In this document: positions 1 through 64,000 of the stretch, piece by piece
Numbering within the stretch: the stretch's first letter is position 1
Layout of the letters: each line of letters begins with the position of its first letter
Assembly (NCBI GenBank): GCA_903861125.1
Contig: CAIOTF010000015.1
Coordinates: forward strand, 1 to 64,000
Origin: an uncultured Ignavibacteriota bacterium
Lineage (GTDB): Bacteria > Bacteroidota > Ignavibacteria > UBA10030 > UBA8401
DNA: 64,000 nt
Reading direction: 5' to 3'
Notes under the pieces: generated by a model
Seen by the model: the letters and a program-made list of their open reading frames with translations, nothing else
What the model was told of the DNA's origin: nothing
The model's database searches: none
Made by a program: the position numbers and the translations under genes

Positions 1-54
1 CTAAAACTTTATAGTGTGAAATCGTTTGCCCTATCATATGCACCTCAGGCAACT

Positions 55-121
55 CCCGCTAAAAAACAGCGGGATTCTGAAATTCTCTACCACTCGTGGT
101 AAAACACTCGTGGGAGAATTT
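55..121. repeat. Inverted repeats at the left edge
   Basis: Two hairpins lie side by side. The first pairs CCCGCT (55-60) with AGCGGG (68-73). The second pairs AAATTCTC (80-87) with GAGAATTT (114-121), helped by CCAC (90-93) and GTGG (110-113). A similar sequence, CGGGATTCT, recurs at about 219-227 next to a weaker CCCG/CGGG pair (206-222). The rest of 1-269 is AT-rich and shows no gene. The weaker hairpin near 206-222 could end the kinase transcript, but its U-tract is poor. Confidence 0.4.
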
Positions 122-269
122 CGAACTTCACCAAGTTTCTCCAAAATTTTATATTGAGATATAATTTGTCCAAGCATAAATTTATTCTATTTTAATTTGA
201 AATTGTCCCGACTAACAACGGCGGGATTCTCATTTATATTTTAATGGAATATGATCATCACCATGATGT

Positions 270-2963
270 TCACTGCAATTCAAGCAAGCCTTTCCAGTTC
301 ACGATAAGCGATAAATTGCTGCCGACACCGGCATTGGCAGGACGGAAACCAAGAAAGTGGTCCCCCTCCTTTGATACACCATAGAGATACGCATTCTGCG
401 AACGACCGCTAACAAAGAGTGACGTTGGCTGCCCAAAGACAGGACTCCCGTTCGGGAATGAAACATCGCACCCTTCATAACTATCATGTGTAGTGGAATA
501 GTAGATGATCCTGTTCTTTACCCAATACGGATTGGATGCACCGTCCGTTGGAAGAAGCCACTTCCCATCGATCCCCCGGAATGACGCTACGTACATTTTA
601 GCAGTTCCCGATTCATTCACATGGTAAGCGATCCATTTTCCATCCGGAGAAAAACAGGCATTCGCACCATTGATCTGCAAATTCTGAACTGTTCTCTGCG
701 TTACGGTATCGCTCAAGTCGACTACTCCGAGTTCATGCCCGGATTCATTCCCGACGGAGACTAAAAGATATCGGCCGTCCGGAGAGACATCCTGACAGAT
801 ATATCCCACGGTGTTGTCCGCACCGGACAAAAATAGTTTTACTTCGCCGGAACCGTCGGATCGTTTCACGAAAATATTTGCTTTGCTTCCATTCCGATCC
901 GCGTTGAAATAGATCGTTGAGCCGTCGCGGGACCATACCGGCGTACTCCCACCATCCTGTCCGAATGTCAGCCTGGTCCTGACCGAACTCGCTATGTCGA
1001 AGATCCAAACGGTCGGCTGTTCACCTTTCGAATCGATCTGATCGTAAGCGATCTTCGTATTATCCGGGGAGAGGCGGATGGATAAGAATGGATCGAAGTT
1101 GCCGATCGGTGTGTTTGTGCTCTGTCGATCGATCCAAAACAGTTCACTGGAATGCGCGGAACCGCCAAGTGTAAAGACGAGCAGTCCATTATCACTGATA
1201 GAAAAGTCCGCCTTACCACGCGGTGTCCATGAATTGACATTCCCCTGGACCGTTGCCGGTTTACCTGTTACGGTCAATGTTTGTGTATCAAACCTCTGTG
1301 CAATAATTGTTCCCTGCCGGAAGGAAAAAAGAAATCCGGATTCACAGATACCATATGAACTTTCATCCATGATCTTCTTCGTTGTTCCATCTTTCAACGA
1401 GCCGATATGGAGAGAAGATTGTGTATTATTGTTGCCAAGCGTTATCATGGAAAAGAGAAAATGGTCCCCATCCGGGAACACGGACGGAAACCGCGGAACT
1501 GCCCTCGTGGTGGTATCGAAATGAGTGACCTCTCGGGGCGAACCGCCGGAAGCTGCAACGGCCAACAGATTCAATGCAACCACGGAAGGGCAAAAAACGA
1601 TCTCACCCGAACTGCTCCACGCTGCACCCCGGCCAAAAGGTGCATCCGCAAGTGTCATCACAGGGCCGCCTTTAGCATCGATGGTCTTCAATTTTCCGTC
1701 CGCAAAGAAACCGATCGAGCGGCTGTCGTACGACCAGAACGGATACTGTGCATTTTCTGTACCAGCCAGCATTTTCGCTTCAGCGGAATTGAGCGGACGC
1801 ACCCAAAGAGCCAGCCGCAGCATTGAATCGGTTGCTGCAAAGACAAACATCGAACCGTCCGGTGAGATGGCAGAATGGCCGCCCAATCCATTGTTATACT
1901 TTAACCCCGAAGGAAGTGCAATGGTCGCACTGATCACAGGAGCTGGTAATTCCTTCTTTAAGGGTTCAAGTATTTTTGAAATGCCGAATCCAACTCCAAG
2001 CATTACTGCGGCAACAACGGCGATGATGAGCCATGGTATATTTTTTTTTGCAGGAATATTTTCCGCCGTCTGTTCAATATCATTGGACGTATAATTCATC
2101 CGTGATGATGAAAGGTTCGGGCGCGCGGCCATCGTGCGGCTGGCGCGAGACCGGCTCGATTCACGGCGGCTCCGTTTCAGATCGAGTGCAACCTGACTTG
2201 CCGACTGCGTCCTTTCTTTAGTATCTTTTTCGAGACATTCAAGGATGATAGCATCAAGTTCCGGAGTAATGTCCGGTTTTACTGAAGACATCGGCGGTGA
2301 ATCAACATTAACGATCTCGTAGGCAATCGCCGTTTCATGCACTCCTTTGAACGGAATCTGACCGGTAAACATTTCATAGAGAAGAACGCCCAGTGAAAAA
2401 ATGTCCGAACGATGATCTGTATCCTGCCCCTGCACTTGTTCTGGCGACATATACCCGGCTGTTCCGACAGTGCTTCCCTCTTTTGTCAACCGTGACGCAC
2501 CGCGCAATTTTGCCAGACCGAAATCCATCACCTGCACAATGCCGTCTTTGCGGATCATAATATTTTCGGGCTTGATGTCTCTGTGAACGATCCCTTTTTC
2601 GTGAGCAGCGGATAATCCGTCCGCAATCTGGATGCCGATATCGAGTGCTTGTTTTTGTGAGAGTGCCGATTTTTTTTCCTGAAGTGTCTGACCATCCACA
2701 AATTCCATCACGATGAAATGCTTTTCGTTCGCTTCTTCAATGCCATAGATCGTACAAATGTTCGGATGATTCAACGAAGCGGCAGCTTTTGCTTCGGTAA
2801 TAAACCGTTCCAGTTCATTCGAGCCGGCAGAGACATGATCGGGAAGAAACTTCAGAGCGACAAAGCGGTCGAGTTTTGTGTCCTTCGCTTTATAGACGAC
2901 ACCCATTCCCCCTTCCCCAAGTTGCTCGACAATCTCATATTGCAGAATAGTTTTACCGATCAT
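270..2963 (-). CDS. Membrane Ser/Thr protein kinase with C-terminal beta-propeller (PD40/TolB-like) sensor
   Basis: A eukaryotic-type Ser/Thr kinase that should phosphorylate proteins in the cytosol. The kinase domain covers about residues 9-265: glycine loop GEGGMG (16-21), ATP-binding Lys38 in VALKFL, catalytic loop HRDIKPEN (127-134), DFG (147-149) and an activation segment ending in SPE. A basic Ser/Arg-rich linker leads to one membrane helix (about 309-328). The remaining 560 residues, predicted periplasmic, carry repeated SPDG/SRDG-type motifs of PD40/WD40-like propeller blades, so they probably sense a ligand or protein. The start at 2963 (MIGKTI) is preferred over one five codons upstream because the kinase fold begins there. 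It lies beside a SpoIIE-type phosphatase, which suggests a signalling cluster. The ligand and target are unknown. Confidence 0.9.
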   Translation of the reverse strand: MIGKTILQYEIVEQLGEGGMGVVYKAKDTKLDRFVALKFLPDHVSAGSNELERFITEAKAAASLNHPNICTIYGIEEANEKHFIVMEFVDGQTLQEKKSALSQKQALDIGIQIADGLSAAHEKGIVHRDIKPENIMIRKDGIVQVMDFGLAKLRGASRLTKEGSTVGTAGYMSPEQVQGQDTDHRSDIFSLGVLLYEMFTGQIPFKGVHETAIAYEIVNVDSPPMSSVKPDITPELDAIILECLEKDTKERTQSASQVALDLKRSRRESSRSRASRTMAARPNLSSSRMNYTSNDIEQTAENIPAKKNIPWLIIAVVAAVMLGVGFGISKILEPLKKELPAPVISATIALPSGLKYNNGLGGHSAISPDGSMFVFAATDSMLRLALWVRPLNSAEAKMLAGTENAQYPFWSYDSRSIGFFADGKLKTIDAKGGPVMTLADAPFGRGAAWSSSGEIVFCPSVVALNLLAVAASGGSPREVTHFDTTTRAVPRFPSVFPDGDHFLFSMITLGNNNTQSSLHIGSLKDGTTKKIMDESSYGICESGFLFSFRQGTIIAQRFDTQTLTVTGKPATVQGNVNSWTPRGKADFSISDNGLLVFTLGGSAHSSELFWIDRQSTNTPIGNFDPFLSIRLSPDNTKIAYDQIDSKGEQPTVWIFDIASSVRTRLTFGQDGGSTPVWSRDGSTIYFNADRNGSKANIFVKRSDGSGEVKLFLSGADNTVGYICQDVSPDGRYLLVSVGNESGHELGVVDLSDTVTQRTVQNLQINGANACFSPDGKWIAYHVNESGTAKMYVASFRGIDGKWLLPTDGASNPYWVKNRIIYYSTTHDSYEGCDVSFPNGSPVFGQPTSLFVSGRSQNAYLYGVSKEGDHFLGFRPANAGVGSNLSLIVNWKGLLELQ

Positions 2964-3041
2964 TGTCACCCCATACATGTAATTGCTACAGCAATATTCT
3001 TTTGCTTCAAGAAAATAAAATTGTTGCAGTTTATTGTGATG

Positions 3042-3788
3042 TTAATTTGTGAACCATTCCGCAACTAAGCAGCGATGAACCGTTGCTTTAATATCTTCGC
3101 TGGATGCGGATGTGTGGACTGCGCTGCTATGCGAAACCTTCCACCGGATGAATGAGGGGAGAATTTTATAGATTGATGTCAAGAGCTCATTGATAGAATG
3201 GATTCCGGATGCCGATTGTATATCGACTGTTTCATCCCAGAATGAAATGATATGGTATTCACGCTGTTGCCGCAGAAGGATCAGATTGATGAAACCTTTG
3301 TGGGTCTTATATCTCGGATGGATATCGGATCTAAATATATACTCGAACGTATGGACCTGATCCTCTTGAACAGTTAGCGTCAGCATCTGAACTGCAAATG
3401 GATTGGCTTTCAACCGGCTGATATTCTCCGATCCGGCAACAGAGTTATTAAACCGCTCAACGGTCGGCTCCACCGGGATCGGCGTATACTCAAGCGATAG
3501 ATCGGCAGAGAGCTGAAGTGAATATTCATTCGATGCAACAAAATACGGACGGAGCGAATCGACCAGATGCTGGTACGATCCGCTTTCTTCATAGTCGAAC
3601 GATTCTTTTTGAGAATTCCATATGGTCAGCGAAATACATTCCTGCGCATTGCCGGTATTCTGCAGTAGTGATGCAAAGACGCATCCCTTCGTCGTACGCA
3701 AAGTCGACAAGACCGATGCTGTATATGTTGCTGCCATACTTTCCGATTCTTCACCGCGAACCGTATGGGTTACCAATCTCAGGAACAT
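3042..3788 (-). CDS. Protein with two antibiotic-biosynthesis-monooxygenase-like (ABM) domains
   Basis: A 248-residue cytosolic protein. Both halves resemble the ABM dimeric alpha-beta barrel: each begins with a beta strand of the form xRLVTHTV or QMLTLTV, followed by a helix, a strand around GCVFASLLQ or GFINLILLRQ, and a strand with W (LTIWNS, IISFWDE) before the final helix. The two domains may fold on each other as a pseudo-dimer. The family includes quinol monooxygenases and haem-degrading enzymes, but no substrate residues can be assigned. The start at 3788 is chosen because GGAGG sits five bases before that ATG. An ATG four codons upstream contains part of this ribosome site. It lies 42 bases after the SpoIIE phosphatase gene on the same strand, so it is probably cotranscribed. 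Confidence 0.65.
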   Translation of the reverse strand: MFLRLVTHTVRGEESESMAATYTASVLSTLRTTKGCVFASLLQNTGNAQECISLTIWNSQKESFDYEESGSYQHLVDSLRPYFVASNEYSLQLSADLSLEYTPIPVEPTVERFNNSVAGSENISRLKANPFAVQMLTLTVQEDQVHTFEYIFRSDIHPRYKTHKGFINLILLRQQREYHIISFWDETVDIQSASGIHSINELLTSIYKILPSFIRWKVSHSSAVHTSASSEDIKATVHRCLVAEWFTN

Positions 3789-3830
3789 CGAATCCTCCAT
3801 TACATTGAACGAAACATGTACTGCACATTT

Positions 3831-5129
3831 TTATTGAACGCGTTTAACCACCATGATCGTGATATCATCGGACTGCGGATGAGCACCGGCATGCTTTCGA
3901 ACTTCTTTAATAACGATATCAATAATCTCTTCCGCTGTTTTGTCTTTATGTTCCAGCAGCAGTCCCTGAAGCCGCTCTTCGCCGAATTGTTCGTGGTTAC
4001 TGTTCATGGCTTCGCTCACGCCGTCTGACTGGATCACCAAAAGATCGCCGGTTTGAATGGGAACTTCCTCGTCCTCATATGTTGCCTGCGCAATGAGCCC
4101 GATCATAAGGCCGCCTGTCTTCAAGCGCTCGATCGTGTTCCCCTCTCTGATGAGGAACGGCCAATCATGACCGGCATTCGAGTAATGGATACTATGATGC
4201 TGTATGTCAATCAAACCATAGAATAGTGTTGCAAACTTTTCCGGACTCGTACTGTCGAACAATAATTTATTGGAACGAAGAAGACATTGCGACGGCTGCT
4301 GCGAAACCAGCGTTTGTCCGCGCAGCGTTGCTTGAAGATTTGCCATCAGCAGCGATGCCGGAAGACCTTTGCCCGAAACATCACCGAGGCAAAGTGCCAT
4401 TCTTCCGTCGTTCATCGGAATGAAATCGAAATAGTCGCCGCCGATGGATTGTGCCGCAATGGTGCGCGCAAAGATATCATACCCTTGTAGACCGGGATTA
4501 CTCCGCGGCAGCAGGTCCCGTTGAATCTTTGCCGCAAGACCGACCTCCTGCTGCATCTTGATGTACAATTTTTCTTCTTCGATCAGTCTTGCATTTTCCA
4601 CCACTTGCGCCGATTGCGCAGAGATGATGGCAAGAAGGCGCTGATCATCGGTGTTAAACGATACTCCATCTTTTTTATTGTAGACAGTCAGAACGCCACG
4701 CAGTTCGGACTTCACAATCAGCGGAACGCACAGGAGTGTTTTAATATTATTGTCCCATTGCACGCCGCGAAATCTTGCATCGCTGCCGGGATCTTCCACG
4801 CTCAATGGTTTTTTATTTAAATGCATCCAGCCGATCAATGCCTGATGCATGTGGAATGCCGGCGCACCTGCTGAACTGACCATCGTGCGAATCAGCGTCT
4901 TCATCGATTTTTGTTCTTCTTCCACCAGCGTGATCACACCCTGTTCTGCATTCACTGCACGGATGGATTTTCGTATCAACGTCTGCATGATCTCTTCGGC
5001 ATTCAGCGACGCGCTGATAGCTCTGGCAATATCATTAAGAATGGAAAGTTCTTCGACTGCACGGCGCAGTCTTTTAACTTCGTCGTACATTACATCTGCC
5101 GACGGCTGCGGCAGCGGTTTGTCCGTCAT
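3831..5129 (-). CDS. GAF domain plus SpoIIE/RsbU-type PP2C protein phosphatase
   Basis: A 432-residue cytosolic phosphatase of the RsbU type, expected to dephosphorylate a STAS-domain anti-anti-sigma protein. A short coiled coil (about 16-40) precedes a GAF sensor domain (about 40-180). A helical linker ending in KIQRDLLP (201-208), the usual signature before SpoIIE domains, leads to the phosphatase. Metal-binding motifs are present: GGDYFDF (230-236), GDVSGKG (249-255) and QSDD near residues 419-422. The ATG at 5129 has GAGGG seven bases upstream. A STAS gene is divergently transcribed 160 bases away, and it is the natural substrate candidate. No RsbW-type anti-sigma kinase is in the window, so the circuit is incomplete here. 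Confidence 0.92.
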   Translation of the reverse strand: MTDKPLPQPSADVMYDEVKRLRRAVEELSILNDIARAISASLNAEEIMQTLIRKSIRAVNAEQGVITLVEEEQKSMKTLIRTMVSSAGAPAFHMHQALIGWMHLNKKPLSVEDPGSDARFRGVQWDNNIKTLLCVPLIVKSELRGVLTVYNKKDGVSFNTDDQRLLAIISAQSAQVVENARLIEEEKLYIKMQQEVGLAAKIQRDLLPRSNPGLQGYDIFARTIAAQSIGGDYFDFIPMNDGRMALCLGDVSGKGLPASLLMANLQATLRGQTLVSQQPSQCLLRSNKLLFDSTSPEKFATLFYGLIDIQHHSIHYSNAGHDWPFLIREGNTIERLKTGGLMIGLIAQATYEDEEVPIQTGDLLVIQSDGVSEAMNSNHEQFGEERLQGLLLEHKDKTAEEIIDIVIKEVRKHAGAHPQSDDITIMVVKRVQ

Positions 5130-5212
5130 AGTATTGCCCTCAAGTAATAATTCTCTTTAATATTGATATTTCTAGCCATATAATCAAAGACTAATTTGTC
5201 CGAATTATTATA

Positions 5213-5243
5213 TTTGCTTTCTCATTTAGATTGGATATCTTTG
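5213..5243 (+). promoter_or_regulatory. Bacteroidota-type promoter for the STAS gene
   Basis: TTTG at 5213-5216, a 19-base spacer, then TATCTTTG at 5236-5243. This fits the Bacteroidota housekeeping consensus TTTG-N17-23-TAnnTTTG. The STAS start codon is 46 bases downstream, with AAAGGGAGG (5276-5284) as ribosome site. Seen by eye only. Confidence 0.6.
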
Positions 5244-5289
5244 CTTTAAGTCATTGTTGCATTTTTCAACATCTTAAAGGGAGGAACGT

Positions 5290-5637
5290 ATGGGCATAAA
5301 ATCATCAACGATTAATGATGGAAACGTCATCATTTTAGAGCCGAAAGGATCTCTTATTGGCGGAAGTGAAACCGATGAACTGAAGGGTGCAATCACAGCA
5401 TTGCTGGAGCAGGGGAAACTCAAACTTATTGTGGATCTGGCCGAAGTATCATACTTAAATTCCTCCGCAATCGGCGCACTGACGATTGCTCATACTACGT
5501 TTACTGCACGGAGCGGCAAGATGATCCTTTGCAATGTGAACAAAAATATTTCAAACATCTTTCTCGTAACAAAACTGTCGACAATTTTTTTGACCGAAGA
5601 CAAACGTGAGGACGCGATACTGGCAATTGGAAAATAA
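5290..5637 (+). CDS. STAS-domain anti-anti-sigma factor
   Basis: A 115-residue single STAS domain, the size of SpoIIAA/RsbV proteins. These bind an anti-sigma kinase when unphosphorylated. The switch region reads LNSSAIGAL (about 63-71), where the first or second serine would be the phosphorylation site. Strong AAAGGGAGG ribosome site five bases before ATG. It is monocistronic: its own promoter is upstream and a strong terminator follows 30 bases after the stop. The divergent GAF-SpoIIE phosphatase is the probable activator. A second STAS gene lies at 63578-63910. Confidence 0.9.
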   Translation: MGIKSSTINDGNVIILEPKGSLIGGSETDELKGAITALLEQGKLKLIVDLAEVSYLNSSAIGALTIAHTTFTARSGKMILCNVNKNISNIFLVTKLSTIFLTEDKREDAILAIGK

Positions 5638-5666
5638 TTTTCTGATTTCAACGATATGATGTAAAT

Positions 5667-5700
5667 AAAAAACCCCAAATGAACTTTGGGGTTTTTATTT
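5667..5700. terminator. Bidirectional rho-independent terminator
   Basis: The stem AACCCCAAA (5671-5679) pairs with TTTGGGGTT (5685-5693) around loop TGAAC, flanked by A- and T-runs on both sides. It can end the STAS transcript (plus) and the glycosidase transcript (minus), which converge here. Confidence 0.9.
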
Positions 5701-5746
5701 ATCTAAACAGAGTGATTTTCTTTCAATATAATTACTAACGATTGTA

Positions 5747-8700
5747 TTAATAGAACATTTCAATCGACGCCGGCAGTTGCGGTACTATAATGTATCCATT
5801 CCGCGAAGATACTTCGCCACCGTTTACCGTCGCTTTTTTTAATTGCGTATTTATTAAGGTTACCGGAATCAGTACCGGCACATGTTCTGCGTGAATGGTG
5901 CCGCTTACGGTTAATTTCACCATTCCGGATTGCTGCGGAAGAATGGCATAAGAAAGATCGCCATAATGCGTCGGGAGATTCTTCACGGACATTCCCTCCT
6001 TCACCCACGCATCTTTTAATCCGGCACCAAGCACAATGGAATGAACATCATCAATCTCATAAACGAACATCGCGCGGATCGCGTTGATGTAATCCGAACC
6101 AACCCATGTATGCGGCATATCGCCGATGAAACGTACTGTACGATACCCATTCGCTACAACTTCTGCCCAATGATTCCATCCTTGTGGCCGCTGGTCGTGC
6201 ATGAAATATTCCAAAACGTAATGAGCCCGTTCTTTTTGTCCGAGATAGACAAATGTTCCTACATTCCTTATCTCATACGGCGTGTATGCTTCCCATGATA
6301 TTTTGTTTTCTGCCCGCTGGACGAACCAGTCGTAATATTTATCAAATGTGTTATTATACGCAGGCTGCGGCACGTAGTTCATTTCTCCATTTAGGAACAG
6401 TGCAATTGATGTGGACGTTGCATCAAAATCCCCCTTCTCTGCGCATCCCGGAACATAATTGATCTTTTTATTTTTCATAACAAGATTAATCGATCCATAG
6501 AGATCAACGCGGAATGCTTTTGCAAGGCTGTCATATTCGCATGCTTCATGCTGTTTTCCCAGTATGGCAGCAGCTTCCGCAATATCCTTAAAACCTTTAA
6601 GGGCAAAGAAATCATCCCAATAAGAATGCATCGGCTTGTCGGAATATCCTTCGTGACTGATCGATTCCGTTACCAATCCGTACAATATTTTTTTCTCATC
6701 GTTTCCTTCACGGTATTCCGGCGTCATCCGTTTTGCGCGAAGTGACTGGATGTAATTTATTGCAGCCGACATAGTATTCCACCGCGCACGAAGGAATGCC
6801 GTGTCTTTGGTGAACCGGAAATATTCCATGCATGCAAAAATCAATTGACCGTGACTGTCATGTTCCGGCACAGGATCCGGTCCGCGCCTGTCCACCACAC
6901 ACGGCACAGCTCCGCTTTCATATTGATACGATGAATACCATTCCAAAAACTTTTTCGGTTCTTCCGTGAGACCAAGTTTCAATAACGCATCGGATGTCAT
7001 TGATCCGTCACGGATCCATGACCGTTCGTATGAACGTGATCCGGGTTGGAAACCATTCTTATCTTTATTGATCAGTATGTATGCCAGATTCGATCTTACA
7101 CGGTCAATAAATCGCTGCGCTTCGGCATTCACCGAAAACTCAACCGTGTTTAACTTTTTTTTCCATTGCAACCTCACTTCGTCGAAAGTCTTCCGGAACT
7201 CTTCCGCCGTAGGCAAATGCTCGTTCCATCTATTCCCGGCATCCAAAAACGGAACGGCCGCAACCACGACAAGCGAATCCCCCGCTTTCAGATCGAATGA
7301 ATATTGAAATGCTCCGGAAGTCATCCCATCTTTTTGCACTGTGCTTTTGTTTGGTGGTATTGAATTCCGCATGATGAAATCAGAGATATCACCCTGATCG
7401 ATCGCTGCGGCTCCTGATGCACCTGGATTACCTGAGACGAATACGGTTTTATCATCCGCATTCGCTCGGTTCTGTGTGAAATCCATGGAGACCGTTTTAG
7501 CAAATCCGCCGTCAAAATTCAACCATTGCGATAACGGGTTCACCTGAAACGGTCTCAGGGCCAGATACAAAGAACCTTGCTGATTTTTAGCCGAAATGTT
7601 TTTAACAACGTATCGCGCCATTATTGAGGATTGTTCCGGTTCTCCGGCAGCAATAAGCGTTGTGCGTAATTCGATATCGGTGTATGTTCTGACAACGGTC
7701 GGAATGGGAAGATAGTCTTCATCAAGTGATTGACTGTTCTTACCATTGGACCAATTCAGTACAGCGTTGCCGGCTTTCATAACGATGAACGGTTCAATTG
7801 AAAACCGCTGTTTATCAACTTCAAAGGCACCATCTTCGCTGAACAATGCTTCACGCGTATCGGAGGCAACTCCGACTACCGTCCAATACGCCTGTTGTTT
7901 TACGAAATAGCGCGGATACATTCCGGCCGGTGACGAAGCCGCAATCCGTTCATAGAACTGATTGGGTGAAGAAACAGCATCACTGGAAACAACGTCGAAT
8001 TCCTCAAGACGAAACGGCACATTGCTTTCGTTTTCTTTCAACTGCAAACGGATGTATCGCGCTTCCGATTCGGGAAGATAGTGCAAAACATTTCCGCTCT
8101 TTCCACGTACAACGGAGCAGACCGTTTCGTATTTTTTGCCGTCGTATGACGCTTGAATGTCATACGAAATTGCTTTCATCGCCGAATCCCAAACAAGATT
8201 GACCGCCCCAAACTCTCTTTCATATTTCAGATCAAATTCGATCCATTCATTCCTACCGCTCTTGCTGATCCACATTCCTTTCTTTCCGGGAACCGCATTC
8301 TGTGGTTGACCATCCTTTTTTGTAAACGTGGAAGCTGTGACAGTTGGTTGAGGAACAACCGACGGTTTTGCCGGAAGTTGTATCAGCGTAACATCGTCGA
8401 TCCACACGCTCCCTTTCCCTCCGCTTCCGGCGGTAACAACAATTTCCAGCCGTGATAATTTTGGCGGAGATGATGCAGGTTTTGTTCCCCACGCAAATCC
8501 GAGATGCCGTTTTTTTATAATTATTTTTTTCCATTCTGACGGATAGGTATAATTCTTATTGTTTACCCACCAGATATTTTCACCGGAACTGTCCCCGCTC
8601 ACTTTCACCTCAAAATTGTTTACGGGAACGGTCGCTTTCATCATAAAGGTGATCTCATAATATTCGGGGAACGGCGTATTGAAATTCCTAATGATACCGC

Positions 8701-8899
8701 CGTATCCTGATCCTTTCGGGAACTCCACATCGAAACGAATAGCACCATTATCCGACTGATGTTTTACGTCAACGCCGATTGATTGGAACGAAGTCCATAC
8801 TTTCGCATCGCTGCAATCGTCAAGAGTGGTTGACCGGCGTGATGTTTGGGAAAAGAGAAGTGACGAGAACATTATGAAGATTACGAATATCTTTTTCAT
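5747..8899 (-). CDS. Exported multidomain six-hairpin glycosidase-like protein
   Basis: A 1050-residue exported protein. It has a signal peptide (MKKIFVIFIMFSSLLFSQ), an N-terminal beta-sandwich resembling a carbohydrate-binding domain (about 20-180, ending in VWIDDVTLI), a F5/8 type C (discoidin)-like domain (about 190-310), and a C-terminal (alpha/alpha)6 six-hairpin region (about 590-950). The last holds YERSWIRDGSM, DSHGQLIFACMEY and SYWDDFFALKGF, of the kind found in amylo-alpha-1,6-glucosidase, GH63 and related folds. The exact GH family is not recognised. There is no T9SS tail, so it is probably periplasmic. The ATG at 8899 is preferred to a TTG four codons upstream, since it starts the signal peptide directly. 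It is the last gene of the sugar locus, about 210 bases after the permease, with a hairpin between them. Confidence 0.75.
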   Translation of the reverse strand: MKKIFVIFIMFSSLLFSQTSRRSTTLDDCSDAKVWTSFQSIGVDVKHQSDNGAIRFDVEFPKGSGYGGIIRNFNTPFPEYYEITFMMKATVPVNNFEVKVSGDSSGENIWWVNNKNYTYPSEWKKIIIKKRHLGFAWGTKPASSPPKLSRLEIVVTAGSGGKGSVWIDDVTLIQLPAKPSVVPQPTVTASTFTKKDGQPQNAVPGKKGMWISKSGRNEWIEFDLKYEREFGAVNLVWDSAMKAISYDIQASYDGKKYETVCSVVRGKSGNVLHYLPESEARYIRLQLKENESNVPFRLEEFDVVSSDAVSSPNQFYERIAASSPAGMYPRYFVKQQAYWTVVGVASDTREALFSEDGAFEVDKQRFSIEPFIVMKAGNAVLNWSNGKNSQSLDEDYLPIPTVVRTYTDIELRTTLIAAGEPEQSSIMARYVVKNISAKNQQGSLYLALRPFQVNPLSQWLNFDGGFAKTVSMDFTQNRANADDKTVFVSGNPGASGAAAIDQGDISDFIMRNSIPPNKSTVQKDGMTSGAFQYSFDLKAGDSLVVVAAVPFLDAGNRWNEHLPTAEEFRKTFDEVRLQWKKKLNTVEFSVNAEAQRFIDRVRSNLAYILINKDKNGFQPGSRSYERSWIRDGSMTSDALLKLGLTEEPKKFLEWYSSYQYESGAVPCVVDRRGPDPVPEHDSHGQLIFACMEYFRFTKDTAFLRARWNTMSAAINYIQSLRAKRMTPEYREGNDEKKILYGLVTESISHEGYSDKPMHSYWDDFFALKGFKDIAEAAAILGKQHEACEYDSLAKAFRVDLYGSINLVMKNKKINYVPGCAEKGDFDATSTSIALFLNGEMNYVPQPAYNNTFDKYYDWFVQRAENKISWEAYTPYEIRNVGTFVYLGQKERAHYVLEYFMHDQRPQGWNHWAEVVANGYRTVRFIGDMPHTWVGSDYINAIRAMFVYEIDDVHSIVLGAGLKDAWVKEGMSVKNLPTHYGDLSYAILPQQSGMVKLTVSGTIHAEHVPVLIPVTLINTQLKKATVNGGEVSSRNGYIIVPQLPASIEMFY

Positions 8900-8989
8900 G
8901 TTTTTCCGCAATAAAATATCTCATGATACGCATAAATGGATTTATTTGTTAAAATGGTTCTGTCAAAGGCATCACTTCGTGAGGCGCCT

Positions 8990-9015
8990 GCCCGCCTAAC
9001 GGCAGTTAGGCGGGC
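8990..9015. repeat. REP-like GC-rich hairpin
   Basis: A perfect 10-bp inverted repeat: GCCCGCCTAA (8990-8999) and TTAGGCGGGC (9006-9015) with a six-base loop, far richer in GC than its surroundings. There is no U-tract, so it looks like a dispersed palindromic repeat or an mRNA-stabilising hairpin between the permease and glycosidase genes, not a standard terminator. Confidence 0.6.
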
Positions 9016-9108
9016 GTACCGATAAACAGCATCGGGTCTTGCTCACCATGACCAGTTTATTTATTTTGCCTGCGGCTCGTAGAGCGTAACATCAGCAAAT
9101 AATTTGGT

Positions 9109-9930
9109 TTATTCTTTCACTCCGCCCACCATAATGCCGCGGACGTAATGACGCTGGAACAGCAGGAACAATGCAAGGACGGGAATAATCGTTACGACAG
9201 AACCAGCCATCATTAATTCCAGATCAAGAACATGCTCTCCCATAAGGTTGGCAAGTCCGACCTGTATCGTATAGTTTGATTGATCGGTCATGATGATCAG
9301 CGGCCACATGAAGTCGTTCCACGATCCCATGAACGTAAAGAGTGCCAGTGTGAAGAGAATCGGCTTGCACAGGGGAAGAATAACAGTTCTGTAAATTCTG
9401 AATTCGCTTGCACCGTCCATGCGCGCCGCTTCAATAAGACTGTCCGGAATTGCCATCACAAACTGGCGGATAAGAAATATTCCAAAGATGCTGGCGATCC
9501 CCGGAATAATTGCACCAACGTACGTATTCACGAATCCCATTGTCTTCAGCATCAAAAACAACGGAAGCATCGTCACTTGCGCGGGAATGATCATGCCGCT
9601 CAGAAGTGCACTAAAGATTCTGTCTCTTCCTTTAAAATGATATTTTGCAAACGCAAAACCTGCCATCGAATTCAGCAGTGTGGAAATGAGCGTCACGGCG
9701 CTTGCAATAATGAAACTGTTCAGGAAATATCTTCCCATGTTCAATCGACCGGTCAATGCGCGGTAATGCTCAAACGTCGGATGTTTAGGAAACATCGGCG
9801 GCGGAAATGTTCCCGCTTCGCCTGGTGACATGAACGAGGCAGACACCATCCAGAGCACGGGAATAAGCGCAGTCAAACCAATAAAAATTAATCCTGCATT
9901 CAGCGATATTTTAGCAATGCGACGTCTCAT
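9109..9930 (-). CDS. ABC sugar importer permease, MalG-type
   Basis: A 273-residue inner-membrane permease of the carbohydrate-uptake-1 class. About six membrane helices are visible. The EAA loop that contacts the ATPase reads EAARMDGASEFRIYRTVILP, matching EAAxxDGA-x8-IxLP. The N-terminus MRRRIAKIS followed by a hydrophobic segment is typical of MalG-like subunits. The start at 9930 overlaps the stop of the upstream permease by one base, so the two are translationally coupled. It should pair with the MalF-type permease and the lipoprotein just upstream. No ATPase gene is in the window, so a shared MsmX/MalK-like ATPase encoded elsewhere is likely. Confidence 0.93.
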   Translation of the reverse strand: MRRRIAKISLNAGLIFIGLTALIPVLWMVSASFMSPGEAGTFPPPMFPKHPTFEHYRALTGRLNMGRYFLNSFIIASAVTLISTLLNSMAGFAFAKYHFKGRDRIFSALLSGMIIPAQVTMLPLFLMLKTMGFVNTYVGAIIPGIASIFGIFLIRQFVMAIPDSLIEAARMDGASEFRIYRTVILPLCKPILFTLALFTFMGSWNDFMWPLIIMTDQSNYTIQVGLANLMGEHVLDLELMMAGSVVTIIPVLALFLLFQRHYVRGIMVGGVKE

Positions 9931-10811
9931 TACTTCACTCTCCGCTGCAGAAGCATTTGCAATAATGTAAAGAAGAGAATGATAATGAACAGAACAAAAG
10001 CGATTGCCGCTGCATATCCCATGCTCCACCATCGAAATCCCTGTTCATACATTAACAACACAATACTCGTTGTTGAATTCAGCGGCCCACCCTGCGTCAT
10101 CACATACGGCTCGGCAAAAAGCTGGAAATAGCCGATGATCGTGATCATCACGATGAATACAGTGGTCGGCTTGAGCATCGGCAGCGTGATCTCTATAAAT
10201 TGCTGCCTCCAGCTGGCACCATCCAAGTGCGCCGCTTCATACAGATCCTCTGGAATGTTCTGCAGGCCGGCAATGAAGATGAGCATATTGTAACCGAAAT
10301 TCTTCCACACTGCCATGATGATGATCGCCGGCATTGCCAGATTAGGATCACCAAGCCAATCAACAGGAGAAATACCGAAATACGATAAAAAATAATTCAA
10401 TAGTCCGTGCGCCGGATGATAGAGATACCGCCAGATGATCGCAACGGCAATAAGGCTGGAAACGACGGGAAGAAAATAGACCGTACGATAGAGAGATTTA
10501 TACTTTGCAAGTTTGGAATTCAGCATCAGTGCTGTTCCAAGTGAAACCGCTACGGAAAGCGGTCCGCCGACAAGAACAAAATAAAATGTGTTTTTTAATG
10601 CTGTCCAAAACAGTGGAGTCTCAACAATCCGCACGTAGTTTTGAAAACCAACGAACCGGATATTTTTCAAGTCGCCGAGCGAATAAATATCAAAATCGGT
10701 AAAGCTCAGCGCGAACGCAGCAAGTACCGGAATGACAAAGAATATCCCGATCATCGCCAATGCGGGGGAAAGAAATATCCATGCTTCTTTCGTTCGGGAA
10801 GTGTTGTTCAT
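9930..10811 (-). CDS. ABC sugar importer permease, MalF-type
   Basis: A 293-residue inner-membrane permease with six predicted helices. It starts with a short cytosolic segment (MNNTSRTKEAW) and the first helix. The EAA loop EAAHLDGASWRQQFIEITLP matches the sugar ABC permease consensus. The start overlaps the stop of the binding-protein gene by four bases (ATGA), and its own stop overlaps the MalG-type start. It forms the transmembrane heterodimer with the next gene. The cargo is inferred from context to be an oligosaccharide released by the GH144 enzymes. Confidence 0.93.
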   Translation of the reverse strand: MNNTSRTKEAWIFLSPALAMIGIFFVIPVLAAFALSFTDFDIYSLGDLKNIRFVGFQNYVRIVETPLFWTALKNTFYFVLVGGPLSVAVSLGTALMLNSKLAKYKSLYRTVYFLPVVSSLIAVAIIWRYLYHPAHGLLNYFLSYFGISPVDWLGDPNLAMPAIIIMAVWKNFGYNMLIFIAGLQNIPEDLYEAAHLDGASWRQQFIEITLPMLKPTTVFIVMITIIGYFQLFAEPYVMTQGGPLNSTTSIVLLMYEQGFRWWSMGYAAAIAFVLFIIILFFTLLQMLLQRRVK

Positions 10812-12082
10812 TGTTGTCTCTCAACCATCCAGCGCCGTTTTTCCAGCATCACATCCACTTCTCCGTCGAACTGCTTCAGTGCGCCGTCGACCGTCATAGT
10901 TTTCGTAGCAATATATTCAACGTATGTCTGCAATCGGATCACAATCTGTTCCCATTCGGGAACCTGCGGCAGCGGATCGACCCGCTGCAGCTGCTGATAG
11001 AATGCTTTAATATATTTGTTGTTTGCCAGAGTCGAATCCTTCCAGGCCGACCGCCGCGGAGGAAGATTTCCGGTGATCTTATAGAATGCGATCGATTGTT
11101 CAACCGACGATAGAAACTCTATAAGTTTCCATGACGCTTCCTTGTGTTTGCTACTGTTGAACATTACCAGACTTGTGCCAAGCGGCAGTGAAACTCCGGG
11201 CCTCAACGAATCCATCGACGGCAGAGGCGCTGTCATCCACGCATTCTGCAGTTCCGGAGGTACGCGGCGGGTGAATTCGCCAATATTCCACGGACCGGTA
11301 ATATACATAGCGATCAGTCCGTCGGAGAACGAATTATAGAGATTCGTGATCAGCTGCATGCCCGAAGGCGAATAATCCTTCCGGTAAAATTCGGACATCA
11401 GGGAAAATGCATTCCTGAATTCTCCGCCGCTGAAATTTCCTCTGGAATTTTTATTCTTCAAGAAATTCCCTCCGGACTGCATTCCCAGCACAATCGCCGG
11501 TACCCATTCGCTCGTTGGAAGGAAAATAGGATAGCATATTTTATTCTTTGCTTTCGCCTGTTGCTGAATAATCTCCGATGCCTTCAGCACTTCGCTCCAT
11601 GTTTCCGGAAATTTTTCATATCCCGCAAGTTTCAGGATGTCCTTTCTGTAAAAAATGACACGCGTATCTACATACCATGGAAGTCCATACAGTACGGAGT
11701 CAAGAATGTTCGTCTTTAAGACTCCCGGGAATATATCATTGAGATCAACACGCGATGACCGCTGAACGAACGGACCAAGCGGTTCAAGCGAGTGAAGAAC
11801 ATTGAACTCGGGAAGCCATGTATTTCCCAATTGGCACACGTCCGGTGTTGACTCGCCGGCATAGGCAGTCAATAATTTTTCATGCGCCGCCGTCCAGGGA
11901 ATCTGCTGTACTTCTACTTTAATGGTCGGATTTTGCCGCTCAAATTCCTGTATCAGCGGCCGGACCATTTCTCCTTCATTCCCGAATCCCCAGAATTTGA
12001 TCACAGTCTGCTCATCGGTTGGATGACAGTTGAAGAAGAGAACTGTAACAAAGCAGATCGCTATTTTTAACATTTTAGACAT
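10808..12082 (-). CDS. Extracellular sugar-binding lipoprotein of the ABC importer
   Basis: A 424-residue solute-binding protein of the MalE/UgpB class. The leader runs to FFNC, a loose Bacteroidota lipobox whose Cys would be lipidated, so it is probably tethered to the periplasmic face of a membrane. The mature protein opens with TVIKFWGFGNEGEMV and contains QQIPWTAAHEKLLTAYAG and DVCQLGNTW, typical of family 1 binding proteins. The nearest upstream start is 12082; an alternative ATG lies three codons in (12073). Neither has a clear ribosome site. It ends in a four-base overlap with the MalF-type permease and follows the GH2 gene after 21 bases. Confidence 0.9.
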   Translation of the reverse strand: MSKMLKIAICFVTVLFFNCHPTDEQTVIKFWGFGNEGEMVRPLIQEFERQNPTIKVEVQQIPWTAAHEKLLTAYAGESTPDVCQLGNTWLPEFNVLHSLEPLGPFVQRSSRVDLNDIFPGVLKTNILDSVLYGLPWYVDTRVIFYRKDILKLAGYEKFPETWSEVLKASEIIQQQAKAKNKICYPIFLPTSEWVPAIVLGMQSGGNFLKNKNSRGNFSGGEFRNAFSLMSEFYRKDYSPSGMQLITNLYNSFSDGLIAMYITGPWNIGEFTRRVPPELQNAWMTAPLPSMDSLRPGVSLPLGTSLVMFNSSKHKEASWKLIEFLSSVEQSIAFYKITGNLPPRRSAWKDSTLANNKYIKAFYQQLQRVDPLPQVPEWEQIVIRLQTYVEYIATKTMTVDGALKQFDGEVDVMLEKRRWMVERQQ

Positions 12083-12103
12083 TATTGATCGATCGGTTTT
12101 GTA

Positions 12104-14764
12104 TTATGACAGTTGAACATATTCAAGCAAATTCAGCAACAGCCGCTGTGCAACCGGATCGACCCTGCGTGTAAACAACGAATCATTCTGCGATGTATGA
12201 TTCAATCTGCCCCGTAATTGAAGTCGGAACAGAACGATCTTTCCTTTCCCGTATTCTGCTTCCGATGCAGCCGAAACTTTAAGACCAATGCCACAACTTG
12301 CCAGCCGTTTGGACGGAACCGAAAGATCGACATCATATTGCGAAACGATCTCGCCGCCATAGGATCCGTTGAATAATTTCAAATGTTCCTTGTCAATCTT
12401 TTTCCACAGCGGATGTGCGTGATCTTCGGCGAACACATACGAATCATATCCTCCCGTATCAAGATCGGTGCGGTGTGATATTTTCAGATCAATACCATCA
12501 ACAACGGTGTATACAGCGCTACCGACAACACGGAATTCTGGTTCAAGCATAATCAGCGTACCGCCCTTCAAAACAAACTCGCTGACCTGATTCCTATGAT
12601 CACTATAGAGATGACTTCCAAGCACATTCCCGTTAAGAAGAAGTGTTGACGAATCAACAGGTATACCGTCCGATAACACTGTGAACGATATTTCATTATC
12701 AGATAAATATGTGTCGATCTCTTTTGACGGGTCCAATGTTGTAATTCTTTGTTTCAATCGGGGAATAAATGCCGGATGAAATGCATGAGTGATCTTAGAG
12801 CTTTCTGCAACAACCGAACCATGCTCTTTCAATTCAGCGCACACCCTCCATTGGTCCAATGCATTCGGCAGAATAAATTCTTCCGTCAGCACCACATCGC
12901 TGACCGGACCAACATCCACCAATATTTCTTTTTTTGTGAGCCACTGGTTATCCGATGTTTTTAAACCAAACAGGAGCGATCCACGGCGGATCACGGACGT
13001 ATCATTAAAGACAAATATTCTTACCGTCTGCGGCTCTTCCACAAAAAAATGCCTGTCCCACAATTCTATGCTGACGCCGAACGGTGCAAACGCATTCTTT
13101 ATCGCTTTCAACAGTGGTTTAGGATGAAGATCCTTGATATCGCCGACAAACCAATGAGCCGTCGGTCCGTCGTTATTACTGATATACACGAAAGGCTGTA
13201 TCGCTTTCACCCGCATCCGGCGGAAAAGTTCTATCAGTTCCTGCGCAAGAAACGACTGATGAGCAATGACATCCGCTTTCGTATAATCTTTTCCCATCCA
13301 CCGTTCCACAACCGTCTTGGTAAGAACCGTCGGTTCCCATGTATCGTTGAACCACCACCACAAAAATTCATTCACCATTGAAGGAACCGGAAGTTTCTCG
13401 ATCTCAGCTAAGGAACGTGCAAATCCAAATTTACGATTGTTCATTACCATGCCGAGTGAATAGACATACGGATGCTCTTCAAAAAAATCGACTGATTCCC
13501 ACGGACGGGTGGGATCGAGTTCCTTCATCTCGGGTACGATCTCGTTCTGCACGGTATCATCGGACGATTCGTTCAGCGGATCCCAGATGATGATACTTGG
13601 ATGGTTCCAATTATCATGCAGCCATTCTGTAAATTCTTTTCTGATCTGCTCATCCGAACCGGTTGCACACCAGAATTGCCATTCGTTTTGAATCAGCATC
13701 CCGTGTTCATCGGCAATGTCGTACCAAGCATTGTACATCTGTCCGAGATGATTACGGAAAAAATTGAAATTATGCTCTTTGGGAATATTGATGAGTGCTT
13801 CTGTGATCCAGGTCCGGTCCCACGGCAAAACTTTTCGCTGCCGGTCGGAAAGGAAACGGTGGAACGCAATGTTGCCTCCCCGCAGAAGAATTTTTGTTCC
13901 ATTCAAATAGAAATCGGGACCAATGATCTTGAATTCACGCATGCCGAATGTCGTCCGATGCACATCCAGTTCTCTTTTCCCTTCTTGAACCGTCAGTTCC
14001 ACTTCATAGAGGAATGGATTATCCGGCGACCATAATTGTAATGAATCGATCGGAATATGAAAGATCACCTGCGCGGTCGAATGATCCTCAATCAACAGTG
14101 CGGTATTGCAAATCGGAGAAACTGCCTCTTGTGATTTTTTCGCAAAGATTTGTGCCGAAACGGACAGTGTTTCACTTTTAATGTCAAGGTTCTCAATCCA
14201 TGCACGTACTTCCGCAACAGCCGTATCAATATGCGGGATCACTTGCACCAGTTGTACCCGTGCACCTCCGATGCAGATAAGCGAAACATCACCCCAAATT
14301 CCGGGAGTATATATCTCTTTTTCCTGGTCGCGGCCGACGGCACTCTCCGGCGGTAACGTGGATTTTGCCCCAACACGGACGACCAACTCGTTTGTTCCGT
14401 CCCGTTGTAATAATTCGTTCAGACAATATTCGTGCGACGTATAACAGCTGATTGAACCGCCGACATGGCGGCCGTTCAGCCATACTTCCGTGCCGAACAT
14501 ACTTTGTTCGATCTTGAGAAAGACACTATTGATTTGAGACAGTGCATCGATAGAAAATGTTGTGCGGTACCAATGGTAAGTATATGATTGCCAGTCGTAT
14601 GCAGGAAGTGCCACATCGACAACGGCCGGAACGGGAATTACGGATGAGTAATCGGACGGAATTGTGGTTTCATCTCCGCCAGTGATATCCCAGTTTCCGT
14701 TAAGGGAGAATGTGTTGCGTGCTGTATGTGCGTTGAGGATGAAATGTTTTTGCTGCACAGGCAT
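12104..14764 (-). CDS. Glycoside hydrolase family 2 enzyme, probably cytosolic
   Basis: An 886-residue GH2 protein. It has the N-terminal sugar-binding jelly roll (about 18-165, with WYRTTF and VWLNGRHVGG), an immunoglobulin-like domain (about 170-275) and the TIM barrel from about 285. The acid/base glutamate is likely Glu399 in WDPLNES. The nucleophile is probably Glu466 in MVNEFLWWW. About 300 further residues form accessory beta domains. There is no signal peptide, so it should act on oligosaccharides brought in by the ABC importer encoded next. GH2 includes beta-galactosidases, beta-mannosidases, beta-glucuronidases and others; the substrate cannot be read from the sequence. Its ATG directly abuts the stop of the GH144 gene with no spacer. 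Confidence 0.88.
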   Translation of the reverse strand: MPVQQKHFILNAHTARNTFSLNGNWDITGGDETTIPSDYSSVIPVPAVVDVALPAYDWQSYTYHWYRTTFSIDALSQINSVFLKIEQSMFGTEVWLNGRHVGGSISCYTSHEYCLNELLQRDGTNELVVRVGAKSTLPPESAVGRDQEKEIYTPGIWGDVSLICIGGARVQLVQVIPHIDTAVAEVRAWIENLDIKSETLSVSAQIFAKKSQEAVSPICNTALLIEDHSTAQVIFHIPIDSLQLWSPDNPFLYEVELTVQEGKRELDVHRTTFGMREFKIIGPDFYLNGTKILLRGGNIAFHRFLSDRQRKVLPWDRTWITEALINIPKEHNFNFFRNHLGQMYNAWYDIADEHGMLIQNEWQFWCATGSDEQIRKEFTEWLHDNWNHPSIIIWDPLNESSDDTVQNEIVPEMKELDPTRPWESVDFFEEHPYVYSLGMVMNNRKFGFARSLAEIEKLPVPSMVNEFLWWWFNDTWEPTVLTKTVVERWMGKDYTKADVIAHQSFLAQELIELFRRMRVKAIQPFVYISNNDGPTAHWFVGDIKDLHPKPLLKAIKNAFAPFGVSIELWDRHFFVEEPQTVRIFVFNDTSVIRRGSLLFGLKTSDNQWLTKKEILVDVGPVSDVVLTEEFILPNALDQWRVCAELKEHGSVVAESSKITHAFHPAFIPRLKQRITTLDPSKEIDTYLSDNEISFTVLSDGIPVDSSTLLLNGNVLGSHLYSDHRNQVSEFVLKGGTLIMLEPEFRVVGSAVYTVVDGIDLKISHRTDLDTGGYDSYVFAEDHAHPLWKKIDKEHLKLFNGSYGGEIVSQYDVDLSVPSKRLASCGIGLKVSAASEAEYGKGKIVLFRLQLRGRLNHTSQNDSLFTRRVDPVAQRLLLNLLEYVQLS

Positions 14765-16153
14765 TTACTTTTTCTGTGGTATTGAATCCAGCCATCCGCC
14801 GGTGAATCCGGCACGCTGCAATCCTTTCACAATGTAAGGATTCCTTTTCATAACATTCCATACCAGTCCGGATCTCAGATTTTCAATCATAAGCACGATC
14901 GGTCCCTGGTCAATACCAAGATAATCGCGGTCAATCCAGCCGGCAGGAGTTGCATCGGTGATGTAAGTAAGATTATATGCATCAAGAAATCCATAGTTCG
15001 ACCACACACCAGGCACACGGTTGCGTATATTCTTCAACGTTGGGATGCAGATCTCGGGTGCGAAGGCTACGGAACCGCCAGCAGCTGTCGGCGCTATTGT
15101 TCCGTCATCATTGACCCAATCAGCAGAGACACCTCTCGCACAATAAGTGGAAAATAGGCGGCTCACTCCGCCGATCGTCCGTGTTTCATCCGCTGGTCCA
15201 TCACACGCGGTAAATCCCCACATGAATTCCGAATACCCATTCATTTTTTTAGGATTTGATTTTGCGTATGACTGATGGGTTAAAGTTGCTCGACGTGAAT
15301 TCTCAAAATAGTCGATCCCCTTCTGCCGCATATATGCATCGCGTATTCCGCGAAAATCTATCCATGCATGTGAATAGTGATGACCGAATAACGGACCGAA
15401 GCTTGTGAATTCCTGACCGAAATATGATAACCATTGAAAATTTTTTGTATATCCGGACCAGGTATTTTCATCAACAGCATGCGTGGGAGATCCAAGGGCG
15501 AGAATATGAAGGATCATTGATTCATCATAACCACGCCAATCGGAAGAGTGAATTCCCTTGTCAGGGAACCAACCCATACTGATCAGCGGCGGACGCGCTT
15601 GAAGCCACTTCCAGTCGACACGCCGAAACATTGAATCAGCATACGCACGGATTTCTTTCTCAGCCGGATCTTCGTTGTCAAAATACGATTGGCAAAATAA
15701 CACTCCGGCAAGAAGCAACGCAGTATCGATGGTAGAGAGTTCAATATTTCTGTTGAACCGGGTTCCTGTTTTCAAATCGAGAAAATGATAGAAGTATCCC
15801 CGGTATCCCGCTGCACCCATCATGGCATCGCTCTGCGGAAGACGGTAGAGATACCGTATCGTCGTCAAAACTCTTTCCGCAGCTGCCTGTCGGGTAACAT
15901 ATTTTCGTTCTGCGCCGATACCGTATGAGGTCAGCGCAAATCCAATAGCCGCAGTGCTGGAAAATGTTTTCGTTGGATACCGGTCAGGCGTCAGGCCCGT
16001 AGACGGATCGACACAGTTCCAGAAGTAGTTAAATGTGTGTTGTTCAAGTGTATCAAGGAAACCGTCGCGGAAATATTGCGTGTTTGTGCTGCTTTGCGGA
16101 AATGCGCAGTGGAAGAACGAAAAAAACAACAGTGCAAAGAATGGTCTCTTCAT
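14765..16153 (-). CDS. GH144-family (endo-beta-1,2-glucanase-like) enzyme without sorting tail
   Basis: A 462-residue exported protein, essentially one (alpha/alpha)6 domain of the PF10091 type. This type was long labelled 'glucoamylase' but corresponds to GH144, whose characterised members cleave beta-1,2-glucan. Landmarks shared with the neighbouring paralogue are HTFNYFW, GYRGYFYHFLDL, ELSTIDTALLLAG, GYDESMILHILALG, FGHHYSHAWIDFR and YLGIDQGPIVLMIENLRSG. The leader MKRPFFALLFFSFFHCAFPQ ends in a signal peptidase I site or, less likely, a loose lipobox at the Cys. With no T9SS tail it should be periplasmic. It overlaps the paralogue by four bases (ATGA). Enzyme class is well supported by family; exact product size is not known. 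Confidence 0.85.
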   Translation of the reverse strand: MKRPFFALLFFSFFHCAFPQSSTNTQYFRDGFLDTLEQHTFNYFWNCVDPSTGLTPDRYPTKTFSSTAAIGFALTSYGIGAERKYVTRQAAAERVLTTIRYLYRLPQSDAMMGAAGYRGYFYHFLDLKTGTRFNRNIELSTIDTALLLAGVLFCQSYFDNEDPAEKEIRAYADSMFRRVDWKWLQARPPLISMGWFPDKGIHSSDWRGYDESMILHILALGSPTHAVDENTWSGYTKNFQWLSYFGQEFTSFGPLFGHHYSHAWIDFRGIRDAYMRQKGIDYFENSRRATLTHQSYAKSNPKKMNGYSEFMWGFTACDGPADETRTIGGVSRLFSTYCARGVSADWVNDDGTIAPTAAGGSVAFAPEICIPTLKNIRNRVPGVWSNYGFLDAYNLTYITDATPAGWIDRDYLGIDQGPIVLMIENLRSGLVWNVMKRNPYIVKGLQRAGFTGGWLDSIPQKK

Positions 16154-18075
16154 TTTGTTAAGATCATTTTTCGGGTTTCAACATAACTGCCGGATTGTTG
16201 CCCGCCGTTTTGGAATATTTTCAGAGTGTAAAAATAGACGCCGCTTGAGAGCTTCGAAGCGTTGAATTGTGCAGAATATTTTCCCGCTGATTGTTGTTCG
16301 TTAACAAGCGTTGCAACTTCTTTTCCCAGAACATCATTCACTTTAAGACTGACAATGCCGGGAGCAGAAAGCTGATATCTGATGACTGTTGCCGGATTAA
16401 ATGGATTGGGATAATTTTGTTCCAGAAGGTATTTATCCGGCACAATGTTTCCCGAGGCAGCAACTTCGGTCACCGATGTAAAACCTGCTTTTTGAAGACC
16501 ATCGACGATAATTTTTTCCTTCATAAACGTATTCCACACTTTTCCCGTACGGTAATTTTCCGCCATAATGATGATCGGTCCCTGATCGATTCCGAGAACA
16601 TCCTTATCCCACCAATTCACCGTTTCATTGAATGCATCCGCGAATCCGTAGCCGGTCCAGATCTTTGCACGATGCGTATCGTACATGTTCCGCAATGCCG
16701 GAATGCAGAATTCCGGTGCGAACGGCAGTGAACCACCCGGTGCCGTAGCATTCAGCGTTCCGTCGTCGTTCATGTTTGTTCCGCGCGCATTATATCCGGT
16801 CGGAACATCGCTGGCGGTAATGCCCCACATATTCGGACCGTACCCAACCGCACCTCTCGGATTTTCAATACAGTATAATCTCTGATCAAGCGTTGCCCGG
16901 CGCGAATTCTCAAAATAGGTGATCCCTTTTCCCTTCATATACGTATCAGCAATATTTCTATAATCTACCCAGCAGTGTGAGTATTGGTGACCGAATAACG
17001 GCGGAAAATTGACGAAATAATCGTTCAGACGTGTGCTGAAAAACCATTGATAACCTTTGGTCCATTCATTCCATGAGACCGATGAAAGAGGATTGACCTG
17101 CGCACCGATTCCTATAATGTACAGGATCATTGCCTCATTATATCCTACCCACCGGCTTCCAAGAAAATTACTCTCAGGTTTCCAACCCATGGTCAGAGAG
17201 AGCCCGGAATTTCTCATCCAGCCCCAATCAACGCGAGTAGTAATGGAATCCGTTAAAGACCGTATTTGGGTTTCCAGAGAATCGCTCCCGTTAAAATATT
17301 GTTTGGAATACAACATTCCGGCCAGCAGAAGTCCCGTATCGATGGAAGAAAGTTCGCAGGTCCACGTTCGTGTTGCGGAATTCATATCAAGAAAATGATA
17401 GAACCATCCTTTGTATCCGATTGTTCCCAACGCCGGAGTCCCCTGCGGACCATACCAAAATGTTTTGATCGTTGTCAGAGTTCTATCTCGTCCTTCTGCA
17501 CGTGTGATGTAACCATGATCGACGCCGATACCGATTGCCGTTAAACCGAATCCTACGGCAGCGATACTCGCGGGAGAATCCTTTGTGCTCCTGTCCTTAA
17601 TCAATCCATTGGAAGGGTTCGCTTCATACCAAAAATAATCGAACGAGGTCTGCTGCACATATTCCAGGAAGTCGTCGGTCGTTGCGAAGGTCTTTGGTGT
17701 AACAATAACGGTGTCGGAATTAGTGCTCTGCTGCTGGGATGAATTAACTGCCGTAACATAAAAATAATACGATTGACCATTGACGACGCTGACATCAAAA
17801 TAACTTAACGTTACCAGAACCGTTGAATTCATTTTTGTAAACGGACCTGCAGCCGAGGTAGCTTTATAGACATTGTAGCCAAGAATATCATATTCCGGAT
17901 TCTTATTCCAATGGAGCGTCATTGTTTTGTCACCGACGCGCGCAACAACTCTTACGGGAGCGCTTGGCGCCGTCGCATTTTCTAATGGGGAATCATCCAA
18001 TGCATTGATATCAGGAGTGGGATTCGCATAAAGAGACGAGATGAAAAATACCGGCACGAAAAATAAAAATCTCAT
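16150..18075 (-). CDS. GH144-family enzyme with fibronectin III domain and T9SS sorting tail
   Basis: A 641-residue secreted protein: signal peptide, a fibronectin type III module (about 38-128, with PVRVVARVGDKTMTLHW), a GH144 catalytic domain (about 135-540), and an 80-residue T9SS type A tail starting at LLEQNYPNPFNPATVIRYQL and ending in ETRKMILTK. The tail predicts export by type IX secretion and surface attachment or release. It is a close tandem paralogue of the next gene but has different landmarks (CELSSIDTGLLLAG, GYNEAMILYIIGIG, FGHQYSHCWVDYR). The likely role is first cut of extracellular beta-1,2-glucan. Its start shares one base with the stop of the GH94 gene. Confidence 0.88.
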   Translation of the reverse strand: MRFLFFVPVFFISSLYANPTPDINALDDSPLENATAPSAPVRVVARVGDKTMTLHWNKNPEYDILGYNVYKATSAAGPFTKMNSTVLVTLSYFDVSVVNGQSYYFYVTAVNSSQQQSTNSDTVIVTPKTFATTDDFLEYVQQTSFDYFWYEANPSNGLIKDRSTKDSPASIAAVGFGLTAIGIGVDHGYITRAEGRDRTLTTIKTFWYGPQGTPALGTIGYKGWFYHFLDMNSATRTWTCELSSIDTGLLLAGMLYSKQYFNGSDSLETQIRSLTDSITTRVDWGWMRNSGLSLTMGWKPESNFLGSRWVGYNEAMILYIIGIGAQVNPLSSVSWNEWTKGYQWFFSTRLNDYFVNFPPLFGHQYSHCWVDYRNIADTYMKGKGITYFENSRRATLDQRLYCIENPRGAVGYGPNMWGITASDVPTGYNARGTNMNDDGTLNATAPGGSLPFAPEFCIPALRNMYDTHRAKIWTGYGFADAFNETVNWWDKDVLGIDQGPIIIMAENYRTGKVWNTFMKEKIIVDGLQKAGFTSVTEVAASGNIVPDKYLLEQNYPNPFNPATVIRYQLSAPGIVSLKVNDVLGKEVATLVNEQQSAGKYSAQFNASKLSSGVYFYTLKIFQNGGQQSGSYVETRKMILTK

Positions 18076-20468
18076 TACTGTTTCCCCATTATTATTTCAA
18101 CGGTGTGTTCGCTAACCCCTTCGGAAAATGGAAGCAGACAATTTCCGATTGTGAAAGGAAATGCTTTACCGTCGATGGTTGCTTTGACAATGCCATGCGA
18201 TACATGTTTCGGATTTTTTACAGTAATATGATACATTACTCCGCGGAAGATTCTCTTCACCGAATATTTCTTCCATGCTTTCGGTATACACGGATCGACA
18301 ATCAGACCATTACTGGTCGCACGCACACCGAGAATCCATTCCGTTCCGGCTTTGAAAAGCCATGCGGCCGAACCGGTGTACCACGTCCATCCGCCCCGCC
18401 CGTAAAACCGTGAATCGGGTCCGTCAATATTTCCCGGTGTAACATACGGTTCCGCAACATATTCATCCGGTTTTGCGCCGCGGATAATCGGATTGATCTT
18501 TGAAAATGAGCGATACGCGGCTTCGGCGCGTTTCAGTTTAGCGTGTGCAATAACCGACCATGTTGCTGCATGCGTATAGGTTCCGCCATTCTCTCTCATG
18601 CCGGCCGCATATCGTGTAAGATATCCGATCTTCGTGTCAGGAGTTGAATACCCCGGATACACAAGCACCGTTCCGGCTTTGTGCTCTAGTGATTGTTCAA
18701 CTACATCCATTACCTGATGAGCCCTTTGTGCATCGGCAACATCACCGATCACTCCCCATGTTTGGGTGTTGAGCCAAATCTTTCCCTCAGCGCTCGATTG
18801 GCTACCTAATTTTTCACCGCTATCTTTTGTCGCTCCGAAATAATATTTTCCGTCCCAACCATTCTTATTGAGCGATTCGCGCAATTTTTCCGCACGCAGG
18901 CGGTATACATCTGCGCGATGATCATCGGAGCGTTTTTCGGCAACAGGAATAAAATCAAGAAGTACCCGATGAAGAAATTGACCAAGCCAAATAGATTCAC
19001 CTTTCCACTGCAATCCCACGGCACTTAATCCGTCGTTCCAGTCTCCAGCGCCGATAAGGGGTAAGCCGCGTCCGCTCATTCGTGTGTACACTTTTTCGAT
19101 TGCACGGATACAATGTTCATACAGGGATGCTCCGGCCTTATCGTCGAGAAACGGTTGTTGTTCATCGAGGATTGCAAAGTCATTGGTCTCTTGTAAGTAC
19201 GCCGCAACGACGTATGGAAGCCAGAGCAGATCGTCCGTCATATCAGTTGGCAGTCCAACCTCGGAAAGAGGATGCCACCAGTGATAGACCTGTCCATCCT
19301 TATATTGATGACGCGTATGAAGCAGAATCTGATTTTTCGTCTGCAATGAATCAATCGGAAGAAATATCTGACTATCCTGCAGCTGATCGCGGAATCCGTA
19401 AGCACCTCCGGTCTGATAATATCCCGTCCTGCCCCATAATCGTCCCGCTATCGTCTGATATTTCAGCCACGTATTCAGCATAATGTTCATGGAATCATCC
19501 GGCGTGCTCACTTCCATAGTTCCGAGCATGGAATCCCATTTCTTCTGCATTTCCACAAATGCAAGATCGGCATTCTTCACCGATGCATATTGTTTAACAT
19601 ATTTCTTCGCTGCTTCTTTGTTCTCGGCGGCGCCAAGAACAAAGACCACCTCTTTCGATTCGTTCGGTAATAGCGTTATCTTGATCTGCAGGCTGCCGAT
19701 GGCATCAAGCGAATTACCGGAACGACGTTGCAGTTTCCCTTCCACCACCGACTTTGGTGCACGCTGGTTTTGATACATCCCCATAAATGATTCTTTGTCA
19801 CAATCGAACGAAGAAGGCTTCACGCTTGACGAATGGAAAGCAACATATTCCCAGTCGCGATTCCAGTGGCCGTTCGGCGAAGGAACTTCCCAGAGTCTTT
19901 TTGTTCCATAGATCGCACCGGCCGATGTATCATATTCCGTATTCAAGAAGCATTTGTGAAACTCGCGGTGCCAATCGGGAGCGGAACCAAGATTCCATTC
20001 AAAATAAGTGTACAGTGAAAGTGTTCTCGCCTTCTTTGAAGTGTTTTTTAATGTTACTTTCCAAAGTTCAACCGGCGCATCGTTGGCAATGAACATCAGC
20101 AGTTCGCTTTCGATCCCTTTGTTATGAGAAGTGATCTTCGAGTAACCGATGCCATGACGGACCTCGTAAAAATCAGGATCTGCGCATACCGGTTTCCATC
20201 CGGCTGACCAGAAATTTCCATTGCCGTCATCCCGGATGTAGAGATACTTCCCCCATTCATCCTTGATCAGATCCTGTTCCCACCGTGTAATGCGGTTCAA
20301 CTGAGCATTCGATTTCCAGCTGTATCCGCTTCCGGTCTGCGAAACGATCGCTCCAAAATCTCCATTTGTCAGGAGATTTGTCCACGGACGGGGAGTCTTA
20401 AAATTGGTAATGACAAATTCTTTACCATTCTTAGCAAAGTGGCCGTATTTTGTTTTGAAGTTTTTCAC
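18075..20468 (-). CDS. GH94 family sugar phosphorylase
   Basis: A 797-residue cytosolic protein with no signal peptide. GH94 enzymes split beta-glucosidic bonds with phosphate to give a sugar 1-phosphate. It shows the N-terminal beta-sandwich (YGHFAKNGKEFVIT, TGSGYSWKSNAQLNRITRWE), the conserved GFRDQLQD (358-365), and the catalytic DWND (476-479) in GAGDWNDGL. Length matches cellobiose/cellobionate/chitobiose-type phosphorylases, shorter than beta-1,2-oligoglucan phosphorylases of about 1000 residues or more. Context (two GH144 genes downstream) favours a beta-1,2-linked oligosaccharide such as sophorose, but the sequence alone does not decide this. It starts with GTG (20466-20468). Part of the operon running from the barrel gene to the ABC permeases. 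Confidence 0.88.
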   Translation of the reverse strand: MKNFKTKYGHFAKNGKEFVITNFKTPRPWTNLLTNGDFGAIVSQTGSGYSWKSNAQLNRITRWEQDLIKDEWGKYLYIRDDGNGNFWSAGWKPVCADPDFYEVRHGIGYSKITSHNKGIESELLMFIANDAPVELWKVTLKNTSKKARTLSLYTYFEWNLGSAPDWHREFHKCFLNTEYDTSAGAIYGTKRLWEVPSPNGHWNRDWEYVAFHSSSVKPSSFDCDKESFMGMYQNQRAPKSVVEGKLQRRSGNSLDAIGSLQIKITLLPNESKEVVFVLGAAENKEAAKKYVKQYASVKNADLAFVEMQKKWDSMLGTMEVSTPDDSMNIMLNTWLKYQTIAGRLWGRTGYYQTGGAYGFRDQLQDSQIFLPIDSLQTKNQILLHTRHQYKDGQVYHWWHPLSEVGLPTDMTDDLLWLPYVVAAYLQETNDFAILDEQQPFLDDKAGASLYEHCIRAIEKVYTRMSGRGLPLIGAGDWNDGLSAVGLQWKGESIWLGQFLHRVLLDFIPVAEKRSDDHRADVYRLRAEKLRESLNKNGWDGKYYFGATKDSGEKLGSQSSAEGKIWLNTQTWGVIGDVADAQRAHQVMDVVEQSLEHKAGTVLVYPGYSTPDTKIGYLTRYAAGMRENGGTYTHAATWSVIAHAKLKRAEAAYRSFSKINPIIRGAKPDEYVAEPYVTPGNIDGPDSRFYGRGGWTWYTGSAAWLFKAGTEWILGVRATSNGLIVDPCIPKAWKKYSVKRIFRGVMYHITVKNPKHVSHGIVKATIDGKAFPFTIGNCLLPFSEGVSEHTVEIIMGKQ

Positions 20469-20501
20469 AATTGTATGGTTACTGGTTCTATTCGAACGTG
20501 A

Positions 20502-21512
20502 TTAAAATTCCATTCCAACGGTCATCCGCTGGGTATCACCAAGATGCTGATGCTGGATCCATGAATAATCAATATGAAGAACATAATTTGCAATATCCCA
20601 CAAAATTCCGCCGCCGAGCGTCAATCCCACTTCGGTATCCGTCTGAAAAAGATGCTGATATCCTGCTCTGATAGCGAATGCATCCATAAATTTATATTCG
20701 CCACCGAAACTGACGCTCTCGGAATTGTCGCTCGGATGGAATGCATCGATGGAAAAATGAAATTCATTGTTCTCATTGATCCTTACCGGATATCCGAACC
20801 CCACCCGAAAGACCACCGGAAGTGAGAATTCTTCCGTGATCAGTTCTCCCGGAAGACTGCTATTGTCGCCGCTCCGTGTCGGATCAAGATCATACCGGAT
20901 GCGGAGATCTCTGCCGTTAAATTTTCCCCGCACGCCGAAATTGGAGAGACTTGCACCGAGCTGCAACCCATCATCGCTGATCTGATACAATGTTCCGAAA
21001 TTGAATGCAAATACCGACATGTTCGAATGCCAAATCGTCTCTTGCACATATGATAGCTGCATACCGGCAGAAAACCGATCAGTGATCTTTTGGCCGTACC
21101 CTATCCCGAAGGAATAATCCGAAACGGTAAATTGTTCACCGGTGCCTAACGGCTGTTCCACCGTCCGCACGGCAATCTCTCCGGAATTCAAAGCCGAGAT
21201 CGAAATAGCAAGAGAACTGACATCAGTCACACGCAAAGCAGCGGTAAAATAATCAAGTGTAATTCCCGCAAACCACGTATTGTGAGTGAATTGTGCTCCT
21301 GAATTCGTCATGTGTCCAAGTGCGGCAGGATTATAATATGCTGCCATTGCTTCACCAAACTGCGCCACACCGGCGTTTCCCATTGCGGATATTTTCCCGC
21401 TCGGTTCGATCAGGAGAAACTGTCCGATCGTTGTGCCGGTCTTCGTCTGGGCTGAAACTGCTTGCAGCGTAACAAATCCGACGGCAATAAAATACAAAAA
21501 ATATTTATTCAT
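20502..21512 (-). CDS. PorV/PorQ-like outer-membrane beta-barrel
   Basis: A 336-residue outer-membrane protein with a signal peptide (cleaved near VSAQ). Its N-terminus GQFLLIEPSGKISAMGNAGVA followed by AAYYNPAALG matches the PorV/PorQ family signature (QFLxIxxxxRxxAMGxA, YxNPA). Alternating strands end in the aromatic MTVGMEF, a typical C-terminal beta signal. In T9SS, PorV shuttles cargo from the translocon to the attachment complex; other relatives are FadL-like. Its place between the TonB system and T9SS-tagged enzymes suggests a cargo-specific PorV paralogue or a porin for oligosaccharides. The gene is spaced 14 bases after the 1099-residue partner gene and 33 bases before GH94. Confidence 0.8.
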   Translation of the reverse strand: MNKYFLYFIAVGFVTLQAVSAQTKTGTTIGQFLLIEPSGKISAMGNAGVAQFGEAMAAYYNPAALGHMTNSGAQFTHNTWFAGITLDYFTAALRVTDVSSLAISISALNSGEIAVRTVEQPLGTGEQFTVSDYSFGIGYGQKITDRFSAGMQLSYVQETIWHSNMSVFAFNFGTLYQISDDGLQLGASLSNFGVRGKFNGRDLRIRYDLDPTRSGDNSSLPGELITEEFSLPVVFRVGFGYPVRINENNEFHFSIDAFHPSDNSESVSFGGEYKFMDAFAIRAGYQHLFQTDTEVGLTLGGGILWDIANYVLHIDYSWIQHQHLGDTQRMTVGMEF

Positions 21513-21526
21513 ATCAGTGAGGTTAT

Positions 21527-24500
21527 TTATTTTATAATGGCAAACTTTCCAACATACGTGCCGGTAAGAATTCCGTCAACATGGAAAATATATAATCCCG
21601 GAGCTACATCCATATTATCCTTCGTTCGTAAATTCCAGGGAATAATTCCGTCGAGCGATCCGTCGTGCCTCAACGTTTGCACCAGATCGCCCTTTACAGT
21701 GTAGATCCTGACAACGGCATTCACCGGAATTCCGCGGAACTCCACTCTGCGTTCTCCTCTTCCCGAGATGGCAAATTTTTCCGGTTCGAAACTTGCCGCA
21801 CCGACATACGGGTTCGGCACAACATACGGCTTTTGCGTAAAATCCTCTTTCGCTTTATTGGCATCAACACGCTGGCCGGAAGTTTTGAACGAAAATTCAT
21901 CTTTTGCATTAAACGGCAGTTTCATCCGAAGAATGAAAGCGTCTCCCCCCTGCGGTTTGATGATCGGTCCGCGCATAAATTGTCCCGTTGTGTCCACCGT
22001 GATCGTCCATATCACATCGGGCAAGCCGGGAATATTCTGCTGGGTTGATGTATCAAGAATGCTGATGAATTCGGTATGTGCACTGAGTGTGCTGTCGCTG
22101 TTGCTGTCATAGAATGTATACCGCAATTTCATTAATGATCCATCCTCTTTCACCGCATACACCCTGAATTTTGAAGGACGGCTCTTTAATGAACCGGGAT
22201 TGAATCGGAATGAGGTGTCCACGATTGAGTTGCTGAACTCAATGCGGATATCGGCGGGATATATTTGCCGGATCTTTTCCGCTTTAACAAACGTTGTTCC
22301 CTCAAAAAGCGCCTTGAATTTAAAATTCGCCGCGCTGCCCGTGGTCAACCCCGTAGCGGATGTATCGATCGTTGCAGTCAACGGTGTTGTAATAATCGGC
22401 TTCACACCTGCGCCAACCTGTCCGATCCCTTTTCCTTCCAGATCCGTTCCTCTGTCTATATAGACAGTTCCATTGGCACTGTCCGTTAAAACATAATAAT
22501 CGGATTTGATATTCGTTGCATCGGTATTTTTAAATTGCAAAAGCAATGTTCTGTTATCCGGAACGAGCGTAGAATTAACTATTTCAATATCAACCGTACC
22601 GGTTCCTTTCCCTTTTCCGTGATAAACAGAACTTGTTTGTGCCGGGATGAAGCCGGGAACTTTTGGCTCCGGACGGACTTCAACGGCATTGGGCGGGAGA
22701 ATGATACCGCCTCGCACTGTACGGGAGACAGACACCGCATTTTCGGAAGGATAGAATCCAAGTGAATCGTTACCGAAGTCATATGAAACAATCGCATAGT
22801 AATATGTCTGTCCGTTCAAAACAGTTGTATCTTTATAATTGTGACGGATACCGGATTCGTTTCCAAGAAAGTACTGAACACCATCAACCGAAAGAGTTGA
22901 GTACCCTTGAATGTCGTCGACAAGATCGAACTGAATGAGCGGCTTACCAAAAACCATCGGCCCGGTTCCCTGAGCATTGGAAATTACTTTGATGTCGCGG
23001 AATTCAGGATCGGTTGCCCGGTAGATCCGGTACCCTTCAAAATCGTTTTTATAAGAGATTGGATCTATGCTCCGCTCAGCAATATCATTCCATGAAAGTT
23101 TCACAAACCCGTCGCCCGATTCCGCATGTAACGTCGGCCGCGGCGGCGGTGTTGCAAACTGATAATTTGCGTTATAGATCTGCTGAACGACAGAGACAGT
23201 TTTCCGAAGATCGTACAGATCATTTCCATAGGCCAATGCCAAACTGAAACGCTCCCTGCTTCCGGCCGGCAGTCTGAATGTACCGGATGCAAAAAGAAAA
23301 CCAATATTATAGTCCAATGCCAGCGATGCACCGAATGGTTGTTTGCCGTTGTCTCCGGTGAATTGCTCATATAATTCTTTCGGCCAGAATTTCGGGCTGC
23401 CGGGATCATTCCAGAATACGATACCATCCGTTTCACCGCCGGGATTCGATTTCCCGGGCGCAATACGGTTGATCTTGAAACCCGTAAGACCGATCTGATC
23501 GGATTCATGAAGATCTGTTTCACCAAAATTCGTTTCACCTTGTGTCGGCATGCCGTCATTTTCACCAATATCATTTGTGCCGAAAATTCCGTCAGCACCG
23601 GTATCATGAAACTTTGCTGACCAATCCATATCTTCATCGCCGGTCCACCATGTGCTGTCACGGTAAGCCGGACGAGATATAACCGGACCGTACATAATTT
23701 CAAATTTGGCGCGGTCATAATGCGCAGTTATGTAGCTTAAAATATTCTGCTGCCCGACGATCTTTTGGCCCGGATTTCCGTCTCTTTTTTCGTCGGTAAT
23801 ACCGTCAGCGTCATTGTCAACAACATCATCTTGTTTACCGGGAGTTTCTAAATATGCATAACCGAGGTAACCGGTCCGGCCGCAATTATTGACCAGACTT
23901 TTCCCGTGTCCGTACGAATCCCACGTATAGACAAGATTCAATCCGAACGATTTATCATAGAAGGCATTATCATCATCCGATTCAGGCAACGGATCACATC
24001 CGATGGCAGACCCGCCTACACCGGAGTCCATATACAGGCCGAAGATAATGTTGTCGAAATAATCAGTGGTACCTTCATTCGAGATATCATAATGCCAGAA
24101 TATCACATTGCCTGCCTGCGGATTCGACCATTGAAATCCGCGAGTCTCAATTCGCAATCCTAATCCGCGGCGTGATGAATCGCGTGAATCTGCTGTGAAC
24201 GCCGCAATTTTGTATTCATCATCGTCCAGCACGAAGTAACTCTCCTGGTCAGCAACGATCCGTTTCCCAAAGTATCCGTTCCACGAACCTTTCCAGCCGG
24301 GATCGGCTGCATCGGAAAGTTTATCGATCCATTCATCCGGCCATGTTCGCGGAAGATGACTCATTGCCGGTGATCTGTCTTTGTTGATTGAAACATCCGA
24401 TTGGAAATATCCGGGGCGAGGTTCAAATCGCATATCGCGCAGTGTGCCGATGATCTTTTGCTGGCGTTCACGAAAACCTGTTTCCATGATCCAATCGAAT

Positions 24501-24826
24501 TCGCTGTTCGATTTTTTTATCTTTGCAAGTACGAAAGGCGTGATGCCGTCGCTATAATTCATACCGGTACCTTTAGGCACTTCAACGGAATGAAATGTGC
24601 TGAGATCAACGTTGATCGGATCGGACGGATAATCACCAACCATACCGTAATTTAAGAACGTCGTCCGGATATTATTTGCGTCGTGCGTTCCGGCTCGTTC
24701 ATAACTGAAGTTGCCGCGGCGTTCTTTCGGCACAACCGGGAACAGCGTCGTTTGCGAATAGCTTTCCTGTGAACACAGAAGTACCGCAAGCGCGGATGAG
24801 AGAAGAATAGTAGGTCGTTTCATCAT
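21527..24826 (-). CDS. Large exported surface protein, partner of the TonB receptor
   Basis: A protein of about 1099 residues with a signal peptide (cleaved near SYSQTT). No enzyme domain is recognised. Seen in it: a D-rich stretch VVDNDADGITDEKRDG (about residues 330-345) that resembles a calcium-binding thrombospondin-3-type loop; a fibronectin III-like segment (about 570-700, with GFVKLSWND, GYRIYRA, YYYAIVSYDFG); and a C-terminal region PYVVPNPYVG followed by VRIYTVKGDLVQTL and WNLRTKDNMDVAPGLYIF, which resembles a FlgD-like/T9SS-type ending but lacks QNYPNPFNP. It lies directly after the TonB receptor gene, the position SusD occupies in classical loci, although it is not a SusD homologue. 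The ATG at 24826 is used; a TTG two codons upstream is less likely. It could be a surface glycan-binding protein. Confidence 0.7.
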   Translation of the reverse strand: MMKRPTILLSSALAVLLCSQESYSQTTLFPVVPKERRGNFSYERAGTHDANNIRTTFLNYGMVGDYPSDPINVDLSTFHSVEVPKGTGMNYSDGITPFVLAKIKKSNSEFDWIMETGFRERQQKIIGTLRDMRFEPRPGYFQSDVSINKDRSPAMSHLPRTWPDEWIDKLSDAADPGWKGSWNGYFGKRIVADQESYFVLDDDEYKIAAFTADSRDSSRRGLGLRIETRGFQWSNPQAGNVIFWHYDISNEGTTDYFDNIIFGLYMDSGVGGSAIGCDPLPESDDDNAFYDKSFGLNLVYTWDSYGHGKSLVNNCGRTGYLGYAYLETPGKQDDVVDNDADGITDEKRDGNPGQKIVGQQNILSYITAHYDRAKFEIMYGPVISRPAYRDSTWWTGDEDMDWSAKFHDTGADGIFGTNDIGENDGMPTQGETNFGETDLHESDQIGLTGFKINRIAPGKSNPGGETDGIVFWNDPGSPKFWPKELYEQFTGDNGKQPFGASLALDYNIGFLFASGTFRLPAGSRERFSLALAYGNDLYDLRKTVSVVQQIYNANYQFATPPPRPTLHAESGDGFVKLSWNDIAERSIDPISYKNDFEGYRIYRATDPEFRDIKVISNAQGTGPMVFGKPLIQFDLVDDIQGYSTLSVDGVQYFLGNESGIRHNYKDTTVLNGQTYYYAIVSYDFGNDSLGFYPSENAVSVSRTVRGGIILPPNAVEVRPEPKVPGFIPAQTSSVYHGKGKGTGTVDIEIVNSTLVPDNRTLLLQFKNTDATNIKSDYYVLTDSANGTVYIDRGTDLEGKGIGQVGAGVKPIITTPLTATIDTSATGLTTGSAANFKFKALFEGTTFVKAEKIRQIYPADIRIEFSNSIVDTSFRFNPGSLKSRPSKFRVYAVKEDGSLMKLRYTFYDSNSDSTLSAHTEFISILDTSTQQNIPGLPDVIWTITVDTTGQFMRGPIIKPQGGDAFILRMKLPFNAKDEFSFKTSGQRVDANKAKEDFTQKPYVVPNPYVGAASFEPEKFAISGRGERRVEFRGIPVNAVVRIYTVKGDLVQTLRHDGSLDGIIPWNLRTKDNMDVAPGLYIFHVDGILTGTYVGKFAIIK

Positions 24827-24848
24827 ACACAATTATTGGTTTTATACA

Positions 24849-27518
24849 TCATTCAATCAATGAAGATCCACGAATTGAAAAACCGATCTCAACTCTTCGG
24901 GGGGAGTTGTACCTTCCCGGATCGCTCAATGTCACTCTGTCCGAAACCGGCGAAAGCGAATAATCGGGACTGCCGGTTGTTGTAAAGACGAAACCATTGA
25001 AGAAGGAAGCATTAAAAACATTGAACACTCTGACAAAAGCGCTCAGATTGATGCCGTCGAGGACAAAATTCTTTTCGCCGCGCAGATCGACGACAACTCC
25101 GTTTGATTTTCTTCCGGAATTATTTTCAAGGTCAGCACCGAATCCGGAACCGATGAGCGGCGTGTATGGCTGACCGGAAGCATACTTTGCAATGGCGGTA
25201 AGAGAAAAATTATTTTGTTCCTGCAGCGAAACAGAACCGTTCAACGTGTGACGCTGATCCCAGTTAAATGGAACCTCACGCGGGTTTGCATCTTTCCCTG
25301 CCGCTGCACGCGTTGCGGTCTCGGAAGGATCGCTGGAATTCCCAAGGGCAAATTGATTCGAATAATCCAGCGAGGCGTTGATCAGCGATCCGCTGCGGAA
25401 ATCTAACGCAAGAGTAAATCCGCTGACGCTTCCAAAATCAACATTCGTCAGTCGGGAATATTTCGCGGCATTATAGGTTTCAATGAATTCCACACCGAGC
25501 AGATCGCGTATATCTTTGTAGAACATGCTTCCGTCGATACCGAAATTATCGTTCAGCTGCATTTTCATACCAAACTCATATTGCGTTGTGAATTCGGGCC
25601 GCAGATCCGGATTTCCCAAAACGGAATAACTGACACCGCTTGCAAGATCCTTTAATATGCTGTAATCGGAATTTGAAAAGAACTGATTGATTGCCGGTAG
25701 CTGATAAAAATGACCGTATGAAAAATAGATCGATCCGTTCACCATTATCGGATATGATACACCCAACCGCGGCGCTACAACTATTTTTTCAGTCGTTTTC
25801 TTCGGTGTTGAAGACGGAACGCCGATAATGGCATTGGCAGGATTTTGAAGATTGCTTGGGACCGTTGCATTGGCATCAAAATATTCCAAACGCACACCGC
25901 CACGAATTGCAATATCTTTCCATTCGACCCTGTCCTGCGCATACATCGAAAATGAAACAGGCGTATAATTCTGCGGCGGAGGGAACAACGGACTGTTCAC
26001 ATACGCATGCAGCGCACCGGTAATGCTGTCGCGGTCGATCACGCCGGGATTTCCATAGGTAATATCCGGCAGCTGCAGTTCGGCGCCTACTTTAACCAGG
26101 TGAATATTCGTTACCTGTGCTGTAACGGATGCCTTTATAATGTTGACGGTAGTTTTTTCAATATATCTGCCGAGATCGACCCCTTGAAGTACAGCACCAT
26201 TCGAGTAATCGGCATCACCGCGAGGCTGTTTTGCAATATAATACCGCGGATCGTTCACATCATCATATTTATAATCCCTGTAGTCAATAATGTTCTGCCG
26301 GAGATTGACGGTATAGAAAATTTTTTCCGTCAACATATGCGTAAAATCAAAACCGTGCACGACGGAGAAGAATCGCGGAGTTTTAACTCCGTCCGGATTC
26401 AAACGGAAACCAAAATCATACGGTTTATTTTTGGTGAGATTAAAAATAGCCTGATAACTTATCTGCAAACTTTGAATCGATGAATTCGACAATTTCATTT
26501 GTCCGGACCATTCATCATTCGTCGACAACGGTATAAGTTCGTTGTCTCCGGTAGGATAGAATTTCTTTGCATTAAAGTCCGAAGTATCGGTCGGCAAAAA
26601 TTTTCGTGTAGCAAAATAGTACCCTTGCGATACATATCTGCGTGTGCTCAGAAGAAACGTTGTCTTGGGTATTCCGGTCGGACCACTGAGGGTTACTTGA
26701 TAACTTTGGGTCGCCAACGGATTGATTCGTTCCAGATATGGATATTTGGCAACCTTCCCCATTCCAACGTAATCACCAAAATATGTCTCTGCCGACCAAT
26801 CAATTTTATCATTATTACCGCTGCGCAGTACCGCATTAACAACGCCGCTCATTGCCTGACCATATTCTGCGTCAAACGTTCCGCTGATTACCTGCACTTC
26901 CTGCAATACCGACCGGTCCAACGATACTGACGGCGCGTTCGTGAGCGGATTGTTCACCGAAACACCATCCACTTGATATTGCACTTCTCCGATTCGGCCA
27001 CCGCGAAAATGTCCGTCAACAACGCCCGCCTGAAGATTCACAATATCCTGAAGATTTTGAACCGGCAACACAGAAATCTGCTCTTTACTCATGATCGACA
27101 CAGCGCTGGTTTGCCTGGTATCAACGATCGGCTTTTCCGCAATGACAACCACCTCTGATCCTACAATCACTTCTTCTGACAAGTTCTCATTCAGCGTTGT
27201 TGTTTGTTCTGAACTGATCTCGATTCCTTTTACGACTTTTGTTCCGTATCCGACGCTGCTGATACGGATATCGTACGTTCCGGGCGGGATATTTATGATG
27301 CCAAAATATCCCTCGAAATCCGTTGCCGCTCCTATTGTTGTTCCCTGAAGGATGATATTCACGCCGATAAGCGGTTCGTTATTTTTTTTATCGACGATAT
27401 GTCCGGTCAGTTTTCCCGAAGTGCTTGCTGTCATGAAATGCGGAAGGAAAAACAGAACGAAAACAAACATCCATGTGGTCTTGAAGGAAACTCCGTGCAT
27501 GGTAAACATCGTTTTCAT
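24849..27518 (-). CDS. TonB-dependent receptor with carboxypeptidase-regulatory-like N-terminal domain
   Basis: An 889-residue outer-membrane importer. A signal peptide (through FFLPHFMTAS) is followed by a CarboxypepD_reg-like domain (about 35-120: GKLTGHIVDKKNNEPLIGVN, GTYDIRISSVGY), a plug domain (about 130-255, with QYQVDGVSVNNPL and FDAEYGQAMSGVVN) and a 22-strand-type barrel with a C-terminal aromatic strand (VEIGFSIRGSSLIE). Powered by TonB-ExbBD, it would bring oligosaccharides across the outer membrane. It lacks the usual SusD partner; the next gene encodes an unrelated large exported protein 22 bases away. A hairpin separates it from the CBM9-like gene upstream, so it may begin its own transcript. 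Confidence 0.92.
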   Translation of the reverse strand: MKTMFTMHGVSFKTTWMFVFVLFFLPHFMTASTSGKLTGHIVDKKNNEPLIGVNIILQGTTIGAATDFEGYFGIINIPPGTYDIRISSVGYGTKVVKGIEISSEQTTTLNENLSEEVIVGSEVVVIAEKPIVDTRQTSAVSIMSKEQISVLPVQNLQDIVNLQAGVVDGHFRGGRIGEVQYQVDGVSVNNPLTNAPSVSLDRSVLQEVQVISGTFDAEYGQAMSGVVNAVLRSGNNDKIDWSAETYFGDYVGMGKVAKYPYLERINPLATQSYQVTLSGPTGIPKTTFLLSTRRYVSQGYYFATRKFLPTDTSDFNAKKFYPTGDNELIPLSTNDEWSGQMKLSNSSIQSLQISYQAIFNLTKNKPYDFGFRLNPDGVKTPRFFSVVHGFDFTHMLTEKIFYTVNLRQNIIDYRDYKYDDVNDPRYYIAKQPRGDADYSNGAVLQGVDLGRYIEKTTVNIIKASVTAQVTNIHLVKVGAELQLPDITYGNPGVIDRDSITGALHAYVNSPLFPPPQNYTPVSFSMYAQDRVEWKDIAIRGGVRLEYFDANATVPSNLQNPANAIIGVPSSTPKKTTEKIVVAPRLGVSYPIMVNGSIYFSYGHFYQLPAINQFFSNSDYSILKDLASGVSYSVLGNPDLRPEFTTQYEFGMKMQLNDNFGIDGSMFYKDIRDLLGVEFIETYNAAKYSRLTNVDFGSVSGFTLALDFRSGSLINASLDYSNQFALGNSSDPSETATRAAAGKDANPREVPFNWDQRHTLNGSVSLQEQNNFSLTAIAKYASGQPYTPLIGSGFGADLENNSGRKSNGVVVDLRGEKNFVLDGINLSAFVRVFNVFNASFFNGFVFTTTGSPDYSLSPVSDRVTLSDPGRYNSPRRVEIGFSIRGSSLIE

Positions 27519-27617
27519 GTGAGATGATATTTTTATTATGGGGGTGGAGCGATGCCCGGTGACAATTTTTTGTGTGCCGGAAGTTTATGATTCTGCAACT
27601 ACGCGAACGGTAAATAA

Positions 27618-27642
27618 ATGAGAGAGGGTGGACCTCTCTCAT
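27618..27642 (-). terminator. Hairpin downstream of the CBM9-like T9SS protein
   Basis: A perfect 10-bp stem ATGAGAGAGG (27618-27627) with CCTCTCTCAT (27633-27642) and a five-base loop. On the minus strand it is followed by TTTATTTA, a weak U-tract. It lies 15 bases after the stop of the upstream gene and 100 bases before the TonB receptor start, so it is either a terminator or a processing/attenuation hairpin. Confidence 0.6.
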
Positions 27643-27656
27643 GATTGAACATAGTA

Positions 27657-29537
27657 CTATTTCATAAGTATCATTTTGGAGAATGGAGTAGCATATTCTT
27701 TTCCGGTCGCACTCTGATGCATGCGCAATTGATAATAGTATACACCAGTGCTCAAATGAGAAGCATTGAAATTGACCGAATGCTGACCCGAAGTGAACTG
27801 TCCGACATCGCTTGTTGAAATACTGCGGCCAAGAATGTCGAAAACCGACAGCGTCACCCTTCCGGCAGACGGTGCTATGAATTTAATGGTCGTCGAAGGA
27901 TTAAAGGGATTAGGATAATTACCGAGCAGAACAAATTCTGTCGGCATCGTGTTACTTGCCGTTTTTCCTACACCAGTTAACACCATTGCAGAATCCATGT
28001 ACATATACGCTGCTGCTGCAAAACCATCATGCTCCCTGAACCACCACGTTCGTGTGCCGTAACTTAATGACGATGGAATGTACGAATCGCCGTCAAAAAG
28101 TGTCAAACCCAAATAGAGAACGCCGTCACCAAGTCCGGAAGGATACCCCATCTTCGTCAGATCGATCGCTTGTTCAATTTGATAACCTGCGTCTTCATCA
28201 ATACCGGTCGTATCAAGAGTAGTGTTTGGTTTCAATTTCAGGGCTACCTGAGCACCTTTTAATGAATCTCGGAATGTCGGATAATAATCCTTTAAACTAT
28301 CAGTTCCGTTTTTACCGACGATCACCGTTAACTTGATCGGTATTTGATCATGGTCAGTTTGATTTTGATAGTCTTTTCCAAGGCCATTCATGGTGATCAT
28401 GAAACCATCCCAGCGGTCATATACATCAAGAAATTGAACTGCCTGGTCTTGAACGTCAACGCCTATATATAAAATATTTCCTTTGAAGAACAACTTTACA
28501 TTTGCTTTCGATGAATCAAAGACCGTTGCCGTTCCACCGTTAACGGTTGGTTGATATTCTCCGCTCGCATATGGTCCGACACTTGCATAGGCGTTCCGGA
28601 TTTTTTTGTCACCGAACCGGATATCGATTCCCGGTATTTTTCCCCACACCGCTTCATCGAGTTTGCCGTCGATAATAGGTGTTGCCATAAGTTTACCGTT
28701 TGGAATGGTATATTCCGGCATCAATTTCGGAATTGTTCCGGAGGATGCAGTCACATCGGGACGGACATGAATTCGCAGAAAGTTCTTATTGCTCACATTT
28801 GCCCAGGGTCCCTGGATCCAGGTTCTGCTGAACGTCACCCAATCTTGAACCGGGAAAAACCAATCGACGTCGCGGAATGCTGCGTTGAACATAATAATAT
28901 CGCCGGCCGGAGTAGATGGTTTATAGCCTAACTTTTTGATGTTGATCTTCATTTCAACCGTATAACCGGTATCCGCTTTCGCATCGGTGTTGGTAATTCC
29001 TTGAACGGTTGTCGCTGTTTCAAAATCGGTTAATGTATATTTTCCGTTTGGCCCTGTCGACGGCATACCGCCGACCGATTTCACTGCACCGGGATTCATC
29101 CACCCTTCATCAATCCATCCGTACAAATATTCGCCCGAAGGAGCAGGACGGCGGGTTGAATCACTTTTATCGCGGATATTAAAAATAATTGCATCGGCAG
29201 CTCCGAAGTTTCCTCCGCCGATCGAACTATCTTTTACCGTAAAAGCAAGATAGAGTGAATCCCCCATCACTAAAAATTTTACCCAGGCACGCGTGGAATC
29301 AAACACGGTACCGGTTTCTGCAGTATAACCGCTTCCGGGTAGGCCTGAACTCTTTCCATATTGGACGTAGAGAGATTCTGCTTTAGACCAGACTGATTCA
29401 TTCAGTTTTCCGTCAAGCACAATTGAACCCGACGGTACCGTCCGTGCCCATATTGCATCTGTTCGTTTTGACTGGCCGACAACGGCCAACGAAAGCAACA
29501 TTAGGCATGTCGCTATTTTGTAGAATTTTCGGATCAT
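27657..29537 (-). CDS. T9SS-exported protein with two CBM9-like modules
   Basis: A 626-residue surface protein. It has a signal peptide (ends near VVGQS), two carbohydrate-binding-module-9-like domains (about 25-260 and 285-520), each opening with the signature IxLDGKLNESVW / ATPIIDGKLDEAVW, and a T9SS type A tail from LLGNYPNPFNPSTTIKFIAP to the final KMILMK. CBM9 proteins bind glycan chain ends; no catalytic domain is visible, so it is most likely a surface glycan binder. It is a shorter relative of the five-repeat protein just upstream and is separated from it by a strong terminator, so it probably has its own promoter. Confidence 0.82.
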   Translation of the reverse strand: MIRKFYKIATCLMLLSLAVVGQSKRTDAIWARTVPSGSIVLDGKLNESVWSKAESLYVQYGKSSGLPGSGYTAETGTVFDSTRAWVKFLVMGDSLYLAFTVKDSSIGGGNFGAADAIIFNIRDKSDSTRRPAPSGEYLYGWIDEGWMNPGAVKSVGGMPSTGPNGKYTLTDFETATTVQGITNTDAKADTGYTVEMKINIKKLGYKPSTPAGDIIMFNAAFRDVDWFFPVQDWVTFSRTWIQGPWANVSNKNFLRIHVRPDVTASSGTIPKLMPEYTIPNGKLMATPIIDGKLDEAVWGKIPGIDIRFGDKKIRNAYASVGPYASGEYQPTVNGGTATVFDSSKANVKLFFKGNILYIGVDVQDQAVQFLDVYDRWDGFMITMNGLGKDYQNQTDHDQIPIKLTVIVGKNGTDSLKDYYPTFRDSLKGAQVALKLKPNTTLDTTGIDEDAGYQIEQAIDLTKMGYPSGLGDGVLYLGLTLFDGDSYIPSSLSYGTRTWWFREHDGFAAAAYMYMDSAMVLTGVGKTASNTMPTEFVLLGNYPNPFNPSTTIKFIAPSAGRVTLSVFDILGRSISTSDVGQFTSGQHSVNFNASHLSTGVYYYQLRMHQSATGKEYATPFSKMILMK

Positions 29538-29563
29538 AGACTATTCCTATAATAGTAAAAATA

Positions 29564-29604
29564 ATTGCTGCCGGAAAATTGATGGTGCTCTTTCCGGCAG
29601 CAAT
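29564..29604 (-). terminator. Rho-independent terminator after the five-repeat protein
   Basis: A 14-bp perfect stem ATTGCTGCCGGAAA (29564-29577) with TTTCCGGCAGCAAT (29591-29604). On the minus strand it is followed by TATTTTTACTATT. It lies just after the stop at 29613 and so ends the lacI-CBM9 transcript. Confidence 0.85.
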
Positions 29605-29612
29605 GGTGGATG

Positions 29613-32600
29613 TTATTTCAGCAGTATCATTTTCTTCGTTTCAACAAATTTGCCGGCCTGAATTCGATAGATATAAATTCCGGTTGCCAGTTTATTGGCA
29701 TTGAAGGAAACCTGATAGTTGCCGATCTTTTGTTCTGCATTAACCAATGTAGCAACTTCCTGACCGATCATATTATAGACTTTCAGGACAACCTGGCTTA
29801 CTGCAGGTATTGAATACCTGATTGTCGTTGATGGATTAAATGGATTCGGATAATTCTGGGACAGCGAGAACACTACCGGTATTTGTTCGTCATCATTAAC
29901 ACCGGTGATGCTGGGCAGAAGCACTGTTTTAAACGCTGAACCCCATTCACTACCCCACCATGATTTGTAATATGAACCTCTCGCTGAATCCCACGGAGCC
30001 ATAGGATGCTGGTATCCATCGGGATCGAATACATTCAGCGACATGAGGAACGGAACAGGACTATTCGTTGCCGTATAACCTAACGATGTTAATTTGATCA
30101 TCAATTCCGCAGTGTATCCATTGTCAATATTGGTTGTATCATTCACCGTTGAACCTGTGGCCAGAAATCCTGCACCGGCGCCGGAATTCAAAACGGATTC
30201 CTCATAGCGGATTGTGTCTTTGTTCCCCGCTATGTTTTGATAATACAACTTATATTCTTTGGTCGCACCCGATTTATCTTTTACCTGCAGGAACATTCCG
30301 TCCCCTTCCCAGTCAAATTTACATATCGATTTGTCATTAGACTGAATACCAAGATACAGGTTGCTTCCTCGCTGCATGAACTTAACACGTGCACTGCTTG
30401 TATCTTTATACGGCACGTGATATATCACACCGTTAACATTAAAGGACGCTTTAATATCATAACCGTCCGTTACCGATTTTTCTGTTCCGGTTTTTGCAAC
30501 ATTCGGCAGTCCAAAGACTAACGTTGGTGCACTCGCCCAATCCGTTTCAGTTAATTTTCCATCAAGCGTGATCGCAGATGTAGCAAGGAACGGCTTAACA
30601 GTATCCGGATTGTCGTACGCCGGCAACAAACTAATCGTTCTAAAACTCGAGCCCCATTCACTACCCCACCATGATTTGAAATATGATCCGCGTGCACTGT
30701 CCCACGGATTCATACCGTACGGCCAAGGCAATGCGGCGTTGAATTGATATCCATCCGGATCAAAGATATTCATGGAAAGCTGGACTGCGTTTACGGTTGC
30801 GGCATATCCTAACTTATCCAGTCGGATGCGAAGTTCCGCAGAATATCCATTATCCACATTGGTGGTATCGTTTGCCGTTGAACCAGCGGCCAGAAATCCT
30901 GCACCAGCACCGGAATTCAACACGCTCTCTTCATATCGAATCGTGTCTTTATTCCCTGCGATGTTCTGATAATACAACTTGTATTCTTTTACTACACCGG
31001 CATTATCTTTTATCTGAACAAAGAGTCCTTCACCTTCCCAGTCGAATCTGCAGATGGATTTGTCATTCGATTGAACACCAATAAATAGATCGACTCCCTT
31101 ATGTATGAATTTCACTCTCGCCCATGAACTATCTTTGTTCGGATTATAATACGTAACCCCGTTCACATCGAATGATGCTTTGAGATCATATCCGCCGGAT
31201 ACCGTGCGATCGGAACCCTGTTTCTTTAATTGGGCACCGTTACCAAATAATAAGGAAGGAGCACTTCCCCATTCCGGTTCATCTAATTTTCCATCAAGTG
31301 TAACAACACCGACAATATTTGCTGCTGCCATCATTTGGGGATCTTCGTATTCTTTTGCTTCGGGAACAAAGTTCAGTTTTCTGAAACTCGAACCCCATTC
31401 ACTGCCCCACCACGACTTAAAGTAGGAACCGCGTGCACTGTCCCATGGACTCATTCCATACGGCCAAGGTAATGCTGCGTTAAATTGGAATCCGTCCGGA
31501 TCGAAGATGTTCATCGAAATTTGAACGCTGTCAAACGGTGCAGCATATCCTAATTTATCCAAACGTATACGAAGTTCTGCCGTATAACCATTGTCCACAT
31601 TTGTTGTATCATTGGCAGTCGATCCGGCCGGTAAAAATCCTGCGCCGCCGCCGGAATTCAAGACGCTCTCTTCATATTTAATCGTGTCTTTATTCCCTGC
31701 AATGTTTTGGTAATACAACTTGTATTCTTTGGTCACTCCTGCTTTATCTTTAATCTGAACAAACAACCCTTCGCCTTCCCAATCAAACCGGCAGATGGAT
31801 TTATCATTCGACTGCACTCCTAAAAAGAGATCCGGTCCCTTGCGTAAGAATTTAACTCTTGCCCACGAACTGTCTTTGTTTGCATTATGATAGGTCACAC
31901 CGTTCACGTCGAACGATGCTTTCAGATCGTAGCCGCCGCTCACTGTGCGGTCCACACCTTGTTTTCTTAAATGAGCACCGTTACCGAACAGCAAGGAAGG
32001 AGCGCTTCCCCATTCCGGTTCATCTAACTTTCCATCGACAGAAATTGCATCGGCATTCTTTACCAGCATTGCCGGCGGATCGTCGTATTCTTTTACTTCA
32101 GGAGTAAAGAATAAAGTTTTGAAATTTGAACCCCATTCACTACCCCACCACGATTTGAAGAATGATCCGCGTGCTGAATCCCACGGGCTCATTCCATACG
32201 GCCAGGGCAATGCTGCATTAAACTGAAATCCGTCTGCATCAAAAATGTTCATCGATATCTGAACATTTTTTAACGGCGCTGTATATCCCAATTTATCCAA
32301 CCGTATGCGAAGTTCTACCGTATAACCATTGTCCACATTTGTTGTATCATTGGCAGTCGAACCGGCCGGAAGGAATCCTGCACCGCTTCCGGAATTCAAA
32401 ACACTCTCTTCATATTTGATGGTGTCTTTGTTCCCTGCAATATTTTGATAATACAGTTTGTATTCTTTTGTTACTCCCGCAGTATCTTTAATTTGGACAA
32501 ACAAACCTTCACCTTCCCAATCGAACCGGCAGATCGATTTATCATTCGATTGAACTCCAATGATAAGATCCGGCCCTTTACGTAAAAATTTAACTCTCGC

Positions 32601-34319
32601 CCACGAACTGTCTTTGTTCGGATTATGATATGTTACTCCGTTGACATCAAAGGATGATTTAATATCAAATCCGCTGCTGACAGTTTGATCCAAACCCTGT
32701 TTTCTCAAATGAGCACCATTTCCAAATAACAATGATGGAGCATTCCCCCATTCCGGTTCATCCAATTTGCCATCAATTGTCACGGCAGCCGCATTCCGCA
32801 CTTGCATGACTGCAGGATCATCGTACTTTATTGGTTCCGGTGTGAAATTCAACATTTTGAAATTTGAACCCCATTCACTCCCCCACCATGACTTAAAATA
32901 TGAACCGCGTGCGCTGTCCCACGGACTCATACCGTACGGCCAAGGCAATGCAGCGTTGAATTGAAATCCGTCCGGATCGAAAATGTTCATTGATATCTGA
33001 ACATTATTCAACGGAAGTGTATATCCAAGTTTATCCAGGCGTATTCGCAATTCCGCAGTATATCCGTTATCCATGTTCGTCGTATCGTTCGCTGTGGATC
33101 CTGCGGGCAAATATCCGGCACCTCCTCCGGAATTCAGAACGGATTCCTCATATTTAATGGTATCCTTATTCCCTGCGATGTTCTGATAATACAATTTGTA
33201 TTCTTTTGTTACTCCGGCATTATCTTTTATCTGGACAAAAATCCCTTCGCCTTCCCAATCGAAACGGCAGATGGATTTATCATTCGATTGCACACCGACA
33301 AAAAGATCGGTGCCTTTACGCAGGAATTTAACGCGCGCCCATGAACTGTCGGTGTTTGGGATGTGGTATGTTACCGCATTGACATCAAACGATGATTTGA
33401 GGTCAAAGCCTCCGGTCACCGTCTGATCGCCGGCTTGTTTCTTTAAGTGTACACCGTTACCAAAAAACAATGCCGGTGCATTCGCCCATTCCGGTTCGTC
33501 TAACTTTCCGTCAAGCGTTACTGATTCGGCATTCTTTACCGGCATTGATGCGGGATCATCGAAATAAATTGATTTAACAGCTTCTCCCCAGGTTTTGGCA
33601 ACTCTAATTCCATCAACCATGACTGTCGGTGAGCTTGTCGCGGTTCCTTGACGTAAATTTACAATACCAAGGTCCGTAGCATCTGTTTGTGTTGTCGTGA
33701 TCGGTCCAACCGTTGGTGTTGACGGCTCCACGGTGGGAAGATTCGGATTTGCAAAAACGAAAAGACTTGTTTCGTCATCAGTGGTGCTTCCGGTAAGGAA
33801 TTTATATTTTATGACAATAAGGTATGTAGTATTCAACGAATAGATTGAATCACTGTAACTCGCCGGAATGGTAGCAGAAACTGAGGTCTTACTTATCCCA
33901 AAAGTTAATTTTCCATTATCTGCCAGCCGGACAAATAACCTGCCGAAAAATGCATTGCTGGTTATCAGTCCCTGCGTAAAATGATAAAAATAATCACCCG
34001 TCAGACCAGCCGAAACATTAACCAGTACTGAAGAATAAACTGTACCGGAGTTTTGTGAAGTAAAAGAATTGAATACATCTTGTCCGGTATTTGTTAGCGA
34101 TACGGCATTCCCAATATTTGATCCTATATATCCCGTATATGCAAGACCGGGATTTGCAACATTGATCACATTGGTGACAGAAGTTCCTGTGATGGTCCAT
34201 CCATTTGCTGTTAAGGCTGTTCCTGCAGTATAATTAAAATTTTCTTGCAGCAACAACTGAGCATTTGCTGTAATGAAGCCAGCAAATATCGATGCAAAAA
34301 GCAATAATAGTTTTTTCAT
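29613..34319 (-). CDS. T9SS-exported surface protein with five tandem CBM9-like repeats
   Basis: A 1568-residue protein. The signal peptide MKKLLLLFASIFAGFITANA begins at 34319, where an AAGGATT ribosome site precedes the ATG; the frame stays open further upstream but without signs of coding. An N-terminal domain of about 230 residues looks like a LamG-type beta-sandwich. Then come five copies of a module of about 245 residues, each containing VTLDGKLDEPEWxxAP, SWARVKFLRKG, SICRFDWEGEG, KEYKLYYQNIAGNKDTI, TAELRIRLDKLGY and FKSWWGSEWGS. Copies 1-4 are nearly identical; copy 5 is more diverged (SICKFDWEGDG). A T9SS type A tail (SLSQNYPNPFNPSTTIRYSI) ends the protein at KMILLK. It is probably a multivalent glycan-binding surface protein. 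It follows lacI by 89 bases and is likely cotranscribed. Confidence 0.85.
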   Translation of the reverse strand: MKKLLLLFASIFAGFITANAQLLLQENFNYTAGTALTANGWTITGTSVTNVINVANPGLAYTGYIGSNIGNAVSLTNTGQDVFNSFTSQNSGTVYSSVLVNVSAGLTGDYFYHFTQGLITSNAFFGRLFVRLADNGKLTFGISKTSVSATIPASYSDSIYSLNTTYLIVIKYKFLTGSTTDDETSLFVFANPNLPTVEPSTPTVGPITTTQTDATDLGIVNLRQGTATSSPTVMVDGIRVAKTWGEAVKSIYFDDPASMPVKNAESVTLDGKLDEPEWANAPALFFGNGVHLKKQAGDQTVTGGFDLKSSFDVNAVTYHIPNTDSSWARVKFLRKGTDLFVGVQSNDKSICRFDWEGEGIFVQIKDNAGVTKEYKLYYQNIAGNKDTIKYEESVLNSGGGAGYLPAGSTANDTTNMDNGYTAELRIRLDKLGYTLPLNNVQISMNIFDPDGFQFNAALPWPYGMSPWDSARGSYFKSWWGSEWGSNFKMLNFTPEPIKYDDPAVMQVRNAAAVTIDGKLDEPEWGNAPSLLFGNGAHLRKQGLDQTVSSGFDIKSSFDVNGVTYHNPNKDSSWARVKFLRKGPDLIIGVQSNDKSICRFDWEGEGLFVQIKDTAGVTKEYKLYYQNIAGNKDTIKYEESVLNSGSGAGFLPAGSTANDTTNVDNGYTVELRIRLDKLGYTAPLKNVQISMNIFDADGFQFNAALPWPYGMSPWDSARGSFFKSWWGSEWGSNFKTLFFTPEVKEYDDPPAMLVKNADAISVDGKLDEPEWGSAPSLLFGNGAHLRKQGVDRTVSGGYDLKASFDVNGVTYHNANKDSSWARVKFLRKGPDLFLGVQSNDKSICRFDWEGEGLFVQIKDKAGVTKEYKLYYQNIAGNKDTIKYEESVLNSGGGAGFLPAGSTANDTTNVDNGYTAELRIRLDKLGYAAPFDSVQISMNIFDPDGFQFNAALPWPYGMSPWDSARGSYFKSWWGSEWGSSFRKLNFVPEAKEYEDPQMMAAANIVGVVTLDGKLDEPEWGSAPSLLFGNGAQLKKQGSDRTVSGGYDLKASFDVNGVTYYNPNKDSSWARVKFIHKGVDLFIGVQSNDKSICRFDWEGEGLFVQIKDNAGVVKEYKLYYQNIAGNKDTIRYEESVLNSGAGAGFLAAGSTANDTTNVDNGYSAELRIRLDKLGYAATVNAVQLSMNIFDPDGYQFNAALPWPYGMNPWDSARGSYFKSWWGSEWGSSFRTISLLPAYDNPDTVKPFLATSAITLDGKLTETDWASAPTLVFGLPNVAKTGTEKSVTDGYDIKASFNVNGVIYHVPYKDTSSARVKFMQRGSNLYLGIQSNDKSICKFDWEGDGMFLQVKDKSGATKEYKLYYQNIAGNKDTIRYEESVLNSGAGAGFLATGSTVNDTTNIDNGYTAELMIKLTSLGYTATNSPVPFLMSLNVFDPDGYQHPMAPWDSARGSYYKSWWGSEWGSAFKTVLLPSITGVNDDEQIPVVFSLSQNYPNPFNPSTTIRYSIPAVSQVVLKVYNMIGQEVATLVNAEQKIGNYQVSFNANKLATGIYIYRIQAGKFVETKKMILLK
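29930..33545 (-). repeat. Five tandem DNA repeats of about 740 bp
   Basis: The in-frame CBM9-like units are about 740 bp each, with approximate boundaries at 33545, 32810, 32070, 31330, 30600 and 29930. The conserved marker encoding LDGKLDEPEW recurs near 33490, 32750, 32008, 31270 and, degenerate, 30540. Unit junctions are repeated almost base for base (for example CCCCATTCACTACCCCACCA at about 32130 and 30655). Confidence 0.9.
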
Positions 34320-34408
34320 CGCTTTAATCCTTAAATGTTTGTGAAATAAGTGATTTATAGTACGTGATGTATCAAAGATAATTTGGAATGTGCATTTTAA
34401 GATGATAC

Positions 34409-35461
34409 TCAACGCAGAATGATCATCTCTTTTTCTTGTGTGGATTTACCATTTAATTTTTTACAACTGTTTCTTATGGACAGTGTGGTCGGGACGAAGA
34501 TATGCGCTGCATCGCCTTTCGTTCTTTTGTGCAAACGGTCGAACACTCGAGAAATTGCCATCGCACCAAGTTCGTGAATGGGCACATGCACTGATGTCAA
34601 TGATGGACTTAAATATTTAGCGACTGGAATATCATCGAATCCGCAAACGGAAATGTCATTCGGGATTCGTAAGCCCGCATCGCGAATCGCACCGATTGCA
34701 CCGATAGCCATAGAATCATTGAATGTAAAAATTGCAGACGGTCTCTCTTCAAGTTCCAGAATTTCGCGAGCTGCTTCAAATCCGGACGCTTCCGTAAAAT
34801 CTCCGTCAAACTCGTATGCTTTGTTCAATGGCACACCATGAGTCGCGAATGCACTACGATATCCCCGCAACCGTTCTTGAGACTCTATATTATTTTCTCC
34901 CCCCTTGACAACGGCGATTCGTGTATGGCCAAGACTAAAAAGATAGGAGACCATATCTCTTGCTCCGCCAAATCCATCGGTGACAATTGTATCAAAGTGG
35001 GGATTGTTGATGTGACAATTTAAAAGGACTACGGGAAGTGATTTGGGTAAGGTGTCAAGCAGCAGTTCCGATTCTACCTGCGGCGACATCACGACCAAAC
35101 CATCAACCCTGCCTCTCATGAATCGCAGAGCTGCTTCTATCTCTTTTGGATCGTTGTGTGAACTTGAGACGATTAAATGATAACCCTGGTGTTGGATTGT
35201 TGCATCTGCACCACGTATGATCTCAGAGAAAAATTCGCCATGAAGATCCGGTAGTAATAATCCTATCGCTTCCGTTTTGCGCATGATCAAACCGCGCGCG
35301 GCAGGACTCGGCGCATATTTCATTTCGTTAATAACAGCAAGAACAATCTCACGGGTCTCCGGCTTCACCTTGTCGCTTTCATTTAAAACACGCGAAACGG
35401 TAGCAATTGAAACACCGGCTTTTTTTGCAACATCTATTATGCTCGAACGAATATCTGTCAT
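34409..35461 (-). CDS. LacI-family transcriptional repressor
   Basis: A 350-residue regulator. The N-terminal helix-turn-helix and hinge (about 7-60) read IIDVAKKAGVSIATVSRVLN and YAPSPAARGLIMRKT; the rest is a periplasmic-binding-protein-like sensor domain (about 65-340) with FTFNDSMAIGAI and ISVCGFDDIP. It probably binds a sugar from the locus and releases DNA in response. A 16-bp perfect palindrome lies 63 bases upstream of its start on its own promoter, which indicates autoregulation. It is the first gene of the sugar locus, followed on the same strand by the five-repeat surface protein. Confidence 0.93.
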   Translation of the reverse strand: MTDIRSSIIDVAKKAGVSIATVSRVLNESDKVKPETREIVLAVINEMKYAPSPAARGLIMRKTEAIGLLLPDLHGEFFSEIIRGADATIQHQGYHLIVSSSHNDPKEIEAALRFMRGRVDGLVVMSPQVESELLLDTLPKSLPVVLLNCHINNPHFDTIVTDGFGGARDMVSYLFSLGHTRIAVVKGGENNIESQERLRGYRSAFATHGVPLNKAYEFDGDFTEASGFEAAREILELEERPSAIFTFNDSMAIGAIGAIRDAGLRIPNDISVCGFDDIPVAKYLSPSLTSVHVPIHELGAMAISRVFDRLHKRTKGDAAHIFVPTTLSIRNSCKKLNGKSTQEKEMIILR

Positions 35462-35523
35462 TAATGAAAACCTTTACATTTGTTCGCGTTACGTTACCCA
35501 AGACAAAAATTATATCAATCGTC

Positions 35524-35539
35524 ATGTAAACGTTTACAT
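35524..35539. promoter_or_regulatory. LacI-family operator
   Basis: ATGTAAACGTTTACAT is a perfect 16-bp palindrome with the central CG and the AAACGTTT core usual for LacI-family operators. It overlaps the -10 hexamer of the lacI promoter and covers the expected transcription start. A partial copy (CTTTACATT) lies at about 35472-35480. Confidence 0.75.
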
Positions 35540-35566
35540 TTTAGCTACAAAAATACAAATAGTCAA
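35538..35566 (-). promoter_or_regulatory. Promoter of the lacI-CBM9 transcript
   Basis: On the minus strand TTGACT (35566-35561), a 17-base spacer, then TAAAAT (35543-35538). The operator overlaps it. A second possible -10, TATAAT, lies nearer the gene at about 35506-35511. Confidence 0.55.
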
Positions 35567-35694
35567 GATTTATTTCGAAAAAAAATCAAATAGTATACTT
35601 CGTTGGATATGTCTGCGTTTTTCAAGGAAATATTTCCGGAAATATACGGTATTAACCAAAAAATTTGCATCTTCTAAAGAAAATCTAAAAAAAC

Positions 35695-36510
35695 ATGAGA
35701 TCCTTCTACATTCACATTTTTCTCACCGCTTCCCTGCTCTCATTGTCTATGGGGCAGGAACTGAACCCAAAACCCGGGCCTTACAGCACCGACTGGACTA
35801 CCGACGGCATTGTCTTTGGCTCAGCGTTTATTGTTGCTTTCACAGCCTCTGCTCTGGACGACAATATTCCTACTTTATCTCTCGCTGAAATTAATGCGTT
35901 GGACAAAAATAAGATTAACCCCATCGACAGAATATCAGCAGGAAATTTTTCCAGGACACAATCAAAAATAAGCGATGTGCTGGTGGCAGGATGCATCGGC
36001 TCCCCTTTTCTCTTGATGCTGGACGATGGCATCCGAAAAGATGTTTCGACTATTTCTACAATGTACTTGGAGACAGTCCTTTTTTCTACATTTACTCCTT
36101 CGTATGGGAAAGGGAGTGCGAGAAGAATTCGTCCGTATGTTTATGGAAATACCGCTTCTCTTACAGATAAACAGGATGCAGATGCACGCCGGTCATTTTT
36201 TTCCGGACATGCAACGTGGGCATTCTCAACTGCTGTATTCTTCACAAATGTCTATCTGGATTATTATCCTGAGTCTGAATATAAAGATTATATTTGGGGC
36301 GGTGCAATCGGATTAGCGTCAACGGTCTCAATCCTCCGTGTTACCTCCGGCGCACATTTCATATCTGATATTATAGTAGGCGCCGCAGTGGGTAGTACGA
36401 TAGGTTATGTGATACCATATCTTCATCGAAATAATTCCCGAACGCTTTCTTTTGCACCTTCGATCGGTCCGGACTATCGTGGAATAATGCTTTCCTATCG
36501 GATACAATAA
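35695..36510 (+). CDS. PAP2-family phosphatase, exported or membrane-anchored
   Basis: A 271-residue protein of the type 2 phosphatidic acid phosphatase family. All three motifs are seen: K139-x6-R146-P147, SGH (170-172) with the catalytic His, and R215-x5-H221-x3-D225. A signal peptide (MRSFYIHIFLTASLLSLSMG) and several hydrophobic segments place the active site on the periplasmic side. Likely substrates are lipid phosphates such as undecaprenyl pyrophosphate or phosphatidic acid. It runs opposite to lacI with 233 bases between starts, and ends at a strong terminator. There is no link to the sugar locus beyond proximity. Confidence 0.88.
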   Translation: MRSFYIHIFLTASLLSLSMGQELNPKPGPYSTDWTTDGIVFGSAFIVAFTASALDDNIPTLSLAEINALDKNKINPIDRISAGNFSRTQSKISDVLVAGCIGSPFLLMLDDGIRKDVSTISTMYLETVLFSTFTPSYGKGSARRIRPYVYGNTASLTDKQDADARRSFFSGHATWAFSTAVFFTNVYLDYYPESEYKDYIWGGAIGLASTVSILRVTSGAHFISDIIVGAAVGSTIGYVIPYLHRNNSRTLSFAPSIGPDYRGIMLSYRIQ

Positions 36511-36540
36511 AAAAGGCGAACAACAGTCCGCCTTTTTTCA
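36507..36540. terminator. Bidirectional terminator
   Basis: The stem AAAAAAGGCG (36509-36518) pairs with CGCCTTTTTT (36529-36538) around loop AACAACAGTC. It serves the PAP2 gene (plus) and the convergent lipoprotein gene (minus). Confidence 0.85.
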
Positions 36541-36558
36541 TCTCTTTGTTATTTCTTG

Positions 36559-37425
36559 TTATGGCCTTCTGCCGCCGGGACCGCCGTGAGGACCACCTCC
36601 CGGACCGCCGCGATGCGGTGGTTTTTCGGCGTGGATGGTCAGCCATTTTTCTAATAATACAACCTGTTCTGCCGTCAATATTGATTTCACGGAAGCGATG
36701 AATTGATCGCGAGCCGCTTTTTGCAATGTCCGTGCAGAATCCGGTGAAATCGCATGAGCGTCTACTTTCGTTTTGATCTCTCCCAATGTCGTGATAAGCG
36801 TTGTACCATATTCTTTCAATGATGTGAATTGTCCATCCGTCAACGAAAGATACGCTTTCAATGAATCAAGCATTTGCGCATTCCTTAACGAATCATCAAG
36901 ACCGCCTGGACCGCCGTCATCTCCACCTCGTCCGGGACCTCTGCGGTGCGGTGTTTTGTCCCAGTAAAGGTTCAGCCACGCTTCAAATAACGTTACTTGT
37001 TCTGCCGTTAAAATGGAAACCACTGATGCAACAAATTGGTCGCGTGCAGCTTTAACTAACGTTCGTGCAGAATCTCTTGCAATCGCATGGGAAACAACCT
37101 GCGATCGAATGTCTCCTAATGATGCAAAGAGTGTTGCGCCGTAGACATTCAAAGATGCAAATTGATTATCCGTCAGCGAAAGATATTTTTTTACTGAATC
37201 AAGCATACGTGCATTACGTAATGAATCGTGCGAGCCTTGCGCTCCATCATCGCCAAACGTTGATATATCAGACGACAGTGTTGCGTTAGCTGTTTTAGCC
37301 ATAGACAATTCACTGAACATAGCCTGACTTTGTGTAGCATTAGCCGATGGTGAATCAATCGGGTTGCTATGATCACAGCCGATGAGAAGGAACGCTGCCA
37401 TCAACGCCGCAAGAATACTTTTCAT
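36559..37425 (-). CDS. Lipoprotein with two Spy/CpxP-like repeats and Gly/His/Arg-rich linkers
   Basis: A 288-residue probable lipoprotein: leader MKSILAALMAAFLLIGC with lipid Cys17. Two tandem helical repeats follow (about 65-155 and 175-270). Each has DSLRNAxMLDS, YLSLTDxQFxSL, DSARTLxKAARDQF and SILTAEQVxLxExWL. The LTxxQ pairs resemble the LTxxQ motifs of Spy/CpxP periplasmic chaperones. Each repeat is followed by a low-complexity tail rich in Gly, Pro, Arg and His (PHRRGPGRGGDDGG; PPHRGGPGGGPHGG), which could bind metal or nucleic-acid-like polyanions. The start at 37425 has AAGGAGA upstream. A sigma-54-like element at 37484-37498 matches the one before the Hsp20 genes, in line with envelope-stress control. 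Function is inferred. Confidence 0.7.
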   Translation of the reverse strand: MKSILAALMAAFLLIGCDHSNPIDSPSANATQSQAMFSELSMAKTANATLSSDISTFGDDGAQGSHDSLRNARMLDSVKKYLSLTDNQFASLNVYGATLFASLGDIRSQVVSHAIARDSARTLVKAARDQFVASVVSILTAEQVTLFEAWLNLYWDKTPHRRGPGRGGDDGGPGGLDDSLRNAQMLDSLKAYLSLTDGQFTSLKEYGTTLITTLGEIKTKVDAHAISPDSARTLQKAARDQFIASVKSILTAEQVVLLEKWLTIHAEKPPHRGGPGGGPHGGPGGRRP

Positions 37426-37483
37426 TTGGTTCTCCTTAATATTTGGTGATTGATTGTGATGTTGCAATGATACTTTACTTTAC

Positions 37484-37498
37484 TCAATTAGCATGCCA
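37484..37498 (-). promoter_or_regulatory. Sigma-54-like -24/-12 element before the lipoprotein gene
   Basis: On the minus strand TGGCAT, five bases (GCTAA), TTGA. The consensus is TGGCACG-N4-TTGC. The last base of the -12 box differs. The start codon is 59 bases downstream. Confidence 0.5.
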
Positions 37499-37595
37499 AA
37501 ATAAAATCAATCAATTTCACATAAAAACGAAGGGGGTGAAATTTAGCACTATGCAGAATTTGCAGACCGGACGCACCGTATGCGCCATAAATAAG

Positions 37596-37624
37596 AAAAT
37601 CCCGCGCAGTGCGGGATTTTTTTG
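37596..37624. terminator. Terminator after the Hsp20 genes
   Basis: The stem AAAATCCCGC (37596-37605) pairs with GCGGGATTTT (37611-37620) around GCAGT. T-runs follow on the plus strand, and a weaker one (TTTTCTTATTT) on the minus strand. It lies 25 bases after the stop of the second Hsp20 gene. Confidence 0.8.
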
Positions 37625-37648
37625 CATTTTTTTTTTCATAACGCATCA

Positions 37649-37990
37649 TTATTTAATCGTTATTTGTTTAGGCAAAAATTGCTCTTTTTTGTTCAATGTG
37701 ACAGTCAAAACACCAAGTTCATAGCGTGCCTCAACCGTATTCGCTTCAATATCATTTGCTAAAGAAAATTCCCTGCGGTATTGTTTTGCTACATCTGAAA
37801 CTCCGTGGAGCGAATTTTCCACAGTATCTGCTGATATGAACAACGTATTGTTCTCGATATTCGCTTTGATATTCTCTTTTAATGCACCCGGCATATCAAG
37901 AGAAACGATATACGATTTTGCAGTTTCTGTAATGTTGACCGCAGGAACGATCGTGTAATTTTGTTTCTTTTCTAATGTTTCCTTTGTCAT
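37649..37990 (-). CDS. Small heat-shock protein (Hsp20), second copy
   Basis: A 113-residue alpha-crystallin-domain protein: an ATP-independent chaperone that holds unfolding proteins. The domain spans about 15-105 (AVNITETAKSYIVSLDMPG, NTLFISADT, YRREFSL, ARYELGVLTVTLNK). It starts at 37990 with AAAGGAC as ribosome site. The open frame further upstream overlaps the first Hsp20 gene and is not coding. It has a short N-terminal arm and no IxI tail beyond QITIK. It lies 16 bases after the first Hsp20 gene and shares its promoter. The two copies are clearly diverged. Confidence 0.9.
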   Translation of the reverse strand: MTKETLEKKQNYTIVPAVNITETAKSYIVSLDMPGALKENIKANIENNTLFISADTVENSLHGVSDVAKQYRREFSLANDIEANTVEARYELGVLTVTLNKKEQFLPKQITIK

Positions 37991-38006
37991 AACCGATCGT
38001 CCTTTC

Positions 38007-38435
38007 TTATCGAATTGAAATTTGTTTTGGTTTAGCATTTTCATGCTTTGGAAGAATAACCTGTAGAATTCCATTCTCATGTTCTGCAGATACCTTCTCC
38101 ACATCAACAGAAAACGGAAGATCGATCGTTCGTTCGAATTTTCCATACGTTATTTCATTGCGTATCCATTGTTCTTCACCTTTTAATTCCGGCTCTCTGC
38201 GTTCCGCAGATATTGTCAGGATACCGTCATTGACACTCACGTTGACATCCTGCTTCGCTACGCCGGGCAGTTCTACGCACACCTGCACCTGATCACCGCT
38301 CTCTTTCACCGATACCCCGCCAAACCGGCCGGCACGATTTATACTGTTGATAAAAGGGAAAGGAACCGCAGTGGAATTGATGATCGAATCGATCTCGTTG
38401 AAAAAGTGTGAAACGGGTTGAAAGCGTACTACCAT
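38007..38435 (-). CDS. Small heat-shock protein (Hsp20), first copy
   Basis: A 142-residue Hsp20 of the usual bacterial length. The N-terminal arm (MVVRFQPVSHFFNEIDSI) is followed by the alpha-crystallin domain (about 38-130, with VCVELPGVAKQDVNVSV, GILTISAERRE, FERTIDLPFSV and ENGILQVILPK) and a short PKQISIR tail. AAGGAG precedes the ATG. It is the first gene of a two-gene stress operon with a sigma-54-like element 60 bases upstream. Confidence 0.93.
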   Translation of the reverse strand: MVVRFQPVSHFFNEIDSIINSTAVPFPFINSINRAGRFGGVSVKESGDQVQVCVELPGVAKQDVNVSVNDGILTISAERREPELKGEEQWIRNEITYGKFERTIDLPFSVDVEKVSAEHENGILQVILPKHENAKPKQISIR

Positions 38436-38494
38436 TTTAATTCTCCTTAGATTTAGTTTGTAAATGTATGTTGTGTGTTATGCTCATATACATT

Positions 38495-38509
38495 TCAAGC
38501 GGCGTGCCA
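38495..38509 (-). promoter_or_regulatory. Sigma-54-like -24/-12 element before the Hsp20 operon
   Basis: On the minus strand TGGCAC, five bases (GCCGC), TTGA; the GG and GA cores have the invariant sigma-54 spacing. It is almost the same as the element at 37484-37498. An inverted repeat TGCCAA/TTGGCA at 38552-38574 lies upstream and could be an activator site. The rest of 38436-38645 holds nothing else recognisable. Confidence 0.55.
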
Positions 38510-38645
38510 AACTAAAACAGGCGGAAATTGTGATTATTTAAAATTCTAACGTGCCAATCTATGAATATTTGGCAGAAAGTGCGGACATTGTTTCAATCAG
38601 ATATGCAATTGCGGCAGGATACTATGACACTACGTATTAAAATAA

Positions 38646-38679
38646 AAACGCCTTCTCGTAAAATTTTGAGAAGGCGTTT
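38646..38679. terminator. Terminator after trxB
   Basis: A 12-bp stem AAACGCCTTCTC (38646-38657) with GAGAAGGCGTTT (38668-38679). It ends the trxB transcript (minus strand), whose stop is 47 bases away. Confidence 0.85.
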
Positions 38680-38725
38680 AATTATTTACTCTTGCTACGC
38701 AAAGAGTGTCAAATAGAATATTGTA

Positions 38726-39670
38726 TCACACTTGTTCTGCAAGCCATCGTTCCGCATCAATCGCGGCCATACATCCGCTGCCGGCGGCAGTGATTGCTTG
38801 GCGATAATAATGATCGGATACATCACCAGCAGCAAAGATCCCTTCAATATTTGTCCTGGTAGAACCCAGCTGCACTTTGAGATATCCGTTTTCATGCATG
38901 TCGAGGATACCCTGGAATATTTTTGTATTCGGTTTATGACCGATCGCTAAAAACAGACCGTCGGCTTTTACTTCCTTCACCGCTCCCGTTTTCAGATTCT
39001 TTAACTTCAATCCGGTCATCTTCTTTTTATCGTTCTCTACTGTTCCGAGTACTTCTTCAACAACCGAGTTCCATTCAACCGATACCTTCGGATTATTCAA
39101 TACACGGTCCTGCATTACTTTGGATGCGCGGAACTCATCCCTTCGGTGCACCAGCGTCAGTTTGGATGCAAATTTTGTAAGAAAGCTTGCTTCTTCCATT
39201 GCCGTGTCGCCGCCGCCGACAACAAATACTTCCTGATTGCGGAAGAAGAATCCGTCACACGTTGCGCATGCTGAAACACCATAGCCGGAAAATTGTTTCT
39301 CGGATTCAAGCCCAAGCCATTGCGCCGATGCACCTGTTGACACAATAACGGCATCCGCTGTATACATATCTTCGTCAACCCACACCTTGAACGGACGTTG
39401 GGAAAAATCGACTTTCGAAACGATCTTATACTGCGATTCGGCGCCAAACCGAAGCGCTTGTTTGCGCATCACATCCATCAGTTCCGGTCCCTGAATGCCA
39501 TGCTCAAAACCTGGATAATTTTCGACTTCTGTAGTTATAGTCAACTGACCGCCTGGTTGAAGACCTTCAAATATTAAAGGAGAAAGGTTTGCTCTGCTTG
39601 CATAGATCGCCGCGGTAAGACCTGCCGGTCCGGAACCGATAATGATAATTTTTCTGTGTTTATCTGACAT
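38726..39670 (-). CDS. trxB: Thioredoxin reductase
   Basis: A 314-residue cytosolic flavoprotein that passes electrons from NADPH to thioredoxin. It has the FAD-binding GSGPAGLTAAIYA (13-25), the redox pair Cys135-x2-Cys138 in SACATCDG, the NADPH-binding GGGDTAMEEA, and the C-terminal FAD motif GIFAAGDVSD. Length is normal for the low-molecular-weight family. Last gene of a run (MBL hydrolase, Rieske, queG, trxB); it starts 11 bases after the queG stop. Confidence 0.97.
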   Translation of the reverse strand: MSDKHRKIIIIGSGPAGLTAAIYASRANLSPLIFEGLQPGGQLTITTEVENYPGFEHGIQGPELMDVMRKQALRFGAESQYKIVSKVDFSQRPFKVWVDEDMYTADAVIVSTGASAQWLGLESEKQFSGYGVSACATCDGFFFRNQEVFVVGGGDTAMEEASFLTKFASKLTLVHRRDEFRASKVMQDRVLNNPKVSVEWNSVVEEVLGTVENDKKKMTGLKLKNLKTGAVKEVKADGLFLAIGHKPNTKIFQGILDMHENGYLKVQLGSTRTNIEGIFAAGDVSDHYYRQAITAAGSGCMAAIDAERWLAEQV

Positions 39671-39681
39671 AATGTTGTTGG

Positions 39682-40626
39682 TTATATGATGATTTGATCT
39701 GTTAAAGTATTGTTATGAACGATTGTTGCGTTGCGAATAATTCCCTCGCGCTTTGTCCGTTTAACGGGGGAATTCTTGAAACGCAGGGAAAATTCCTTTT
39801 GAGAAATATCTATCAACTCAGTTAATTTCGGATCAATATTGTGAACCCGCGCTGAAAACTCATTCTGATCCGTCGTTCGCTGAAATTTGTTCCACGGACA
39901 AACATCCTGACAGATATCGCAGCCGTAGATCCATTGGTGAAAATCCTTCCCGAGTGATTTTGCAATCTCACCGCGATGTTCTATGGTAAGATATGAAATG
40001 CATTTGTTACTATCTACGATATACGGATCGTGAATAGCATCGGTCGGACAGGCATCAATACATGCCGTACACGTACCACAAAGGTCCTCCATAACATTAT
40101 CTGCATCAAGTTCCAATGTGGTGATAATCTCACCGAGAAACACCCACGATCCATATTCCTTTGTGATAATATTAGTATGTTTTCCCTGCCAGCCGAGTCC
40201 TGCGCGAGCCGCCCATGCCTTCTCCATTACCGGACCGGTATCGACATAATACCGCCCTTCCGATTCCGGCGCCCATTGTTTGATGCTTTCAAAGAGCAAT
40301 TGGATTCTTTTCGTTACATGGATGTGATAATCATCTCCCCACGCATATCGGGAGATCTTTCCCTCATCGGCGGCTGGATGGTGCTCCGTTGATGTATAAT
40401 AATTAACGGCAACACTGATCACCGATTTGGCTTTGGGAACAATTTCCCGGGGATCCACCCTTCGTTCAACATTCTTTTCAATCCATTGCATCGAGGCATG
40501 GTTTCCGCGGTTCAGCCATTCTTTCAAATACACGGATTCGCTCGAGAGCGCTTCTGCCTTTGCAATTCCGACTTTATGAATGCCGAGTTCGAGTGCTTTG
40601 GATTTTATTTGTTCAGTAAGTGTCAC
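39682..40626 (-). CDS. queG: Epoxyqueuosine reductase
   Basis: A cobalamin and iron-sulfur enzyme for the last step of queuosine synthesis in tRNA. Two [4Fe-4S] sites are visible: CGTCTACIDACP and GCDICQDVCPWN, with a further Cys in NKCISYL. The cobalamin/substrate domain is upstream, with the conserved RYYVDTGPVMEKAWA. Start choice is uncertain: GTG at 40626 gives a normal N-terminus (VTLTEQIKSKALELG); an in-frame TTG at 40674 would add 16 residues and overlap the Rieske gene by 20 bases. Neither has a good ribosome site. Confidence 0.93.
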   Translation of the reverse strand: MTLTEQIKSKALELGIHKVGIAKAEALSSESVYLKEWLNRGNHASMQWIEKNVERRVDPREIVPKAKSVISVAVNYYTSTEHHPAADEGKISRYAWGDDYHIHVTKRIQLLFESIKQWAPESEGRYYVDTGPVMEKAWAARAGLGWQGKHTNIITKEYGSWVFLGEIITTLELDADNVMEDLCGTCTACIDACPTDAIHDPYIVDSNKCISYLTIEHRGEIAKSLGKDFHQWIYGCDICQDVCPWNKFQRTTDQNEFSARVHNIDPKLTELIDISQKEFSLRFKNSPVKRTKREGIIRNATIVHNNTLTDQIII

Positions 40627-40654
40627 AATGATATTTTTTTTGATCTCAAGTGGA

Positions 40655-40972
40655 TCATTGAACCGGTGAATCAATTTGAATGATCACTTTACCCCGTTTT
40701 ACTTCTGCCGTAAATATTTTAAGCTTTCCGCTTGCATTCGTCGAAACACCCGTCCGTACATCATACGCCCAGCCATGCATCGGGCAAGTGATGACCCCAT
40801 TTTCAATCATCCCTTCATGCATTTTTTGAAATTTTTGGTGAGGGCACATGTTGGAAATGGCATATATTGTACCGTCAAGTTTGAAGAGTGCAATCTCTTC
40901 CCCATCAACGATCACTTTCTTACCGCGACCGGTGATAACTTCTTCGTCCGAACAAACTGAAAATTCCGCCAT
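40655..40972 (-). CDS. Rieske [2Fe-2S] ferredoxin, NirD-like
   Basis: A 105-residue soluble Rieske protein. The cluster ligands are Cys43/His45 (CPHQ) and Cys63/His66 (CPMHGW). It is similar in size to small subunits such as NirD or biphenyl dioxygenase ferredoxins. No partner oxygenase or nitrite reductase is nearby, so the electron acceptor is unknown. It sits 32 bases after the MBL hydrolase gene and just before queG. Confidence 0.92.
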   Translation of the reverse strand: MAEFSVCSDEEVITGRGKKVIVDGEEIALFKLDGTIYAISNMCPHQKFQKMHEGMIENGVITCPMHGWAYDVRTGVSTNASGKLKIFTAEVKRGKVIIQIDSPVQ

Positions 40973-41004
40973 AAAATTTCTATTTTGTCTTTCGTTGCCG
41001 GATT

Positions 41005-41847
41005 TTAGAATACAAGCTTTTCTTTGATGATCAATCCTTTTTCCGTTTTTTGGAGCGTCACTGCAGTGGTTTCTGCATCATGTTCCAGGAACAAAATCCA
41101 TCCTTCTTTTTCCGCTTGCGGGAGGATTCGTTTTTTTTCTTCCAAAGTAACGAGAGGCCGCAGATCGTACCCCATAATGTACGGAAACGGAATGTGCGAC
41201 GTTGTAGGAACAAGATCGCAGCAGAACAGCAACGTCGTTGTTCCGTCCGAGATTTTCGGAAGCTGCTGCGCCATGGTATGACCGTTGCAGACAACAAACG
41301 AGATCCCCGGTAAGATTTCCTGATCACCGTCGGTGAATTTCAGCATTCCTCGTTCGTGCAGGATCATATAATCATCCTTCATAAAACTGGCACGGTCACG
41401 ATCGGACGGATTTTGTGATAATTCCCAATGTGCTTTTTGCACATAATGCATCGCATTGGGAAATGTCGGCACGAGTTTCCCTTCGACGATCTTCGTACTG
41501 CCGCCGCAATGATCGAAATGCAAATGCGTCAGGATCACATCCGTCACTTCTTCCGGTTTCACGCCGGCCTTCGCCAGGGAATCTTCAAGAACAAAACGGG
41601 AGTTGTCGAGACGATAAATGTCTTTCAGTTTGTCGTTCCATTTTAGACCATTACCCGTATCAACAAGAATCGTGCGGCCGTCGCCGCGTATGAGCAGACA
41701 CCGCGCGGCAAGTGTTATTCTCTGCCGTTCATCCGGTATATTTGTTTTCGACCAAAAGACCCACGGCACAACGCCAAACATTGCTCCGCCATCCAGTGCA
41801 AAGCGTCCTGTTTCGATCGAATCAAGTCGGTAGTTTCCTATATTCAT
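41005..41847 (-). CDS. Metallo-beta-lactamase-fold hydrolase
   Basis: A 280-residue cytosolic hydrolase of the MBL superfamily with the metal motif HLHFDHCGG (THxHxDH type), a later GHT and HIPFPYIMGYD near the substrate site, and a final His in LEHDAE. Resembles the N-acyl homoserine lactonase/glyoxalase-II-like branch; the substrate is unknown. Of two adjacent ATGs, 41847 has better spacing from GGGGAG. Its leader contains the terminator hairpin of the ferredoxin gene. Confidence 0.85.
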   Translation of the reverse strand: MNIGNYRLDSIETGRFALDGGAMFGVVPWVFWSKTNIPDERQRITLAARCLLIRGDGRTILVDTGNGLKWNDKLKDIYRLDNSRFVLEDSLAKAGVKPEEVTDVILTHLHFDHCGGSTKIVEGKLVPTFPNAMHYVQKAHWELSQNPSDRDRASFMKDDYMILHERGMLKFTDGDQEILPGISFVVCNGHTMAQQLPKISDGTTTLLFCCDLVPTTSHIPFPYIMGYDLRPLVTLEEKKRILPQAEKEGWILFLEHDAETTAVTLQKTEKGLIIKEKLVF

Positions 41848-41867
41848 CATAACTCCCCAAAATAGAA

Positions 41868-41896
41868 AAGGTCGGTTCAATATATGAACCGACCTT
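41868..41896 (-). terminator. Terminator after the ferredoxin gene
   Basis: A perfect 12-bp stem AAGGTCGGTTCA (41868-41879) with TGAACCGACCTT (41885-41896) and loop ATATA, followed on the minus strand by TTTTCTATTTTGG. It lies between ferredoxin and the MBL hydrolase gene, and ends only 21 bases before the latter's start. Confidence 0.85.
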
Positions 41897-41920
41897 CATA
41901 AAAAACATCTATAGACGATA

Positions 41921-42319
<399 letters not shown>

Positions 42320-42379
42320 TCAATATTAGAATGTTGCGGACAAATATATCTTGTTTCTGCGATTCAGTAGACCAATGAA

Positions 42380-43015
42380 TCACAGGTATTTCTTTTCAAC
42401 AATCGTGCCATTTGCATCAAAAACATAGAGAAGCGGCGCGCCTGTCGGTATATTCAACTCTAAAACCTGTTCTTTCGTGAGATTATCGAGATGCATAACG
42501 ATTGAACGGAGGCTGTTTCCGTGAGCCGCAACGATGATATTTTTCCCATTTTTGATTTCAGGGTAGATTTTTTTCTCCCAATAAGGAAGGGTACGGGCAG
42601 CAGTATCTTTAAGGCTTTCGCTGGTTCCGTCAGGATTCAGCTCAGTCTTTTCTTTCGGTGGCGGCACGTCATAACTGCGGCGCCAGATCTTCACCTGTTC
42701 TTCGCCGTATTTCTGAGCTGTTTCTGCCTTGTTCAATCCCTGCAGTGCGCCGTAATGGCGTTCATTCAGGGCAGTATCATATTCGGTCGGAAGGTCCGTT
42801 TGCCCGTTCGCCTGAAGGATGATCTTCAGCGTATTATTTGCTCGTTGAAGTTTTGAGGTGAATGCTTTGTCGAACTTGTATGATTTAAGTTTCTCTCCGG
42901 CCGCTTTGGCTTCCTGTTCCCCTTTGGCGGAAAGCGGAACATCCACCCAACCGGTAAAACGATTTTCGAGATTCCATTGTGATTCGCCGTGGCGAATTAA
43001 GATGACGTTTGGCAT
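42380..43015 (-). CDS. gpmA: 2,3-bisphosphoglycerate-dependent phosphoglycerate mutase
   Basis: A 211-residue glycolytic enzyme converting 3- and 2-phosphoglycerate. The phosphohistidine motif LIRHGES has His9; NERHYGALQGLNK and AAHGNSLRSIVMHLDNL are the other active-site segments. Somewhat shorter than the 230-250 residue enterobacterial form, because the C-terminal tail ends at VEKKYL. AAAGGA is its ribosome site. The 286 bases upstream (43016-43301) show a TATAAT at about 43083-43088 but no other clear element. Confidence 0.96.
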   Translation of the reverse strand: MPNVILIRHGESQWNLENRFTGWVDVPLSAKGEQEAKAAGEKLKSYKFDKAFTSKLQRANNTLKIILQANGQTDLPTEYDTALNERHYGALQGLNKAETAQKYGEEQVKIWRRSYDVPPPKEKTELNPDGTSESLKDTAARTLPYWEKKIYPEIKNGKNIIVAAHGNSLRSIVMHLDNLTKEQVLELNIPTGAPLLYVFDANGTIVEKKYL

Positions 43016-43301
43016 TTATTTTTCCTTTATCAATGTTTCATTAATATGCTGACGATGTTGCAAATGCTGAAGCAAAGATCATTATATCTGAAAATAAATA
43101 TTCAACTAGCTCATTATTAATTACGCTCTTCAGTATTCTGCGTCTCTGCTCAAATAATGGAACGATTTGTTCCCCAGCATGTTTTCCTTTGTTGATTTTC
43201 TGTGACTGTCCCTATTTTATTTTCAATTTTCCGTTTTATCTTCGTCTTGAACTCTTCTAAAAAAAGTACGAAAGACTTCAAACAATATCAAACGTCGGTC
43301 T

Positions 43302-46300
43302 TTATTTGATGGTGAAATATTTCGCATCCGGATGATGCACTATGATAGCATCGGTGGATTGCTCGGGCTCGAGCATAAATTCTTCCGTCAGATGCACACC
43401 GATCTGTTCGGGACGAAGCAGTTCGAACAGTTTGGTATGATCTTCTAAATCCGGGCATGCAGGATATCCAAAACTATACCGTGAACCTTGGTATCCCTGA
43501 CTGAACAGACGCTTTATTTCCTTTGCATCTTTTCCGCCGATTCCGAGCTCTTCACGGATCTTTTTGTGCCACAATTCCGCTAATGCTTCGGCTGTTTCCA
43601 CGCTCAGTCCGTGAAAATATAAATACTCTTTGTAATCATTTGCCGCATACAGCTTTGCCGAATGCTCCGATGCCTTCTGACCCATAGTGACCATGTGGAA
43701 CGGAACGACATCGATCTTTCCGGATCCTATCGGTGCAAAATAATCCGATAGACACAGAAAGCGGTCATCCTTCTGCCGCGGGAATGTGAAACGCAATCGT
43801 TCCGTTTTCATATCGTCACGGTAAATGATTAGATCGTTGCCGTCGGAATTGCACGGAAAATATCCATACACAACTTTGGGCTGAAGAAGCTGTTCTGCAA
43901 TGGCCTGTTTTTTCAACCGTTCAAGGTCCGGACGAACTTTTTCTTCTACCTCTTTGCGGTATTCCTCTTCGCTCCGTTTTGCTTTACGCACCTGCCATTG
44001 CCCTTTAATAAGAGCTGCTTCGTTGATGTATTCGAATATCTCTTCCAGTGTTATAGTATCGACAACTTTAGAACCCCAGAACGGTGGTTTCGGTATTGCC
44101 ACATCCGTTGAAATGTTTGACCGGATCCCCGTATCAGGATGTTCTTTTAGTGCTGCAGCGATCTTTGCCTCTGCACCTGTTAGCAATTCGTCCCCCTCCT
44201 CAGAAATGACCGGTTCTGCAACCGCTGACGATGTGAAACTTGCGGCCCCTTTGGTTTTAAGCTGTTCCATAAAGTGTAAGCCGTCAAAAGCATCGCTTGC
44301 ATAGACCACAGCGCCTTTATAGATCGAACGAAGATCGTTTTCTACGAACCGGCGTGTTAATGCAGCACCGCCGAGAACAACCGGGGGTGTCAGTCCTCTC
44401 TCATTCATCAACTCCAGATTCTCTTTCATGATCGCGGTCGATTTCACCAGCAATCCGCTCATTCCGATTGCATCAGCTTTGTGTTCTTCCCATGCATGGA
44501 TGATATTTTCAAGAGGCTGTTTGATGCCGATGTTATACACTTTGTAGCCGTTGTTCGTAAGAATGATATCAACAAGATTCTTGCCGATGTCGTGAACATC
44601 ACCTTTCACCGTTGCAAGAACCATCGAACCTTTGTTTGTGGCATCACTTTTTTCCATGAACTGTTCCAGGTATGCAACGGATGCTTTCATCGTTTCGGCT
44701 GATTGGAGCACGAACGGCAGCTGCATTTCCCCCTTGCCAAAAAGTTCGCCGACAACTTTCATACCGCCGAGCAGAATTTCATTAATGATATGGAGAGGAG
44801 CATATTTCTTCAACGCTTCATCCAGATCGACATTCACATCCATCTTTTCGCCGTCAATGATCCGGTTCTTCAGTATCTCTTCGATCGTTCCTGCACGCAC
44901 CTGCTTCTCCGCCTTCATGTCCGACTTCTTATCGGCATAGAATGCCATCAATTCCGTCAGCGGATCGTAGACACATTGTTCCCCTTCAAATTTACGTTCG
45001 TCGAATACCAACTGCTTGCACAATTCCCTTCCGCGCTCATCGATTTTGTAAAGCGGTTTTATCTTTTGTGCATTAACGATCGCCTGACTGAGACCAGCCT
45101 CGATCGCAAAGTGCAGGAAAACAGAGTTCAGGTCGTGACGAATGTGCGGCGAAAGCCCGAAGGAAATATTACTGACGCCAAGGACAAAACCTACTTCCGG
45201 ATATTCTTTTTTGATCAACCGGATCGCTTCAATCGTTTCGATCCCTGCCTTGCGGAATTCCTCATCGCCGCTGCCGAGCGTGAACGTGAGTGTATCAAAA
45301 ATAAGATCGCTCGGATGCATACCGTATTTATTCACGACAAGGTCATAGATCCGTTTGGCGATCTCAAATTTATCATTTGCCGTTTTTGCCATGCCGCGTT
45401 CATCAATCGTCAACGCAACAACCGCCGCGCCATACTTCTTGCACAGAGGAACAACATTCGCAATCCGTTCTTCGCCATCCTCAAGATTTATGGAATTAAC
45501 AATCGCCTTACCGGCGCATAATTGAAGAGCCGTTTCAATCACGTTCGCTTCCGTCGAGTCGATAACCAATGGCAGCGGAACCTGCGTATTCAGACGCGAG
45601 ACAAACTCTTTCATATCGCGGACCTCGTCGCGGCCGACATACGCAACACAGACATCAAGGACATGGGCCCCTTCTTTGATAGCTTCCTTTGCCATCATCA
45701 CCATTCCATCGTAATCCTCTTTCTGAAGAAGCTCACGGAATTTTTTTGATCCGTTCGCATTCGTCCGCTCGCCAACGATAAGCGGGGCCGGTTTCATATC
45801 CATTGTTACGCTGGAATAAAGACTTGAAACGGATGGCTGATATTCTATCGTACGCCGTTTCGGAGTAAGACCATTCATGGCACCGACAACCGCCTTTAAA
45901 TGCTCCGGACGAGTACCGCAGCAGCCGCCAACAACATTCACACCGAAATCTTTGACGAAATGCGAAAGCCAGTCCGCCATTTCAACCGGCGTGAGATGAT
46001 AGTGTGCAACGCCGCCGACATTTTCCGGAAGACCCGCATTGGGAATGCAGGAGATCGGGATGCGCGAATTTTGCGTAAGAAACCGGATGTGCTCCGACAT
46101 TTCTTTCGGTCCCGTAGCGCAGTTCATTCCGATCACCGAAAGATCGTACGGTTCGAGTGCGGTTAAAGCAGCACCGATTTCCGTCCCCATAAGCATCGTC
46201 CCCATCGTCTCGATGGTGATGGAACTGATGACGGGAAGTTTGATCCGTTTGTCATTGAAATATTTGAATACCGCGCCGAGAGCGGATTTCACCTGAAGGA

Positions 46301-46793
46301 TATCCTGCGATGTTTCCACAATGAGCAGATCGACACCCCCTTCGACAAGACCTGCAACTTGTTCGTAGTAGGAGTGTTCCATTTCGGAGAAAGTGATATG
46401 TCCAAGCGACGGTAGTTTCGTCGTCGGTCCGATGGATCCGGCAACGTATCTTGGCTGCGCAGCGGTAGAGAAATCACGTGCAACTTTCTTTGCGAGTGAT
46501 GCACCGAGTTTGCTGATCTCATAAGCACGATCCTGCAGTCCATACTCAGCAAGAACGATTGATGACGAACCGAACGTATCGGACTCGATCACATCCACTC
46601 CGGCAGCCAGAAAGTCGTGATGAACCTTCTCGATTGCTGAAGGTTTCGTCACCAGAAGATATTCATTGCATCCATTGTAATATTCACCGCCGAAATCATC
46701 CGCCGTTAGGTTCTGCGTCTGGATGTTCGTTCCCATTGCACCGTCGAACACGATGATCTTCTCTTGTAATGATTGTTCAAATGATTTACTCAT
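43302..46793 (-). CDS. metH: Cobalamin-dependent methionine synthase
   Basis: A 1163-residue modular enzyme making methionine from homocysteine and 5-methyltetrahydrofolate. In order: homocysteine/zinc domain (about 1-320, with zinc ligands in GMNCATGP and GGCCGT), pterin-binding domain (about 335-600), cobalamin cap and binding domains (about 640-880, with the histidine motif DVHDIGKN), and the SAM-binding activation domain (about 910-1160, with RLRFTFPRQ and SFGYPACPDLED). All five functional parts are present; it is slightly shorter than the E. coli protein of 1227 residues. No cobalamin or SAM riboswitch was recognised in the 262 bases upstream. Confidence 0.97.
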   Translation of the reverse strand: MSKSFEQSLQEKIIVFDGAMGTNIQTQNLTADDFGGEYYNGCNEYLLVTKPSAIEKVHHDFLAAGVDVIESDTFGSSSIVLAEYGLQDRAYEISKLGASLAKKVARDFSTAAQPRYVAGSIGPTTKLPSLGHITFSEMEHSYYEQVAGLVEGGVDLLIVETSQDILQVKSALGAVFKYFNDKRIKLPVISSITIETMGTMLMGTEIGAALTALEPYDLSVIGMNCATGPKEMSEHIRFLTQNSRIPISCIPNAGLPENVGGVAHYHLTPVEMADWLSHFVKDFGVNVVGGCCGTRPEHLKAVVGAMNGLTPKRRTIEYQPSVSSLYSSVTMDMKPAPLIVGERTNANGSKKFRELLQKEDYDGMVMMAKEAIKEGAHVLDVCVAYVGRDEVRDMKEFVSRLNTQVPLPLVIDSTEANVIETALQLCAGKAIVNSINLEDGEERIANVVPLCKKYGAAVVALTIDERGMAKTANDKFEIAKRIYDLVVNKYGMHPSDLIFDTLTFTLGSGDEEFRKAGIETIEAIRLIKKEYPEVGFVLGVSNISFGLSPHIRHDLNSVFLHFAIEAGLSQAIVNAQKIKPLYKIDERGRELCKQLVFDERKFEGEQCVYDPLTELMAFYADKKSDMKAEKQVRAGTIEEILKNRIIDGEKMDVNVDLDEALKKYAPLHIINEILLGGMKVVGELFGKGEMQLPFVLQSAETMKASVAYLEQFMEKSDATNKGSMVLATVKGDVHDIGKNLVDIILTNNGYKVYNIGIKQPLENIIHAWEEHKADAIGMSGLLVKSTAIMKENLELMNERGLTPPVVLGGAALTRRFVENDLRSIYKGAVVYASDAFDGLHFMEQLKTKGAASFTSSAVAEPVISEEGDELLTGAEAKIAAALKEHPDTGIRSNISTDVAIPKPPFWGSKVVDTITLEEIFEYINEAALIKGQWQVRKAKRSEEEYRKEVEEKVRPDLERLKKQAIAEQLLQPKVVYGYFPCNSDGNDLIIYRDDMKTERLRFTFPRQKDDRFLCLSDYFAPIGSGKIDVVPFHMVTMGQKASEHSAKLYAANDYKEYLYFHGLSVETAEALAELWHKKIREELGIGGKDAKEIKRLFSQGYQGSRYSFGYPACPDLEDHTKLFELLRPEQIGVHLTEEFMLEPEQSTDAIIVHHPDAKYFTIK

Positions 46794-47055
46794 AAAATTA
46801 ATACTTTAGTCTGTCGCCGTTTACCCTTTAAAATTACAAACCCGACAACATTTGATCATTCAGTCATCGGGATACGAAATGTTCTCACCCTTCGACGCTT
46901 TAGCAATATCCACGGTATTGTGGCTGCAAACACGCCAATAACAACGGTTTGCGCTGTTGGAGAGATGCAGGTGGCGGGCAAGCTGTCGTATTCAAATCGC
47001 CACTGACATAATTTACGGAAGTTCTCTATGAATTACAACAAACTCGGATACCCGG

Positions 47056-48132
47056 TTATTTCAACAAGATCATTTTGCGTGTTTCCGAATGGCTGGTTGT
47101 TTTCAGTTGGTAGAAATAGAGACCTGACGGAATTGATTGTGCATTCCACACCACCGTATGGACGCCAACTGAAAAAGTGTTATTCGCGAGTGACACAATT
47201 TCCGTCCCAATGACAGAATATACCTTTATTGATACTAATTCCTTCTTCGGCACAGAAAAATCAATTGAAGTGGAAGGATTGAAAGGATTAGGATAGTTTT
47301 GATAAAGCGTGAACTCGGGTACTGATGCCTGATGATCATTCCGCACTATGCTATTCAATATAAGACTCCCCTTAAAGATCCTGCCACTGTCCGATATGGC
47401 ATAGATGATCCCCCCTTTTCCCATCCGCATCATTCTGATGGACGAATCCTTCAAACCGGTATTTTGACTAGTCCAATATTTTCCTTCATCCGTTGAACGA
47501 TAGACTCCAACTTTGGAACTGATGAGGATCTGTTCGTAAGAATCAATCAAAACTGACGACGTTTGCTGTTTCAGATAATGGATCCACAAAGAGTCGTTCA
47601 AGTAATAATATTTCTCCGGTCGATTATTGAGGATATCATTATGTTTCCAATATCTGCCGGAATCAACTGAAGTCAACACAACAACATTTGGCAAAAATAT
47701 CTTATTCGATTTTGAAAGAGCGATCCACGGATTTTTATTTGCCTTGAATGCTGATTGATGCTCAACGAACCAATGTTGGATATCAGGAATCGCATAGGCA
47801 TTCTTGCCGAATTCATTGATGTCAAATTCATGAAGGATGCCGTTTGAATCGAGCATGATTGTATATCCATAATACTCCTTCACGATCGATGAATCGATCG
47901 TCATATTCCATGTTTTTCCTTCATCATCAGAGAATGAACATCGTGCATCGAAGCCGCCAAACAGATAGAGTCTGTTCGTGCTGTCCACGTGAAGGATTGA
48001 CCATTGAAAACCATTGTTTGGAAAAAATGATGCAATTTCTTTCCATTCATAAGATTGAGATCGGCTTTGTGAGGTGAGAAAGAAGGCGAACATCAGAATT
48101 TTAAAGAAGAATTTTTTGTTCAGAGCACGCAT
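47056..48132 (-). CDS. T9SS-exported BNR-type beta-propeller protein
   Basis: A 358-residue exported protein. The signal peptide runs to SQSRSQS; a series of BNR/Asp-box motifs follows (SFSDDEGKTWN, SVDSGRYWKH, STDEGKYWTSQ), indicating a beta-propeller; the T9SS type A tail starts at LYQNYPNPFNPSTSIDFSVP and ends in KMILLK. No catalytic residues of a sialidase are evident, so binding is more likely than hydrolysis. Oddly, its ATG lies one base after the sdaA stop, which suggests translational coupling to a serine-degrading enzyme although the products act in different compartments. Confidence 0.8.
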   Translation of the reverse strand: MRALNKKFFFKILMFAFFLTSQSRSQSYEWKEIASFFPNNGFQWSILHVDSTNRLYLFGGFDARCSFSDDEGKTWNMTIDSSIVKEYYGYTIMLDSNGILHEFDINEFGKNAYAIPDIQHWFVEHQSAFKANKNPWIALSKSNKIFLPNVVVLTSVDSGRYWKHNDILNNRPEKYYYLNDSLWIHYLKQQTSSVLIDSYEQILISSKVGVYRSTDEGKYWTSQNTGLKDSSIRMMRMGKGGIIYAISDSGRIFKGSLILNSIVRNDHQASVPEFTLYQNYPNPFNPSTSIDFSVPKKELVSIKVYSVIGTEIVSLANNTFSVGVHTVVWNAQSIPSGLYFYQLKTTSHSETRKMILLK

Positions 48133-48133
48133 A

Positions 48134-49510
48134 TCAACATTCCGTCACACTGAGTGCAAGACCTGCTTCAGATGTTTCCTTATATTTCTTGGACATGTCA
48201 TCACCGGTCGCTTTCATCACTTTTATCACACTGTCGAGCGAGATCTTTTGGTGCGCTTGATTTCCGGATGAGGCGAGAAGATAGGCGTTGTACGCTTTCA
48301 CAGCCCCCATGGCATTCCGTTCGATACACGGAATCTGAACATAACCTCCGATCGGATCGCACGTCATTCCAAGATGATGCTCAATGGCAATTTCTGCCGC
48401 CGCTTCGATGGTATTGATATCGCACCCTGCACAAAACGAAAGCAACGCAGCACCCATGGCACTTGCTGTTCCAATCTCACCCATACATCCCATTTCGGCG
48501 CCTGAGATACTGGCATTATGTTTCACTAAAAATCCGATGGCCGCGGCGGCCAGTAATCCTTCGCGGAGTTTTTTCTGATCGTAGTGAAAATGCGTCTTCA
48601 TTAAATACGTCAGACCGGGAATGACACCCGATGCTCCGCTTGTGGGAGCGGTGACAACAATATTTCCTGCCGCATTTTCTTCCGAGGCCGCTTCACAGTA
48701 CGCATTAAGAAAGATCAGGAACGCATCCTGCGATCGCGCCATCTCCTCTCCTTTTTTAAAAAGCGATGCTGCCTTCCGGTTCAATTTAACCGTTCCAGGA
48801 AGTTCACCGTCAGCGGCGAGACCGCGCTGCACGGCATCATGCATAAATTTGAGTATCGAATCGAGTTTTTCGCAGATACTCTCACGACTCCACCCTGTCA
48901 ACGATTCTTCATTCCGGAGGATAAATTCAGCCAGTGTTATTTCCTCTTGCAGAAGATACTCTTTCACATCGCTCATCGTAGAGAACGGATACCTCAGCAT
49001 CTTCGGATTCTGTTCAAGCGATGATTCCCCTTTTCGTCGAATGAATCCGCCTCCGATGGAATAATATTCCTCTTCCATTAATGGCATGATTCCATTCATC
49101 AATCGCAGATGCAGTGTATTCGGGTGAGGAAAATGGAATTTGCCTTTTTCGAACCGCACATTGTCCGGACCAAACGTAACGGCATTCGCACCTATCGCAA
49201 TTTGATAACGGTCGTTATCGGACATCAATGAAGAAAACCAGCTCGGTTCGCATTCTTCCGGTTGTTTCCCCAGCAATCCTGCTGCGATTGCACGGTCGGA
49301 TCCGTGGCCTTTACCAGTGGCTGCTAACGACCCATACAGAATTACATCAATGGATGTCGCTATGGATTGGATTTCCGGAGGAAGCTGACGAATGCGGTGA
49401 AGAAAATCTAAAGCGGCTTTCATCGGACCGATCGTGTGGGAACTGGAAGGGCCGGGGCCGACTTTGAAGAGATCAAAAACTGATGTCGTTATTGATTCGG
49501 TTTGTTTCAT
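48134..49510 (-). CDS. sdaA: L-serine ammonia-lyase, iron-sulfur dependent
   Basis: A 458-residue one-chain enzyme converting L-serine to pyruvate and ammonia. The N-terminal beta domain shows FDLFKVGPGPSSSHTIGPM; the alpha domain has the iron-sulfur ligand cysteines in FCAGCDI, MTCDPIGG and VQIPCIERN, and SGASGVIPG in the substrate loop. Normal length. It starts by a four-base overlap with the nitronate monooxygenase-like gene. Confidence 0.96.
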   Translation of the reverse strand: MKQTESITTSVFDLFKVGPGPSSSHTIGPMKAALDFLHRIRQLPPEIQSIATSIDVILYGSLAATGKGHGSDRAIAAGLLGKQPEECEPSWFSSLMSDNDRYQIAIGANAVTFGPDNVRFEKGKFHFPHPNTLHLRLMNGIMPLMEEEYYSIGGGFIRRKGESSLEQNPKMLRYPFSTMSDVKEYLLQEEITLAEFILRNEESLTGWSRESICEKLDSILKFMHDAVQRGLAADGELPGTVKLNRKAASLFKKGEEMARSQDAFLIFLNAYCEAASEENAAGNIVVTAPTSGASGVIPGLTYLMKTHFHYDQKKLREGLLAAAAIGFLVKHNASISGAEMGCMGEIGTASAMGAALLSFCAGCDINTIEAAAEIAIEHHLGMTCDPIGGYVQIPCIERNAMGAVKAYNAYLLASSGNQAHQKISLDSVIKVMKATGDDMSKKYKETSEAGLALSVTEC

Positions 49511-50457
49511 GGCCGGGTGTGAAGAATTTTCCGTTTTGCTTCTTCAAATTCTTGCATCATCCTCTGTACAACATCGCCGGCCGGAATAATGTCGTGCACC
49601 AGACCGGAACTTTGTCCCATTTCCATCTCTCCCTCTTCCCAATTCCCTTCGTAAATCCCTTTTCGTTCACGTCCTTTTGCATGCAGTTCCATCATCCGTT
49701 CACGGGTCATTCCTTTTTTAATTTCTTCTTTTTGGACCTGTTCCATGAACGGATTTTTTACCGCACGTACCGGAAGGATATTGTGATACGTTATTATCGT
49801 ATCACTGTCGCGTGCATCAACAATTTTTTGTTTATAGATTTCATGCGCCGAGGACTCAACAGTTGCGGCGAACCGGGTTCCGATCTGAACTCCTTCTGCA
49901 CCCAAAGCAAATGCCGCTAACATTCCCCTGCCGTCAGCAATTCCGCCGGCAGCTGCCACCGGAATTTTCACAGCATCAACTACCTGAGGTATAAGTGCCA
50001 GCGTCGTGATCTCATCCAGGCCGTTATGTCCGCCCGCTTCAAATCCTTCCGCAACGATCGCATCACAGCCGACTTCTTCTGCTTTCAATGCCTGCTTCAC
50101 ATTCGCGATAACATGGATAACAGTGCAGCCGGCTTTTTTAAATTTTTCTATATGTCGACCCGGATGACCGGCAGAGGTGAAAATTATCTTTACCTGTTCA
50201 TCGAGAATGACGTTGATCAGTTCGTCAATGTCGCCGCGGAGGAGTGGGATGTTAACGCCAAACGGTTTTGACGTTGCTGATTTTGTTTTTTGCAGATGTT
50301 CGCGCAGCAGATCTATCTTCATGGATCCGGCACCGATCAGACCGAGAGCGCCGGCATTTGATACGGCCGAAGCCAGTTTCCAGCCGGAGACCCACACCAT
50401 TCCCCCCTGAATAACCGGATGATCGATGGAAAAAAGTTCTGTAATGCGGGTGGTCAT
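49507..50457 (-). CDS. Nitronate monooxygenase / FabK-like FMN enzyme
   Basis: A 316-residue TIM-barrel flavoprotein. Seen: FSIDHPVIQGGM at the N-terminus, EGFEAGGHNG with the catalytic-type His, VAAAGGIADGRGM and QIGTRFAAT, the FMN-phosphate site. The NMO and FabK (enoyl-ACP reductase II) families share these motifs; the sequence alone does not separate the two. The start at 50457 (MTTRITELF) is an ATG; a TTG four codons earlier would overlap the previous gene. Cotranscribed with sdaA. Confidence 0.88.
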   Translation of the reverse strand: MTTRITELFSIDHPVIQGGMVWVSGWKLASAVSNAGALGLIGAGSMKIDLLREHLQKTKSATSKPFGVNIPLLRGDIDELINVILDEQVKIIFTSAGHPGRHIEKFKKAGCTVIHVIANVKQALKAEEVGCDAIVAEGFEAGGHNGLDEITTLALIPQVVDAVKIPVAAAGGIADGRGMLAAFALGAEGVQIGTRFAATVESSAHEIYKQKIVDARDSDTIITYHNILPVRAVKNPFMEQVQKEEIKKGMTRERMMELHAKGRERKGIYEGNWEEGEMEMGQSSGLVHDIIPAGDVVQRMMQEFEEAKRKILHTRP

Positions 50458-50465
50458 AACGGAGA

Positions 50466-51485
50466 TCAATTGTTATAGAAGAACTGATCGCCATTATCCT
50501 TCGGTTGATCTCGGAAAAACGAGAACATATAAAAGGTCATGCCGGAGGATCCGGGTATGAATTGAATGGTATGCTTTTCTTTTTGCGATCCGCGGAAAAT
50601 GGAAACAAACTGTGGTTCACCGATGGTGACAATGGAATTTCCTTTCGGATCCCGTTGTACATCAGCCCCCATTTGTTCGATCTGCATCGAAGTACCATCC
50701 ACTTTAATACGAAGGGAACTTTTTTGCTCGCTCCCGGCAAGCGCATCAATATTTTCTCCGTCGCTTTGGCAGACCAGATAACCTTCGTTCGGTTCCCCTT
50801 CAAAATGGAAAGCGTTCCGTTCGGCTCGCCAAATTCCATGGGCGTAAAATTTTCCCTCAACATGAATGCCCGGATCTTCGTAGTGTGAGGGAAGCTCCGG
50901 ACTGTATCCTTCAACGTTTCCTAACGATCCATGCAGGTATCCCGTGGTGATCTCAATTGCAGTACGTTCCTGCGAACGCTCAGATTCCATGGAACGAAGC
51001 GGCGGCAGTTCGCCAAAAAAACCGGTCTGACGGAGAAGATATTGAATGGAACGTTCAAGCCGCAGGACAGAGAATGATTCCGCAACCATATTGTAAATAT
51101 TTCCATTGGCGCCGATCAAAACGAGCGTGGGGAAATTAGAGATACGGTATGCACCCGCTATTAATCGGTCATTATCGGCAACAACCGGAAATTGGATGGA
51201 AAGTTTTTTCAGAACGTCTTCTACTTTGCGACGATTCGTGGCAAAGGAAAACTCCGGCGAGTGAACACCGATACAGGTCAATCCAAGTTCGGCGTATGTT
51301 GCATACCATTCTTCGAACAATGGCAGTATCCGCAGCGATGCGGGGGATGAATAGTTCCAAAAAAAAAGAAGGATGTTCTGTCCCTGAAGCGCTGCAATCG
51401 ACAACGGCGCCGAATTGAACCAATAGTCTCCATAAAGTTCGGGGGCTTTCATGGACTGTTGATATGTTTGATGCAGAGCTTTCAT
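50466..51485 (-). CDS. Thioredoxin-fold protein with DipZ-type C-terminal domain, no redox cysteines
   Basis: A 339-residue protein. The N-terminal half is a thioredoxin/AhpC-like fold (about 25-160, with ILLFFWNYSSPASLRILPLF, CIGVHSPEF and ISNFPTLVLIG). The site that normally holds CxxC reads SSPAS, so both catalytic cysteines are missing. The C-terminal half (about 175-320) matches the thioredoxin-like C-terminal domain of DipZ/NHLRC2 relatives (EITTGYLHGS, GIWRAERNAFHFEG). There is no signal peptide, so it is cytosolic. The start at 51485 is chosen because the longer frame overlaps rsmI. Role unknown; binding rather than thiol exchange is likely. Confidence 0.78.
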   Translation of the reverse strand: MKALHQTYQQSMKAPELYGDYWFNSAPLSIAALQGQNILLFFWNYSSPASLRILPLFEEWYATYAELGLTCIGVHSPEFSFATNRRKVEDVLKKLSIQFPVVADNDRLIAGAYRISNFPTLVLIGANGNIYNMVAESFSVLRLERSIQYLLRQTGFFGELPPLRSMESERSQERTAIEITTGYLHGSLGNVEGYSPELPSHYEDPGIHVEGKFYAHGIWRAERNAFHFEGEPNEGYLVCQSDGENIDALAGSEQKSSLRIKVDGTSMQIEQMGADVQRDPKGNSIVTIGEPQFVSIFRGSQKEKHTIQFIPGSSGMTFYMFSFFRDQPKDNGDQFFYNN

Positions 51486-51525
51486 ATGTGGAATATAGAT
51501 AATGCTGTAGGGAAGTGCAATTACA

Positions 51526-52206
51526 CTATTTTCCCTTCCCTTCAATGACCAGAACGAACTCCCCTTTTCGGCCTTCTTTTTCAAACTTTGCAGCCAGTTG
51601 AGGAGCCGTGCCGTGAAAAATCTCTTCATCCGGCATTGTAAGATCGAATGCAACACAAATCCTGCGTGTAGTGCCGAACACTTCCGAAATATCCTTCATC
51701 AACGCTACAAGCCGGTACGGCGTATCCATCAGAATGATCGTGCGGAGTTCGCGCCGAAGCTGCTGCAGTTCCACGATACGGCGCGGACGTTTCGGCGACA
51801 ACCAACCGTAATACACAAATTGATCGATGGAAAATCCCGAAACGGTCAATGCCGGCATCAGCGACGATGCGCCGGGGATTGGGACAATTCTTATTCCGGC
51901 ATCAACTGCTTTTCGAACGAGCAGCTGTCCAGGATCGGAAAAAACAGGAGTACCGCAATCAGAGACAATGGCGACATTTTTTCCGTTCATCAAATGGTCG
52001 AGCAGGATGAACGTCGCAGCGGCTTCATTATGCTCGTTCAGACTTTCCACCGGCTTTTCGATCCCGAAATGACGCAGCAGTCGGCTTCCTTCCTTCCGTT
52101 CTTCGTAGACAACAATATCGGCGTTCTTCAGTGTTGCGATCGCGCGGAATGTCATATCGTCCAGATTACCGATCGGGGTTGCAACGAGATACAGTTTTCC
52201 TGTCAT
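51526..52206 (-). CDS. rsmI: 16S rRNA 2'-O-ribose methyltransferase I
   Basis: A 226-residue SAM-dependent enzyme that methylates C1402 of 16S rRNA. Family marks: LYLVATPIGNLDDMTFRA at the N-terminus, VSDCGTPVFSDPG and VPIPGASSLMPAL of the tetrapyrrole-methylase fold. Shorter than the 280-residue E. coli form because it ends at VIEGKGK without the C-terminal helical domain. It follows the AI-2E permease gene by 25 bases. Confidence 0.93.
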   Translation of the reverse strand: MTGKLYLVATPIGNLDDMTFRAIATLKNADIVVYEERKEGSRLLRHFGIEKPVESLNEHNEAAATFILLDHLMNGKNVAIVSDCGTPVFSDPGQLLVRKAVDAGIRIVPIPGASSLMPALTVSGFSIDQFVYYGWLSPKRPRRIVELQQLRRELRTIILMDTPYRLVALMKDISEVFGTTRRICVAFDLTMPDEEIFHGTAPQLAAKFEKEGRKGEFVLVIEGKGK

Positions 52207-52231
52207 GGTATATCCTGACGTGAATGCATGA

Positions 52232-53512
52232 TTAGTCTTCTTCCATCTGATTCAATTCCTTCTTCCGGTTTATTTCCCACTCTTTGACAGAGACAATAAT
52301 AATCGCAGCAGCGGGAATAGCAATGAGCAGACCTATGAAACCGAGGAAATATCCGAAAATGAATAGGGATAAAATAAGTACGACAGGATGGAGTCCGATC
52401 TTTCCACCGATGATCTTCGGGGTCAGCACATAATTTTCAACAATGTGCAGAACGGCAAGAAATGATACCGTAGAGATCATCGGAAGAGCAAGCGCACCCA
52501 TGCTCAGCGAAGCAACAAAAGCCGATACACACAGTATCGTGATGAAACCGAAATAGGGAACAAAGAATAATAACCCGGAGAGAATTCCCAGCACAAGCGG
52601 ATACTGTATCCCTATGACCCACAATCCGGTCGTCACGGCTACTGCGTCGAATATTGCCATGATGGTTGTGCCGCGGATATAATGACCGAGAATCTGATCG
52701 ACGCGATGGTAAAATGCAACTGAATGTACGCGCCGTTTTTTCGGGATCATCATTTTAATACGAAGTCGGACGAGCGGAAAATCTTTAAGAAGAAAGAATG
52801 TAAGAAAAGGAATGATAACAATGTTCACAATCCCGGAGACAATTACCTGCAGTCCGCTGACGATGCCGAACGTACCTTTCAGTATCCCTTTGAGAATATC
52901 TTCAACGCGCGGTGCGATGGTATTGGTGAGCATACCGCGAAGCTGCTCGTCCGATATCCCGTACTTATGAATAGCTTTAATGAACCGGCCGGAAAGGACC
53001 CACTCAACGAATTGCGTTGAGATAGTACCGATAGCCTGCAAAATTCCTTCGAACTGACCGATGATATGAGGCAGACCAAGAACAAGCAAAATGATGACAA
53101 GAGCGATACTGATCAGAATTATGAATACAGAAGATGTCCACCGGGGAATTTTCCACGATGTTTCAAGCTTTGTGACAATCGGGTGAAACAAATAAGCAAG
53201 GAAAAGTGACAGAATGAACGGTGACAGGATAGTGTTAATGGTATTGAAGAGCCAGAACAAAAATAACGCTGCCGCAAGTATCATCACGTTCTTCGCCACT
53301 GCATTCTCGTGCAGCGGATAAAGCAAAAAGATGATCGTGCCTAAGATCAAAAACGGTGAGGTCACTGCTTCCAAAGAGTATAGCAGAAAAAGAAGCAGAA
53401 GAAGTCCCATTGAAATAACAATGGTATCCAATGTCGACACCGGAGCGGATTGATTAGCACGTCCGCTCTTTTTTGATTGAGTGACCGTGGTATTTTTTTT
53501 CTCTTTAGACAT
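52232..53512 (-). CDS. AI-2E family transporter (TqsA/PerM type)
   Basis: A 426-residue inner-membrane protein with about eight helices, typical of the PF01594 family: a hydrophobic N-terminal pair (LDTIVISMGLLLLLFLLYSL), a central soluble region (about 150-220) and the conserved helices with FLTFFLLKDFP and GILSGLLFFVPYFGFI. Members export the quorum signal AI-2 or move ions; the substrate is not known here. The start at 53512 (MSKEKK) is chosen because the longer frame runs into dut. Confidence 0.9.
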   Translation of the reverse strand: MSKEKKNTTVTQSKKSGRANQSAPVSTLDTIVISMGLLLLLFLLYSLEAVTSPFLILGTIIFLLYPLHENAVAKNVMILAAALFLFWLFNTINTILSPFILSLFLAYLFHPIVTKLETSWKIPRWTSSVFIILISIALVIILLVLGLPHIIGQFEGILQAIGTISTQFVEWVLSGRFIKAIHKYGISDEQLRGMLTNTIAPRVEDILKGILKGTFGIVSGLQVIVSGIVNIVIIPFLTFFLLKDFPLVRLRIKMMIPKKRRVHSVAFYHRVDQILGHYIRGTTIMAIFDAVAVTTGLWVIGIQYPLVLGILSGLLFFVPYFGFITILCVSAFVASLSMGALALPMISTVSFLAVLHIVENYVLTPKIIGGKIGLHPVVLILSLFIFGYFLGFIGLLIAIPAAAIIIVSVKEWEINRKKELNQMEED

Positions 53513-53531
53513 AGTCGTTCCGAAAATAAAT

Positions 53532-53987
53532 TCAGGCAATTCCCGTGTGGCCAAATCCGCCGGCACCGCGGGCAGTATCGGTAAGTTGATCTGCTATTTC
53601 CCACTCCACGCGCTCATAACGAGCTACAACCATCTGAGCAATTCGATCCCCTCTTTTTACAACGTAGTCTGCCTTCCCATGATTCGTAAAAACGATCTTC
53701 ACCTCACCGCGATAATCGGAATCGATCGTACCGGGAGAGTTCATCAATCCAATATTATGTTTTATTGCCAAACCGCTTCTCGGCCGGATCTGTGCTTCAA
53801 ACCCTGCCGGAATCTCCATTGAAAATCCGGTCGGGACTAGTGTTGTTTCCCCAGCTTTCACCGTCATTTCATTTGCCACAGCAGCATAGATATCCATACC
53901 GGCTGAACCATTTGTTGCATAGGAAGGAAGGGGAACATCCTGTGTTGTATCAGAAATTCTATTGATCCGGATTTTGAGGAGTGTCAT
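53532..53987 (-). CDS. dut: dUTP diphosphatase
   Basis: A 151-residue trimeric dUTPase that makes dUMP and keeps uracil out of DNA. All five motifs are present: GSAGMDIYAA (1), RPRSGLA (2), GTIDSDYRGE (3, with catalytic Asp), RGDRIAQMV (4) and RGAGGFGHTG (5). Full normal length. It is the first gene of the minus-strand run, divergent from the TPR gene. Confidence 0.97.
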   Translation of the reverse strand: MTLLKIRINRISDTTQDVPLPSYATNGSAGMDIYAAVANEMTVKAGETTLVPTGFSMEIPAGFEAQIRPRSGLAIKHNIGLMNSPGTIDSDYRGEVKIVFTNHGKADYVVKRGDRIAQMVVARYERVEWEIADQLTDTARGAGGFGHTGIA

Positions 53988-54087
53988 TATAATACTTCAA
54001 GTATTGGTTTAAGTGATAGGGGATGTGTCTATAAACTGTCCAAATTTCGCTTATTTTTGTGGGTTTTCAAAGAAAATAAATTGATAA

Positions 54088-54102
54088 TGGCAGAATTATT
54101 GA
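54088..54102 (+). promoter_or_regulatory. Possible sigma-54-like element before the TPR gene
   Basis: TGGCAG, five bases (AATTA), TTGA, the same arrangement as the two stress elements at 37484 and 38495 but with one more mismatch. Start codon 69 bases downstream. Confidence 0.3.
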
Positions 54103-54170
54103 CTTACCCCCCCTTTTTTTGTTTATTTGAATCAAGAAGTAGCCCCTGTTCCCATAATATATTCCCTCTT

Positions 54171-55595
54171 ATGTCCACGTTTGACCACGACAATTTTGAA
54201 GACGATTTTGAAGGTGATTCATCTCCTCGACGGGACAGAAATGAGGAAATCGAACGCTATAAAGAGCTTCTCCGCCGCGGCGGGAACGGACTGAAGAGTA
54301 TTGAAGCACTTGAAGAGATCATCAGCTACTACTTTGAAAAAGAAAAATATGACGATGCGCTGACATTTGCTTCGCAATTAGTTGAATTTGCACCATATTC
54401 CTCGGAAGCTCTGATGCGCAAAGGGATGATTCTCAACAATCTTTTCCGTTATGCCGAAGCGCTGGAATGTTACAATCACGCCATTACGTTGAATCCCAAT
54501 GACAGTGATCTCTACATCAATCGCGGAATTACGCTCGACAACTCCAACCGTAACGACGAGGCCCTGCTGGATTTTGAAAAAGCACTCATACTGAATCCCG
54601 GAGATACCGAAGCACTGCTCAACAAAGCCGTCATCCTTGAAAAACTGGAACGCTTCGATGAAGCGCTTGAAATTCTGAAATTCCTTGTAAAAGAAGAGCC
54701 GAACAATCCAGATGTATGGTTTGAATTGGCCTTTTGCTACGATCTGATGGATATGATCGAAGATTCTCTGCTCTGTTACAACAAACATATTGATCTCGAT
54801 CCGTACAATTTCAACGCATGGTACAACAAAGGGATCGTGTTGAACCGACTCTGTGAACATGACCGTTCGATAGACAGTTACGACATGGCAATTGCTATCA
54901 AAGAGAACTTCCCTGCTGCCTACTATAATAAGGGGAATGTGTTTGCCATGCAGGGGAAATTGAACGAAGCGGTCGAATGCTACAAACAGACGCTCCGGTT
55001 CGAACCGAAAGATGTTCCCGCACTCCATAATCTGGGAAATGCTTACGAAGAAATTGAGAATTATACCGAGGCGATTAAATGCTTTACACTTGCCATTCGG
55101 TACGATACCACACACTATGAATCGTATTTCGGCCGCGGCAGCTGTTACGATGCTATGGAACAATACCGCAAAGCACTGACGGATTACAACCGTGCGGTGG
55201 AAATCTGCCGGGATTATCCGGAACTGTGGTATGCAAAGGCCGATGCCGAATTTAATCTTGGCAAAATGAAGGAGTGCATCCTTAGCTACAAGATGGTTGT
55301 TCAACTCGATCCTAACAACTTTGAAGCATGGTACGATTACGGCGACACGCTTTACGCGATGGGATATGCAAAAGAGGGATTGAAAGCGCTGACCAGGTCC
55401 ATCGAATTGAATTCAAAATTTGCCGAATCCTTGTACAGCAAAGCGAAGGTCTTATTCGTGCTGGAAAAGTATGTTGAAGCAGTCGAATCGCTGAAAGCTG
55501 CTTTTGAACTGAATCCCGGGTTACGGTTAAAATTGGATACCGATTTCAAAGGGATAAAATCTATAAAAGAGTTTTCTTCCATACTTCAACAATAA
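54171..55595 (+). CDS. Tetratricopeptide repeat protein
   Basis: A 474-residue protein made almost wholly of about twelve TPR units (for example ALECYNHAITLNPNDSDLY, SLLCYNKHIDLDPYNFNAWY, AIKCFTLAIRYDTTHYES), preceded by an acidic, unordered N-terminus (DHDNFEDDFEGD). No signal peptide or membrane helix. TPR arrays bind other proteins; the partner is unknown. The start at 54171 is the ATG just before the acidic segment; the upstream frame is not coding-like. Ends 35 bases before a terminator. Confidence 0.88.
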   Translation: MSTFDHDNFEDDFEGDSSPRRDRNEEIERYKELLRRGGNGLKSIEALEEIISYYFEKEKYDDALTFASQLVEFAPYSSEALMRKGMILNNLFRYAEALECYNHAITLNPNDSDLYINRGITLDNSNRNDEALLDFEKALILNPGDTEALLNKAVILEKLERFDEALEILKFLVKEEPNNPDVWFELAFCYDLMDMIEDSLLCYNKHIDLDPYNFNAWYNKGIVLNRLCEHDRSIDSYDMAIAIKENFPAAYYNKGNVFAMQGKLNEAVECYKQTLRFEPKDVPALHNLGNAYEEIENYTEAIKCFTLAIRYDTTHYESYFGRGSCYDAMEQYRKALTDYNRAVEICRDYPELWYAKADAEFNLGKMKECILSYKMVVQLDPNNFEAWYDYGDTLYAMGYAKEGLKALTRSIELNSKFAESLYSKAKVLFVLEKYVEAVESLKAAFELNPGLRLKLDTDFKGIKSIKEFSSILQQ

Positions 55596-55629
55596 ATATT
55601 TATTTCCGGTTTTTGGTTTGTTGTTCCGG

Positions 55630-55657
55630 AACCTAATCAGATGATTAGGTTTTTTTA
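55630..55657 (+). terminator. Terminator after the TPR gene
   Basis: The stem AACCTAATC (55630-55638) pairs with GATTAGGTT (55643-55651) around AGAT, followed by TTTTTT. It separates the TPR gene from aroE. Confidence 0.88.
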
Positions 55658-55684
55658 TTTTTCAAATAAACGGTATATTACATA

Positions 55685-56575
55685 ATGAAATTGCGGATAT
55701 CGTCAGAACATCAGCGGCACATCGGCATCATCGGGAATCATATTGTTCACACGATGTCTCCCGCTATGCATACTGCCGCATTAAAGAAATTGAACCTCGA
55801 TTACGATTACGGCGTGATGGATGTTACACCGGACATGCTCCCAAATCTTATTGCGTCCATTCGCACCTTAAATTTCCGCGGCGTCAATGTTACCGTTCCA
55901 TACAAAGAGAAAGTTATGCCGCTGATTGATGAAATCTCGGAAGAGGCAAGAATGATCGGAGCAGTGAATACTATCGTCAATAACAACGGCCGTCTGACCG
56001 GCCACAATACCGACGCACACGGCGTCTATGTTTCACTCTCACAATTTACCGAAGAGATCAAAAACAGTAATGTTGTCATCTTCGGAGCCGGCGGCGCGGC
56101 CAGAGCAGCCATCTATGCTGTTGCAAAATTCTTTTTACCAAAAAGGATCGTGATTGCAAACAGAACGGTCAAAAATGCTGAGGTGATTGCTAATGAATTC
56201 GCTGATAAATTCCGTTCGACAAAATTCGTTTGTACCAGCGATCATACGACAACTGCACGGGAAATGGAAACTGCCTCCTTACTCATCAACACAACATCAG
56301 TCGGAATGACACCGTTTGAAGAACGCCACATGCTTCCCCCGCATTCCGTGATCCAAAGCAACCAAATAGTCCTCGATATAGTATATAATCCGATAGAAAC
56401 CGCACTGTTAAAAATCGCACGGCAGGCTGGTGCTCGAACCGTAAGCGGTATTGAAATGCTGCTGGGTCAGGGAGCTAAAGCCTTTGAGTTGTTTACCGAT
56501 AATGAATTTCCGATCAATGATGCACGCGAAGTTTTGATGAAAGAACTTATGCAATTCCACGGATATACAACATGA
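55685..56575 (+). CDS. aroE: Shikimate dehydrogenase
   Basis: A 296-residue enzyme that reduces 3-dehydroshikimate with NADPH. Substrate-binding segments: GIIGNHIVHTMSPAMH, NVTVPYKE with the catalytic Lys, and GHNTDAHG. The dinucleotide fold is GAGGAARAA, followed by IANRT. Usual length. It is the first gene of a run with a response regulator and a histidine kinase; its stop overlaps the next start by four bases (ATGA). Confidence 0.97.
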   Translation: MKLRISSEHQRHIGIIGNHIVHTMSPAMHTAALKKLNLDYDYGVMDVTPDMLPNLIASIRTLNFRGVNVTVPYKEKVMPLIDEISEEARMIGAVNTIVNNNGRLTGHNTDAHGVYVSLSQFTEEIKNSNVVIFGAGGAARAAIYAVAKFFLPKRIVIANRTVKNAEVIANEFADKFRSTKFVCTSDHTTTAREMETASLLINTTSVGMTPFEERHMLPPHSVIQSNQIVLDIVYNPIETALLKIARQAGARTVSGIEMLLGQGAKAFELFTDNEFPINDAREVLMKELMQFHGYTT

Positions 56576-57672
56576 GCATATCGCCGAAAAATATAGTAGA
56601 CTTTTTACGCCTTGCTGACAAAGAGATCAAGAATTCCAATCTTGAATCTGCAATGGGATATATCAACAAGATATTCGAATTGGAACAAAAAAACGTATAC
56701 GCCAAAGCATATAAGGAACGTATCATTTCATTGATGGAAGGTCAGGGACTCTCACGTGCAGATGCCGAGCAAAAGGCTGCATCGTCAAAATTGGCGGAAC
56801 CGGCGGTTCCGGCACTGATCGTTGAACAAAAGCAGGAACCCTCGCAGAACGAACAACAGAAACCGGAACCAGCAAAACTGCAAACGGTCGAAGTAAAAAA
56901 GCCGGATCCCGTCATAGAACAGCCAAAAATAATACCGCCGACGACGGCACAAATTAAATACGTACAGATCAGACGTTCGGCTGCAGCCTCGGATGCATAC
57001 AGGGCACTGTTGATGGAAATTTGGAAAGACGGAATGATCTCCCCCGATGAACAGTCCCGGATAGATTCGATGCGCGAAACATTCGCAATCACCGGGGAAG
57101 AACACGCCGTCATCGAAAAAGATGTCCGTCTTACCTGTTACCTGCATTCAATCCGTGACGAATGGCGCAAAGGGATCACCAATTTTGCACCGCAGCGCAT
57201 TAAGTTCCTGGTCACCGACCAGGAACAAGTTGCATTGGAACCGAAAGTATTTCAATTACTGCAGTCACTTCAATCAAATGGTTCTGTACTAGTTCTCGAT
57301 GATGAAACAACCTTTTTGCGCATCATCAAAGATGTTCTCAATGACAGCGGTTATTATTGCTTCACATCCACAACAGGCGAAGAGGGACTGCAATTGCTCG
57401 AAACGATGACTCCGGATATCGTTGTGTGCGATATTAATTTTTCCAAACCGAACATGAGCGGATTTGCCTTTTACGAAAAATTCCGGTCCATCGATAAATT
57501 TTTAATGATACCGTTCATCTTTTTAAGCGGTCTGGACCAGGACGTTTTGGTCCGCACCGGCAAAAAACTTGGCGCAGATGATTATTTATTCAAGCCGATC
57601 GATGCCGAAATGTTTCTTGCAACAATCGAAGGTAAACTTCGCCGTTCGCGTGAATTGAAACGAATTTTGTAA
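56572..57672 (+). CDS. Response regulator with helical N-terminus and C-terminal receiver
   Basis: A 366-residue cytosolic protein. The N-terminal 60 residues are TPR-like helices (DKEIKNSNLESAMGYINKI). A Pro/Gln/Glu-rich linker (about 75-125) leads to a short helical region with DGMISPDEQSRIDSMR, and a CheY-like receiver covers about 238-360: acidic pair Asp243-Asp244, phosphorylation site Asp287 in VVCDINF, and Lys341 in LFKPID. No DNA-binding or enzymatic output domain is present, so it likely works by protein contact. It is followed 100 bases later by a hybrid kinase, its probable phosphate donor. Confidence 0.85.
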   Translation: MSISPKNIVDFLRLADKEIKNSNLESAMGYINKIFELEQKNVYAKAYKERIISLMEGQGLSRADAEQKAASSKLAEPAVPALIVEQKQEPSQNEQQKPEPAKLQTVEVKKPDPVIEQPKIIPPTTAQIKYVQIRRSAAASDAYRALLMEIWKDGMISPDEQSRIDSMRETFAITGEEHAVIEKDVRLTCYLHSIRDEWRKGITNFAPQRIKFLVTDQEQVALEPKVFQLLQSLQSNGSVLVLDDETTFLRIIKDVLNDSGYYCFTSTTGEEGLQLLETMTPDIVVCDINFSKPNMSGFAFYEKFRSIDKFLMIPFIFLSGLDQDVLVRTGKKLGADDYLFKPIDAEMFLATIEGKLRRSRELKRIL

Positions 57673-57772
57673 TACTGGATGATCACTAAAGAAAACATCA
57701 GCAACATTCTGCACGGCTGCGATACGCTGGCCAAAGTGGCTGATTATTAATTCCATCCGTCCACTCCATCCC

Positions 57773-59980
57773 ATGAAAAATTTCTTTCAACGGCTTCGCT
57801 CATTTTCTCTGAATCTTGGCCTTGTGGAACAGGCACAGATCGTCGCATCCACTGCAGTTATTGTGATGATGGTGACCATCATTTCTGCAAACATCATCCT
57901 TCAAAAAGAATTTGAATTTCTTGATTTCGTCAGCGTCACCACGGCCGGTATCATTGGTTTTGCCAGTGTCTATTTTTCCCTCAAATACGGCCGTCAGCTT
58001 GAAGAACAGCGGCGTGAACTGGAAGCACTGAATACCGTGGCAATGGTCGTCAGTAAATCCATCAATCTGAACTACATTTTCAGCAATGCACTGCACAAAG
58101 TTGCCGATATCCTGAACACGGAATTTGGCTGGCTGTATGTTCTTCAGGGAGACCGCCTCGAGTTGAAAAAAACATTCGGCGCAGACTTCGGATTTTTTTC
58201 CGAAAAAATGTTGTCGAGCAAAACTTTTCTTGAATGGACGGAAGAGATCCGCACCAATAAGGAGACAAATTTAACCGAAGGGATCGTTTTTCATAACAAT
58301 CTGCAATTATTGGACATTGCATCCTGGGTGTCGGTACCGCTGCGCGTTGCGGACAAGTCGGAAGGAATACTTCTGCTCGCCAGCACCGCAAAGGATTTTT
58401 TTCCTGCACGCAAAGTGAACCTGATCTCTGCATTCAGCAACCAGATCAGTGTTGCATTGAACAACGCGCATTTGTTCGACAAGATCACCGAATCGGAAAA
58501 ACGCTATGCCGATCTCTTTGAACACTCGCCGGATATGTATCACCTTGTGAATGCGGAAGGGATCGTAATCAATTGCAATCTTACGGAATCTCAAATACTG
58601 CACTATGCAAAATCGGAGATCATCGGAAAATCGCTGACGTTCCTTTATCCGCCTGAAATGCATGACCATATAACCATGATTCTGAACAAATCGTTCAAAG
58701 AACGTCAGGAATTCCGCGGAAGCGAAGAACGGATGATGACCCAGGACGGACGAACCATCGATGTATCCGTCAATACATCGCTTGTCTATGACGAGAATAA
58801 TATTCCGGTTCTCCTTCGGTGCGTCGGCCGCGACATGACGGAACAAAAGATCCTCGAACAAAAAGTCATGCAGGCGCGAATGCAGGCGCAGAAGATTGAC
58901 AGCATCGGCAATCTTGCCGGGGGTGTTGCCCACGACTTCAATAATATTCTCACATCGATCATGGGTGCATCTTCTATTATGCGGCGGCGGATCCCACCTT
59001 CGAACAGAAACTACCAGTTTGTTGAGATCATTGAAACAGCTGCTACACGCGGAAAATCTCTTACAAATCAACTGCTCACCTTTGCGAGGCGTTCGCCGGT
59101 AGAATTTCATCCGGTCAATCTGCACGACATCATCGAGGAAACACTGAGGATGTTCGAACCATCGGTGAAGCCATTCATTGAGGTAGAAAAGGTGCTTTCT
59201 CCCCACGTAGCCATTATTAATGGCGATGAAGGTCAGATCCAGCAGGCGCTGCTGAATCTGTTCATCAATGCGCGGGATGCAATGCCTAATGGTGGCGTAT
59301 TAACCATTGAAACAAATGTCGATCCGGTGAGTGACAAAACCGTCAGTATAAAGATCACCGATGACGGCATCGGAATGTCCAAAGAAGTGAAAGACCAGGT
59401 CTTCATTCCGTTCTTTTCAACAAAGGAACAGGGAAAAGGAACCGGGCTCGGACTTTCCGTTGTGTATGGCGTCATCAAATCTCACGACGGTACAATTGCT
59501 TACGTCAGTGAGCCGGACAAAGGGACATCATTTACGCTGGTCTTCCCGCTGATCCAGGGAGTTCCAAAGGATATTTTCTTTTCATCGAAACGGAGAATTA
59601 CCGGCGGTTCCGAAACGGTGCTGATCGTTGATGATGAAGAGTTTATCCGTCAAACATTAAGTACGATGCTGTCCGATATTGGTTATTCTGTTACGACAGC
59701 GGCCGGCGGTAATGAAGCGATTACCCTGCTTTCCAAAAAGAAAAAATTTCATCTTGTACTGCTGGATATGAACATGCCCCAAGTTGGAGGGAAAAAGGTC
59801 TTTCAAAAGATCAAATCGCTGAAGCTTAAATCAAAAGTGATCATTTCCAGCGGTTATAACGACGCGATCCTTGAAGGAAGCAAGTTTTCAAAAGAGATCG
59901 ACGGTTTCATACAAAAACCGTACAAAATGGAAGAACTTGCAAAAAAAGTACGCGAGGTGCTCGACACGGAGAAGTCTTAA
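57773..59980 (+). CDS. Hybrid histidine kinase (membrane, GAF, PAS, HK, receiver)
   Basis: A 735-residue inner-membrane sensor kinase. Two membrane helices (about 21-45 and 52-72), GAF-like domain (about 95-235), PAS domain (about 245-360), the dimerisation/phosphoacceptor helix with His387 in GGVAHDFNN, and the ATPase domain with N box (LNLFINARDAM), G1 box (DDGIGM) and G2 box (GKGTGLGLS). The C-terminal receiver (about 615-732) has Asp620-Asp621 and phosphorylation site Asp665 in LVLLDMNMP. A tentative 23-codon frame (57679-57750) precedes it. It is probably the partner of the receiver protein just upstream. Confidence 0.93.
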   Translation: MKNFFQRLRSFSLNLGLVEQAQIVASTAVIVMMVTIISANIILQKEFEFLDFVSVTTAGIIGFASVYFSLKYGRQLEEQRRELEALNTVAMVVSKSINLNYIFSNALHKVADILNTEFGWLYVLQGDRLELKKTFGADFGFFSEKMLSSKTFLEWTEEIRTNKETNLTEGIVFHNNLQLLDIASWVSVPLRVADKSEGILLLASTAKDFFPARKVNLISAFSNQISVALNNAHLFDKITESEKRYADLFEHSPDMYHLVNAEGIVINCNLTESQILHYAKSEIIGKSLTFLYPPEMHDHITMILNKSFKERQEFRGSEERMMTQDGRTIDVSVNTSLVYDENNIPVLLRCVGRDMTEQKILEQKVMQARMQAQKIDSIGNLAGGVAHDFNNILTSIMGASSIMRRRIPPSNRNYQFVEIIETAATRGKSLTNQLLTFARRSPVEFHPVNLHDIIEETLRMFEPSVKPFIEVEKVLSPHVAIINGDEGQIQQALLNLFINARDAMPNGGVLTIETNVDPVSDKTVSIKITDDGIGMSKEVKDQVFIPFFSTKEQGKGTGLGLSVVYGVIKSHDGTIAYVSEPDKGTSFTLVFPLIQGVPKDIFFSSKRRITGGSETVLIVDDEEFIRQTLSTMLSDIGYSVTTAAGGNEAITLLSKKKKFHLVLLDMNMPQVGGKKVFQKIKSLKLKSKVIISSGYNDAILEGSKFSKEIDGFIQKPYKMEELAKKVREVLDTEKS

Positions 59981-60098
59981 GTTCTGTTTGCATAACACTG
60001 TAGAAATTACTTCGTCATTGTTGTGTTCTTTCCTTGATGCCCTGCGTTATTTTTTTTATCTTGTAGTCAAGAGTATTCTCCGACCATCACCAAAACGA

Positions 60099-60890
60099 AT
60101 GAATCATTTTTCAGAAGAATTAAAAAAATTACGTGAGTCAAAGAATATCACCCTGTTTGATATCTCCCAAAAGACCCGTATCAGCATCAAGTATCTGCAG
60201 GCCATCGACCAGGGAACGTTCGATATCCTTCCTCAAACATATGTCCGGGCATTCATCAAAGCATACGCAGATGCGATCGGCATGGACCCGTCGCAAATCT
60301 TGAAAAATTACGAAATTCACAGCTCCCCGGAACACAAGCAGGAAACTGCTTCGGTGAGAGATGAAGGAAAATTCACGGTTGTACCGGAGACCGTTAAGGA
60401 TGAAATTAAGAAGGAAAAGAAAAATCGGACCACCATTGTAACTGCAGTCGTGGCGGTAGCAGCTTTACTTGTCTCGTTCTTCATTTACAACTATTTCACT
60501 AACGGCATTCCGGCCAATAATGTCAAAGAGACAGCATTTCAGGATGTCGTAAAAGAACAGGAAAAATTACAGCCTGCAATTATCGCCATCGATTCTGTCG
60601 ATTCAACCAAGACCGTCAGACCCGTACTTCCGAAAACCGATTCTCTTGTACTGCGCATCGTTGCGAACGATTCTGTCTGGGTTACTATCATCCGGGATTC
60701 GCTCCCACCCCGAAGCGGATATATGCTGCGAGGACGATATCGCACGTACAGCGCTAAAAAAAGTTTTTTGCTCTCCCTGAGCGACGGCGGTTCCGTACGG
60801 TTGTTATTGAACGGCAAAGAGATCGCTCCGGTCGGCAGTAAAGGGAAACGCTTACAGAACAAGAAGATCTCTGCAGAACAATTGAACTAA
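60099..60890 (+). CDS. rodZ: RodZ-like helix-turn-helix membrane protein
   Basis: A 263-residue single-pass inner-membrane protein. The cytosolic N-terminus is a Cro/CI-like HTH domain (about 3-75: EELKKLRESKNITLFDISQKTRIS, YVRAFIKAYADAIGMD); one membrane helix lies at about 112-133; the periplasmic end is a RodZ_C-like domain (VWVTIIRDSLPPRSGYMLRG). RodZ links MreB to the cell-wall machinery. The start at 60099 is at the HTH; a longer frame is open upstream but reads over the end of the kinase gene. It is followed by ligA with three bases between. Confidence 0.85.
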   Translation: MNHFSEELKKLRESKNITLFDISQKTRISIKYLQAIDQGTFDILPQTYVRAFIKAYADAIGMDPSQILKNYEIHSSPEHKQETASVRDEGKFTVVPETVKDEIKKEKKNRTTIVTAVVAVAALLVSFFIYNYFTNGIPANNVKETAFQDVVKEQEKLQPAIIAIDSVDSTKTVRPVLPKTDSLVLRIVANDSVWVTIIRDSLPPRSGYMLRGRYRTYSAKKSFLLSLSDGGSVRLLLNGKEIAPVGSKGKRLQNKKISAEQLN

Positions 60891-62900
<2,010 letters not shown>

Positions 62901-63026
62901 ATGTCAAGGAATTTCTCCTTCACATTCGGTCCACCGTACATTGCTGCAATTTCTTTTCTTGAAATTCTTAAAAACGTTTTGCACCTTACATGTATAAAAT
63001 GAGACACTACAGACGGCATTGGTATT

Positions 63027-63566
63027 ATGTTTGAAAAACAACGAAAAAATCTTGGAATAATACTAACACGGCTCCCGTCGCGAAAGAAGGCGTCAAAGCC
63101 AATTTCGTTTTCCAAATCATTTTCGAACGCTAAAACAGCTCTGGTGATTATCCCCGAGAGTCCCGAGCAGCACTCCGTTGTGGCAGAGACAATCGTTTTG
63201 CTCCAGAACAAATTTCAGGGCAACAAACTTACTCTGGTTGGCAAAGAAGCACAGCGAGGTATTTTCAATACTATCAACCGTTCGAACATCACAACGATAA
63301 AGAATGAACAACTGAATTATTTTTTCTTGCCGAAAAAAAATGAGATCAATGCGCTGCTCAGCCAGAAATTCGATCTTCTTCTTGATCTAAATTTTTCGCT
63401 TGTCCCTTTTTCTGCATATCTTTGCCGACATATCAACGCACCGTTGAAGGTGGGTTTTTCACAGGAACATGCCGATGCGTTTTATAATTTTCAATTCAAT
63501 GCTTCACCGAATCGAAATGCCAAATGGAGATATGAACAATTGTTCAAGACATTATCAATGTTTTAA
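63027..63566 (+). CDS. Small protein of unknown function (DUF6913/glycosyltransferase-9-like fold)
   Basis: A 179-residue basic cytosolic protein. It has alternating strands and helices (ALVIIPESPEQHSVVAETI, LLQNKF, FDLLLDLNFSLVPFSAYLCRHINA, KVGFSQEHADAFYNF) that resemble the Rossmann-like half of heptosyltransferases and the DUF6913 proteins of Bacteroidota. It lacks any donor-binding half, so it is not an active glycosyltransferase by itself. It lies 126 bases after ligA and 11 bases before the STAS gene. Confidence 0.6.
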   Translation: MFEKQRKNLGIILTRLPSRKKASKPISFSKSFSNAKTALVIIPESPEQHSVVAETIVLLQNKFQGNKLTLVGKEAQRGIFNTINRSNITTIKNEQLNYFFLPKKNEINALLSQKFDLLLDLNFSLVPFSAYLCRHINAPLKVGFSQEHADAFYNFQFNASPNRNAKWRYEQLFKTLSMF

Positions 63567-63577
63567 TTGAGGTTAGT

Positions 63578-63910
63578 ATGAAATTTGATGTTACAAAGAA
63601 CGGCACCAGTGCAGTACTGACGGTAAAAGAACGTAAACTTGATGTATCGGTCTCGCCGGAACTGAAAGGCGAATTTATACTTCTCTGCAGGCCTGCATTG
63701 AAAACACTCATCATCGATCTGACCACTGTAGAATTTTGCGACAGCAGCGGATTAAGTGCCCTGTTGATCGCCGACCGGCAGATGCGTCAACATGGAGGAG
63801 AGATTAAACTCGCAGGAGTGCATAAGAAGGTGCTTTCACTGCTCAAGATTTCCCAGCTTGACAAAGTCTTCCCTATCTTTGACACTGTTGCAAAAGCACA
63901 AAAGAATTAA
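63578..63910 (+). CDS. STAS-domain anti-anti-sigma factor
   Basis: A 110-residue single STAS domain. The switch segment reads FCDSSGLSALLIA (about 47-59), matching the conserved DSxGL motif with the phosphoacceptor Ser. It differs clearly from the STAS protein at 5290-5637 (LNSSAIGAL), so the cell has at least two. It directly follows the small unknown protein gene and is probably cotranscribed. The 90 bases after it (63911-64000) show only an ATCGGTCC/GGACCGAT inverted repeat, without a U-tract. Confidence 0.9.
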   Translation: MKFDVTKNGTSAVLTVKERKLDVSVSPELKGEFILLCRPALKTLIIDLTTVEFCDSSGLSALLIADRQMRQHGGEIKLAGVHKKVLSLLKISQLDKVFPIFDTVAKAQKN

Positions 63911-64000
63911 CTGTATTCCACATCATCGGTCCGTTGCGGTGGAACGGCAATGGACCGATATACTGACTCCTTCATGGGCTTTTCTTTCATCGATTACGTT

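Follow-up and report, generated by a model that had tools for sequence, protein, structure and literature searches.

A probable beta-1,2-glucan locus without SusD, carrying a TonB-X-PorV gene triad, in an uncultured Ignavibacteriota bacterium

We analysed a stretch of 64,000 nucleotides (the window) from the genome of an uncultured Ignavibacteriota bacterium. The window contains a run of 14 genes that we consider likely to be a LacI-controlled beta-1,2-glucan locus, in which a TonB transporter, a protein of 1101 amino acids (aa) termed X, and a PorV-family barrel form an analogue of SusCD without SusD. The pathway itself has already been proposed; the TonB-X-PorV triad is the part absent from the earlier reading, and X is the most telling gene of the locus.

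Gene content and linkage

The 14 genes lie in one run on the minus strand (5747-35461), separated by no more than about 200 bp. The run starts with a LacI-family repressor (34409..35461; PF00356, PF13377). A LacI-type operator, the perfect 16-bp palindrome ATGTAAACGTTTACAT (35524..35539), is located upstream of lacI, and therefore upstream of the whole run. The 14-bp core of this operator, with at most two mismatches, was found upstream of LacI in 18 of 31 loci from named records and in 5 of 14 loci from other genomes, against a background of 12 in 700 random windows of the genomes behind the 14-locus set. It was absent upstream of LacI in 13/31 and 9/14 loci, respectively, and hence the operator is not universal.

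The repressor is followed by two CBM9-like proteins, a large repetitive one (29613..34412; PF06452, PF18962; TIGR04183 43.9 bits), whose real start is probably nearer 34319, and a smaller one (27657..29537). Both carry type A tails of the type IX secretion system (T9SS); the preliminary description had already named them as T9SS-tagged. The triad comprises a TonB-dependent transporter with a CarbopepD_reg_2 domain (24849..27518), X with a signal-like N-terminus (21527..24832) and a PorV/PorQ-family outer-membrane barrel (20502..21512; NF033709). Further downstream are a GH94 phosphorylase without a signal-like N-terminus (18075..20468; PF17167) and two GH144 enzymes. GH144-A (16150..18075; PF10091, PF18962) consists of a signal-like N-terminus, an Fn3-like part, the GH144 domain and a type A T9SS tail, whereas GH144-B (14765..16153; PF10091) has a signal-like N-terminus without such a tail. 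The run is completed by a GH2 enzyme (12104..14764), an ABC sugar-binding protein (SBP; 10808..12082; PF01547), two ABC permeases (9930..10811 and 9109..10032, the latter probably starting near 9927; both PF00528) and a six-hairpin protein with a signal-like N-terminus (5747..8911).

All genes named in the preliminary description were present on the same strand, but its list left out the 1101-aa open reading frame (ORF) between the TonB and PorV genes, and because this gene was missing the triad was overlooked. Its portrayal of the enzymes as T9SS-tagged surface proteins applies to GH144-A, but not to GH144-B, which lacks a tail, nor to the six-hairpin protein, in which no tail was found.

Linkage in relatives was counted by tblastn among the best 80 of 399 X loci. 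Since the query was an X alignment built from GH144 neighbourhoods, the linkage holds for close relatives of the window's X only. Among these, the TonB gene adjoined X in 62 of 62 loci with more than 3.6 kb upstream, the PorV-family gene adjoined X in 71 of 71 loci with more than 1.4 kb downstream, and a GH144 gene was near X in 25 of 25 loci with more than 8 kb on both sides. All 25 well-flanked loci also contained a relative of the CBM9-like protein at 27657..29537. These counts rule out a chance neighbourhood. Where the preliminary description had asked whether these genes might never be linked in related genomes, the comparison of gene order showed consistent linkage to GH144. Of the 34 GH144 neighbourhoods read, only 15 yielded an X call, and SusD loci were among the remainder; with simple ORF calling in GC-rich genomes, some TonB, X and PorV genes were hidden by longer antisense ORFs.

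Enzymes, importer and likely substrate

The two GH144 proteins matched PF10091 (Glycoamylase-fold) with 262.1 and 225.8 bits, and were its only matches in the entire genome at E 0.001. Both had Xanthomonas XCC2207 (XcSGL, GH144; 8xul) as their best match in the PDB (506.8 bits for GH144-B and 344.9 bits for GH144-A), which makes it the closest characterised GH144 to either enzyme. According to the text of PMC12102758, XCC2207 hydrolyses beta-1,2-glucan experimentally. The ELSxID motif and the Glu motif were found in both proteins (E211 in GH144-B, E314 in GH144-A), while the conserved Phe and Tyr of the clan did not both fall at the intervals expected from XcSGL residue numbers.

The GH94 enzyme was closest to cyclic glucan synthase (567.6 bits), with cellobiose phosphorylase only about 100 bits lower (469.1 bits). 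Its assignment as a classical SOGP was not supported, as 5h3z, a Lachnoclostridium SOGP, scored only 36.3 bits. Six other copies of the locus contain a longer GH94 of 1123-1161 aa, and the one that was tested was far closer to cyclic glucan synthase (770 vs 290 bits). For the GH2 enzyme, the comparison yielded no specific relative with known beta-1,2 activity; in other copies of the locus its place is taken by a different GH2, a GH35 or a GH3. No GH35 (IaSGT) was among the ORFs scanned in the present locus, where a GH2 is found instead. One other locus (G144) carries a GH35/GLMA protein of 709 aa, which is an IaSGT-like GH35. Proteins of 690-744 aa (f6, similar genomes) were rejected as IaSGT-like GH35 candidates, since the two tested were another GH2.

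By hydropathy only, hydrophobic N-termini were present on GH144-A, GH144-B, the SBP, X and the PorV-family barrel, and absent from the GH94 (8/8) and GH2 (4/4) orthologues. These features suggest that GH94 is cytosolic, GH144-A resides at the cell surface and GH144-B in the periplasm. The six-hairpin protein combines two carbohydrate-binding-like domains, a beta-sandwich and an (alpha/alpha)6 barrel. It matched Bac_rhamnosid6H with 28.0 bits (cut-off 24.5). Its VIA Z values, 24.8-26.6, did not separate rhamnosidases from a GH65 enzyme, dextran dextrinase and amylo-alpha-1,6-glucosidase, and its profile hits among PDB sequences were confined to the binding domains. It is probably a glycoside hydrolase for which several families tie, including GH78-like rhamnosidases.

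The SBP, probably a lipoprotein as judged by eye, matched 3uor (402.9 bits) and Lin1841 (5ysb; 228.3 bits). No ABC ATPase was found among the scanned ORFs of the locus, and the genome contains one match to a MalK-type OB-domain, on contig 31. The earlier suggestion that an ABC importer supplies GH94 and GH2 in the cytosol agrees with the SBP, the two permeases and the lack of signal-like N-termini in the orthologues of both enzymes.

Because the GH144 enzymes are nearest to XCC2207, the SBP is akin to a sophoro-oligosaccharide binder and GH144 is linked to X in all 25 well-flanked loci, beta-1,2-glucan is a well-supported candidate for the likely substrate. The same evidence, including the likeness to Lin1841, backs the earlier view that the whole set works as one beta-1,2-glucan system. 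The pathway, a candidate for an undescribed system in the preliminary description, cannot be called undescribed: Kobayashi et al. (2022; PMC8861115) proposed the same route for Ignavibacterium album, with an extracellular GH144, a TonB transporter, a periplasmic GH144, an ABC importer with a Lin1841-like binder, and GH94. The I. album cluster (around IALB_1177-1187) shares with the present locus two GH144s, a GH94 resembling cyclic glucan synthase, the Lin1841-like binder with its ABC importer, and the TonB transporter. It differs in having the GH35 glucosyltransferase IaSGT (a GH3 is also named), where the present locus has GH2 and the six-hairpin protein. Neither X nor the PorV barrel is mentioned for this cluster in the available part of the PMC8861115 text. 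A related sugar-binding protein occurs in the Listeria SOGP gene cluster, although the Listeria cell envelope differs.

The TonB-X-PorV triad and the absence of SusD

SusCD is the textbook glycan uptake system of Bacteroidota, with a lipoprotein as its lid. In the whole genome studied here (54 contigs, completeness 100), no match to PF07980 or PF14322 was found, while the control genome of Bacteroides ihuae gave matches; the reported lack of SusD thus extends to the entire genome. Members of the window's class have few or no SusD genes. Across the 155 of 198 phylum genomes that hold either family, the numbers of PorV-family and SusD genes were anti-correlated (rho -0.62, with kinship ignored and top counts per genome standing for at least 10-11). 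Yet the two systems are not exclusive: SusD was present in 38 of the 73 genomes with at least seven PorV matches and missing from 6 of the 57 genomes with one to three.

The TonB transporter has plug, barrel and CarbopepD_reg_2 domains, but scored below the SusC/RagA cut-off (TIGR04056, 72.1 of 368.25 bits). The barrel belongs to the PorV family (189.7 bits, cut-off 90), yet to neither equivalog (PorV 81.1 of 250 bits, PorQ 80.1 of 220 bits). In total, 15 intact TonB-X-PorV triads were found in this genome, and contig 17 has one TonB-PorV pair without X in between. For 16 of the 20 PorV-family genes over the cut-off, the same strand carried a TonB-type domain 2-9 kb upstream. The same test in four single-contig relatives gave at least 10/13, 10/16, 9/14 and 4/10 (random means 0.13-0.37), counts that refer to TonB upstream of PorV only, irrespective of the gene between. 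In a SusD-rich genome (G182), none of the TonB matches listed was on the contig of a PorV gene.

The distance matrices of the triad proteins were correlated (Mantel r 0.81, 0.70 and 0.81; p 0.0001; kinship ignored), and the distances of X tracked those of TonB as closely as the PorV distances did (0.81). Triads were found next to alpha-amylase and LacI genes, GH2, M28/M16 peptidases or GH63-like enzymes.

The window's X matched no Pfam family; among the 15 X proteins, CHU_C occurred in two, CHRD in one and fn3 in one. The X profile had no match at E 0.1 among PDB chains. The predicted model of X was poor (pLDDT 55.5) and hence gives no sign of X covering the transporter or binding glycan. Foldseek searches with this model returned Fn3/Ig-type matches, with PorZ (5m11) at rank 5, which we did not count as evidence.

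The last ~100 aa of X (21527-21826) form a PorZ-like T9SS C-terminal domain (CTD), matching the PorZ C-terminus (NF052228) with 27.0 bits. All 15 X tails fell into a different profile class from the 29 of 29 ordinary T9SS cargo tails, a contrast sharpened by the choice of the latter by a short motif. In NCBIfam, 11 of the X tails matched PorZ best, two PorU and one TIGR04183, while one had no match; all PorZ scores were far under the PorZ whole-protein cut-off of 260, as expected for a single domain. The window's X had no TIGR04183 match at E 0.01. Of the 15 tails, three passed the type A cut-off of 23 bits (24.4, 26.8 and 28.7 bits), seven were below it (17.5-21.8 bits) and five went unreported, whereas the three ordinary cargo tails tested all scored 38.8-49.9 bits. 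Because three X tails pass this cut-off and one matches nothing, the border between the classes is not absolute. PorZ and PorU are described as retaining their CTD and pairing 1:1 with PorQ and PorV (PMC5562754, PMC11285876). By analogy, we propose that the PorZ-like tail of X may stay uncleaved and docked in its own barrel.

Proposed route and alternative explanations

The locus would serve, under LacI control, to scavenge beta-1,2-glucan made by other bacteria. GH144-A, delivered to the surface by type IX secretion, would cut the polymer while the CBM9 proteins hold it. Fragments would then pass the outer membrane via the TonB transporter, with X as its surface partner instead of a SusD lipoprotein; X itself would be type IX-secreted and kept at the membrane by an uncleaved CTD docked in the PorV-family barrel. 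In the periplasm, GH144-B may trim the fragments. The SBP and the two permeases would import sophoro-oligosaccharides, powered by a MalK-type ATPase from another part of the genome; in the cytosol, GH94 and GH2 would split them by phosphorolysis and by hydrolysis or transfer. The triad, one of 15 paralogous ones in this genome, would work as a SusCD analogue. Of this picture, the gene anatomy, the linkage, the co-variation, the distribution and the class of the X tail are observed, while substrate, protein locations, complex formation, tail retention and every catalytic step are inferred.

A broader reading, for which we see an even chance, is that the triad represents a different kind of outer-membrane machine for polymer import in Ignavibacteria and neighbouring FCB lineages. 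It would hold X uncleaved in a dedicated barrel, have undergone duplication and adapted to varied foods such as glucan, starch and peptides, and replace SusC/SusD. It would also break the rule of one PorV for all type A-like cargo; type A T9SS cargo is said to use a single PorV throughout (PMC12618676). The literature found contained no account of how TonB transporters of this SusD-poor class catch large substrates. The triad offers a concrete, deletable answer that couples nutrient uptake to type IX secretion, and might be a marker for substrate preferences in metagenome genomes. If true, type IX secretion would gain a further class of signal, linked to PorV-family barrels present in many copies. 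Since characterised relatives exist for its enzymes and binder, the beta-1,2-glucan locus lends itself best to a first test.

X might instead be a mere surface adhesin or coat protein of the same locus, with the PorV paralogue as its shuttle and uptake by TonB alone. According to PMC12618676, type B cargo proteins that come with a neighbouring PorP/SprF shuttle are known or predicted adhesins, and the Fn3/Ig-type matches of the poor model and the fn3 domain in 1 of 15 X proteins would be compatible with such a role. Against this, TonB (62/62) and PorV (71/71) both adjoin X in the testable loci, X distances track TonB as well as PorV does (0.81), and triads lie beside differing substrate genes. 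We regard this alternative as possible, but rather unlikely. It also seems improbable that, instead of anchoring or shuttling X, the barrel serves as a FadL-like channel or BAM accessory. Both PorV and BamG, a component of the Bacteroidota BAM, are homologues of FadL (PMC12578637), but the barrel scored only 28.9 of 250 bits for BamG, far under the cut-off, and each of the 15 copies directly follows a protein with a T9SS-like tail.

The substrate could also be another beta-glucan or a cellobiose-type disaccharide, if the GH144-fold enzymes had shifted in specificity. GH94 is almost as close to cellobiose phosphorylase as to cyclic glucan synthase (469.1 vs 567.6 bits), and Group 4 of the same clan, which is not GH144, is reported as inactive on all substrates tried (PMC12102758). 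Nevertheless, the GH144 pair with its Glu and ELSxID motifs, GH94, the SBP and the longer GH94 found in other copies consistently indicate beta-1,2 linkages, and this option appears to have little chance of being correct.

The favoured interpretation, with the triad as a SusCD analogue, has parallels in known systems. Like SusC/SusD loci, it joins a TonB transporter to an adjacent surface partner, in many paralogues per genome, each with its own hydrolases; unlike these loci, it has no SusD, its partner has a T9SS-like CTD and a PorV-family barrel, and ABC import leads to the cytosol. As in the PorZ-PorQ and PorU-PorV pairs of the T9SS attachment complex, a surface protein with such a CTD is paired with a PorV/PorQ-family barrel, but those pairs are parts of the secretion machine, whereas the triads are multi-copy and adjoin TonB transporters. 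Type B cargo with PorP/SprF shuttles, as presented in PMC12618676, likewise has the cargo gene followed by its own barrel gene, one pair per function; here, in contrast, the barrel is of the PorV family and the X tail is nearest to PorZ. GH144 enzymes also occur in SusC/SusD loci, as in one genome (G065) with SusD near GH144.

Composition of the locus

Fourteen genes on the minus strand form one run, almost without gaps, from 35461 down to 5747. According to Pfam and NCBIfam, they include genes for a LacI regulator, a pair of CBM9 proteins that end in type A T9SS tails, a TonB receptor, a PorV-family barrel, a GH94, two PF10091 enzymes (GH144-A at 16150-18075, with a T9SS tail, and GH144-B at 14765-16153, without one), a GH2, an ABC sugar-binding protein (SBP), two permeases and a six-hairpin protein. 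The preliminary description had named this gene run, and the families it gave were borne out. Its list was incomplete, however, because it left out an ORF of 1101 aa (21527-24832, minus strand), here called X, between the TonB receptor and the PorV-family barrel. The Pfam scan returned no family match for X, and its closest named record is CAJBTU010000289.1, an uncultured Ignavibacteriae bin (95% identity). The two locus genes are the only PF10091 matches in the 4.19-Mb genome.

The TonB-X-PorV triad and SusD

X as a query matched 28 stretches of the whole genome, and the PorV-family model found 20 genes above its cut-off. The top-scoring PorV-family gene adjoins PorU and is presumably PorV itself. 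In total, 15 intact triads of TonB, X and PorV, the window's included, were found in 20 stretches of this genome. Of the 20 PorV-family genes, 16 are preceded on the same strand, at a distance of 2-9 kb, by a TonB-type CarbopepD_reg_2 domain, with X in between in 15 cases and without it in one. In a stretch of contig 17 (126001-146000), the PorV-family gene directly follows TonB without an intervening X, and an X-like ORF of 753 aa lies at the stretch edge, about 4 kb upstream. In relatives, where counts are based on coordinates and the intervening gene was read at GH144 loci only, the same TonB-PorV spacing occurred for at least 10 of 13, 10 of 16, 9 of 14 and 4 of 10 PorV-family genes in four single-contig genomes (means under random placement, 0.13-0.37) and for at least 6 of 12 in a draft genome. 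The distance matrices of TonB, X and PorV correlated over the 15 triads (r 0.81, 0.70 and 0.81; each p 0.0001), as expected if the triad was copied as a unit.

Ten flanking proteins of the triads were scanned. The flank on contig 48 contains GH2 and CBM9, and that on contig 9 GH63-like enzymes. SusCD pairs are likewise flanked by varying genes. On contig 39 (184001-204000), a second triad is accompanied by a LacI of its own, by an alpha-amylase (PF00128) and by a T9SS protein whose CBM20 match is sub-threshold; from its genes, it looks like a SusD-less starch system. On contig 11 (49001-65831), genes for M16 and M28 peptidases come after a triad, and their presence suggests peptide uptake. Among open-licence PMC papers we found none on TonB-X-PorV, and the arrangement is unmentioned in the available portions of PMC12578637, PMC12611786 and PMC5317091.

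The reported absence of SusD extends to the whole genome, in which neither PF07980 nor PF14322 had a match. In a set of 198 genomes from the phylum, 154 had a PorV-family match (E 1e-20), 104 a SusD match (E 1e-5) and 155 a match to either. The numbers of PorV-family and SusD matches anti-correlated over these 155 genomes (rho -0.62; per-genome counts are lower bounds, and kinship is ignored). None of the 73 genomes with at least seven PorV matches had seven or more SusD matches; 35 had none and 38 had some. Conversely, 37 of the 57 genomes with one to three PorV matches had at least seven SusD matches, and six had none. Among the matches listed with the PorV family, 49 genomes were from the window's class or nearer, of which eight had a single SusD match and 41 none. 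Of the genomes lacking a PorV match, all but 24 were listed, in order of kinship, and that list starts beyond the window's class.

We read the neighbourhoods of 34 genomes, picked from the 124 of 395 that had a GH144 match. ORF calling recovered the full triad in 13 of the 34 and X in 15; the absence of X from the other stretches reflects contig ends, ORF-calling losses or SusD loci. SusD was checked and confirmed in the locus of G065, a genome from another family of the phylum, where GH144 genes adjoin SusD and a laminin-G protein (L067, 4573-7364). A locus like it in genome G061 (L065) was confirmed to contain a GH3. The GH144 family is served by both uptake types, SusD and triad. In six triad-bearing genomes, a GH94 of 1123-1161 aa elsewhere in the cluster replaces the short GH94 (two checked by Pfam); the one long GH94 tested scored 770 bits to glucan synthase versus 290 to the next family. 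The window's GH2 is replaced in other triad-bearing loci by another GH2, a GH35/GLMA protein or GH3.

The proposed linkage of these genes held when gene order was compared in related genomes. Among the best 80 of 399 X relatives found in named genomes, 25 loci were flanked by over 8 kb in each direction. Every one of these contained the small CBM9 protein and GH144; LacI was present in 23, GH94 in 20, the six-hairpin protein in 12, and GH2 and SBP in eight each. Record titles of X relatives name Ignavibacteria, Calditrichota, KSB1, Eisenbacteria, Krumholzibacteriota, Latescibacterota, Fibrobacter and others, of which single MAG labels may be wrong.

The C-terminal tail of X

The last ~100 residues of X resemble a T9SS C-terminal domain. 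In a leave-one-out comparison, profiles of the 15 X tails and of 29 ordinary cargo tails, chosen by motif from the same genome, were fully separated (15/15 and 29/29). The PorU tail scored 41.4 with the X profile versus 32.4 with the cargo profile. The best NCBIfam match was PorZ for 11 and PorU for two X tails, such that proteins with retained tails matched best in 13 of 15; one matched TIGR04183 (type A) best and one matched nothing. The type A cut-off was passed by three of the 15 X tails (24.4-28.7 bits) and by all three ordinary tails tried (38.8-49.9). With full-length X (E 0.01), PorZ matched eight, TIGR04183 seven and PorU three of 15. By these profile and NCBIfam scores, the X tails are intermediate between type A and PorZ/PorU, and closer to the latter. 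On contig 50 (from 19137), seven consecutive same-strand ORFs have tails with the type A motif.

In the excerpts available of the literature, the C-terminal domain is retained in PorZ and PorU (PMC11285876), PorQ-PorZ and PorV-PorU are 1:1 pairs (PMC5562754), and cognate PorV-like barrels may shield such domains against cleavage, according to a review (PMC10202324). According to the available part of PMC12618676, all type A cargo uses one PorV, while type B cargo is paired with PorP/SprF barrels encoded alongside. X with its own PorV-family barrel matches neither pattern.

Substrate, proposed path and surroundings

Compared with PDB sequences, SBP scored 402.9 bits with 3uor and 228.3 bits with Lin1841, which we take to be the sophoro-oligosaccharide binder of the Listeria cluster. 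The best PDB match of both PF10091 enzymes was XCC2207 (506.8 and 344.9 bits), for which hydrolysis of beta-1,2-glucan is demonstrated in the part available of PMC12102758. The accessible text of Kobayashi et al. 2022 (PMC8861115) gives sophoro-oligosaccharides as ligand of the Listeria cluster's binder and already proposes the same path for a cluster of Ignavibacterium album, so that the locus, put forward in the preliminary description as a candidate undescribed system, is not one. Like the window, that cluster encodes a pair of GH144s and a CGS-like GH94, together with a TonB transporter and an ABC importer whose binder is Lin1841-like. The window's locus adds another example of this type and differs in its finishing enzymes.

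Alongside the gene content, order, tails, linkage and co-variation that we observed, a path can be proposed. Surface GH144-A would cut the glucan, the fragments would be imported by TonB and its surface partner X, which would be held by its own barrel, and GH144-B would trim them. The ABC importer, for which the genome has one MalK-type match, would take in oligosaccharides, and GH94 and GH2 would finish degradation. Both are predicted to be cytosolic because no hydrophobic stretch occurs within the first 60 residues of their orthologues (8/8 and 4/4). Exported proteins have such an N-terminal stretch in most, not all, orthologues, some of which have wrong starts. The window's own GH2 scored 2.2 in this comparison, which we put down to an internal stretch apparent near residue 45.

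The six-hairpin protein (5747-8911) was present in 13 of the 34 neighbourhoods. Its model is good (pLDDT 85.1). The N-terminal domains are carbohydrate-binding-like, with profile matches to CBM32 chains and a module of Endoglucanase H. Its beta-sandwich and (alpha/alpha)6 barrel are about equally close to rhamnosidases, a GH65 enzyme, dextran dextrinase and amylo-alpha-1,6-glucosidase (Z 24.8-26.6), and its catalytic part had no profile match among PDB sequences. It is probably a glycoside hydrolase of the beta-1,2-glucan pathway outside the families tested; our guess is that it acts on an alpha-linked or cyclised end.

A perfect 16-bp palindrome lies upstream of lacI (35524-35539). Its core, with at most two mismatches, precedes LacI in 18 of the 31 named loci and in 5 of the 14 from other genomes, and was not found at this position in the remaining 13 and nine; it occurred in 12 of 700 random windows from the genomes of the 14-locus set. 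Inverted repeats, seen by eye between the CBM9 genes (29538-29612) and before the TonB gene (27519-27656), possibly set differing expression of surface proteins and transporter. Directly downstream of the locus, on the same strand (270-5129), are genes for a serine/threonine kinase with beta-propeller repeats, an ABM-domain protein and a GAF-SpoIIE phosphatase. On the other side, a B12-dependent methionine synthase is encoded at 43302-46793, with the housekeeping genes for DNA ligase and shikimate dehydrogenase farther along.
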